Shown: one piece after another, positions 1 through 26,616 of the stretch
How positions within the stretch are numbered: position 1 is the first letter of the stretch
Layout: each line of letters opens with the position of its first letter
Source of the DNA: a virus
IMG/VR virus record: IMGVR_UViG_3300029448_000356
Span: 1 to 26,616 of that record
Strand: one strand, 5' to 3'
Length of the DNA: 26,616 nucleotides
Notes under the pieces: generated by a model
The model's database searches: none
Told to the model about the DNA's origin: nothing
Seen by the model: the letters and a program-made list of their open reading frames with translations, nothing else
Translations under genes and position numbers: made by a program

Positions 1-25
1 ATAAGTTTAACAAAAAAAAGTAAGA

Positions 26-1207
26 ATGAAAAAATTAATGACAATCTTGTTCGTGGTATGCGTAAGTTGGAACGTCAGCGCAGAAGAAAAAGATAATATA
101 TTTAAAAGACTATATAAAGAGTTGTTTAAATACAGTACAGTTTATATAGCAGGAGACATAGACAATCCTAAAGAAAACCCTAAAGATTATTTTGTAAGAA
201 CAAACCCTGATGGTAATTTATATGCACCACCTGTAGTTGTGGACGGAACTGACTATTACGACTTTGATTATCGTTATGGTTTTGGGATTCGTAAGTTAGC
301 ACGTTTCGACTACGAGATTAAAGGGAAACACTACTATGACGGCACAGAAAACAATATTGGACTATCAGCACCTAATTCGCCTGTAAGTGGCTTAGAATAC
401 ACCTTTCACTACGAAAAAGAAAGATCAAGAGACGAGGAATATAAAAACCACAGATACTTTATAAAACATAGTGGTAAGTATCACGTTGTAAAACTTGAAA
501 GTAGAAAACAGGGTAGAGTAGATTTTAACTACAATTCAGCAGAGATACGAGCTAAACTACCAATAGGTAAAAAGTTTAGTATAAGCGCAGGAGCAATCTT
601 CAGATCTCACGATAGACCTTATGGATATAACCCAATAGAGATATGGTTAAACGAAACAAACGCTGATGGATATCCTGTAAATCAATGGTATCAATTAGGT
701 TATCAGTATGGATATACAGATCAGTTTGTAACAATAGATATTAACGGAGAAGAAACTTTTGATTGGTATTGGTATAACGAACAAGGAGATGTAGTAGCAT
801 TATCAGATTTACAATTTAGAGATACAGTATTTGAATCTTTAATCAACCGATACAATAACGAAGTGTGGGATGAGTTAGATGCTTTTGGAGTAGTAAGTCC
901 TATTGTAGGTTTTGACTTTTATCACTATAAAAAGAACTTTTGGTTACACGCTTACGGATCATATTTACTTCCGTATCACAAATACGTCAAGGGAGATATA
1001 GACTTTAGTTATTTAAATAGAAATAATTGGGGATTAGGAGGATTAAGACAAGATTCACAGCACGAACAATGGGAAGATTACCAAGCAGGTATAAGTTTTG
1101 GTTGGAAAGTATCTAAGTCAATAGGTATTTTTGTAGAGGGAGAATACACTAAGTTTTGGGATTCAGAAATATATAACTCAAGCGTAGGTTTAAACTTTAA
1201 ATTATGA
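26..1207 (+). CDS. Secreted outer-membrane beta-barrel-like phage protein
   Basis: 393 residues. The N-terminus is a clear signal peptide: KK, a hydrophobic stretch (about residues 4-16) and a likely cleavage after VSA at residue 19. The rest is rich in Tyr, Trp, Gly and charged residues and alternates polar and aromatic residues, as expected for transmembrane beta-strands. It ends in an alternating strand, SVGLNFKL, like outer-membrane beta-barrel C-termini. No cysteines or catalytic motif are visible in the mature part. Its TGA overlaps the amidase ATG (ATGA), so it is translationally coupled to the lysis genes. The role is unknown. It could alter the host outer membrane, for lysis or exclusion of other phages, or it could be a virion protein, because it probably also follows the tail fibre gene if the genome is circular. 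Confidence 0.6.
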   Translation: MKKLMTILFVVCVSWNVSAEEKDNIFKRLYKELFKYSTVYIAGDIDNPKENPKDYFVRTNPDGNLYAPPVVVDGTDYYDFDYRYGFGIRKLARFDYEIKGKHYYDGTENNIGLSAPNSPVSGLEYTFHYEKERSRDEEYKNHRYFIKHSGKYHVVKLESRKQGRVDFNYNSAEIRAKLPIGKKFSISAGAIFRSHDRPYGYNPIEIWLNETNADGYPVNQWYQLGYQYGYTDQFVTIDINGEETFDWYWYNEQGDVVALSDLQFRDTVFESLINRYNNEVWDELDAFGVVSPIVGFDFYHYKKNFWLHAYGSYLLPYHKYVKGDIDFSYLNRNNWGLGGLRQDSQHEQWEDYQAGISFGWKVSKSIGIFVEGEYTKFWDSEIYNSSVGLNFKL

Positions 1208-1626
1208 GAGAAATAACAAAGATAATTGTTCATTGTACAGCAACACCTGAGAGTAGAGAAGTTGATGTAGAAGAAATAAGACAATGGCACGTTGAGGAAA
1301 GAGGATGGTCAGATGTTGGTTATCATTTCCACATCAAGTTAGATGGTACTCTACAAGAAGCAAGACCAATAGAAAGAACAGGCGCACATTGTGCAGGTCA
1401 AAACTTTTGTAGTATAGGAATTAGTTATGCAGGTGGTATGACTAAAGATATGAAAGAAGCTAAAGACACAAGAACACCTGAACAAAAAGACGCTTTAACT
1501 GACATCTTACACGAACTTAAAGAACAATACCCTAAAGCAAAGATATACGGACACAGAGACTTTAGTCCAAAGGCTTGTCCAAGTTTTGATGCGAGAAGCG
1601 AATACGAATACATAAGCAACTGCTAA
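1204..1626 (+). CDS. Endolysin: N-acetylmuramoyl-L-alanine amidase (Amidase_2, T7 lysozyme type)
   Basis: 140 residues, almost one complete Amidase_2 domain. The enzyme cleaves the bond between N-acetylmuramic acid and L-alanine in peptidoglycan. The zinc ligands expected for T7-lysozyme-like amidases are visible: His10 (IIVHCTAT), His117 (GHRDFSP) and Cys125 (KACPSFD). The catalytic Tyr40 (VGYHFHI) and Lys123 are also present. There is no signal peptide, so export to the cell wall should depend on the holin two genes downstream. The start overlaps the preceding stop in ATGA and the stop overlaps the next start in TAATG, so the lysis genes form one coupled unit. Confidence 0.93.
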   Translation: MREITKIIVHCTATPESREVDVEEIRQWHVEERGWSDVGYHFHIKLDGTLQEARPIERTGAHCAGQNFCSIGISYAGGMTKDMKEAKDTRTPEQKDALTDILHELKEQYPKAKIYGHRDFSPKACPSFDARSEYEYISNC

Positions 1627-1769
1627 TGGACTTCTCAGTAATACTTCTTTTACCTAATGGTTTAAACTTAGGGTTTAACTTTTTCCCTGCTGATGATAAT
1701 TACGAATACGAGGAGGTCAACGTATATTTATTAATAGTACAACTTAAATGGAGATTTTATTATGAGTAA
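1626..1769 (+). CDS. Small conserved-looking protein in lysis cassette
   Basis: 47 residues, beginning at the ATG inside TAATG of the amidase stop and ending 8 nt inside the holin gene. The sequence has two hydrophobic stretches (residues 3-9 and 33-40) around an acidic patch (PADDNYEYEE) and ends KWRFYYE. I recall similar short proteins next to amidase genes in flavobacterial phages, but I know no function. Overlap at both ends, with no spare sequence, argues that it is a real gene. A role in lysis, for instance as a holin partner, is only inferred from position. Confidence 0.6.
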   Translation: MDFSVILLLPNGLNLGFNFFPADDNYEYEEVNVYLLIVQLKWRFYYE

Positions 1770-2217
1770 GAAATTTAAAGATAGCACAGTAGGTAAAGTA
1801 TTGCTTGGAGCTGCAAGTATGATAAACCCTACATTAGGAAGCGTTTTAAAGGGTGTTACAAGCCCACAGGAAGCGATTGCAGAGATAACTAAGGCTGATG
1901 CACCACAAGAGGATAAAATCAAGTTACAACAGCTAATATACGATCAACAAAATAAAGAGATGAACGAAATAAGTTCAAGATGGAAAGCAGATATGTCAGC
2001 AAATGGCAGTTGGCTTACAAAAAATGTACGACCATTAGTTTTAGTTTGGTGTATTGTTATCTTTTCTTTAGCAGGTATATTAGATAGTGTAGAATCAATA
2101 CCTTTTCAAATTAATGAATTATGGGGATCAACTTTCGAGAATGTTATGATGACCACGATCATTTCTTATTTCGGAAGCAGGGGTCTTGAAAAATCAACAA
2201 GTATATTTAAAAAGTAA
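1762..2217 (+). CDS. Holin, GTA_holin_3TM-like
   Basis: 151 residues. The central segment SSRWKADMSANGSWLTKNVRP (about residues 71-91), followed by a hydrophobic helix PLVLVWCIVIFSLAGIL (91-107), is the characteristic pattern of the 3TM holin family of gene transfer agents and phages. A second membrane segment lies at 124-138 (FENVMMTTIISYFG). The N-terminal part (10-30) is glycine-rich and weakly hydrophobic and could be a third segment. It should form inner-membrane lesions that release the amidase to the periplasm. It overlaps the upstream small gene by 8 nt and is the last gene before the 2218-2339 non-coding region. No i-spanin/o-spanin pair is visible nearby. Confidence 0.75.
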   Translation: MSKKFKDSTVGKVLLGAASMINPTLGSVLKGVTSPQEAIAEITKADAPQEDKIKLQQLIYDQQNKEMNEISSRWKADMSANGSWLTKNVRPLVLVWCIVIFSLAGILDSVESIPFQINELWGSTFENVMMTTIISYFGSRGLEKSTSIFKK

Positions 2218-2227
2218 GATTGGCTGT

Positions 2228-2298
2228 AATACGTAATACAATACGTAACTATAATACGTATATGTTGTTTAAGAGTGTAATACGTAACTATAATACGT
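2228..2298. repeat. Iteron-like array of five AATACGT repeats
   Basis: AATACGT occurs at 2228, 2240, 2253, 2279 and 2292, with start-to-start distances of 12, 13, 26 and 13 nt, so four copies keep a 13-bp phase. The block AATACGTAACTATAATACGT is an exact 20-bp direct repeat (2240-2259 and 2279-2298). The last copy continues into ACGTTATATA (2295-2304), the motif found before the structural genes. The array fills most of the 122-nt gap between the holin and ninG. It could be a replication origin with iterons or a cluster of operator sites controlling the early genes. Confidence 0.75.
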
Positions 2299-2339
2299 TA
2301 TATAGGCGAAGTTATATTTTTTTTTTGTAACTTACAAGT

Positions 2340-2711
2340 ATGCCAAGAAAAATAAGTAGAAAAGGTTTAGTTAAAAAACTTGATAAAGTCTTTAGTATAT
2401 ATATACGAAAAAGAAATGCAGTAGATGGTTATGTCAAGTGTGTAACTTGTGGAACTCGTAAGCATTGGACTGAAGTAGATGCAGGTCATTTTTGCTCGAG
2501 ACGGCATTATTCTACGAGATGGCTGCCTACAAACGTCTTCGAACAGTGTAAAAAATGCAACTGCTACGGTGCAGGAGAAAATTACCTTATGGGTAAATAC
2601 ATAGACAAGACTTATGGCGAGGGTACAGCAGACGAGTTAATCACTATGTCAAGACAAATAAAAAAGTTCACAGATCAGGATTTAAAAGACCTAATAGAAC
2701 AATATTCCTAA
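2340..2711 (+). CDS. ninG: NinG/Rap-like recombination protein
   Basis: 123 residues. It matches the pattern of the lambda NinG (Rap) family: a basic N-terminus, a zinc-ribbon pair CVTCG (Cys34, Cys37) with QCKKCN (Cys70, Cys73), and DAGHFCSRRHYSTRW (48-61), the HNH-like core of the family. Lambda Rap is a structure-specific endonuclease that acts on branched recombination intermediates. Here it is the first gene after the repeat array and is isolated from the next genes by a strong terminator at 2732. It probably resolves recombination or replication intermediates together with the RecE-like exonuclease at 6679. Confidence 0.85.
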   Translation: MPRKISRKGLVKKLDKVFSIYIRKRNAVDGYVKCVTCGTRKHWTEVDAGHFCSRRHYSTRWLPTNVFEQCKKCNCYGAGENYLMGKYIDKTYGEGTADELITMSRQIKKFTDQDLKDLIEQYS

Positions 2712-2731
2712 ATTTTCCTTTTTGTTTTTAG

Positions 2732-2763
2732 AGGGGTTTACTTCGGTAAGCCTCTTTTTTTTT
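2732..2763 (+). terminator. Rho-independent terminator after ninG
   Basis: A 10-bp stem (2732-2741 with 2746-2755, two G-U pairs) closes a TTCG tetraloop and is followed by nine T. It lies 20 nt after the ninG stop and directly before a promoter at 2765. Confidence 0.9.
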
Positions 2764-2764
2764 A

Positions 2765-2796
2765 ATTAACATTTGTTTATTTAATTATTTTTTGTA
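2765..2796 (+). promoter_or_regulatory. Bacteroidetes-type promoter
   Basis: ATTAACATTTGTTTAT (2765-2780) contains a -33-like TTTG at 2772. A second TTTG at 2791 within TATTTTTTGTA fits a slightly relaxed -7 element (consensus TAnnTTTG). The spacing between the two TTTG boxes is 19 nt start to start. The same 16-mer and the same spacing recur at 5967. It sits just after a terminator and before a run of replication genes. Confidence 0.75.
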
Positions 2797-2818
2797 GCTT
2801 TATGAAAAATTAATATTT

Positions 2819-2932
2819 ATGGAAAATCCAAAAGATCAACTTATAGAGCTTTATTATCAAAGAGTAATAGCTATGAGTAATAAGATCGAACAATTACAAA
2901 ATCAATTAAATAATTATGAAAGGAAAAATTAA
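2819..2932 (+). CDS. Short helical/coiled-coil protein
   Basis: 37 residues. It is the first ATG after the promoter that opens a reading frame of useful length; an earlier ATG at 2802 gives only three codons. The sequence is polar and helical, with heptad-like Leu/Ile spacing (IEQLQNQLNNYE near the C-terminus), which suggests a short coiled coil. It overlaps the next gene by 17 nt. No function is recognised. Position suggests an early role with the OB-fold proteins. Confidence 0.5.
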   Translation: MENPKDQLIELYYQRVIAMSNKIEQLQNQLNNYERKN

Positions 2933-3263
2933 ATTTATTCAAGAAAAAGGAGAATGGTCTAATAGTTCAGGCACATTCAACAAATTTCAAGTACAATTTG
3001 ACGATGGTCAAAGTTATCAGTTTCTTGCAAAGGGAGACTTTAAGAGGAACGTTGGAGACTTAGTAGAATACGAAGTAACCAATAAACAATATGGCACAGC
3101 TAAGTTAGTCTACACACAACCAAGTGGTAGTAATAAAGATCAGCTTATTATTAGACAGTCAATGGTTAAAGCAGCTTGTGATTTTCACGCATCAAGACCA
3201 CAAAGCGATATAGTAACAGTAATTAAAGATGCAGAAAAACTAATAGAATTTATAAATAAATAA
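2916..3263 (+). CDS. Putative OB-fold single-stranded-DNA-binding protein
   Basis: 115 residues. The first 70 residues look like an OB-fold: short beta-rich strands such as KFQVQFDDGQSYQF and GDLVEYEVTNKQ. The C-terminal part (about 74-115), IIRQSMVKAACDFHA followed by an amphipathic helix, recalls the helical tail of some phage ssDNA-binding or annealing-associated proteins. It lies 3 nt upstream of a DUF3127-like SSB, and both precede the replicative ATPase. I infer that it binds ssDNA or accompanies the SSB. The family assignment is from memory, not from a search. Confidence 0.5.
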   Translation: MKGKIKFIQEKGEWSNSSGTFNKFQVQFDDGQSYQFLAKGDFKRNVGDLVEYEVTNKQYGTAKLVYTQPSGSNKDQLIIRQSMVKAACDFHASRPQSDIVTVIKDAEKLIEFINK

Positions 3264-3266
3264 AAA

Positions 3267-3602
3267 ATGAAAGTAAAAGGAAACATAGTAAAAATAGGAA
3301 AGATGCAAGACATTAGTTCTAAGTTTAGAAAAAGAGAGCTTGTAATAAAAACAGCAGAACAATACCCACAACATATATCAATAGAGTTTGTTCAGGACAA
3401 AGCAGGATTACTTGATGCACATTTTTGTACACAAGGAGCTTTTGTAGATGTCTCTATAAACTTAAAAGGTAGAGAGTGGAAAAACCCTGCAGGAGATTCA
3501 AAATACTTCAATTCAATTCAAGGATGGAGAATACAAGAAGCAGTTGAGGAAGTAGCAGTGGGAGCTCAGTCTCCTGACAGAGAAGATGATTTACCATTTT
3601 AA
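3267..3602 (+). CDS. DUF3127-like single-stranded-DNA-binding protein
   Basis: 111 residues. The N-terminal domain (MKVKGNIVKIGKMQDIS..., RELVIKT, QYPQHISIEF, GAFVDVSINLKGREW) matches my recollection of DUF3127, an OB-fold family largely confined to Bacteroidetes and their phages. The last residues, REDDLPF, are a canonical acidic SSB tail (consensus DDD-I/L-PF), used by SSBs to recruit replication and repair partners. It should coat ssDNA during phage replication. It is followed by a terminator at 3609. Confidence 0.8.
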   Translation: MKVKGNIVKIGKMQDISSKFRKRELVIKTAEQYPQHISIEFVQDKAGLLDAHFCTQGAFVDVSINLKGREWKNPAGDSKYFNSIQGWRIQEAVEEVAVGAQSPDREDDLPF

Positions 3603-3608
3603 TTATAT

Positions 3609-3633
3609 GGGGGTTTAACGACCCCCTTTTTTT
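3609..3633 (+). terminator. Terminator or attenuator abutting the next start codon
   Basis: GGGGGT (3609-3614) pairs perfectly with ACCCCC (3621-3626) around loop TTAACG, followed by seven T (3627-3633). The ATG of the next gene begins at 3634, immediately after the last T. Confidence 0.85.
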
Positions 3634-4563
3634 ATGCTTATAAACTATTCAGATCATATAAACAAATTAAACGACTTCAGACAAGGTAAAACTCGTGAAG
3701 CGTTAAAGCTCGGACATAAAGAGATAGACAGCTCGTTTAGGTTTGTTGCAGGTAATATGAATTTTATCTTAGGACACAACAACGTAGGTAAAACACACTT
3801 TACGTTTTATCTTATGTTGCTTTACTCACTTAAACACAATATTAAATGGTTAGTATTTTCGAGTGAAAATGATCCTGTACAATTAATTAAAAAGCTAATA
3901 GAATTTATAGAGGGTAAGCCAATAAACAAAATAGAAGAAAAAGATTACGAAGAATCAAAAGACTTTGTATATAATCATTTTAAGTTTGTTGACATTAACA
4001 GACAATATACCTATAAACAACTTTTAGACTTAGCCGAGAAAGTAAAGGAGGCTTGGGATTACGATGGTTTACTTATTGATCCTATAAACTCTTTAAAGAA
4101 AGATTTAAAAAACACTAACGGTTACGAGTACAATTATGTACAACTGACTGACATACGAATCTTTTGTAAAAAATATAACATTTCTACTTGGATATGCGCC
4201 CACGCAGTGACCGAAGCCCTGCGCCGTAAGCACGGAGCTAATCACGAATATAGTGGAATGACTCCTCCTCCTACAATAGGAGATAGTGAGGGTGGTGCAG
4301 TAAACGGAAATCGTTGTGATGACTTTTTAATTGTGCATCGGTATATAGCTTCAAAAGATGCTTGGATGTACACAAGGCTTTACGTTGCTAAGGTAAAAGA
4401 AATGAGTTTAGGATATAAACCTACAAGCCACGAATCTCCTATATTATTTAAGTCAATACTTAATAACGTAGGATTTCAAATAGGTGCAAAAAATTTAATA
4501 AAGTATAGAACTAAGAAACAATTAACCATTGACAACACTTCAAAAAATAGCACAAAAGCATAA
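3634..4563 (+). CDS. RecA-fold ATPase, DnaB-like replicative helicase
   Basis: 309 residues with a RecA/DnaB-type core. Walker A is GHNNVGKT (47-54). Walker B is in DYDGLLIDPINSL (Asp149). ICAHAVTEA (around His190) corresponds to the sensor-like H motif of DnaB/Twinkle-type helicases. There is no DnaB N-terminal primase-binding domain and no Toprim or primase domain, so it is a minimal helicase or a RecA-like recombinase. Its position after two ssDNA-binding proteins supports a replication role. No DNA polymerase or primase is visible in the window, so host replication enzymes are probably needed. The start lies directly behind a terminator, leaving no room for a leader with a ribosome site other than the hairpin itself. 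Confidence 0.78.
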   Translation: MLINYSDHINKLNDFRQGKTREALKLGHKEIDSSFRFVAGNMNFILGHNNVGKTHFTFYLMLLYSLKHNIKWLVFSSENDPVQLIKKLIEFIEGKPINKIEEKDYEESKDFVYNHFKFVDINRQYTYKQLLDLAEKVKEAWDYDGLLIDPINSLKKDLKNTNGYEYNYVQLTDIRIFCKKYNISTWICAHAVTEALRRKHGANHEYSGMTPPPTIGDSEGGAVNGNRCDDFLIVHRYIASKDAWMYTRLYVAKVKEMSLGYKPTSHESPILFKSILNNVGFQIGAKNLIKYRTKKQLTIDNTSKNSTKA

Positions 4564-5023
4564 TGATTGGGTAAGAATTGTTAAGAGCTTTGGATGTGAG
4601 GGAGACAAGTGCGAGGACATCGTGCAAGAGATGTATATAAAAATACATACATTAATTGTTAAGGGAATAGATATAAGCTATGAAGATGATATAAACCACT
4701 TCTACATATACAGAATGCTTAGAAGCCTATTTATAGATTTATGTCGCAAAGAAGCGAAGATTACAAAAGTAAACGTAGACTACTTAGAAAAGTTTGTAGA
4801 GGAGGAAGAAGTAAAAGAATACAAAGACATAGAGGGTAAGATGAAAGAGTTAGACACTTTGCTTGATAAAGTCTATTGGTATGATAAGAAAGTTTTTGAC
4901 CTGATCTCTAATGGAATGAGCATAGCTGAATTATCTAAGAAAACAAACATAAGTTATTACTCGTTATATAATACATACAAGAACGTAAAGACATTAATTA
5001 AAGAAAATATAGAATGGGATTAG
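4529..5023 (+). CDS. Sigma-70/ECF-like RNA polymerase sigma factor
   Basis: 164 residues. Residues 11-75 resemble sigma region 2 (CEDIVQEMYIKIH, then FYIYRMLRSLFIDLCRKEAK). Residues 118-160 resemble region 4 with a helix-turn-helix (KVFDLISNGMSIAELSKKT, then NISYYSLYNTYKNVKTLI). The middle linker is acidic. The start is TTG at 4529, since the only in-frame ATG (4634) would remove half of region 2; this makes the gene overlap the helicase by 35 nt. It may redirect host RNA polymerase to phage promoters such as the ACGTTAT motif before structural genes. An alternative is a sigma-like DNA-binding regulator that does not bind polymerase. Confidence 0.75.
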   Translation: MTTLQKIAQKHNDWVRIVKSFGCEGDKCEDIVQEMYIKIHTLIVKGIDISYEDDINHFYIYRMLRSLFIDLCRKEAKITKVNVDYLEKFVEEEEVKEYKDIEGKMKELDTLLDKVYWYDKKVFDLISNGMSIAELSKKTNISYYSLYNTYKNVKTLIKENIEWD

Positions 5024-5145
5024 GAGATTTAATAGAAAAAATAACAAAGCACACAGGTATCAAGTGGATCGTTAAAAAGATATGGGGAGATGATTGTGGT
5101 TGCGACAAGAGAAAAGACAAAGCAAACAAAGTAAAGCTATGGTAG
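5014..5145 (+). CDS. Small Cys-containing phage protein
   Basis: 43 residues, starting at an ATG 10 nt inside the sigma-like gene. The sequence runs MGLGDLIEKITKHTGIKWIV and ends in a CGCDKRKDKANK-type tail. I recognise this pattern (GLGD..I...T...GI, then CxC.KRK..LN) as a recurrent small protein of Bacteroidetes phages with no assigned function. The CGC pair could bind a metal. It overlaps the next gene by 7 nt (ATGGTAG). Confidence 0.65.
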   Translation: MGLGDLIEKITKHTGIKWIVKKIWGDDCGCDKRKDKANKVKLW

Positions 5146-5330
5146 AAAAAGATTTATCAAGATGGTTAGAGTTTACCAACCGAACTAAACAACACGAGCT
5201 AAATAAAACTCAAATAGAATTAGTCGCAGAGCTACACGCTAAATACTACAAGCATAAGTATAATGAGCCTTGCACTTGTAACGGATCAATATACAGAAGA
5301 TGGATTGAGGATTTAAACAAACTCGTATAA
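5139..5330 (+). CDS. Small conserved phage protein
   Basis: 63 residues from ATG 5139. The frame is open further upstream to a TTG at 5094, but the ATG fits the coupled overlap with the preceding small gene. The sequence is helical, with LVAELHAKYYKHKYNEPCTC and RRWIEDLNKL. It carries a CxC pair like its neighbour and resembles a recurrent small protein of flavobacterial phages. The function is unknown. Its stop overlaps the nuclease start (TAATG). Confidence 0.65.
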   Translation: MVEKDLSRWLEFTNRTKQHELNKTQIELVAELHAKYYKHKYNEPCTCNGSIYRRWIEDLNKLV

Positions 5331-5971
5331 TGCAAGACCATTACTATACATTATCTATTCCTACTGCTGTTTATAGAAAACTAAACAAAAAGAAATCTAT
5401 AAATAAGTATTTTAAGACAGAGTATGTAGGTAACTGTATGGAATTAATAACAGATTTCTACAAAACAACATCCGACTACACACACAAGGCTTGGGAAGAT
5501 TATTATAAAGAGATGGTAGGCTTTACACAATTAGAACTTGTTTATGAGCAGATAAAAGAATTATCAGAACAAAAAGAAACTTACTTAAAAAGATATGTTT
5601 GGCACAGGGTAATAGGTCAAACTTGGAATGGCTTTAGAAACGAGATAGGAATTATACAAGAACTACAGGCAGAATTTAAAAACGTAAAGATATATAAAAC
5701 ATCATTTCAAATAGATCACGAGTATTGCATAGATGCAGAGATGTACAGCAACAACAAACTATTATTAGGAATACAAATAAAACCTATCAGCTACAAGCTA
5801 ATGAATAGTCCTTACCAACTAAAAGCTAAAGAAAACCACAAACTAAAGAACGAAAAGTATAAATCTAAGTATGCTCCCTATATATATGTGTATCACAAGA
5901 ATCATAAGATATACCAAAAATCAGATATAGTCAATCAGATAAATACTATATTTCACTTAAATACATATTAA
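5330..5971 (+). CDS. MjaI-like type II restriction endonuclease
   Basis: 213 residues. RVIGQTWNGFRNEIGIIQEL (93-112) matches my memory of the signature of the MjaI restriction endonuclease family. A plausible PD-(D/E)XK active site is Asp135 (YCIDAEMY) with Gln149-x-Lys151 (LLLGIQIKP). MjaI itself cuts CTAG, and this window contains no CTAG that I can find. No methyltransferase is adjacent; the C5 methyltransferase lies 3 kb downstream. The phage may use the enzyme to cut host or competitor DNA while its own genome lacks the site. The first 90 residues are not recognised. The gene ends just before a promoter. Confidence 0.62.
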   Translation: MQDHYYTLSIPTAVYRKLNKKKSINKYFKTEYVGNCMELITDFYKTTSDYTHKAWEDYYKEMVGFTQLELVYEQIKELSEQKETYLKRYVWHRVIGQTWNGFRNEIGIIQELQAEFKNVKIYKTSFQIDHEYCIDAEMYSNNKLLLGIQIKPISYKLMNSPYQLKAKENHKLKNEKYKSKYAPYIYVYHKNHKIYQKSDIVNQINTIFHLNTY

Positions 5972-5998
5972 CATTTGTTTATATTAAAATAATTTGTA
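5967..5998 (+). promoter_or_regulatory. Bacteroidetes-type promoter, twin of 2765
   Basis: ATTAACATTTGTTTAT (5967-5982) is identical to 2765-2780 and overlaps the stop of the nuclease gene. TTTG at 5974 and TTTG at 5993 (in TAATTTGTA) are again 19 nt apart. The next gene starts at 6017, giving a short leader. Confidence 0.78.
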
Positions 5999-6016
5999 TA
6001 TTGCATAAAAACAATT

Positions 6017-6217
6017 ATGCCAATAAGCAACGAAATATTTGAAACCTTTAGGATTCAAGAAAGAGTAAAAGAACAGCTAAAAGCAATCAAGCTCTTAATA
6101 AAACAAGGATATACAATTTTTGATTTAGAGGGTAATATGCTTAACAAAGACGAGGTTAAGTTTGATGCAAGAGGCAACAGAGTTAAAACAAAACAAACAC
6201 AAAAAAGCTATAAATAA
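6017..6217 (+). CDS. Small hypothetical protein
   Basis: 66 residues, the first gene after the promoter at 5967. The N-terminal 35 residues are helical (IFETFRIQERVKEQLKAIKLLIKQGY), followed by a short strand-like YTIFDLEGNML and a basic tail (RGNRVKTKQTQKSYK). No family is recognised beyond a vague resemblance to small phage proteins starting MPISNEIFET. It probably has an early or middle function, judging by its promoter. Confidence 0.6.
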   Translation: MPISNEIFETFRIQERVKEQLKAIKLLIKQGYTIFDLEGNMLNKDEVKFDARGNRVKTKQTQKSYK

Positions 6218-6218
6218 T

Positions 6219-6365
6219 ATGAAAACATTAATAGACGAATTAGTAATCTTAGACGACTGTGTAGTAACAGGTACTTTCAAATGGAGATCAGAGATTGATC
6301 CTAATTGGAAACCTATGGTATGGAACGAAACTTTTGAATGTTGGACAAAGAATTACTGTGGATAG
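6219..6365 (+). CDS. Small hypothetical protein, acidic and Trp-rich
   Basis: 48 residues from ATG 6219, one base after the previous TAA. An in-frame upstream extension to 6162 would lie inside the preceding gene and is less likely. The sequence is acidic and unusually rich in Trp (four) and Cys (three): VVTGTFKWRSEIDPNWKPM, then NETFECWTKNYCG. No function is recognised. Confidence 0.5.
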   Translation: MKTLIDELVILDDCVVTGTFKWRSEIDPNWKPMVWNETFECWTKNYCG

Positions 6366-6651
6366 AAAAATAGACAACCTTAAAGACTTAGAGATTTGGA
6401 GTGATCTCAATTTCTTAATAGCTATAGTTAAAAAACAAATAGATAAAAAAGAAACAAAGAACTTAAAGAAAATGTCTGAGTGTCTTATTAGGTTAACATT
6501 CTACTACCAAGAAACATCTAACAACAAACGATTATATAAAGAAGCACTTTCAGACTATAGACTTGCAAGAAACAGAGCTATAGAGAGAGCAAGAAAAGCA
6601 GAACAAGAAAATGAGAAACTACGAAAACAAAATGAGAGCCTTAGCATTTAG
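6358..6651 (+). CDS. Hypothetical coiled-coil protein (GTG start)
   Basis: 97 residues. I chose GTG 6358, which overlaps the preceding TAG by a few bases; an upstream TTG at 6295 would place 21 more residues inside the previous gene in another frame. Residues 1-60 are helical and lysine-rich. The C-terminal third (YRLARNRAIERARKAEQENE and beyond) is a strongly predicted coiled coil. The function is unknown. The 3' end overlaps a possible membrane micro-gene at 6611. Confidence 0.55.
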   Translation: MDRKIDNLKDLEIWSDLNFLIAIVKKQIDKKETKNLKKMSECLIRLTFYYQETSNNKRLYKEALSDYRLARNRAIERARKAEQENEKLRKQNESLSI

Positions 6652-6700
6652 TTACTTAGGCATAATAATTATATTTATATGGATACTATTGAACTCCTAA
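6611..6700 (+). CDS. Possible 29-residue single-pass membrane micropeptide
   Basis: ATG 6611 opens a frame overlapping the end of the coiled-coil gene and the start of the exonuclease gene. It encodes a polar N-terminus (MRNYENKMRA) followed by a hydrophobic helix (about residues 10-27, AFSYLGIIIIFIWILL) and NS. A transmembrane segment arising by chance in AT-rich overlapping sequence is possible. An internal ATG at 6632 could also be the start. No function is known. Confidence 0.4.
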   Translation: MRNYENKMRALAFSYLGIIIIFIWILLNS

Positions 6701-7452
6701 ACGGAGAAATATTTAAACACGATGAGATATTAGAACTTATGAAAGATGATGAGTTCTACTATGGATACTTAGGCAAAGCTGCACTCAGCTCCTCATCAAT
6801 AAAGCTACTCTTAGATAGCCCTAAGAAATACAAATACGTTACCGAGTATGGATCACAAGAATCAAATGCTTTAGATGCAGGATGGTTATTTCATACTTGT
6901 ATTTTAGAGCCTGACGTGTTTAGCTCACAAATCTTTGTAGATGTACAATCTAAAAACACTAAGGCATATAAGTTAGCTAAAGAAGAACACGGAAAGGTTT
7001 TTACTATAAAACAGAAAAGAGATGCAGAAAGATTAGCTGATGCCTTTTTAAGAAACGAACACGCTTTAAAACTAATAACAGACTGCGAGTTTGAAGTACC
7101 TGCAATAGGTATGGTACAGGGATATCCTTTTAGAGGCAAAGCAGATGTCTTAGACAGTTACAGACTATGCGATCTTAAAACAACAAGCGACCTAAAAGCA
7201 TTTCCCTATGCTGCAAGAAAGTACGGATATGATGTACAAGTATATTTATATTGTGAATTGTTTAACAAACCATACGAGGAGTTTAAGTTTGGAGTAATAG
7301 ACAAAGGATCATTAGACATAGGAATCTATGATGTAAGTGAGGAGTTTTATTTACAAGGCAAAGCCAAAGTAACAAAAGCATTAGAAACATTTGAAACATT
7401 TTTTATTAACGGAGCAGACTTAGATAGTTACTGCATTAAAGGAACATTGTGA
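6679..7452 (+). CDS. PD-(D/E)XK exonuclease, RecE/exodeoxyribonuclease VIII-like
   Basis: 257 residues. Motifs of the RecE/Exo VIII-type (DUF3799) nuclease fold occur in order: SSSSIKLLLDSPKKY near 37-51, LDAGWLFHTCILEP (65-78, with the conserved G..H), FRGKADVLD (151-159, Asp156), CDLKTTSD (Asp165, Lys167) and DVQVYLY (Gln187..Tyr191). Such enzymes degrade the 5' strand of duplex ends to expose a 3' tail for annealing. The SSB-type proteins and NinG upstream could complete a recombination pathway, though no Redbeta/RecT-like annealase is visible. An alternative is host-DNA degradation for nucleotides. The stop overlaps the next GTG start. Confidence 0.8.
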   Translation: MDTIELLNGEIFKHDEILELMKDDEFYYGYLGKAALSSSSIKLLLDSPKKYKYVTEYGSQESNALDAGWLFHTCILEPDVFSSQIFVDVQSKNTKAYKLAKEEHGKVFTIKQKRDAERLADAFLRNEHALKLITDCEFEVPAIGMVQGYPFRGKADVLDSYRLCDLKTTSDLKAFPYAARKYGYDVQVYLYCELFNKPYEEFKFGVIDKGSLDIGIYDVSEEFYLQGKAKVTKALETFETFFINGADLDSYCIKGTL

Positions 7453-8285
7453 TAGAAGATAAAAACATAGAAATATTTAACAATGCAAAAACCTCAACTC
7501 TGCGCATTAATAATCACAAGGATGACTTTAAAAGCGAAAGAGGGTTAAAATATAAGAAATCTATTGAGAACTTTTGGAATAAGTTTTATGAATACTTTGA
7601 TTATTATTTTAAACACAATAATAAAAAACAACATTATTATGAAGAAACATTAGATTTAGTTTTAAGTGATTTGTTTTGCAACGGATACGATTTAGAAACC
7701 AAACAAGATTTTTTAGAAATAAAAAGTGAATATATTGATACAGGAATGTGTTGTTATTATGAAGAAAATTACAGGGATTTAGTGTTAGATCTTATGAAGC
7801 ATAGTGATTTTAAAACTAAAAGATTTTGGGTAAAACATTATAACAATTTATTGCTTTATCAAATAGATGAATTTATTGAAGATTTTTTTATTTACAGTGG
7901 TGCAGAAAAAAATTTATTTTCTAAAAGTTTTTTAAATCTTGTTAAATATGATGAATATGTTATATATCAAGAAAACTTATCAAAAACATTATTGAGTGAA
8001 AAATACGAAAGTCGTTGGAAAGGTAAAAAAATAAAAACTCAAGACAAAAAAACTTATATACTTAAAGATAAAAACACAGGTTATTACAAGATAGGTAAAT
8101 CTATAAATCCACTTGATAGAGAAAAAACCTTACAAGCAGAGAAACCAACATACGAATTAATAAAGATATTTAATAACGACATTGAATCAGACTTACATAA
8201 AAAATACAAAAAACAAAATGTAAGAGGAGAATGGTTTAACTTAAACAAAATACAATTAAAATATATATGCACGAGTTATGAATAA
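7449..8285 (+). CDS. GIY-YIG (T5orf172/Mug113-type) domain protein, probable recent insertion
   Basis: 278 residues, GTG start overlapping the exonuclease TGA. The C-terminal 75 residues carry the GIY-YIG-like pattern: TYILKDKNTGYYKIGKS, DPL/DREKTLQ, then the downstream Glu-containing helix IESDLHKKYKK and RGEWFNL. This is typical of the Mug113/T5orf172 subgroup of phage nucleases. The N-terminal 200 residues are Tyr/Phe/Asn-rich helices with no recognised family and may be a target-recognition part. The gene is markedly more AT-rich than its neighbours (17-20% G+C in three 60-nt lines counted, against 30-33% in flanking genes), which suggests later arrival. It may be a homing-type nuclease or a moron gene. 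Confidence 0.7.
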   Translation: MIEDKNIEIFNNAKTSTLRINNHKDDFKSERGLKYKKSIENFWNKFYEYFDYYFKHNNKKQHYYEETLDLVLSDLFCNGYDLETKQDFLEIKSEYIDTGMCCYYEENYRDLVLDLMKHSDFKTKRFWVKHYNNLLLYQIDEFIEDFFIYSGAEKNLFSKSFLNLVKYDEYVIYQENLSKTLLSEKYESRWKGKKIKTQDKKTYILKDKNTGYYKIGKSINPLDREKTLQAEKPTYELIKIFNNDIESDLHKKYKKQNVRGEWFNLNKIQLKYICTSYE

Positions 8286-8721
8286 GGAAGCAAATAAAAT
8301 AGCAAAACACATTGTAGATATATCAGGAATCGATGTATTTAAAAACACAAGGAAAAGAGAATATGTAGAGATGAGGTCTTTGCTTACGTTTATGTTGAGG
8401 CATCATTGCGATATGACCTTTTACGATATAAGAGACTTCTACGAATCTAAAGGAAAGCATTACGATCACGCTACAGCTATATATAGTTTAAATGCATTTG
8501 AGATGCACAGAAGATACAATCCTAAAATAGATAAGTATTTTGACATAGCACTTCTCAGACTAAGAAACAAATCAAAATTAAGACGAGCATTAATAAACCA
8601 CATAATAGACTACACTAAATCAAAGGACTTAAAGAAGCTCCTTAAAATAGTAGATACATTACCCTTAAAAGATATAGATGGAAAAGAACAAACAAAAGAG
8701 AAAACAGATACCCCTGTATAA
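8278..8721 (+). CDS. DnaA domain IV-like DNA-binding protein, possible replication initiator
   Basis: 147 residues. Residues about 26-75 resemble the DNA-binding domain IV of DnaA: REYVEMRSLLTFMLRHHCDM, TFYDIRDFYE, then HYDHATAIYSLNAFE. The last element is close to the DnaA signature, in which DHTTV-type residues contact the DnaA box. No AAA+ ATPase domain is present, so it would be a stand-alone origin- or operator-binding module. The C-terminus is basic helical, then polar (KEQTKEKTDTPV). It overlaps the next gene by 44 nt. A natural candidate target is the repeat array at 2228-2298, which is inference. Confidence 0.6.
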   Translation: MNKEANKIAKHIVDISGIDVFKNTRKREYVEMRSLLTFMLRHHCDMTFYDIRDFYESKGKHYDHATAIYSLNAFEMHRRYNPKIDKYFDIALLRLRNKSKLRRALINHIIDYTKSKDLKKLLKIVDTLPLKDIDGKEQTKEKTDTPV

Positions 8722-9040
8722 AGGACTTATAAAATACTTTCCTGATGCACTATGCGAAGTAGCAAGAGTAAGCTACATAGGAAGTAAACAACATCATCCT
8801 GACAAAGAAATACATTGGGATAGAGAAAAAAGCTCAGACGATCTTGATGCACTTATGCGACACCTAATGGAAAATGGTATGCACGACATAGATGGAGTAA
8901 GACACTCTGCAAAGATTGCTTGGAGAGCATTAGCACACCTACAAAAAGAAATAGAGGGAGACAGAGGCGAACAATGGTACATAGACCAATACAATCGTAA
9001 CAGACTACCACACGACCAAATAATATCAGGTACAGAATGA
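8678..9040 (+). CDS. DUF5664-like nucleotide hydrolase (dATP/dGTP diphosphohydrolase N-terminal family)
   Basis: 120 residues. The pattern is that of the DUF5664 family, helical proteins related to MazG-type pyrophosphohydrolases and linked in some phages to purine nucleotide pools: LIKYFPDALCEVARVSYIGS, then SSDDLDALMRHLMENGMHDID and RHSAKIAWRALAHLQKEI. Conserved-looking Asp/His residues (DDLDALMRH, RHSAKIAWRALAH) could bind metal. It may adjust dNTP pools or remove modified nucleotides during phage DNA synthesis. It ends ATGA with the methyltransferase start, so the two are coupled. The activity is family inference only. Confidence 0.65.
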   Translation: MEKNKQKRKQIPLYKGLIKYFPDALCEVARVSYIGSKQHHPDKEIHWDREKSSDDLDALMRHLMENGMHDIDGVRHSAKIAWRALAHLQKEIEGDRGEQWYIDQYNRNRLPHDQIISGTE

Positions 9041-9621
9041 AAATACTAAACTTATATTCAGGTATAGGGGGTAATAGACATCTTTGGGGTGATGAACACG
9101 AAATTACAGCTATTGAGATTAACCCTGAAATTTCAGCAATATACAAAGAGAAGTTTCCAAATGATGTAGTTATAAATACAGATGCACACTTTTACTTATT
9201 ACATCACTTTCAAGACTTTGATTTTATTTGGTCAAGTCCACCTTGTCCAAGTCATAGTAGATTATGCTACTCACAGAAAGAAAAGAAATATATAGACTTA
9301 GCACTATATCAACAAATAATACTTTTAAAATCTTGGTTTAAGGGTAAATGGGTTATAGAGAATGTAGTACCTTATTATGATTATCTTATCAACCCAAGTG
9401 TAGTAATAGGTAGACATCCTTATTGGTGTAATTTTGAAGTTCCAACTCTACCAATAAAAAACATAGATATATCTCGTTCAACAGCAGATGAACTATCTGA
9501 ATATTTAGGCATACCTAAACCAAGATACAAATCAAGATTATTATTAAGAAATTGTGTAGAGCCAAAGATAGGGTTACATTTTCTTAAACATAGCGCTAAT
9601 AAACAAACAGAATTATTTTGA
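9037..9621 (+). CDS. DNA (cytosine-5)-methyltransferase, compact
   Basis: 194 residues. Motifs in order: SAM-binding motif I LNLYSGIGGNRHLW (4-17), motif II-like ITAIEINPE, motif IV SSPPCPSHSR with catalytic Cys70, motif VI WVIENV (105-110) and a motif VIII-like RYKSRLLLRN near 173. It is much shorter than free-standing C5 methyltransferases and lacks a normal target-recognition domain, as in other mini-Dcm phage enzymes. It may protect phage DNA from host restriction. The site cannot be read from the sequence. It is not next to the MjaI-like nuclease, so pairing as a restriction-modification system is not supported by position. Confidence 0.8.
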   Translation: MKILNLYSGIGGNRHLWGDEHEITAIEINPEISAIYKEKFPNDVVINTDAHFYLLHHFQDFDFIWSSPPCPSHSRLCYSQKEKKYIDLALYQQIILLKSWFKGKWVIENVVPYYDYLINPSVVIGRHPYWCNFEVPTLPIKNIDISRSTADELSEYLGIPKPRYKSRLLLRNCVEPKIGLHFLKHSANKQTELF

Positions 9622-9737
9622 AACAAAAGAAGTTTACACAAATACAAAGAATAAAAAGATTAGAGAATATAGTAAGCCAAATCTATATGAGTGTAGAGGT
9701 AATAAAACAACGGCTTGACAAAAAAGAAGAAAAGTAA
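9618..9737 (+). CDS. Possible small helical protein (TTG start)
   Basis: 39 residues from TTG 9618, overlapping the methyltransferase TGA. The sequence is lysine/glutamine-rich and helical (RIKRLENIVSQIYMSVEVIK, then QRLDKKEEK). It has Leu/Ile/Val at heptad-like spacing, consistent with a short coiled coil. It ends where the ACGTTAT motif begins (9737). No family is known, and the non-ATG start lowers confidence. Confidence 0.4.
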   Translation: MKQKKFTQIQRIKRLENIVSQIYMSVEVIKQRLDKKEEK

Positions 9738-9750
9738 CGTTATATATTTG
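9737..9750 (+). promoter_or_regulatory. ACGTTAT motif before small terminase
   Basis: ACGTTATATATTTG: the ACGTTAT seen before other structural genes merges with TATATTTG (9743-9750), a perfect Bacteroidetes -7 element TAnnTTTG. The ATG of the terminase small subunit is at 9771, leaving a leader of about 15 nt, unlike the 6-nt spacing of the other four sites. Confidence 0.6.
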
Positions 9751-9770
9751 ATTAATCAAAGTTTTTCAAA

Positions 9771-10037
9771 ATGTACAAATTAGAGAATAGAGGAGGTAGA
9801 AGATTAGGAGCAGGTAGAAAACCTAAAGCCGATGAGCTTAAGTTAGTTGAGAAATTAGACAATGTAATTGACAACGAAATAGCTTTAAAGAAATTAGGAG
9901 AACTAATAGCTAAAGGCGACATACGAGCAATACAAATCTACTTTAACTATAGATACGGAAAGCCAAAAGAAAAGATAGACATAAACTCATCTGAGGGTCT
10001 TAACATTAGCTTTAAAGACTTAATAAGATTTAAGTGA
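9771..10037 (+). CDS. terS: Terminase small subunit
   Basis: 88 residues. It starts with the basic glycine-rich motif RGGRRLGAGRKPKADE (7-22) that marks many phage small terminases, followed by helical segments and a C-terminal patch IQIYFNYRYGKPKEKIDI. It should recognise phage DNA and hand it to the large subunit, which starts 4 nt before its stop. The coding sequence is short but complete, and its context is decisive. The upstream ACGTTAT/TAnnTTTG site suggests it opens the late transcription unit. Confidence 0.8.
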   Translation: MYKLENRGGRRLGAGRKPKADELKLVEKLDNVIDNEIALKKLGELIAKGDIRAIQIYFNYRYGKPKEKIDINSSEGLNISFKDLIRFK

Positions 10038-11239
10038 TAGACATAAACCCTAAATACCAAAAGTTAGGCAACGACACAAGGTATTACATAATCACAGGAG
10101 GTAGAGCATCAGGTAAATCATTCTCAGTAAACCTAATGCTTGTGTTACTAACATACGAAACAAACCACACAATACTATTTACTCGTTATACATTAACCTC
10201 AGCTTATGTTTCAATCATTCCTGAATTTATAGAAAAGATAGAGCTGTTAGATAAGTTTGATGACTTCCACATAACTAAAGACGAGATTATTAATTTAAAG
10301 TCAGGAAGCAAGATAGTATTTAAAGGTATTAAAACCTCATCAGGAGATCAGACAGCAAACCTTAAATCTATTACAGGTGTTACAACTTGGGTGTTAGATG
10401 AGGCGGAGGAATTAACAGACGAGGGTACGTTTGATAAGATAGACCTTACAATAAGAGAAACTAAAAACCAAAACAGAATTATATTAATCCTCAACCCTAC
10501 AACTAAAGAGCATTGGATATATCAAAGATTCTTTGAAGATAAAGGAATACAAGAGGGAACTAACACAGAAAAAGACAACACTACCTACATACACACCACA
10601 TATCAAGACAACTTAGAAAACCTAAGTAAATCATTTTTAAAGCAAATAGACGATTTAAAAATAAGGAGACCACTAAAATACAAACACGCTATAATGGGTG
10701 GATGGTTAGATAAAGCTGAGGGTGTTATATTTAATAATTGGAAGATAGGACAATTCAAAAGAGTAGGTGTAAGTGTGTGGGGACAAGATTACGGATTTAG
10801 TAATGATCCCTCAACCCTTATAGAAACTAATATAGACACTTCTAACAAGCGAATATACCTTAAAGAGTGTTATTACTTACCAAGCCTAACAACAAGCGAT
10901 ATAACACGCTTAAACGAGCAACACGCAAAAGGTGGTTTAATAATAGCTGATAGTGCAGAGCCTCGACTAATTAGTGAGATACGAGCAAAAGGCTGTAATG
11001 TAAAGCCAAGCGTAAAAGGTCAAGGTAGTGTAACCTACGGAATATCACTCTTACAAGACTATGATCTAATAATAAGCGAGGATAGTATAAACCTCATCAA
11101 AGAGCTAAACAACTACTCTTGGTTAGAAAGAAAGTCTAATACACCTATAGACAAGTTTAACCATTTGATAGATGCAGTAAGATACGCTGTAACCTTTCAA
11201 TTAAAGAATCCTAATAGGGGTAAGTATGCAATAAGATAG
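10034..11239 (+). CDS. terL: Terminase large subunit (ATPase and nuclease)
   Basis: 401 residues, GTG start overlapping the terS stop. ATPase: Walker A GGRASGKS (22-29), Walker B TTWVLDEAEE (117-126) and a coupling motif LILNPT (151-156). Nuclease (RNase H fold): QDYGFSNDPS (Asp252), LIIADSAEP (Asp306) and FNHLIDAVRYAV (Asp380), the expected acidic triad. It packages DNA into proheads and cuts the concatemer. Length fits Terminase_3-type enzymes. It is followed by the ACGTTAT motif before the tail genes. Confidence 0.95.
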   Translation: MIDINPKYQKLGNDTRYYIITGGRASGKSFSVNLMLVLLTYETNHTILFTRYTLTSAYVSIIPEFIEKIELLDKFDDFHITKDEIINLKSGSKIVFKGIKTSSGDQTANLKSITGVTTWVLDEAEELTDEGTFDKIDLTIRETKNQNRIILILNPTTKEHWIYQRFFEDKGIQEGTNTEKDNTTYIHTTYQDNLENLSKSFLKQIDDLKIRRPLKYKHAIMGGWLDKAEGVIFNNWKIGQFKRVGVSVWGQDYGFSNDPSTLIETNIDTSNKRIYLKECYYLPSLTTSDITRLNEQHAKGGLIIADSAEPRLISEIRAKGCNVKPSVKGQGSVTYGISLLQDYDLIISEDSINLIKELNNYSWLERKSNTPIDKFNHLIDAVRYAVTFQLKNPNRGKYAIR

Positions 11240-11260
11240 TTTCTAAAAGTTTTATTTTTT

Positions 11261-11276
11261 ACGTTATATATATATG
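11261..11276 (+). promoter_or_regulatory. ACGTTAT-N6-ATG motif before tail genes
   Basis: ACGTTAT at 11261-11267, six bases, then the ATG at 11274. It is preceded by a T-rich stretch and lies in the only gap between terL and the tail chaperone. It shares exact spacing with sites at 18004, 19298 and 21583. Confidence 0.65.
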
Positions 11277-11924
11277 AAAGTAGAGGTTTATATTCCTGAT
11301 ACTCTTAGCGAAATCACATTAGACAAGTATCAAAGGTATTTAAAAATACAAGAGAACAACGAAGATGAGAACTTCTTAGCTATTAAAATGATAGAAATAT
11401 TTTGTGGACTAAGAGGCGATACGATAATGGCAATGAAAGCTAAAAGCATCAAAGACATAACACTTATACTTACACAAATGTTTAATGAGAAACCTCAGCT
11501 TGTAAAAGAGTTTAAGATGAATGGTATGACTTATGGTTTTATTCCTAAGTTAGAAGATATGTCTTTTGGAGAGTATATTGACCTTGATACTTACATAGGA
11601 GATATGGATAACATACACAGAGCTATGAATGTTTTATACAGACCTATCAAACAAAAGTATCAAGACAAATATCTAATAGAAGATTATACAGGAGATGATC
11701 CTGAGAAAATGAAAGATATGCCAATGGATGCCGTACTTAGTTCGATACTTTTTTTTTACAATTTAGGGATGGACTTGTCGAAAACTATGCTGAACTCTTT
11801 GGAGGACAACAAGGAAATCAACTTAGCTCAGTATCTAACTTCGGAAGAAAATGGGGATGGTATCAATCACTTTTCGGACTCTCTCAAGGAGATATTAGAA
11901 GATTTGAAGATATCACTAAACTAA
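11274..11924 (+). CDS. Tail assembly chaperone, frame-0 product (lambda gpG analogue)
   Basis: 216 residues, acidic, mostly helical, located between terminase and tail genes. The first 161 residues are shared with a longer product made by -1 frameshifting at 11750-11756 (see those entries). By analogy with lambda gpG/gpGT, both products would bind the tape measure protein and recruit tail tube subunits, without being part of the virion. Unlike lambda G, the unshifted frame continues 55 codons beyond the slip site, ending in a plausible helical sequence (SDSLKEILEDLKISLN), so about 165 nt may code in two frames. The ACGTTAT motif lies 6 nt before the start. Confidence 0.75.
   Translation: MKVEVYIPDTLSEITLDKYQRYLKIQENNEDENFLAIKMIEIFCGLRGDTIMAMKAKSIKDITLILTQMFNEKPQLVKEFKMNGMTYGFIPKLEDMSFGEYIDLDTYIGDMDNIHRAMNVLYRPIKQKYQDKYLIEDYTGDDPEKMKDMPMDAVLSSILFFYNLGMDLSKTMLNSLEDNKEINLAQYLTSEENGDGINHFSDSLKEILEDLKISLN
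11750..11756 (+). promoter_or_regulatory. -1 frameshift site T TTT TTT
   Basis: A run of nine T (11749-11757) is read as CTT TTT TTT TAC in frame 0. T TTT TTT (11750-11756) is a perfect X XXY YYZ heptamer, allowing both tRNAs to re-pair after a -1 slip. The -1 frame has a TAG only five codons upstream of the slip point and no ATG, GTG or TTG before well into the fused segment, so it can be expressed only by slippage. Confidence 0.85.
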
Positions 11925-12013
11925 ACATACATACCTGTCTTTACGCTTTAAGTTTTATGAAAGAGAAAGCAGAGGTAGAATCAAAGAATATAAAAAGTAA
12001 ATTCAATAGATGA
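11756..12013 (+). CDS. Tail assembly chaperone -1 frame extension (lambda T-like part of GT)
   Basis: 85 codons in the -1 frame from TTA 11756 to TGA 12011, fused to the first 161 residues of the upstream frame to give about 246 residues. The extension contains FGRKWGWYQSLFGLSQGDIR and FEDITKLNIHTCLYALSFMK, then EKAEVESKNIKSKF. This W-G-W-Y...L..GD...F..I..L.......L.F...K pattern resembles C-terminal parts of tail assembly chaperones in Bacteroidetes phages. It overlaps frame 0 to 11924, then runs alone through what would otherwise be an 85-nt gap. Its TGA overlaps the next ATG (ATGA). Confidence 0.85.
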   Translation, partial: LQFRDGLVENYAELFGGQQGNQLSSVSNFGRKWGWYQSLFGLSQGDIRRFEDITKLNIHTCLYALSFMKEKAEVESKNIKSKFNR

Positions 12014-12483
12014 GCAATCAAGGAGTAAGAGGCTATTACCAAATAACACAAACTATAAAGACTAATCTCTTAACAGATGAGAATGTCAATACTGTAACGA
12101 CAGGCGATATATTTGACATAGACCTATCTAAACAAACAATCTTTCCTTTAAGTCATATCATAGTAAACAACGTAACTATCCAAGAACAAGTCCTCAACTT
12201 TAACATTACAGTAATGTCTATGGATATAGTAGATCAGTCTAAAGACGAAACAACAGACGTATTTGTAGGCAACAACAACGAGCAAGATATACTAAACACA
12301 CAATTAGCTGTAGCAAATAAATTAGTAGGGTTACTAAGCAAAGGCGATCTATACAGAGACAAATACCAATTAGATGGAGATGCTTCTTGTGAGTTCTTTT
12401 ATGAAAGGTTTGAAAATCAAATGGCAGGTGTAGCTTGTACGTTTAATGTATTAATTGCAAATGATATAAACGTATGCAGTTAA
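12010..12483 (+). CDS. Putative tail terminator/neck protein
   Basis: 157 residues, coupled to the frameshifted chaperone by ATGA. The sequence (YYQITQTIKTNLLTDENVNTV, QTIFPLSHIIVNN, FNITVMSMDIVDQSK, NNNEQDILNTQLAVANKLVG) mixes an N-terminal helix and strands, as in tail-terminator or minor-capsid-like proteins of siphoviruses. I recall this family next to HK97 gp10-like proteins in flavobacterial phages. A role at the head-tail joint or as the tail terminator is inferred from context. It overlaps the next gene by 10 nt. Confidence 0.5.
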   Translation: MSNQGVRGYYQITQTIKTNLLTDENVNTVTTGDIFDIDLSKQTIFPLSHIIVNNVTIQEQVLNFNITVMSMDIVDQSKDETTDVFVGNNNEQDILNTQLAVANKLVGLLSKGDLYRDKYQLDGDASCEFFYERFENQMAGVACTFNVLIANDINVCS

Positions 12484-13007
12484 AAGAAACAAGGGAAGCG
12501 TTAAATAGGTTTGGAAAGTTTGTAATACAACAAGCAAGATCAAGACTAACTAAAGGAGTTAAAAGAGGGGGTAAAAGGTTTTCACAAAACGATACAAAAA
12601 AACTATATAACAGTTTAGAGTATTTACCTTTTAACAGAAGTGGCTCTATAGGTGTAGAGTTTTATATGGAAGATTATGGTAAGTTTCAAGATAAAGGGGT
12701 TAAGGGTACGAAGTCAAACTACTTAGAAAACAAGAACTCTCCTTTTTCATATAAATCAAGTATGCCGAATCCTGAAATATTTGAGGGTTATATAAAGAGA
12801 AAAGGCATAAAAGGTAGAGATAAGAAAGGTAGATTTATAACAAACAAATCTTTACAATTTTTAATTGCAAGAAGCATATTTCAAAAAGGTATAAAAGCAA
12901 GTATGTTTTTCACTAAGCCTTTTAACCAAGCATACGAGAAACTACCAAAAGATTTACAAGAAAATTTTGTAAAAGATATAGAAAACATAATTTTTGACAA
13001 TGGCTAA
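12474..13007 (+). CDS. HK97 gp10-like head-tail joining protein
   Basis: 177 residues, basic. The N-terminal helix (MQLKETREALNRFGKFVIQQ) followed by RLTKGVKRGGKRFSQNDTKK and VEFYMEDYGKFQDKGVKGTK resembles HK97 gp10-type and tail-completion proteins, where the Y-x-x-FxDxG element is typical. The C-terminal half is helical and lysine-rich. It should connect capsid and tail. Overlaps on both sides fit a coupled structural operon. Confidence 0.55.
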   Translation: MQLKETREALNRFGKFVIQQARSRLTKGVKRGGKRFSQNDTKKLYNSLEYLPFNRSGSIGVEFYMEDYGKFQDKGVKGTKSNYLENKNSPFSYKSSMPNPEIFEGYIKRKGIKGRDKKGRFITNKSLQFLIARSIFQKGIKASMFFTKPFNQAYEKLPKDLQENFVKDIENIIFDNG

Positions 13008-13959
13008 TATACTACTAAGAAGTCCTAAATATTTAACAATAACAACAGGCTCACATCTGTCAGCTAAGTTAGAGCTTACTATAGATGGTACATTACGTTA
13101 CACTATTATAAAAAATGCTGTAAGTAACAGAACTGTATTTGAACTATCAACTTTATGTAAAGATTATTACGATCCTGATTATGGTGGAACTTCAGGCTCT
13201 AACTTTGATACAGTGGCTATATCAGCAACTTGGTATGCTTATGATGCAGTAGATGGAGGAGGTAGTCAATTAGCAACATCAACTGTAACTCACACAGGAT
13301 TTTATGGATATACTTATTTTTCTCAAGGTGTCGGTGGTAATGACATTGATCCTGATGATTATGAATTAACAAACACAGGCGATTCAAGAATTGTATACTT
13401 ACCTGAAAACACAGCAAGTTTTGTATGGGATATGAACTCAGGCTCGACCTCTAAAACAACAATAAACACCACAGCAACAAGTGTTACCTCAGCATCAGGT
13501 CAATACACTTGGACAATACAAAGAATCTGTAGTGCTAAATATAGTCCTGTACAAATGAGATTTATAAATAAGAATGGCGCACCCCAAGACCTTTATTTCT
13601 TTTTAAAGTCATCCGAAAGTATGAATACTAAAAGCGAAACATTTAAGAGAAACATATTTAAGTATGCTACATCTAATTATGAAGAAGAAGATCATCAAAC
13701 AACAGTATTCAACAAAACAGGCAAGAAGCGATATACATTAAACACAGATTACATAGCAGAAGCATACAACGAAGTAATAGAAGATGTTTTATTAAGTGAA
13801 TATGTATGGATAAAATATGAATCTACTGATGGAAACAGATGGAGACCTGTAATCGTTAACACAAGCTCTTTACTTAAAAAGACATCATTAAACGATAAGT
13901 TAATTCAATATACATTAGAGGTAGAAGAAGCTAACGATATTATCAATAATATAGTATGA
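13000..13959 (+). CDS. Tail-associated structural protein
   Basis: 319 residues from ATG 13000. A TTG at 12994 would add two residues, but the ATG is preferred. The sequence is strand-rich with many Thr/Ser/Gly/Tyr, as in tail or baseplate beta-sandwich proteins (LRSPKYLTITTGSHLSAKLEL, then later QYTWTIQRICSAKYSPVQMR, KKRYTLNTDYIAEAYNEVIE, LIQYTLEVEEAND). No catalytic motif is seen. It is coupled to the large protein downstream by ATGA. A distal-tail or minor tail role is inferred from position before the 698-residue protein and the tape measure. Confidence 0.5.
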   Translation: MANILLRSPKYLTITTGSHLSAKLELTIDGTLRYTIIKNAVSNRTVFELSTLCKDYYDPDYGGTSGSNFDTVAISATWYAYDAVDGGGSQLATSTVTHTGFYGYTYFSQGVGGNDIDPDDYELTNTGDSRIVYLPENTASFVWDMNSGSTSKTTINTTATSVTSASGQYTWTIQRICSAKYSPVQMRFINKNGAPQDLYFFLKSSESMNTKSETFKRNIFKYATSNYEEEDHQTTVFNKTGKKRYTLNTDYIAEAYNEVIEDVLLSEYVWIKYESTDGNRWRPVIVNTSSLLKKTSLNDKLIQYTLEVEEANDIINNIV

Positions 13960-16052
13960 GGCGTGAAGTACAATTATATATACAAGATACTCGAGTTGAT
14001 TTATTCCAAGATGAAAGCATTAGTATCACAGATTCAATACAAAATGTTTCAGACATAAGTAAGGTCTTTACACCTTTCTCTAAGCAGTTTAACCTACCTG
14101 CATCTCAAGTAAACAACAAGCTGTTTAAACACTACTACAACTTTGACATACAAGGTGGCTTTGATGCAAGATTTAGAGTAGATGCAAGAATCGAAATAAA
14201 CCACGTTCCTTTTAGATCAGGACAAATAAGATTAGATGGTGTAAGTATGAAAGACAATCTACCTCACACTTATAAAGTTGTGTTCTTTGGAAAACCAAGT
14301 GATATAAAAGATATATTTGGAGATGAGGACTTAAGTTCTTTAAATCCTTTGTCAACTTATGATATTAAAAGCGATACAGTAACAGCAGATGTCCAAAATG
14401 CATTTAAAACAGGTTTACAAAGTACAGGCGTTAATGCTACGCTTACAGAAAATCGAAATATTGTAGTCCCTTTAATAAGTTTAGAAAATTATTATTCGTA
14501 TGACACCCCAAGTACAACTGAATTAGATAATGTTAATTGGAATAATTTGCGAAAAGATTTAAAACCTGCTATAAAACTAAAAAGAGTTATAGAAGCCATC
14601 GAAACTCAATACAATATAGATTTTAATATGACAGATGAGGGTAGTATTAAAACATTTTTTGGTAGTGATATGTTTGATGAGCTTTACCTTTGGTTGCATA
14701 GGGAAAAGATCTCATACAATAACTTGAACAGCACAACAAAACACTTTGGTATAAATTATACTTCTTTAGGAGTTAAAAAAACCCTTAATGATTACACATA
14801 TTTAGGTGGCTCAGGAGATGTTTTATCAGGGGGTAAACTAACAATCAACGAGGGCGAATCTTACACCCTAAGATTTAGATTTATTGCAAATTATGCTAAT
14901 GCACCTATAGAAATAATATCAAGAGATAAAACGACAAATGAATTATTAGGTGTTCAAGAAAGGACATCAAGTACAAGTGTTATGGTTGTTAGGTTTGAAT
15001 CTTTACAAAGTGGTAATTTGTCATCAAGAGTATTTGACCCTGAAATAAGGTTTAACAACAACACAAGTCAAGCTATAAGTTTTTCTGCACTTAACACTTT
15101 AGCTAACTTTGGTTTACAAATAGACAAAACTGTCAATGGTGTAATAACACAACACTATTACGGCAACAATGCTTTTCAATTAGCGTATATGGTTTTTATA
15201 CAAGATTATTTACCTAAAATGAAAGTAATAGATTTTGTAACAGGCTTATTTAAGATGTTTAATTTAGTTGCTTACACTAAAAAAGGTAGTAGTACAATTT
15301 ACATACAAACCTTTGATGATTATATGACACTTGGAACATCAAGAGATATAACAAAATACATAGACATCAATGAAAGCACTATTGATCGCCCTGTACCTTA
15401 CAACCAAATAAACTTTAAATACTCATCTCCTGTTACTCAAACAAGCCTAAGATTTATAAATGACTATGCTCAAGTATTTGGTGATTTAAACTATTCAGCT
15501 CCTGAAAAATATGATGGACAAGCATTTAGTATAGATGTACCTTTTGAAAGAAGTGTACTTATAAATTTACGAGATAATTCAGGGGCTTTAACAAATAACG
15601 TAGAGGCTTGGTGGGTAGATGATGCAGGAAAAACAGCTTTAGGTAAGCCTTATATATTTTTTAATAGGGTTGTAGATTCAAGTAGTAATACAGTAACCTC
15701 ATCAAATTATACAAGTTATAATGCACCATCAAACGTATCAAGTGATGAAAACCACACTTTAAACTTTGGTGCTGAATATGATGAGTTTAACGGAGATGTA
15801 AACACTAATAGTTTGTTTAGTAGGTTTTATGAGCAGTACATTATACAGACATTTAATCAAAATGGTAGGATAATAAAAGTATCAGCTAACCTGCCTGTAA
15901 GTTTTGTTTTAAATTATAGCGTAAATGACGTTATAGTTATCAATGCACAAGAGTATTATATTAACGCAATACAGACAGATATAACAACAGGCAAATCACA
16001 ATTAGAACTAATCGTAAAAAAAGTAGCTTACACAAATAGCGTATTAACATAA
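13956..16052 (+). CDS. Large tail tip/baseplate-hub-like protein
   Basis: 698 residues. The N-terminal 130 residues are well ordered and beta-rich: REVQLYIQDTRVDLFQDES, then SDISKVFTPFSKQFNLPAS, RSGQIRLDGVSMKDNLPHTY and KVVFFGKPSDIKDIFGD. The middle (about 170-400) is more variable, and a long C-terminal part includes PVPYNQINFKYSSP and a final beta-region. It is in the position and size range of a siphovirus tail-tip or hub protein. I recall similar proteins before the tape measure in Bacteroidetes phages. No lysozyme or peptidase motif is visible. Its TAA overlaps the next small gene (TAATG). Confidence 0.55.
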   Translation: MRREVQLYIQDTRVDLFQDESISITDSIQNVSDISKVFTPFSKQFNLPASQVNNKLFKHYYNFDIQGGFDARFRVDARIEINHVPFRSGQIRLDGVSMKDNLPHTYKVVFFGKPSDIKDIFGDEDLSSLNPLSTYDIKSDTVTADVQNAFKTGLQSTGVNATLTENRNIVVPLISLENYYSYDTPSTTELDNVNWNNLRKDLKPAIKLKRVIEAIETQYNIDFNMTDEGSIKTFFGSDMFDELYLWLHREKISYNNLNSTTKHFGINYTSLGVKKTLNDYTYLGGSGDVLSGGKLTINEGESYTLRFRFIANYANAPIEIISRDKTTNELLGVQERTSSTSVMVVRFESLQSGNLSSRVFDPEIRFNNNTSQAISFSALNTLANFGLQIDKTVNGVITQHYYGNNAFQLAYMVFIQDYLPKMKVIDFVTGLFKMFNLVAYTKKGSSTIYIQTFDDYMTLGTSRDITKYIDINESTIDRPVPYNQINFKYSSPVTQTSLRFINDYAQVFGDLNYSAPEKYDGQAFSIDVPFERSVLINLRDNSGALTNNVEAWWVDDAGKTALGKPYIFFNRVVDSSSNTVTSSNYTSYNAPSNVSSDENHTLNFGAEYDEFNGDVNTNSLFSRFYEQYIIQTFNQNGRIIKVSANLPVSFVLNYSVNDVIVINAQEYYINAIQTDITTGKSQLELIVKKVAYTNSVLT

Positions 16053-16192
16053 TGATAAAAAACATATTAGATTTATTGCCTTATGCAAAAGGCGAAACAG
16101 AAAACATAAGAATAGCTAAGGGAAAATACAAATACCCTGAAAGCATTAAAGAAGCGTATAACGATTTTAAAAAACAAATATGGGACAAGTAG
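16052..16192 (+). CDS. Small basic protein before tape measure
   Basis: 46 residues, start inside TAATG, and 13-nt overlap with the tape measure gene. The sequence is basic and helical: NILDLLPYAKGETENIRIAK, then KYKYPESIKEAYNDFKKQIW. The perfect tiling with both neighbours supports a real gene. The function is not recognised. By position it may assist tail assembly. Confidence 0.6.
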   Translation: MIKNILDLLPYAKGETENIRIAKGKYKYPESIKEAYNDFKKQIWDK

Positions 16193-17985
16193 TAGAAGCA
16201 GTATTAAAGTTAGATTCTAAAGATGCACAAAAAGATATAGAAAAAGTAAATCAAGGTTTACAAGAAACTAACGAAACTTTAGAAGATACAGGCAAAACAG
16301 CTAAAAAATCAGAAAAAGGTTTAAGTACATTAAGCAAAGGTATTAAAGGGATAGGTACTGCATTTAAAGCAGCAGGTATCGGTGCAGTAGTAGCTTTGTT
16401 TGGAGCATTAGCAGCAGCACTATCTAAAAACCAACAAGTAATGGATACTGTAGCTGTTGTTACAGGGACAATCTCGCAAGTATTTACAGAAATAGGAAAC
16501 GTATTAGTAAACGTATATAATAGCGTATCTTCTACGACAGAAAACTTTGATGCACTTGGTAGGGTAGTAAGCAATGTATTTAAGATTGCTATAGCACCAT
16601 TTAAATTAGCTATTGATGGTTTGGCATTAGGTTTTTATAATGCACAGTTAGCTTGGGAGCAATCGTTTCTTGGTAGTGGAGATACAGAAAAGATAGAAGC
16701 TCTTAACTCTAAAATAGATGAAACAAAACAAAGTCTTTTAGACACAGCAGTCGGAGTTGCAGAAGCAGGATCAGCAATAGCAACAGATTTTACAGAAGCA
16801 GTAAGCGAGGTAACAAATATAGGATCACAAGTAGTAGAGGGATTAAGTGAGATAAGTGTTAAGTCAATAGCAGAAAACGTAAAAGCAAACCAACAACTTA
16901 AAAAATCAGCAGATGAAGCAAGAATAATAAATCAAGGTTTAATAGAGCAATTTGACAGACAAGCTGAACAACAAAGACAAATAAGAGACAATGATCTTAA
17001 AAGTATAGATGATAGAATAGCTGCTAATAATAAATTAAAAGCAACACTTGAGGAACAAGAGACATCTATGTTAGCTAATGCTGATTTAATGATAAAACAA
17101 GCAGAGTCGCAATTTAAATTATCAGGTCTTGAAGAAGATAGGTTAGCATTATTAGAGGCAAGAAACGAAAAGAAAGCAATAGAAGCACAGATAGAGGGTT
17201 TTATGTCAGAGCAAGAATCTAACAGAGTTGCGCTATTAAAAGAAAAAATAGAATTAGAATTATCTAACGATGAGGCTACAGCATTAAGGCAAAATGAGCA
17301 GAGAAACTTCAATACAGAAATGGAGCAAAACGAAGTTACAAGAATGCAAATGATGTTAGAAAATCTTGAAACTGAAAGAGATGTTGAAACAGAAAGATTA
17401 AAAATTAAAAGAGATTCATACGAAGAAGGAACACAAGCATTTATAGATGCAAACAATGAGTTATTAGATTATCAACAAGCTAACGCAAACCAACAAGAGA
17501 AAATAGAAAAAGATTTAGGTAAAGCAAAAGAGGGGCAACTTAAAGAAACATTAGGAAACATAGCAAGTATTGTAGGTCAAAACTCTAAGTTTGGAAAAGC
17601 CATAGCAGTAGTACAAGCAATACAAGATACTTTTGCAGGTGCAAACAAAGCCTTAGCGCAAGGAGGTATTTTTGGTTTTGTCGGAGCAGCAGCAGTTATA
17701 GCAGCAGGTATAGCGAATGTAAAAAATATTACATCATCTAAAACACCAAAACCTCCTGCAAGTTTAGGAGCAAGATCAACAGGAGGCGAATCTACACCTG
17801 CTATTCCTGCATCAACTACAGCATCATTACCTCCCTCATTTAGCACAGTAGGTACAAGTGGTACAAATCAATTAGCAGACTTATTAGGTAATCAACCTCC
17901 ACCAAGAGCATTTGTCGTTTCAGGAGATGTGAGTACAGCACAAGAGTTAGATAGAAATATTGTAAGTAGTGCAAGTTTAGGATAA
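16180..17985 (+). CDS. Tape measure protein
   Basis: 601 residues. The N-terminal part (1-55) is a charged helix. A glycine/alanine-rich hydrophobic segment follows (about 62-81, FKAAGIGAVVALFGALAAAL), as in most tape measures. The centre (about 240-460) is a long alpha-helical coiled coil rich in Glu, Lys, Gln and Asn. Near 465-515 there is a second hydrophobic/Ala-rich stretch (GKAIAVVQAIQDTFAG, FGFVGAAAVIAAGIANVK), then a Pro/Ser/Thr-rich tail. With the usual ratio of about 1.5 angstrom per residue, tail length would be near 90 nm. No peptidase or lysozyme domain is seen. Confidence 0.88.
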   Translation: MGQVVEAVLKLDSKDAQKDIEKVNQGLQETNETLEDTGKTAKKSEKGLSTLSKGIKGIGTAFKAAGIGAVVALFGALAAALSKNQQVMDTVAVVTGTISQVFTEIGNVLVNVYNSVSSTTENFDALGRVVSNVFKIAIAPFKLAIDGLALGFYNAQLAWEQSFLGSGDTEKIEALNSKIDETKQSLLDTAVGVAEAGSAIATDFTEAVSEVTNIGSQVVEGLSEISVKSIAENVKANQQLKKSADEARIINQGLIEQFDRQAEQQRQIRDNDLKSIDDRIAANNKLKATLEEQETSMLANADLMIKQAESQFKLSGLEEDRLALLEARNEKKAIEAQIEGFMSEQESNRVALLKEKIELELSNDEATALRQNEQRNFNTEMEQNEVTRMQMMLENLETERDVETERLKIKRDSYEEGTQAFIDANNELLDYQQANANQQEKIEKDLGKAKEGQLKETLGNIASIVGQNSKFGKAIAVVQAIQDTFAGANKALAQGGIFGFVGAAAVIAAGIANVKNITSSKTPKPPASLGARSTGGESTPAIPASTTASLPPSFSTVGTSGTNQLADLLGNQPPPRAFVVSGDVSTAQELDRNIVSSASLG

Positions 17986-18003
17986 ACAAAAAAATAAATT
18001 AAT

Positions 18004-18019
18004 ACGTTATACATATATG
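18004..18019 (+). promoter_or_regulatory. ACGTTAT-N6-ATG motif before protease
   Basis: ACGTTAT at 18004-18010, six bases, then ATG at 18017, within the 31-nt gap after the tape measure. The preceding AAT (TAATACGTTATA) also matches the last iteron at 2291-2302. Confidence 0.65.
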
Positions 18020-18622
18020 AGAATAGTTGAATTAATCTTAGGCGATGATGAGTTAACAGGAATAGAAGCTATTTCAGTAGTTGAGAATCCTGCAATAGAA
18101 GAAGATTTTATTGCACTTAAAAGCGAAGAAATAAAACTTGCTGAAGTAGATAAAGAAAAACGTATTCTAATGGGTGCTTTACTAATTCCTAACAAACCAA
18201 TCTATCGTAAAAAAGGCGAAGAAGAATATTACATATATTTCTCAAGAGACACAGTAATCAAAGCATCACAGCTTTATTTAATGAATGGTAATCAATCTAA
18301 AGCCACATTAGAACACCAACATACGATCAACGGACTAACATTAGTAGAATCTTGGTTAGTAGAAGATGAGGTACACGATAAATCTCGTAAGTATGGGTTG
18401 AATGTTCCTGTAGGTACTTGGATGGGTGCTGTTAAAGTAAACAACGATGAAATATGGAACAACTTTGTTAAAACAGGTAAGGTTAAAGGTTTCTCAATAG
18501 AGGGTTACTTCGCAGACAAAATGGAAAGACCTAAAGAGCCTGTAAACGACTTTGAGGAAGAAGCAGAGGAAAAATTATCTGTCATTAGAGGTATTATTAA
18601 AGATGGCGAGAAACATAGTTAG
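18017..18622 (+). CDS. Prohead serine protease, XkdF/S78_2-like
   Basis: 201 residues. The pattern is that of XkdF-type phage proteases: EAISVVENPAIEEDF (17-31), IYFSRDTVIKASQLYLMNG, ATLEHQHTINGLTLVESWLV with the likely catalytic His100 or His102, and GKVKGFSIEGYF with the likely nucleophile Ser160. The C-terminal tail is acidic. It should cleave the scaffold and capsid precursor during head maturation. It is located two small genes plus one coiled-coil gene upstream of the scaffold and capsid, and carries an ACGTTAT motif 6 nt before its start. Confidence 0.85.
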   Translation: MRIVELILGDDELTGIEAISVVENPAIEEDFIALKSEEIKLAEVDKEKRILMGALLIPNKPIYRKKGEEEYYIYFSRDTVIKASQLYLMNGNQSKATLEHQHTINGLTLVESWLVEDEVHDKSRKYGLNVPVGTWMGAVKVNNDEIWNNFVKTGKVKGFSIEGYFADKMERPKEPVNDFEEEAEEKLSVIRGIIKDGEKHS

Positions 18623-18722
18623 TGTTTATATAAAACCAAAAAGAAAATCACATCCACACAGCAAAAATGCGAGTGTAGGACAAAACAAATATAAAAAACC
18701 CTATAGAGGTCAAGGCAGATGA
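18603..18722 (+). CDS. Small very basic phage protein
   Basis: 39 residues, starting 20 nt inside the protease gene. It is strongly basic: IKPKRKSHPHSKNASVGQNK, ending YKKPYRGQGR. I recognise the K.YKK.YRGQG ending as a recurrent small protein of Bacteroidetes phages with no known function. It could bind nucleic acid. It overlaps the next gene by 4 nt (ATGA). Confidence 0.7.
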   Translation: MARNIVSVYIKPKRKSHPHSKNASVGQNKYKKPYRGQGR

Positions 18723-18850
18723 AAAAATTTGAAACACCAAGTAAGACAAGTCCAAGAGGAGGACGTAGAGGTTGTTTATGTAAAGATGAAACCTATTCAG
18801 TAAAGTGCTGTAAGGGAAATATAATAAATCAAGGAATCGGTAAAATATAA
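18719..18850 (+). CDS. Small cysteine-rich phage protein
   Basis: 43 residues, start in ATGA with the previous gene. GGRRGCLCKDETYSVKCCKG has four cysteines in a CxC...CC arrangement, and the protein ends NQGIGKI. This pattern (GCLC....TYS.KCC.G....QGIG) is familiar from many Bacteroidetes phages. Its conservation between protease and capsid genes suggests a small virion or head-assembly protein. The cysteines could bind a metal or form disulfides. Confidence 0.7.
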   Translation: MKKFETPSKTSPRGGRRGCLCKDETYSVKCCKGNIINQGIGKI

Positions 18851-18853
18851 GTT

Positions 18854-19270
18854 ATGAGAAAAAAAGCAATGAATTATGTAGCACAAGTTACAGAACTATC
18901 TACAGAAAAAGTAGAGTTAGCAATTTTAGATGATATACAAAAACAAATAAATGTTTTAAGTAAAGGACTTGCAGATATGCAAAAAAAATCATCTGCACAG
19001 TTGAAAGCACTTGACAATGCTTCATCTGCAATTTCTAAATTAAAAAGGGCAAATTCAGATGCAAGTAGATCAAGTGTGCAAAATGAAACTAATAAAACTT
19101 TAAACCTTATGGCAAGAGCTGAAGAAGCTGCAAAAGAATTAGGAATGAGTCCTACTAATGTAAAGGGTTTAAGAGAGTTAGAAAAATTGTTAGGCGAAAT
19201 CAAAAAAAGAGCAGAATTTATTGAAAGAATAAAACAAGACTCAAAAGTTTTTGGAGATAGAGCAATATAA
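18854..19270 (+). CDS. Coiled-coil protein of the head region
   Basis: 138 residues, nearly all helical, with heptad-like patterns (ILDDIQKQINVLSKGLADMQ and RELEKLLGEIKKRAEFIERI). Basic and acidic residues are balanced. No domain is recognised. It lies between the protease and the scaffold genes, so a role in head assembly, or as an internal head protein, is inferred. Confidence 0.6.
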   Translation: MRKKAMNYVAQVTELSTEKVELAILDDIQKQINVLSKGLADMQKKSSAQLKALDNASSAISKLKRANSDASRSSVQNETNKTLNLMARAEEAAKELGMSPTNVKGLRELEKLLGEIKKRAEFIERIKQDSKVFGDRAI

Positions 19271-19297
19271 ACACAAAATGCAAATATAAATTTTAAC

Positions 19298-19313
19298 ACG
19301 TTATAGTAATATG
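19298..19313 (+). promoter_or_regulatory. ACGTTAT-N6-ATG motif before scaffold
   Basis: ACGTTAT at 19298-19304, six bases, then ATG 19311. The 40-nt gap upstream has no terminator. Confidence 0.65.
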
Positions 19314-19904
19314 AAATCAACAGAAATCTTAAACAAAATCAAAACTTTCTTAGGAGAGGATCAAATAGAGGAAACTCAAGTTGAAGAAACTCAATTAGAA
19401 GAACAAGTAGAAGAATCTACTGAGGAAGTCAAGTTAGCACAAGCTACACTTGAAAATGGTACAATCTTAGAAGCTGAGGCTTTTGAAGCAGGAAACGAAA
19501 TCTTTATTGTTACTGAAGATGAAAGAGTAGCAGTACCTGTAGGCGAATATCAAATGGAAGATGGTCAAATGCTCGTAGTAAGCGAGGAGGGAATCATCGG
19601 AGAGATTAAGTCAGCAGAGGCTGAAGAAGAAGTGGAAGCTGAAGAAGAAATAGAGGCTTATGTATCAAAAGAAGAATTTAACTCTGCCATTGATGAGATC
19701 AAAGGTATGATAAACGAGCTAAAGGAAGTCAAAGAAGAAATGGCTGAAGCAGAGGAGCAAGTAAAACAAGAACTTAGCGAAACTCCTGCTGTAGAGCCTA
19801 TCTCACACAATCCTGAAGCTAAACAAGAATTTAAAGTAAATTTTGGTCAAAACAGACCTGAGACTGCTTTAGATAGAGTAATGAAAAAATTAACCAATAA
19901 TTAA
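19311..19904 (+). CDS. Putative capsid scaffolding protein
   Basis: 197 residues, extremely acidic, with Glu-rich low-complexity segments (23-40 and 104-116). A central beta-like portion (LENGTILEAEAFEAGNEIFI, then VAVPVGEYQMEDGQMLVVSE) is followed by a coiled coil (FNSAIDEIKGMINELKEVKE) and a distinct C-terminus (FKVNFGQNRPETALDRVMKK) that could contact the capsid protein. The position just upstream of the major capsid gene and the composition fit a scaffold removed by the protease. The GNEIFIVTEDER..PVGEY part resembles a known domain of Bacteroidetes phage scaffolds, from memory. Confidence 0.65.
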   Translation: MKSTEILNKIKTFLGEDQIEETQVEETQLEEQVEESTEEVKLAQATLENGTILEAEAFEAGNEIFIVTEDERVAVPVGEYQMEDGQMLVVSEEGIIGEIKSAEAEEEVEAEEEIEAYVSKEEFNSAIDEIKGMINELKEVKEEMAEAEEQVKQELSETPAVEPISHNPEAKQEFKVNFGQNRPETALDRVMKKLTNN

Positions 19905-19915
19905 AATTAAATAAA

Positions 19916-20839
19916 ATGCCAAATCCAACAATTACAGCAAGTAGTTATGCAGGAGAGTTTGCAGGAAAGTATATTGCTGCATCTTTATTGACAGCAAAGA
20001 CCTTAGATGATGCTGCTATTACTATTATGCCAAACATTAAGTACAAAGCTGCTATGAAAGTAGGAGCATTTTCAAATTTAGTAAGAAGTGCTGACTGTGA
20101 CTTCGATTCTACGACTTCAGGTCTTACACTTACTGAAAAAGTATTAACACCAACTGAATTACAGGTAAACCTACAGATTTGTAAAAAAGAATTACATTCT
20201 GATTGGGAAGCTGCACAAATGGGATTCTCTGCTTTTGATAACCTACCACCACTATTCTCAGATTTCGTTATCGCAAGAGTAGCTGCTGAGGTTGCAAGTG
20301 CAACTGAAACTTCTATATGGGCAGGCGCAGCAGGAGAAGGAAACTTTGATGGCTTAAAAACTTTAGCTGCTGCTGACGGAACTGTAGTAGACGTTGCAAA
20401 AACAACTGTAACTTCTGCAAACGTAGTTGCTCAATTAGGAGCTATCGTTGATGCAATTCCAAGTGCGGTTTACGGAGCAGATGACCTTATTATTTATGTA
20501 TCATCAAACATCTATAGAGCTTACATTAGAGCTTTAGGTGGATTTGGTGCAGCAGGTTTAGGTGCAGCAGGTTACGACAACAAAGGTAACAACCAATCAT
20601 TAGGAGGTTTATTCTTTGATGGTATCAAGATTTACCCAACATCAGGTTTAGCTGACAACAATGCAATGGCAGCAAGGTCAAGTAACTTATTCTTCGGAAC
20701 AGGTCTATTAAACGACAGAAACGAAGTAAAAGTAATTGATATGTCAGATATCGATGGATCACAAAACGTAAGAGTAGTAATGAGATATACAGCAGGATGC
20801 CAAATCGGTGTAGGTGCTGACGTAGTTCTTTACTCTTAA
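19916..20839 (+). CDS. Major capsid protein
   Basis: 307 residues. It is beta/alpha mixed, Ala/Gly-rich and slightly acidic, with better-optimised codons than the neighbours. The N-terminus is ITASSYAGEFAGKYIAASLL; the centre has ELHSDWEAAQMGFSAFDNLP and SDFVIARVAAEVASATETSI; the C-terminus is VRVVMRYTAGCQIGVGADVV. This agrees with HK97-fold capsid proteins of Bacteroidetes phages as I recall them. It follows the scaffold by 11 nt and is followed by a strong terminator, as expected for the most abundant late protein. Confidence 0.85.
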   Translation: MPNPTITASSYAGEFAGKYIAASLLTAKTLDDAAITIMPNIKYKAAMKVGAFSNLVRSADCDFDSTTSGLTLTEKVLTPTELQVNLQICKKELHSDWEAAQMGFSAFDNLPPLFSDFVIARVAAEVASATETSIWAGAAGEGNFDGLKTLAAADGTVVDVAKTTVTSANVVAQLGAIVDAIPSAVYGADDLIIYVSSNIYRAYIRALGGFGAAGLGAAGYDNKGNNQSLGGLFFDGIKIYPTSGLADNNAMAARSSNLFFGTGLLNDRNEVKVIDMSDIDGSQNVRVVMRYTAGCQIGVGADVVLYS

Positions 20840-20852
20840 TAAATTAACATAT

Positions 20853-20880
20853 AAAGGGGTAGTTAACCCTACCCTTTTTT
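20853..20880 (+). terminator. Terminator after major capsid gene
   Basis: GGGTAG (20857-20862) pairs with CTACCC (20869-20874) around TTAACC. Extra A-T and G-T pairs outside the core are followed by a run of six T. Confidence 0.88.
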
Positions 20881-20894
20881 AATAACTAATAATT

Positions 20895-21473
20895 ATGCCT
20901 TGTACAATAACTCAGGGACGTGCAGTCCCTTGCAAATCAGGAGTAGGTGGTCTTAAGACTGTTTACTTTGCAGATTTCGGTACTCTTGGTGCAGCAGCAG
21001 ATAGTGGATCACAAGATCCTTTTTCTGCTACTTTTAATGGTCAGATTGATACTTTTGCTTCTTTAACAGGATCAGCACCATCTGCGAGTGGTGTTCTAAA
21101 AAAGTTTGACATTAAAGGTAATTCATCTTTAGAAACTGCAATTAACAGCTCAAGAGAAAACGGAACTACATTTTACGAATCAACACTAAACTTAACATTA
21201 ACATTCCTTGAAAAAGCAACACAAGAAGAAGTTAAATTAATCTCACACGCAAGACCACACGTTTTTGTAGAAGATTATAATGGTAATTACTTTGTAATGG
21301 GCTTAGAACACGGAGCAGAGGTTACAGGTGGATCGATTGTAAGTGGAGCTGCTATGGGAGACCTAAGTGGATTTACTTTAACTTTAGTATCACAAGAAAG
21401 AATACCGCCACCATTTGTATTAAGTACAGAGGTTGTGAATAATTCTGATACTGATCAAATAACACCGAATTAA
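20895..21473 (+). CDS. Putative major tail tube protein
   Basis: 192 residues. It begins with MPCTITQGRAVPCKSGVGGL and is strand-rich, with KKFDIKGNSSLETAINSSRE, GTTFYESTLNLTLTFLEKAT, GNYFVMGLEHGAEVTGGSIV and GDLSGFTLTLVSQERIPPPF. The order of segments (beta-sandwich with a GLEHGAEVTGG turn and a final FTLTLVSQE strand) resembles siphovirus tail tube proteins. Its position between capsid and portal, rather than beside the tape measure, is unusual, so a capsid decoration protein is the main alternative. It stands in its own unit between two terminators, which fits an abundant product. Confidence 0.55.
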   Translation: MPCTITQGRAVPCKSGVGGLKTVYFADFGTLGAAADSGSQDPFSATFNGQIDTFASLTGSAPSASGVLKKFDIKGNSSLETAINSSRENGTTFYESTLNLTLTFLEKATQEEVKLISHARPHVFVEDYNGNYFVMGLEHGAEVTGGSIVSGAAMGDLSGFTLTLVSQERIPPPFVLSTEVVNNSDTDQITPN

Positions 21474-21530
21474 AAATAATTTTTGTATATTTATAAAAGT
21501 TTTCATCAATTATATTTAGTTTTTTGAATT

Positions 21531-21560
21531 AAGGGGGAGTTTTCGGACTCCTCTTTTTTT
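21531..21560 (+). terminator. Terminator after tail-tube-like gene
   Basis: GGGGAGT (21534-21540) pairs with ACTCCTC (21547-21553) around TTTCGG, with one G-T pair, extended by A-T pairs and followed by seven T. The 57 nt between the stop and the hairpin are AT-rich and hold no gene. Confidence 0.88.
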
Positions 21561-21582
21561 ATACACAAAATCTAAAGTTTGT

Positions 21583-21598
21583 ACGTTATATAAGTATG
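21583..21598 (+). promoter_or_regulatory. ACGTTAT-N6-ATG motif before portal operon
   Basis: ACGTTAT at 21583-21589, six bases, then ATG 21596. It comes 22 nt after a terminator, so transcription must restart here. This makes it the best evidence that the motif is a promoter. Confidence 0.72.
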
Positions 21599-21943
21599 AT
21601 ACACTTAACGACATCTGCATCAGCTCAAACTTTAAAAGTAATACCAAGAAGTTACGCTTCAAGTGTTAGTATGATTCTAAGAGACGATTCAACAAACACC
21701 TCAACGACATACACAGTAAGCACTACAACAGACAAAAACTATTTAGTAGTATCAAAAGCATTAAGTCCTGTACTTGTAGAGGGTAGATTCTACGACCTAA
21801 CTCTTAAAGAGGGAAGTAGTGTAATATATAAAGATAAAGTTTTCTGTACTAATCAAACTGTTTCGAGTTATTCAGTAAATAATGCAGAATATACTGTACC
21901 AACAGGAAACGATGTCTACGATAATGATTATATTGTAATATGA
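21596..21943 (+). CDS. Small structural protein upstream of portal
   Basis: 115 residues, mostly short beta-strands (MIHLTTSASAQTLKVIPRSY, NTSTTYTVSTTTDKNYLVVS, LVEGRFYDLTLKEGSSVIYK). It is Thr/Ser/Tyr-rich, with an acidic end (YDNDYIVI). I recall such proteins next to the portal gene of Bacteroidetes phages with no known function. It may be a capsid decoration or a small virion protein. It is coupled to the portal gene by ATGA. Confidence 0.6.
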   Translation: MIHLTTSASAQTLKVIPRSYASSVSMILRDDSTNTSTTYTVSTTTDKNYLVVSKALSPVLVEGRFYDLTLKEGSSVIYKDKVFCTNQTVSSYSVNNAEYTVPTGNDVYDNDYIVI

Positions 21944-23733
21944 AAAACAAATCAGATTTAAGTATTGTAAATTTAAGCACTTATACTTCTCCACAAGTAA
22001 AAGAAGTAAGAGGCAAAGACTTCATAGAATATGGGGAAGATAACAACTACTTTCAATACCTAATAGACAGATACAACGGAAGTCCTACGAATAACGCTAT
22101 TATAAATGGTGTTAGCGAGATGATTTACGGAAAAGGGTTAGATGCTACCAATTCAAATAAAAAACCGAATGAGTACGCTCAAATGAAGTCTTTATTTAAT
22201 AAGGATTGTACAAGAAAATTATGCTATGACCTAAAACTAATGGGACAATGTGCAATACAAATCATCTATTCTAAAGACAGAAGTAGAATTGTACAGTTAG
22301 AACATATACCAATCGAAACATTAAGAGCTGAAAAGTGTAATGAAAAAGGCGAAATAGAAGCATACTTTTATTTTAGTGATTGGTCAAAATACAAGAGAGG
22401 AAACGAATTAAAAAGATTACCTGCATTCGGAACTTCTAAAGAGGGATTAGAAATACTTTATGTTAAACCTTATAGAGCAGGGTTTAAGTATTATAGTCCT
22501 GTAGATTATCAAGGTGGAACACAATACGCTGAATTAGAGGAGGAGATATCTAACTTCCATTTAAACAACATACTAAACGGACTTGCGCCAAGTATGTTAA
22601 TTAACTTCAACAATGGAACTCCTGATCCTGAGCAAAGAGAAATGATAGAAAGAAGAATCTATGAAAAGTTTAGTGGCTCAAGTAATGCAGGTAAATTTAT
22701 TTTAGCATTTAACGACAATCCTGAAACAGCAGCAAGTATAGAGCCTGTTCAGTTGAGTGATGCACACCAACAATACGAGTTCCTAAGCAACGAAAGTTCT
22801 AAAAAGATTATGGTAGCACATAGGGTAGTAAGTCCTATGTTGTTTGGAATTAAAGATGATACAGGTCTTGGTAATAACGCTGATGAATTAAAGACAGCTT
22901 CTATCCTATTTGACAACTTAGTAATTAAAGGCTTTCAAGGACTTTTAATAGATGCCTTTGACCAAATACTTGCTTTTAACGATATCTCTTTGAATTTGTA
23001 CTTTAAAACGCTTCAGCCACTTGAATTTACAGACTTAGAGAACGTAGAGGACGAGGAAACAAGAGAAGAAGAAACAGGGGTTAAGCTAAGTAAAGAAGAT
23101 GACTTTAGAGATTCTATAGCGCAAGAGCTAATTGACTTAGGAGAAGATGAAGAAGAATTACTTAAAGATTTTGATTTAGTAGATGAATCAGAAGTAGACT
23201 ATGAGTTTGATGATGAAATGGATGAATTAATAGAACAAACTAATAATGAAATTAAATTATCAACAGGTAGCGCAAAACCTTATAGAGAAAGTGAACAAGA
23301 TGGTAAAACCGAAGCAGGTAGGTTATTAGGTTATACGTTTTTAGTAAGATACAAATATGCACCTGCAAGAACTCAAACAACCTCAAGAAAGTTTTGCAAA
23401 GAAATGGTAAAAGCTAAAAAAGTTTATCGTAAGGAAGATATTATATCTATGGATGATGTAGCAGTTAATGCAGGGTTTGGTGAGAATGGAGCAAAAACTT
23501 ACTCTATATGGTTATACAAGGGTGGTGCAAGATGTAAACATTATTGGTCTCGTAGAACGTACTTAAGAAAAGATGGTAATAAAAGTTTAGGTAAAAAACT
23601 ATATGATTCAGAGGCTAAAAGACGAGGTTTTATAGCACCTAAAAACGATAAGAAAGTAGCAATGAAGCCAAAAGATATGCCTTATAGTGGATATACAGCA
23701 GCATACGCTAAGAAAATAGGAATAAGTAGATAA
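21940..23733 (+). CDS. Portal protein with fused C-terminal domain
   Basis: 597 residues. Residues 1-375 look like a phage portal: FIEYGEDNNYFQYLIDRYNG, NNAIINGVSEMIYGKGLD, LEHIPIETLRAE, NLNNILNG-type wing segment, RRIYEKFSGSSNAGKFIL and VAHRVVSPMLFGIKDDTGLG. An acidic linker (about 380-445) leads to a separate basic domain (462-597) with RRTYLRK, CKHYW and SIWLYKGGARC, which resembles a minor head (Mu F-like) domain. Portals form the dodecameric DNA entry ring; the tail domain may be exposed inside the head. An acidic linker before it is consistent with a tethered or cleaved domain. Confidence 0.85.
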   Translation: MKNKSDLSIVNLSTYTSPQVKEVRGKDFIEYGEDNNYFQYLIDRYNGSPTNNAIINGVSEMIYGKGLDATNSNKKPNEYAQMKSLFNKDCTRKLCYDLKLMGQCAIQIIYSKDRSRIVQLEHIPIETLRAEKCNEKGEIEAYFYFSDWSKYKRGNELKRLPAFGTSKEGLEILYVKPYRAGFKYYSPVDYQGGTQYAELEEEISNFHLNNILNGLAPSMLINFNNGTPDPEQREMIERRIYEKFSGSSNAGKFILAFNDNPETAASIEPVQLSDAHQQYEFLSNESSKKIMVAHRVVSPMLFGIKDDTGLGNNADELKTASILFDNLVIKGFQGLLIDAFDQILAFNDISLNLYFKTLQPLEFTDLENVEDEETREEETGVKLSKEDDFRDSIAQELIDLGEDEEELLKDFDLVDESEVDYEFDDEMDELIEQTNNEIKLSTGSAKPYRESEQDGKTEAGRLLGYTFLVRYKYAPARTQTTSRKFCKEMVKAKKVYRKEDIISMDDVAVNAGFGENGAKTYSIWLYKGGARCKHYWSRRTYLRKDGNKSLGKKLYDSEAKRRGFIAPKNDKKVAMKPKDMPYSGYTAAYAKKIGISR

Positions 23734-23735
23734 TT

Positions 23736-24236
23736 ATGGCAACAGTATTATTCATATCAAGAACAGATTTAGTCAAGAACAGTATTATTGATGGTAATGT
23801 TGACACAGATAAATTTATACAGTTTATTAAGTTAGCGCAACAAATCGAAATAAGAAACTACTTAGGAAGCAAACTATACGACAAAATAGGTGCAGATATA
23901 GCAGGATCAGGCTTGTCAGGAAACTATGAGACCTTAGTTAATGATTATGTACAGCCTATGTTAATATGGTATGCACAAGCAGAGTATATTCCTTATGCAG
24001 CTTATCAAATTAAAAACGGAGGAGTGTTTAAAGGATCATCAGAAAACTCAGAATCAGTATCTAAGAGTGAAGTTGACTTTTTAGTAAACAAAGCAAGAAA
24101 CACAGCAGAGTATTATACTCAAAGGTTTTTAGATTACATTAATAATAATAGTAATTTATTTCCTGAGTATAACGACAATCAGGGTGGAGACGTATATCCT
24201 GATAGTGATGCTACATTTAACGGATGGGTATTGTGA
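23736..24236 (+). CDS. Head-tail connector/adaptor-like protein (DUF6712-like)
   Basis: 166 residues, helical. LFISRTDLVKNSIIDGNVDT, DKFIQFIKLAQQIEIRNYLG, KIGADIAGSG, YETLVNDYVQPMLIWYAQAE and SKSEVDFLVNKARNTAEYYT follow the pattern of gp6-like adaptor proteins of Bacteroidetes phages. It would dock on the portal to form the connector. It lies 2 nt after the portal stop. Its TGA overlaps the GTG start of the next small gene. Confidence 0.7.
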   Translation: MATVLFISRTDLVKNSIIDGNVDTDKFIQFIKLAQQIEIRNYLGSKLYDKIGADIAGSGLSGNYETLVNDYVQPMLIWYAQAEYIPYAAYQIKNGGVFKGSSENSESVSKSEVDFLVNKARNTAEYYTQRFLDYINNNSNLFPEYNDNQGGDVYPDSDATFNGWVL

Positions 24237-24355
24237 TATACAAACCAAAAGAAAAAAATATAATTAAATTAAAACAGTATTTAAATGGCAAATACGATAA
24301 ATTGGGGCAAATCATACAGCGAGAGTTATTGGGGGAACGCAACAACAACCAATAG
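24233..24355 (+). CDS. Small basic phage protein (GTG start)
   Basis: 40 residues from GTG 24233, overlapping the preceding TGA. The sequence runs IYKPKEKNIIKLKQYLNGKY, then DKLGQIIQRELLGERNNNQ. The KL..YL.GKY..LGQ.IQRELL pattern is familiar as a small protein near connector genes in Bacteroidetes phages. Its last 71 nt also encode the start of the next gene in another frame. Confidence 0.6.
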   Translation: MIYKPKEKNIIKLKQYLNGKYDKLGQIIQRELLGERNNNQ

Positions 24356-24464
24356 TTGGGGAGATGATTATATAGTAGAGTATTTGACTTCTGATTTAAA
24401 CAGAAGAGTGCAAATATACGAGAACAACACAATGACTATACAACTATTAGAGAATATACAATGA
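24285..24464 (+). CDS. Small Trp/Asn-rich protein
   Basis: 59 residues. NTINWGKSYSESYWGNATTT followed by NSWGDDYIVEYLTSDLNRR is rich in Trp, Asn and Ser. The W-G..Y....W-G pattern is familiar from small proteins preceding tail fibre genes of flavobacterial phages. It begins inside the preceding small gene in a different frame and is coupled to the fibre gene by ATGA. The function is unknown. Confidence 0.6.
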   Translation: MANTINWGKSYSESYWGNATTTNSWGDDYIVEYLTSDLNRRVQIYENNTMTIQLLENIQ

Positions 24465-26616
24465 GTTTACTACAAAAAGCATCCATAATAACCACACCTA
24501 CAGCTTATGCTGAGGACTACTTATATTCTATAAAACCTGCTTATGCTTTAGGCTCAGAGCTTGTAGTAAATGGTAATTTTTATAATAATGTAAATAGTTG
24601 GTCTAATGGAAATTCAGGCGTTAATACTTGGGTTAATGGACATTTAGTTTGCACAGGAGATGGTGGTAGTTATGCTGCTGCAAAACAAATTATCCCTGCT
24701 GTAGAAAATAGAAAATATATTGTTACTGCTCAAATTGCAAGGGTAAGTGGGAGTTTTTCAGTAGGCATAGAGGTTAATGATAGTAACGGAAGTGGATGGA
24801 ATGTTATTGGCTCTACGACAACTTCATCTGAATTTGTTACTGTTTCTGAAATTATAACTACAAATACAGGCACTACACAATTAGATTTAAGAGCAACTAT
24901 TTTTAATACTACAGTAGATAATACTAATAGTTTAAAATTAGATAATGTAAGCGTAAAATTATTAACAGATGCCGACTTTGACTTTGACAGAAACTCAACA
25001 GGAACAAGAGTCAACGAAGATTATTTAATAGAAGATGTGCCTTATAATTTAGTTAGTTACTCTGAAGATTTTAGCAATAGTGGTTGGACTAAAGAAAACA
25101 TAACAATATTATCAAATAACATAATAAGTCCTGACGGAACTTTAAATGGAGATAAAATAAGTGAAACTGCAACAAATACTTATCACGCTTTAAGTGAATC
25201 AATTAACATTTCTTCAGGCAATTACACAATAAGTGTTTTTGCAAAATTAGATGAGAGGCAATATATGTTAATAAGAAGCAATTTGAGTGGTAGTAATGTT
25301 AATACTACTTTTGATTTAAGCAATGGGTTAGTTACATATAACGGACATACATCAGCTTCAATAGAAAGCGCAGGTAAAGGGTGGTATAGATGTAGTGTTA
25401 CATCAAATTCTTCTGTTACTTCTGTAAATACAGCTTTTTTACCATCAGGAATAGATATTACTAACAATAATTTACCTACTTATTTAGGTGTTGTTGGTAG
25501 TGGTTTGTACATCTATGGCGCACAAATAGTAAAAGGCGACCAACCAAAAGACTATCTAAAAACAACAGACAGATTAGACATACCAAGAATAGATTACACA
25601 AACGGAGAGCCGAGTATCTTGCTTGAGCCAAGCAGAACAAACCAAACGACTAACAGTGACAATATACATTTATTATCAAATGGTACAGGTGGAGATGGAG
25701 CTGTTACTTCTACTGCAAACTATGCAATTTCTCCTGATGGAACACAATCAGCTACAAGAATAGTTTCTTCTGCAACAGGCTCAGGTTATGCTGTTAAAAG
25801 TTCAACTGCTGCAACATCAACAAGTGGTAGTTATAGTGGTAGTGTTTGGCTTAAATCTAATACTTCTCAAAATCAAACTATAGCATTTTACGGAAGAAAC
25901 TCAAATATAAATTCAGCAGAAATAACTACTAATTGGCAAAGATATGAGTTTACAGGTTCAGCAAGCACTAATTTTTGTAATATTGGTGTATATCCGAGCA
26001 GTCCGATAAATTCAACAACAAGTGCAGATTTTTTAGCTTGGGGTATGCAAATAGAACACGGAAGCTATGCAACATCTCTAATACACACTTCAGGAAGTGC
26101 AGTTACTCGTAGTGCAGATGCAGCAAACAATGCAGGAAACAGCGACTTAATAAACTCTACAGAGGGAGTGCTTTATGTAGAAGCATCTTCAAATTACGAT
26201 AGCTCTCACACAAATAGAATTGCAATTTCTGACGGAACATCAAGCAACAGAATTTCTTTAGAATGGGATGAAACCACAGAAAATAGAATAAGACTGCATA
26301 TAAACACACATTCTTTATTATCCTATGATGCAGTTGATTTATCTATCCAAAACAAAGTGGCTGTTAAATATGCTGCAAATGACTACGCTATTTGGTTTAA
26401 TGGTAGAGAAGTTGTAACACAAGCATCAGGGGCTTTACCAACAGGTATGGATGTCTTAGAATTTACAGGTGCAGGTTTAGGTTCAGCAGGTAGTTTTTAC
26501 GGAAACGCTAAAAGTGTAATGGTATTTAAAGAAGCTCTTACTGACTTAGAATTAGAGAAACTAACAGGCTACAACAACCACGAACTATATATGAATTATT
26601 ACAATAGATTAAGCTA
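24461..26616 (+). CDS. Tail fibre/receptor-binding protein with lectin-like modules, open at window end
   Basis: At least 718 residues, with no stop before the window end. Modules: an N-terminal carbohydrate-binding-like beta-sandwich (about 33-165, starting ELVVNGNF..NVNSWSNG); a DFDFDRNSTGTRVNEDYLIE linker near 170-190; a second module (195-370, NLVSYSEDFSNSGWTKENIT, ending YIYGAQIVKGDQPKDYLKT); a short RIDYTNGEPSILLEPSRTNQ link; a third module (395-545) ending AWGMQIEHGSYATSLI; then a LamG/concanavalin-like domain (about 560-705) with VFKEALTDLELEKLTGY. This suggests binding to surface polysaccharides. If the genome is circular, base 1 completes TAA and the protein ends at residue 718. Confidence 0.75.
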   Translation, partial: MSLLQKASIITTPTAYAEDYLYSIKPAYALGSELVVNGNFYNNVNSWSNGNSGVNTWVNGHLVCTGDGGSYAAAKQIIPAVENRKYIVTAQIARVSGSFSVGIEVNDSNGSGWNVIGSTTTSSEFVTVSEIITTNTGTTQLDLRATIFNTTVDNTNSLKLDNVSVKLLTDADFDFDRNSTGTRVNEDYLIEDVPYNLVSYSEDFSNSGWTKENITILSNNIISPDGTLNGDKISETATNTYHALSESINISSGNYTISVFAKLDERQYMLIRSNLSGSNVNTTFDLSNGLVTYNGHTSASIESAGKGWYRCSVTSNSSVTSVNTAFLPSGIDITNNNLPTYLGVVGSGLYIYGAQIVKGDQPKDYLKTTDRLDIPRIDYTNGEPSILLEPSRTNQTTNSDNIHLLSNGTGGDGAVTSTANYAISPDGTQSATRIVSSATGSGYAVKSSTAATSTSGSYSGSVWLKSNTSQNQTIAFYGRNSNINSAEITTNWQRYEFTGSASTNFCNIGVYPSSPINSTTSADFLAWGMQIEHGSYATSLIHTSGSAVTRSADAANNAGNSDLINSTEGVLYVEASSNYDSSHTNRIAISDGTSSNRISLEWDETTENRIRLHINTHSLLSYDAVDLSIQNKVAVKYAANDYAIWFNGREVVTQASGALPTGMDVLEFTGAGLGSAGSFYGNAKSVMVFKEALTDLELEKLTGYNNHELYMNYYNRLS

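Follow-up and report, generated by a model that had tools for sequence, protein, structure and literature searches.

The window analysed here, a stretch of 26,616 bp from a marine bacterial virus, raises the question of how a phage can keep a restriction-type endonuclease when no methylase lies beside its gene. A restriction enzyme normally has a methylase as its partner, and MjaI, the namesake of the family to which the original prediction assigned this nuclease (nuclease A in Table 1), cuts CTAG. As predicted, CTAG does not occur in the window, against 79.5 sites expected from trinucleotides, 76 from base composition and approximately 108 from dinucleotides, and AGCT and GTAC are indeed frequent, with 119 and 64 occurrences. 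The Markov expectation thus supported the absence of CTAG as real, but showed that CTAG is not the sole missing word. CCAG/CTGG (83 to 90 expected) and CATG (about 57 to 72 expected) are absent too, as are CCGG, GGCC, CGCG and CCCG/CGGG. GGTC is abundant in the window.

Composition does not explain this gap, in agreement with the earlier expectation of tens of CTAG sites. Codons were swapped among synonymous positions in 22.7 kb of window genes, with protein sequences and codon usage kept; 400 such shuffles yielded 62.7 +/- 6.4 CTAG sites (minimum 43), against none in the actual genes. The four words covered by CYRG (CTAG, CCAG, CTGG and CCGG) were together expected 133 times in the shuffled genes (minimum 107) and observed zero times.

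Table 1. Features of the window discussed in the text
Feature	Position	Strand	Evidence
CYRG (CTAG, CCAG, CTGG, CCGG), 0 sites	1..26616	.	Counts; codon shuffling; link to nuclease A across loci
Sigma-factor-like gene bordering the exchangeable nuclease interval upstream	4529..5023	+	Weak Sigma70_r2 and PHROG sigma factor matches
78-aa gene immediately upstream of nuclease A	5094..5330	+	L017 homologue lies immediately upstream of nuclease B
Nuclease A, orphan MjaI-type (RE_MjaI family) PD-(D/E)XK endonuclease, 213 aa, predicted CYRG specificity	5330..5971	+	Pfam scores of homologues; profile-profile match; AF2 model; gene/site association
Predicted catalytic core of nuclease A, D135 ... Q149-I-K151 (D-x13-QxK variant of PD-(D/E)XK) within CIDAEM...LLLGIQIKP	5732..5782	+	Conservation and model; putative role
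Exonuclease VIII-like gene (DUF3799, PD-(D/E)XK) bordering the interval downstream	6679..7452	+	PHROG 412 E 6e-34; Pfam DUF3799; tree and interval analysis
C5-methylase-like protein	9037-9621		PF00145 E 6e-8

The MjaI-like nature of the nuclease was borne out through its relatives. On its own, the window protein gave no match to Pfam and only a weak PADLOC REase_II match; however, all 11 diverged homologues examined, at 47-61% identity to the window protein, scored 28-45 bits against RE_MjaI (PF09568), whose cut-off is 22.7, and a profile-profile comparison of nuclease A with bacterial restriction-modification (R-M) endonucleases of RE_MjaI gave a probability of 99.7% (E 1e-25). We consider membership of RE_MjaI well supported, by transitivity via the homologues rather than from the window sequence alone. 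The D135...Q149-x-K151 residues are invariant in 13 of 13 diverged phage homologues and the D...GIQIKP motif is invariant in eight bacterial MjaI-type R-M homologues, while the confident AF2 model (pLDDT 90.7) places strands 136-140 and 143-152 at the predicted core. The conserved catalytic core of RE_MjaI thus appears to be present, and its catalytic role is predicted. In the fold comparison, the best PDB matches of the model (Cdn1, BsoBI and EcoT38I) were non-significant (E 0.04 or worse), and neither the PDB sequence search nor Foldseek gave a significant match. A homing endonuclease was rejected, as the linked words are 4 bp long and the gene stands alone between early genes, outside any intron.

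The absence of sites follows the nuclease gene well beyond the window. Over the 518 kb of 38 non-redundant nuclease-positive loci, CTAG was observed 2 times against 1755 expected, CCAG/CTGG 8 against 2649, and CCGG 24 against 649. An unbiased association scan of 72 gene families and 136 tetramers over 146 non-redundant loci, which like all of the family data are metagenomic fragments, returned nuclease A with CCAG and nuclease A with CTAG as its two strongest associations: CCAG was absent from 38/38 carriers and 5/108 non-carriers, and CTAG from 38/38 and 18/106, respectively. Across 12 protein clades, only CTAG and CCAG had an observed/expected ratio of <=0.01 in every clade, with CCGG third (<=0.21), and the same word set is missing from contigs that range from 28 to 48% GC and come from many independent samples. 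CTAG alone was rejected as a signature; 17 nuclease-negative related contigs also lack it and, irrespective of R-M, 55% of prokaryote genomes have fewer CTAG sites than expected (PMC4687349), so that a missing CTAG on its own says little. The diagnostic sign is that CTAG and CCAG are missing together, a state that coincides with nuclease A in 66/66 loci with a visible nuclease position. On the tree of these loci, the gene and the joint absence each changed nine times, always together, in repeated gene swaps; only three of the nine co-changes lie on well-supported branches, where the independent-pairs test is underpowered and the agreement (3/3) is too small for significance. The purging of the nuclease's own site from the phage is therefore well supported, with the amendment that the set is CYRG and not CTAG alone: CTAG, CCAG/CTGG and, mostly, CCGG make up one degenerate palindrome, which we predict to be the specificity of the enzyme. 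Most of the few sites left in carriers are grouped in two short patches, the pattern expected of recent imports. Some carriers retain CCGG (observed/expected 13/26 in L142, 5/27 in L153 and 4/5 in L164), which may be poorly cut, or not cut by all family members; a protecting CCGG methylase was rejected as the reason, the three contigs having no PF00145 or PF01555 match.

CTAG is not equally absent from the nearest relatives without nuclease A (L017-L020, contigs G001/G002; terminase approximately 92% identical in amino acids), in which 301 of 443 expected CTAG (0.68) and 226 of 342 expected CCAG (0.66) were found. These L017-type genomes are rich in CYRG, and they share the window's absence of CATG, GGCC and CGCG. 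All 27 CYRG sites in seven L017 genes were lost at the aligned window positions, whereas control words were partly kept (AGCT 7/19, GTAC 6/12 and CAGG 11/19). The absence of CATG, GGCC, CGCG and CCCG from the window is unlinked to nuclease A and may be host-driven; a tie between nuclease A and the loss of CATG was rejected, as sisters lacking the nuclease also lack CATG and the carrier L008 retains it (18/47).

The most likely explanation, to which we assign a probability of about 0.83, is that nuclease A is a solitary MjaI-family endonuclease, predicted to cleave, whose specificity would have broadened from CTAG to CYRG (including CCGG in most lineages) and whose self-immunity would come from site purging. 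It would cut unmodified DNA at the very frequent CYRG sites during infection. Any phage genome that bore such a site would fall to the phage's own enzyme, so that mutation would purge the sites and the phage would need no methylase. In this way, the words missing from the phage's DNA would let it distinguish self from foreign DNA. Given this nuclease, there is about an even chance that the main target is the host chromosome, serving shut-off and nucleotide supply, and a slightly poorer one that it is a co-infecting phage with a different nuclease.

Distant homologues place nuclease A in a wider context. A contig scan for cellular homologues found none with a narrow alignment and 19 with a wider one; an N4/N6 methylase adjoins the cellular homologues (at least 10 loci have a methylase nearby), and CCAG is near expectation there. 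In four cyanophages with a distant homologue, CTAG alone is depleted (observed/expected in stretches of 30-40 kb, not whole records: S-SM2 0/186, S-H9-2 3/87, S-RIM32 3/90 and S-CAM3 9/90), against 44/84, 55/81 and 93/108 in three phages without a homologue.

The locus comparison placed the nuclease gene in an interval bordered by the sigma-factor-like and Exonuclease VIII-like genes. Near-identical phages carry different nucleases in this interval, A in the window and B and C in L017, and each is linked to a different purged word, B to CATG and C to GGTC or GATC. Nuclease B matches Hjc/RecU-type nucleases at E ~1e-4; INPHARED searches with the window nuclease or with nuclease B gave no match. 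For CATG loss in loci without B, such as the window, the search for a responsible gene found only weak, clade-bound associations. The different nucleases and other purged words at the same spot in sisters suggest an exchangeable system.

This arrangement also bears on an explanation that keeps the same orphan nuclease but sees its selected role in interference with competing phages or satellites, not host degradation, the alternative nucleases at one locus leading to mutual exclusion. We hold this possible, on the doubtful side: besides the nuclease and word differences between near-identical phages, CYRG abounds in L017-type genomes and GGTC in the window, and precedents exist in phiPA3 gp210 (PMC11620839) and in ICP1, whose odn/CRISPR locus is exchangeable (PMC9040626). 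However, a cut every 60-100 bp exceeds the needs of exclusion and fits whole-chromosome destruction, and the restriction endonucleases of chloroviruses are thought to degrade host DNA and are not responsible for mutual exclusion (PMC7019647).

Another hypothesis is that the phages avoid a host restriction system that reads CYRG (or separate CTAG and CCAG enzymes), with the nuclease gene as a passenger marking host range. Non-temperate phages commonly avoid the R-M sites of their hosts (PMC6286503), and the nuclease-unlinked words missing from the window may themselves reflect a host. This hypothesis is nevertheless improbable, since sisters without the gene retain CTAG and CCAG despite the same CATG/GGCC/CGCG profile and a presumed overlap in hosts; the association spans 12 clades, 28 to 48% GC and 9 inferred gene changes; the analysis found no host R-M system that reads CYRG; and the nuclease's cellular homologues coexist with normal CCAG.

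MjaI-type enzymes are normally paired with methylases, and nuclease A could represent half of an R-M system whose methylase, encoded elsewhere, protects the sites, the word bias being secondary. The window does encode a C5-methylase-like protein, but it was rejected as the cognate partner because it is missing from most nuclease carriers; neither a PF00145 nor a PF01555 methylase is encoded on several large carrier contigs (24-29 kb), and zero sites are left needing protection, all of which makes this proposal very improbable. The adjacent cognate methylase of a type II R-M system is lacking. An effect of composition, codon usage or assembly has a negligible chance despite the rarity of CTAG in many genomes without R-M (PMC4687349), as every shuffled trial contained CYRG, the word set is missing over a wide range of GC and samples, and sister contigs in the same databases do contain the words.

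Compared with known systems, nuclease A is homologous to the MjaI family (PF09568) over most of the chain, with the D...QxK core shared and CTAG among its linked words; unlike that family, it has no companion methylase, its linked words reach CCAG/CTGG and mostly CCGG, and its carriers purge the sites. T4 degrades host DNA with endonuclease II/IV and protects itself by modified cytosine; nuclease A is proposed to resemble these enzymes in acting on host and not phage DNA, while its phages purge sites instead. Chlorella virus enzymes, such as CviJI (RGCY) and those of PBCV-1, are likewise virus-encoded, very frequent-cutting and specific for degenerate 4-bp sites (cutting being predicted for nuclease A), but adjacent methylases protect the viral DNA, a role taken by site absence in the nuclease A phages. 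Like phiPA3 gp210 (PMC11620839) and ICP1 Odn (PMC9040626), the latter from an exchangeable locus, nuclease A may be a phage nuclease against rival DNA, although those have single or rare targets and nuclease A a predicted 4-bp site. The genomic footprint is identical to that of phages avoiding restriction sites (PMC6286503), in which the enzyme is the host's; the enzyme linked here is the phage's own. CYRG was not found as an enzyme specificity in a full-text search of open papers.

We think it rather probable that these observations reflect a general, previously undescribed phage strategy, in which one or more solitary nucleases that cut frequently (A for CYRG, B for CATG, C for GGTC or GATC) are encoded by an exchangeable cassette of early genes and the matching words are erased from the whole genome of each lineage. 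The forbidden words would then act as a self/non-self code, and cassette swaps would make close relatives mutually incompatible. The nuclease A virus apparently uses a restriction enzyme without a methylase and is safe only through a site-free genome. If this is true, missing words in phage genomes could be read as the specificity of the phages' own nucleases, compositional gaps would become functional predictions, and CYRG would be a new enzyme specificity for testing. In that case, near-isogenic phages with different nucleases and forbidden words would also make host takeover versus phage-phage competition a testable matter.

The window lacks CTAG entirely, as the original prediction had claimed (0 against about 80-108 expected), and eight further tetramers overlooked there are also at zero: CATG, CCAG/CTGG, CCGG, GGCC, CGCG and CCCG/CGGG. 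The palindrome CYRG has exactly four members, CTAG, CCAG, CTGG and CCGG, and the genes of the window contain none of them, while at least 107 appeared in every one of 400 trials of synonymous-codon shuffling. Strong depletion was also observed for GAAGG/CCTTC (2 versus 35), GGTTC/GAACC (2 versus 27), GGTGA/TCACC (3 versus 21), CASTG (6 versus 25) and AAGCTT (0 versus 20). The window, an IMG/VR record, belongs to a tailed phage; since its nearest isolated relatives are Nonlabens phages P12024L/S (terminase, 57% identity), its host is likely a marine flavobacterium.

Taken alone, the protein encoded at 5330-5971 (nuclease A) had no Pfam match and resembled a type II REase in PADLOC only weakly. 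Its predicted MjaI-like nature was borne out through diverged homologues, which settle its sequence-based assignment to RE_MjaI: a homologue with 47% identity (L009) scored 30.8 bits against a cut-off of 22.7, ten further diverged representatives scored 28-45 bits, and the profile of the phage proteins matched that of bacterial MjaI-type endonucleases with 99.7% probability, aligning a D...GIQIKPxSY core. The AlphaFold2 model was confident (pLDDT 90.7), and Foldseek returned no significant PDB match to it.

Judged by terminase, the window's closest relatives are L017-L020 (91-92% identity); nuclease A is missing from them, even across whole contigs of 53 kb and 26.8 kb. When 136 words were compared in pooled sisters, the nuclease-positive group (153 kb) had observed/expected counts of 0/635 for CTAG and 1/499 for CCAG, versus 301/443 and 226/342 in the nuclease-negative group (99 kb); thus CTAG absence in nuclease-less relatives, which would have spoken against the original prediction, was not seen in these sisters. 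All 27 CYRG sites in seven aligned genes of L017 are lost at the homologous window positions, and the control words over the same genes were partly kept (AGCT 7 of 19, GTAC 6 of 12, CAGG 11 of 19).

When 72 gene families were screened without bias for association with 136 words in 146 non-redundant loci, nuclease A with CCAG ranked first (absent in 38/38 carriers versus 5/108 others) and nuclease A with CTAG second (38/38 versus 18/106). Among the 66 loci in which the interval between the sigma-like and exonuclease genes is visible, nuclease A and joint absence of CTAG and CCAG agreed in 66. The comparisons as a whole support the idea that the phage was purged of its own nuclease's site and extend the predicted site from CTAG to CYRG. 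In a phylogeny built from the nearby exonuclease, gene and joint absence changed nine times, coinciding every time; as just three of these co-changes lie on well-supported branches, phylogenetic independence is likely, though not formally significant. The few CTAG, CCAG and CTGG left in carriers lie mostly within two short patches, as recent imports would. CTAG and CCAG are both missing from two nuclease-negative contigs. One, L012, is a fragment from the window's own clade that stops short of where the nuclease gene would lie; the other, L089, is a fragment of 4.9 kb.

In 73 additional nuclease-positive loci (GC 28-48%), the counts were 2/2524 for CTAG, 13/4575 for CCAG and 30/1235 for CCGG. 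Only CTAG and CCAG were gone in each of 12 protein clades, with CCGG next, and other CNNG words (e.g., CAGG, CAAG, CACG and CGAG) were at or above expectation in carriers. Of the words in the predicted site, CCGG is the least secure. Five carriers (L142, L153, L164, L144 and L147) retain it with CTAG and CCAG gone; no methylase of the C5 or N4/N6 families able to explain this was found in the first three.

Nuclease A does not explain the loss of CATG, GGCC and CGCG from the window, nor that of CCCG/CGGG. CGCG and GGCC are missing from both sister groups, and CATG is strongly depleted in both (19/409 nuclease-positive, 0/258 nuclease-negative). A further set of forbidden words marks six related contigs without nuclease A (L051, L055, L057, L058, L060 and L065): CCAG, GACC and AGCT are missing there, and CTAG is abundant.

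In L017, two other small nucleases, B and C, occupy the interval, with B exactly in the place of nuclease A. The model of nuclease B has a Hjc/RecU-like PD-(D/E)XK fold (E about 1e-4) with invariant D35...E49xK51. Loss of CATG accompanies nuclease B in all carriers, with 5 occurrences against an expected 2205 across 66 loci. No homologue of nuclease B is present in the window, and a search found no gene accounting for the window's loss of CATG. Close homologues of nuclease C show total loss of GGTC/GACC and several others total loss of GATC, while some carriers show neither, and the family may switch specificity. L127 carries all three nucleases and lacks both CYRG and CATG. A 53-kb contig, G001 (IMGVR_UViG_3300030202_000332), has two copies each of B (86% and 100% identical to L017) and C (77% and 100%), and is probably two related phages joined. 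The spot upstream of the small terminase gene, occupied by different methylase-like genes in the window and L017, is a second exchangeable spot.

Coordinates of nucleases, residual-site patches and methylase-like genes
Feature	Location	Length	Homologues
Nuclease B	L017:5961-6377	138 aa	66 loci
Nuclease C	L017:5215-5649	144 aa	about 36 loci
Residual-site patch	L139:5156-5906		
Residual-site patch	L101:3691-3914		
Short C5-methylase-like gene	window 9037-9621		
N6/N4-type methylase	L017:8941-9564		

Nineteen cellular homologues of nuclease A were found, at least ten of them near a TSPPY-type methylase (4/4 tested belonged to the N6/N4 family), and their neighbourhoods are CTAG-poor with normal CCAG, although CTAG poverty is common regardless (PMC4687349). 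These methylases and surroundings suggest that the cellular form is an ordinary CTAG restriction-modification system, of which the phage form looks like a relaxed, methylase-free derivative.

A related enzyme is present in cyanophages S-SM2 (159 bits to RE_MjaI), S-H9-2, S-RIM32 and S-CAM3. In the stretches read, CTAG stood at 0/99 and 0/87 in S-SM2, 3/87 in S-H9-2, 3/90 in S-RIM32 and 9/90 in S-CAM3, with CCAG in excess in all four; three phages without a match to the enzyme had 44/84, 55/81 and 93/108. These cyanophages serve as an independent replicate.

The simplest account from these genomic patterns is that a solitary nuclease A would destroy any DNA bearing CYRG sites, of which the phage itself has none left. 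Its main target would be the host chromosome, our first choice because cutting at intervals of 60-100 bp would fit destruction on a large scale and because the restriction enzymes of chloroviruses likewise degrade host DNA (PMC7019647). Competing phages are a close second as the target, since the locus is exchangeable, as L017 illustrates. The four enzyme-bearing cyanophages are isolated T4-like phages and provide culturable systems with an MjaI-type enzyme.

Follow-up and report, generated by a model that had tools for sequence, protein, structure and literature searches.

A 26.6-kb IMG/VR virus record, analysed over its whole length and referred to below as the window, contains a gene for a probable tail-assembly chaperone that a marine Bacteroidota (flavobacterial-type) siphophage probably makes in two forms, mainly by transcriptional slippage on a run of nine T (T9). 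Faithful transcripts would yield a 216-aa short form. In a fraction of the transcripts RNA polymerase would slip on T9 and add one U, and in the resulting U10 transcripts codons 1 to 161 would be continued in the -1 frame, giving a form of 246 aa that gains a helical T-like domain. Comparison of relatives strongly supports formation of the fusion by slippage, and the way in which the run is conserved points to RNA polymerase, and not the ribosome, as the likely source of the slip. If the pair works as gpG and gpGT do in lambda, the tape measure would be coated by the short form, and the less abundant long form would bring in the tail tube protein. We infer the making of both proteins, their ratio, their role in tail assembly and the level of slippage from sequence alone.

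Architecture of the T9 site

The features of the site and of its surroundings in the window are the following.

10034 to 11239, plus strand: terminase large subunit, the immediate upstream neighbour (PF04466, E 7.8e-34)
11274 to 11924, plus strand: 0-frame open reading frame of 216 aa, the short (G-like) product (phrog_32199, E 8.6e-21)
11274 to 11756, plus strand: N-terminal domain common to both predicted products, 161 aa, ending in Phe-Phe at the slip site
11738 to 11740, plus strand: TAG stop in the -1 frame, just 5' of the tract
11749 to 11757, plus strand: T9, the putative slippage tract
11750 to 11756, plus strand: ribosomal heptamer T TTT TTT, in frame, within the T9 tract
11756 to 12013, plus strand: -1 frame extension, a T-like domain with a KWGWY motif, 85 codons plus TGA (12011 to 12013)
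11757 to 11924, plus strand: dual-coding overlap, with both frames under purifying selection in close relatives
11764 to 11766, plus strand: TAG in the +1 frame, which is reached by loss of one U
12010 to 12483, plus strand: next gene (phrog_30964), whose ATG overlaps the extension stop as ATGA
16180 to 17985, plus strand: likely tape measure, judged by its size, its sequence character and a weak match to a virion structural family

Across T9 the 0-frame reads CTT (from 11748) TTT TTT TAC and then stays open for another 55 codons, and the -1 frame extension begins at the TTA at 11756, so that the fusion product predicted from these coordinates is 246 aa long. A first-pass annotation of this DNA had claimed that T TTT TTT lies in the slippery frame, that the -1 frame behind it is open for 85 codons with a stop just upstream, and that the extension lacks a usable start. 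Each of these points is confirmed, the last by the absence of any ATG, GTG or TTG from the -1 frame ahead of the KWGWY motif in the window. Note that T9 by itself is not improbable in this AT-rich window, where four such runs are seen on both strands together as compared with 5.2 in shuffles. What exceeds chance is that T9 is conserved, with two open frames around it, in all relatives tested. The window holds two more runs of at least nine T (2317 to 2326 and 2755 to 2763), both of which are intergenic.

Conservation of the run and constraint on both frames

Wider relatives were gathered by profiles of the upstream domain alone, so the tract itself was no selection criterion. Every usable member of these sets carries nine or more T in a row between the two domains. 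The same holds, in frame, for the total of 399 distinct relatives, 142 of them at less than 70% amino acid identity. The run is nine long in 378 of the 399 (all phases taken together) and 10, 11 or 12 long in the others, and a length of 7 or 8 never occurs; three seeming exceptions to the minimum of nine were cases in which the domain match extended beyond the tract. Not one of 529 ORFs has both domains in a single frame. A comparison of homologues had been set beforehand as a test of the frame change, and it came out in favour of the proposed fusion in the -1 direction: the run and both frames are conserved, the extension is kept, and a start codon of its own is absent in most relatives.

Close relatives all have exactly nine T and the identical frame relation, with a 0-frame that runs 54 to 56 codons beyond the tract and an extension of 83 to 86 codons, the few shorter extension values coming from truncated or broken contigs. 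None of the nine T changes anywhere on a tree of 124 close relatives, and the 0-frame stop falls in one alignment column in all 124. Across the wider family the 0-frame tail past the tract varies from 27 to 91 codons, indicating that the dual coding is long and that its length is lineage-specific. One clade (L171, L178, L181 and L220) has a 0-frame overlap equal to the extension, at 91 codons each, which makes a fully dual-coded pair. As a negative control, a scan of contigs for the T9 motif returned mostly unrelated runs that lack two open frames. Few prophages came out of a profile search through 395 genomes of the phylum and 397 of the family.

We counted substitutions per site by codon position on the tree of the 124 close relatives. 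Upstream of the tract the three 0-frame positions show 6.9, 4.2 and 18.5 changes per site, and in the extension beyond the overlap the three -1 frame positions show 6.3, 3.6 and 13.9. Within the overlap the corresponding values are 8.4, 4.7 and 7.5, such that third positions of the -1 frame change 7.5 times per site there as compared with 13.9 times beyond it. Both frames are thus constrained across the overlap, and the first-pass description of a long dual-coding segment, with 55 codons of 0-frame past the run, holds. A stop in the +1 frame lies within three codons of the tract in 82% of the family as compared with 31-40% in controls, so that transcripts losing one U would yield merely a truncated N-terminal domain. 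This enrichment could stem from the codon constraint imposed by two frames, and we do not count it as evidence.

Polymerase versus ribosome as the source of the slip

The conserved property of the tract is its length rather than its phase. The run occupies all three codon phases and has switched between them at least 11 times on the tree: most relatives have NTT TTT TTT Tnn, several clades have NNT TTT TTT TTn and a few have TTT TTT TTT. Changes at one end of the heptamer are compensated at the other. Where the heptamer is not preceded by a T, the second base beyond it is a T in 21 of 21 cases as compared with 7 of 117, and when the first base after the heptamer is not a T, the preceding codon is TTT in 4 of 4 cases as compared with 3 of 117 (Fisher P of 3e-19 and 4e-6, respectively, with representatives treated as independent and kinship ignored). 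In the main phase T is always the first base of the codon that follows the heptamer, even though this codon stands for Y, W, S, L, C or F. Constraint on the encoded residues, which are hydrophobic in both frames, may account for some of the extra T's.

The most telling test concerns a substitution that never occurs. In 115 of 152 representatives a T to C change at the last base of the heptamer is silent in both frames, exchanging TTT for TTC (Phe) in the 0-frame and TTA for CTA or TTG for CTG (Leu) in the -1 frame, and the resulting T TTT TTC would leave a shifty U UUU UUC. This sequence is found in none of the 115 informative representatives, as set against a TTC share of 22% among the Phe codons upstream in the same ORFs. 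The chance of such an absence is 3e-13 for independent representatives and rises to about 2e-10 with the lower share of TTC seen behind a TTT, both values ignoring phylogeny.

Long T runs are also rare elsewhere in these phages. Within 1.10 Mb of other genes of the relatives we observed two runs of at least nine T where synonymous shuffling predicts 34, a depletion of about 17-fold, and in-frame T TTT TTT persists at 77 places, depleted no more than T7 in other phases. The depletion of long runs could reflect replication indels. The two coding runs are a homologous pair on the plus strand (L051:4201-4716 and L064:2247-2762) in a gene downstream of the chaperone, where AGC TTT TTT TTT ACT codes for Ser-Phe-Phe-Phe-Thr at about codon 132. 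In many bacteria A/T runs show clear signs of counter-selection from a length of nine nucleotides on (PMC1088944). In such runs single-nucleotide insertions predominate and climb exponentially with run length (PMC5574713). One inserted U leads exactly into the -1 frame, and the insertion bias is therefore in the direction needed here. In sum the tract has the sequence hallmarks of programmed transcriptional slippage, namely an uninterrupted run of at least about nine that is kept by length while such runs are avoided in other genes.

The strongest competing explanation, and the mechanism favoured by the first-pass annotation, is a programmed -1 shift by the ribosome on T TTT TTT (11750-11756), in the manner of lambda G/GT and P2 E/E'. 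We regard it as unlikely to be the main route, although it is a serious rival and could be a contributor, since every relative holds a full U UUU UUU heptamer in frame, as does the window. The direction and the product agree with those of known tail chaperones (PMC5009743), H_HH.U_UU.Y motifs shift in E. coli, and U_UU.U_UU.Y heptamers are among the efficient shifters in this species (PMC4066793). However, seven T would suffice for a ribosomal slip, and yet no relative has fewer than nine, whichever of the three phases the run takes, and losses are compensated; U UUU UUC is never used; and a heptamer of another type is absent from all 399 relatives. Stimulators are not evident either. Folding of the downstream RNA into pseudoknot-free structures gave no stable stem for the window and the Nonlabens phage P12024L (z +0.5 to +0.9), the third locus folded (L317) having a weak downstream stem (z -1.2), and a common Shine-Dalgarno-like stimulator is missing, such 5-mers being present upstream in just 6 of the 152 representatives. 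Real ribosomal frameshift sites do not all have stimulators. Taken together, the dependence on length and not phase, the unused silent T to C change, the depletion of runs of at least nine T and the lack of a clear stimulator favour transcriptional slippage. The first-pass proposal of a programmed slip is supported, and its assignment to a ribosome shifting on the heptamer fits the data badly.

It is far less probable that the domain in the -1 frame stands as a gene apart, which has its own start, or that it is translated by reinitiation at the 0-frame stop. Such an arrangement is suggested by P12024L, where the 0-frame stop overlaps a -1 frame ATG (TAATG) and the record annotates two genes. 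However, 99 of the 152 representatives have no ATG, GTG or TTG at all in the -1 frame ahead of the conserved motif, and just 11 have an ATG there; the extension begins directly at the tract with a conserved LxFR; and a separate gene would leave the run of at least nine T unexplained. Finally, homopolymers are prone both to sequencing indels, which had been raised as a possible refutation of the first-pass claim, and to DNA-level phase variation, but these readings are improbable in the extreme, with the same out-of-frame state in all 399 relatives, drawn from many assemblies, and in two cultured phages, and the lack of a single ORF among 529 with both domains in one frame excludes them for the family.

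Protein identity, gene neighbourhood and known systems

The product is likely a tail-assembly chaperone of the G/GT type, as judged by weak fold and family matches that lend support to the chaperone-like reading given at first pass. The phrog_32199 profile matches the N-terminal domain in all 61 family members (E 1.3e-16 to 8.6e-21 for the window), and 15 extensions match phrog_38404. Matches to named families are weaker: the tail protein family phrog_166 is matched by 6 of the 61 members (E 1.2e-4), PF10109 by 4 of the 61 (E 0.0024), and a BFVD match (E 0.015) is named tail assembly chaperone. The E protein of P2 belongs to PF10109.

AlphaFold2 models the N-terminal domain with a mean pLDDT of 91.8 and the extension as an all-helical domain with a mean pLDDT of 83. 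The HK97 chaperone 2ob9 stands second in the VIA list for the N-terminal domain model, with a Z of 3.6, an rmsd of 3.8 and 66 aligned residues; at this low Z the match is no more than suggestive. Foldseek found nothing significant in the PDB for this domain, the extension has no convincing match among PDB structures, and sequence profile searches of the PDB returned no match. Four single viral proteins of 243-267 aa in BFVD (A0A516L5A8, A0A516L611, A0A6J5N0W0 and A0A6J7WJY4) match both models, and this suggests that some other phages have the fused protein as a single chain. Flavobacterium phage 6H encodes a remote homologue of the N-terminal domain (L479:10352-10927, minus strand; profile E 5.5e-4, Foldseek E 7.7e-6) that has no T9 at the site. 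Towards its end it reads TGT TTT TTC TAT, and open frames that lack annotation follow downstream; given the missing T9 its frame change, if any, works differently.

The neighbourhood is of the siphophage type, with terminase, portal, protease and the likely tape measure. The first-pass annotation erred in detail when it matched the position of the gene to that of lambda G/GT. The usual, though not strictly defining, place of such genes is between the major tail protein and the tape measure, whereas here the gene comes directly after the large terminase, with four genes between it and the likely tape measure. In 77 of the 152 representatives the extension stop and the next start overlap as ATGA, and translation of the next gene may thereby be coupled to the fusion frame. 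Further upstream, at 4529-5023, the window encodes a sigma-factor-like protein (phrog_1740, E 5.3e-6; PF04542, E 6.8e-4, below the Pfam cut-off), and in P12024L a gene annotated with sigma-70 region 2 also sits upstream of the terminase.

Frameshifting in G/GT is a classic example of ribosomal recoding and is conserved widely, and the tail assembly chaperones of lambda (gpG/gpGT) and of the HK97 type were reportedly described by Xu, Hendrix and Duda in 2004. At the sequence level the present locus resembles these systems in its two predicted nested products, its overlapping frames and a predicted -1 change near the end of the first domain. Its modelled domains are likewise helical, the structural match of the N-terminal domain to 2ob9 being weak. 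The locus differs from them in having at least nine T instead of a variable-letter heptamer, an overlap of 27-91 codons, a gene that adjoins the terminase and not the tape measure, and sequence similarity that is marginal. A review treats the G/GT frame changes as ribosomal (PMC5009743).

The closest cultured counterparts are the Nonlabens phages P12024L and P12024S (ORFs 40/41 and 38/39; JQ823123 and JQ823122), which have a homologous N-terminal domain (29% identity) and extension and share the T9 ATCATTTAGGGA site with the window. They differ from it by a 0-frame overlap of about 25 codons with an ATG at its stop. Their records list separate hypothetical proteins and leave the frame change unremarked. 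In the same way PHROGs keeps phrog_32199 and phrog_38404 as two unlinked families of unknown function. A run of at least nine T in any phase would be a simple annotation rule for hundreds of phages in which the two parts are now listed as separate hypothetical genes without a link, and a phage is available in culture together with its host.

Programmed transcriptional slippage is established for Thermus dnaX (A9), Shigella mxiE and spa13, Citrobacter tssM (A11) and IS elements (PMC1088944, PMC4256274). The present locus is like these cases in its uninterrupted A/T run of about nine or more, its apparent lack of clear RNA stimulators and its predicted joining of two frames of one gene. They are cellular, secretion-system or transposase genes with mostly A runs, whereas here a phage structural-assembly gene carries a T run (rU:dA hybrid). 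We found no tail chaperone made by transcriptional slippage among the open-licence papers searched. The announcement of phage Salva (PMC7953286) uses the words "transcriptional frameshift" but cites a paper on translational frameshifting, an apparent slip of wording. On balance, we think that a large family of marine Bacteroidota phages makes a G/GT-type pair by programmed polymerase slippage on T9, with long conserved dual coding, and that it would provide the first tail chaperone whose frame change is made during transcription. If polymerase slippage is indeed the mechanism, then selection keeps the two-product output and not the means by which it is reached, as with dnaX in Thermus and E. 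coli.

Follow-up and report, generated by a model that had tools for sequence, protein, structure and literature searches.

A candidate late promoter joined to the start codon, and its likely phage-encoded ECF-type sigma factor, in relatives of Nonlabens phages P12024L/S

Introduction

Phage sigma factors such as T4 gp55 and SPO1 gp28 and gp33-34 redirect the host RNA polymerase to late promoters, and the late mRNAs of both phages carry leaders. The sigma-like protein described here differs from these in being ECF-like, with 164 aa and regions 2 and 4, and the promoters attributed to it abut start codons. Most middle and late mRNAs of Thermus phage phiYS40 lack a leader, according to a review (PMC3594737, citing Sevostyanova 2007). 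That phage, however, represents another phylum and another phage family, whereas the system considered here is a two-box promoter that varies with a phage-encoded sigma factor. No phage sigma factor is known to have been assigned in phiYS40. In Deinococcus-Thermus, a -10 element at a fixed distance from the open reading frame gives leaderless mRNA (PMC12340547). There the arrangement is widespread in the hosts and uses a classical -10 sequence, whereas the element studied here is virus-specific, has a -35 box, and has a different -10 sequence. Few leaderless genes occur in those Bacteroidetes that have been characterised (PMC3160421, PMC6847099), a point against leaderless mRNAs here. Leaderless phage mRNAs, start-adjacent -10 elements, and phage late sigma factors are each known; for their combination, with a joint switch of sigma factor and promoter, no earlier description was found in the literature searched.

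The window—the whole stretch of DNA analysed, a 26.6-kb virus record (IMG/VR IMGVR_UViG_3300029448_000356)—has as its closest cultured phages the Nonlabens phages P12024L/S (Inhavirus), with a terminase 57% identical. In these phages CGTTA-N7-ATG occurs at six sites, each with C at -12, and A-rich boxes of the ACAAA type lie upstream of them; a sigma-like gene of their own (gp35 or gp33) stands upstream of the terminase gene. The sigma-like gene and the sites with C at -12 are shared with the window; however, the -10 element reads CGTTA[ATC]TAnnnn, the sigma-like protein is only 21% identical, and the tail-chaperone ortholog lacks a site. In the literature searched, neither the promoters of P12024 nor late sigma factors of Bacteroidetes phages were found to have been described before. 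The viruses of the family to which the window belongs apparently infect flavobacteria, an inference. The terminase of OQ791282.1, 'Shigella phage Henu10', was found at the same coordinates and identity as that of Riemerella phage vB_RanS_PT15, and its host label may be wrong.

The element is likely a late promoter of this phage family, read by the phages' own ECF-type sigma factor and giving leaderless structural mRNAs. Elements, spacing, conservation, and co-variation are read from sequence; it is inferred where transcription starts, that the sigma factor is active, that expression is late, that the mRNAs are translated leaderless, and what type of host is involved. In the proposed mechanism, the host RNA polymerase carrying the phage sigma factor would read a -35 box, [CT]AAAA[AT], and a -10 element, ACGTTATATA, the latter so placed that transcription would begin at the A of the ATG of the tail-chaperone, protease, scaffold, and portal-operon genes. 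The leader of these mRNAs would thus be 0 nt (1–4 nt in some relatives), and one sequence would both control the gene and fix the 5' end for translation without a Shine-Dalgarno sequence. The copy before the small terminase gene (terS) would be the same promoter, with a short leader carrying a palindrome (Table 1).

Copies of the element in the window

The late genes run from terS/terL to the portal gene, and the block upstream contains helicase-like, recombination, and sigma-like genes. Also in this block, positions 7449–8285 encode a protein with a MUG113/T5orf172 domain, a candidate GIY-YIG-type endonuclease. Positions 9037–9621 of the window encode a short C5 cytosine methylase-like protein, the match being confined to the N-terminal part of that family.

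The original prediction placed ACGTTAT on the plus strand at 2295, 9737, 11261, 15928, 18004, 19298, and 21583, and all seven coordinates are correct. Two further copies lie on the minus strand (4463 and 15595), both within coding DNA, bringing both strands together to 9 copies against 3.24 expected. All seven plus-strand copies, and neither of the two on the minus strand, read ACGTTATA. ACGTTAT followed after six nucleotides by ATG occurs exactly four times, as had been claimed, and on the plus strand only; the expectation is 0.07, with at most one in 100 dinucleotide shuffles. The gene labels given to these four sites also stand: the tail-chaperone product (11274) matches phrog_32199, a PHROG with no function named, 18017 encodes a head maturation protease and 19311 a scaffold-like protein, and 21596 is the first gene of the portal operon. 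The copy at 15928 does lie within a coding region with no ATG at the right distance; as a promoter candidate, it was put down to chance.

Table 1. Predicted promoter elements and associated genes; coordinates are those of the window, except in the last row
Feature	Position	Strand	Remark
-10 element ACGTTATATA, tail-chaperone promoter	11261..11270	+	predicted start 11274 = A of ATG
-35-like box TAAAAG, tail-chaperone promoter	11244..11249	+	
Tail-chaperone-like gene, predicted leaderless	11274..11924	+	
-10 element, protease promoter	18004..18013	+	predicted start 18017 = A of ATG
-35-like box CAAAAA, protease promoter	17987..17992	+	
Head maturation protease gene, predicted leaderless	18017..18622	+	
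-10 element, scaffold promoter	19298..19307	+	predicted start 19311 = A of ATG
-35-like box CAAATA, scaffold promoter	19281..19286	+	
Scaffold-like gene, predicted leaderless	19311..19904	+	
-10 element, portal-operon promoter	21583..21592	+	predicted start 21596 = A of ATG
-35-like box CAAAAT, portal-operon promoter	21566..21571	+	
First gene of portal operon, predicted leaderless	21596..21943	+	
-10 element, terS promoter	9737..9746	+	predicted start 9750, leader ~21 nt
-35-like box CAAAAA, terS promoter	9719..9724	+	
Palindrome TTGATTAATCAA at predicted terS start	9748..9759	+	TTGAWTAAWCAA in relatives
ACGTTATATA copy upstream of NinG, end of repeat array	2295..2304	+	without clear -35 box
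ECF-type sigma factor, proposed promoter reader	4529..5023	+	
CGTTA-N7-ATG genes of P12024L (NC_018272)	179 (protease), 3031 (before portal), 5412, 24771, 26011, 27612		

The view that no -35-like element is shared proved wrong: a [CT]AAA(A/T) box precedes all four N6 sites, starting 30 nt before the A of the ATG at 4/4 of them; at the 9737 site, it starts 31 nt before the predicted transcription start. In the form [CT]AAAA[AT], the box lies about 12 nt upstream of the -10 motif. The gap of 12–13 nt between the box and CGTTAT is shorter than the usual -35/-10 gap, a point against the promoter reading.

The remaining copy, at 2295, is only a weak promoter candidate. Positions 2228–2301, between a holin-like gene and NinG, form an array in which AATACGTAACTAT-like units are followed at the end by ACGTTATATA, and the array is also present in a close relative (L009).

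Conservation in relatives and in blind scans

Relatives were sampled as 80 IMG/VR loci recruited by terL, together with the two Nonlabens phage genomes. In these related phages, ACGTTAT-N6-ATG recurs at the tail-chaperone, protease, and scaffold orthologs, the ATG after the motif being the conserved start of the orthologs. The heptamer occurs 200 times on the plus strand against 48 on the minus strand and is the most frequent one at the N6 offset; the next ATG lies at a spacing of exactly six in 57 cases on the plus strand and in none on the minus strand. It stands at N6 before 43 of the 68 tail-chaperone orthologs, and near misses mostly retain CGTTAT. Enrichment of k-mers across whole loci was also tried, and was rejected as swamped by coding-strand bias.

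A scan of 2.9 million viral contigs with the pattern ACGTTATATANNTATG, in which no gene served as reference, returned at least 137 sites. Among the sites listed, 107 directly precede orthologs of the four genes (56 tail-chaperone, 29 protease, 15 of the 21596 gene, and 7 scaffold), whereas a scrambled control pattern in viral contigs gave 0/120 at these genes. In bacterial genomes, a 19-letter version of the pattern matched 49 times, never at these genes and only at unrelated ones, and hence revealed neither an integrated relative nor a host. In at least ten relatives, a ParB-like gene that was not found in the window is a further target gene, lying directly downstream of the leaderless motif (for example, L186:2053, L216:846, and L243:1028).

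Spacing and initiator at the predicted start

Among the loci recruited by protein, motif and ATG are separated by six nucleotides in 44 unique sites and by 7–10 in a few, and no genuine spacing below six was found. Apparent shorter spacings were rejected as ATGs within open frames or, in L060, because an N6 ATG is available. This one-sidedness supports a promoter, since an ATG is possible at or after a transcription start but not before it. In the same loci, every N6 site has a T just before the ATG, compared with 38% at other starts, and this T-A is a predicted pyrimidine-purine initiator. If CGTTAT is the -10 element, the inferred transcription start is the A of the ATG; the mRNAs would then be leaderless, because transcription would begin at the start codon itself. 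Of two criteria for a leaderless gene, one is fulfilled, in that a -10-like element precedes the start codon at a constant distance, about 12 nt; the other, an mRNA 5' end at the start codon or a few nt from it, is a prediction. Loci from L167 onward were picked by a pattern with T at -1, and so a sequence logo of the leaderless and terS sites is biased at -1 and in its ATATA part. The comparison with 38% and the spacing and type counts from protein-recruited loci are free of this bias, except for a few clade-B sites in the T count.

The same sigma-dependent promoter might instead begin transcription a few nucleotides upstream and yield short leaders rather than leaderless mRNAs. This is unlikely but cannot be set aside, as start-site choice at real promoters varies by a few nucleotides, and terS and some sites of a sister lineage, clade B, do have leaders. 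Against it, the T-A step at +11/+12 is retained in 43/44 type-A N6 sites, and a purine occupies +12 in 96% of terS sites, where the ATG stands elsewhere; a purine there would fit a transcription start, as expected. Many clade-B tail-chaperone promoters (L087, L105, and L114) have a 12-nt leader rather than none, and leaderless and short-leader forms thus occur within one clade.

With conservation, fixed spacing, a co-moving -35 box, spacing confined to 6–10, a T-A initiator, and co-variation with the sigma factor (below), the candidate leaderless late promoter of the original prediction is supported, its 5' ends remaining inferred. The link to a sigma factor goes beyond that prediction.

The phage sigma factor and its co-variation with the promoter

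The proposed reader is predicted to be all-helical (AlphaFold2, mean pLDDT 79.7). It matches a PHROG annotated as sigma factor, and its profile matches are SigE and SigW. Against Pfam Sigma70 region 2 it scores 19.8 bits, short of the gathering score of 24, and it is therefore named ECF-like rather than filed as a member; its Nonlabens homolog passes with 25.2 bits. That homolog was recognised by position and Pfam, since tblastn of the window protein against cultured phages gave nothing at E 0.01. The top Foldseek matches of the model are CnrH, sigmaE, AlgU, SigK, and SigW (probability 0.99–1.00). The first ten matches have probabilities of 0.97–1.00, E of about 0.01, and a whole-chain TM of about 0.4, none reaching E 0.001, perhaps because the two domains are placed differently in the model. 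Among the criteria for an ECF sigma factor, that of architecture (regions 2 and 4 only, about 150–200 aa, and an ECF-like fold) is fulfilled, and that of the Pfam score is not.

In ECF sigma factors, region 2.4 reads the -10 element and region 4.2 the -35 element, and CGTTA is similar to the CGT core found in many -10 elements of ECF sigma factors. Both regions could be compared with their boxes in clade B, which comprises L072 and L086 together with 80 loci that the sigma factor of L086 recruited. Its -10 motif is (C)GTTTATATATTA, found at terS, the tail chaperone, and the 21596 ortholog; a blind scan with GTTTATATATTANTATG gave 118 sites, 52 of them before tail-chaperone and 52 before 21596 orthologs. 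Relative to the ATG, the -35 box starts at -31, with the same position and the same sequence as in type A. Clade-B sigma factors are 39–47% identical to that of the window, and most type-A ones 41–53%. Residues 65–74 (region 2.4), however, are 79% and 85% identical within the two types and 20% identical between them (10 residues), whereas residues 141–150 (the region 4.2 helix) are 89% identical between types. Region 2.4 has therefore switched and region 4.2 been kept, like the -10 and -35 boxes, as expected if this sigma factor reads both.

Among 70 scorable loci, the type-A sigma factor accompanies motif A in 26/26 and the type-B sigma factor motif B in 44/44. This co-variation rests on few independent switches and not on 70, because sigma factor and motif are both inherited and the loci are related. 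Copies that seemed to break the rule—motif B in L064, L071, L074, and L076, and motif A in L129—were rejected as coding copies inside NinG and tail-chaperone genes. On a terL tree, motif B is split between two groups, and the terminase of one of them is very distant; the motif thus follows the sigma factor and not the packaging genes.

That the protein directs RNA polymerase to these promoters is an inference without biochemistry, drawn from the sequences: region 2.4 changes together with the -10 box, and region 4.2 is conserved along with the -35 box. Because sigma activity is only inferred, and other possible DNA-binding proteins are encoded in the window (for example, at 8278–8721), the late promoter could instead be read by a host sigma factor aided by an activator from the phage, or by a different phage protein, the sigma-like protein doing something else. 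This is improbable: the host consensus, the Bacteroidetes housekeeping promoter TTTG/TAnnTTTG, is absent at all four N6 sites (a TATATTTG is overlapped by the terS copy alone), and such a scheme does not predict that regions 2.4 and 4.2 should track the -10 and -35 boxes separately.

The terS copy and translation initiation

The fixed distance between motif and ATG at most sites would also suit a translation-initiation signal that replaces the Shine-Dalgarno sequence, the mRNA promoter lying further upstream; flavobacterial initiation is known to depend on bases at -3, -6, -12, and -13 (PMC6847099). This alternative, raised in the original prediction, is very doubtful. The distance between the -35 box and CGTTAT is the same in 102 leaderless sites, counted without duplicates, as in 29 terS sites, but the ATG, at +12 in the leaderless set, lies 26–40 nt beyond the motif in the terS set. 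As the internal spacing of the two boxes is unchanged where the ATG is so far downstream, a promoter is indicated rather than a translation signal. Position -12 is C and not the favoured A, and A is almost never found at -12 to -10 of N6 sites; the A-rich region present at these phages' other genes, an initiation region known from Bacteroidetes genes (PMC6847099), is replaced. A translation signal also leaves unexplained the change of motif with sigma region 2.4, and the one-sided spacing speaks against it. Chance in an AT-rich genome (about 67% A+T here), which would yield such strings before ATG, can practically be discounted, being refuted by conservation, by four sites against 0.07 expected, and by the empty scrambled control.

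The palindromic element at the predicted terS start is kept in relatives of either motif type, and could act as an operator or as an element of the leader.

Significance for the phage family

It seems probable that a widespread and mostly uncultured group of phages uses its own ECF-type sigma factor with promoters joined to start codons, giving leaderless structural mRNAs, and that between sister lineages the -10 half of the system (sigma region 2.4 and promoter) has been switched and the -35 half kept; the sigma factor of one lineage may be unable to read the promoters of the other. If so, late transcript starts would be predicted to the nucleotide in two cultured phages and throughout a large group of viruses without cultured members, with the reader protein named. 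These natural sigma/promoter pairs, in which the -10 code differs and the -35 code is common, would be of use for understanding DNA recognition by small sigma factors and, in Bacteroidetes, for orthogonal expression. Viruses would, moreover, be shown to depend on leaderless mRNAs in a phylum where most of the bacteria's mRNAs carry a leader (PMC6847099).
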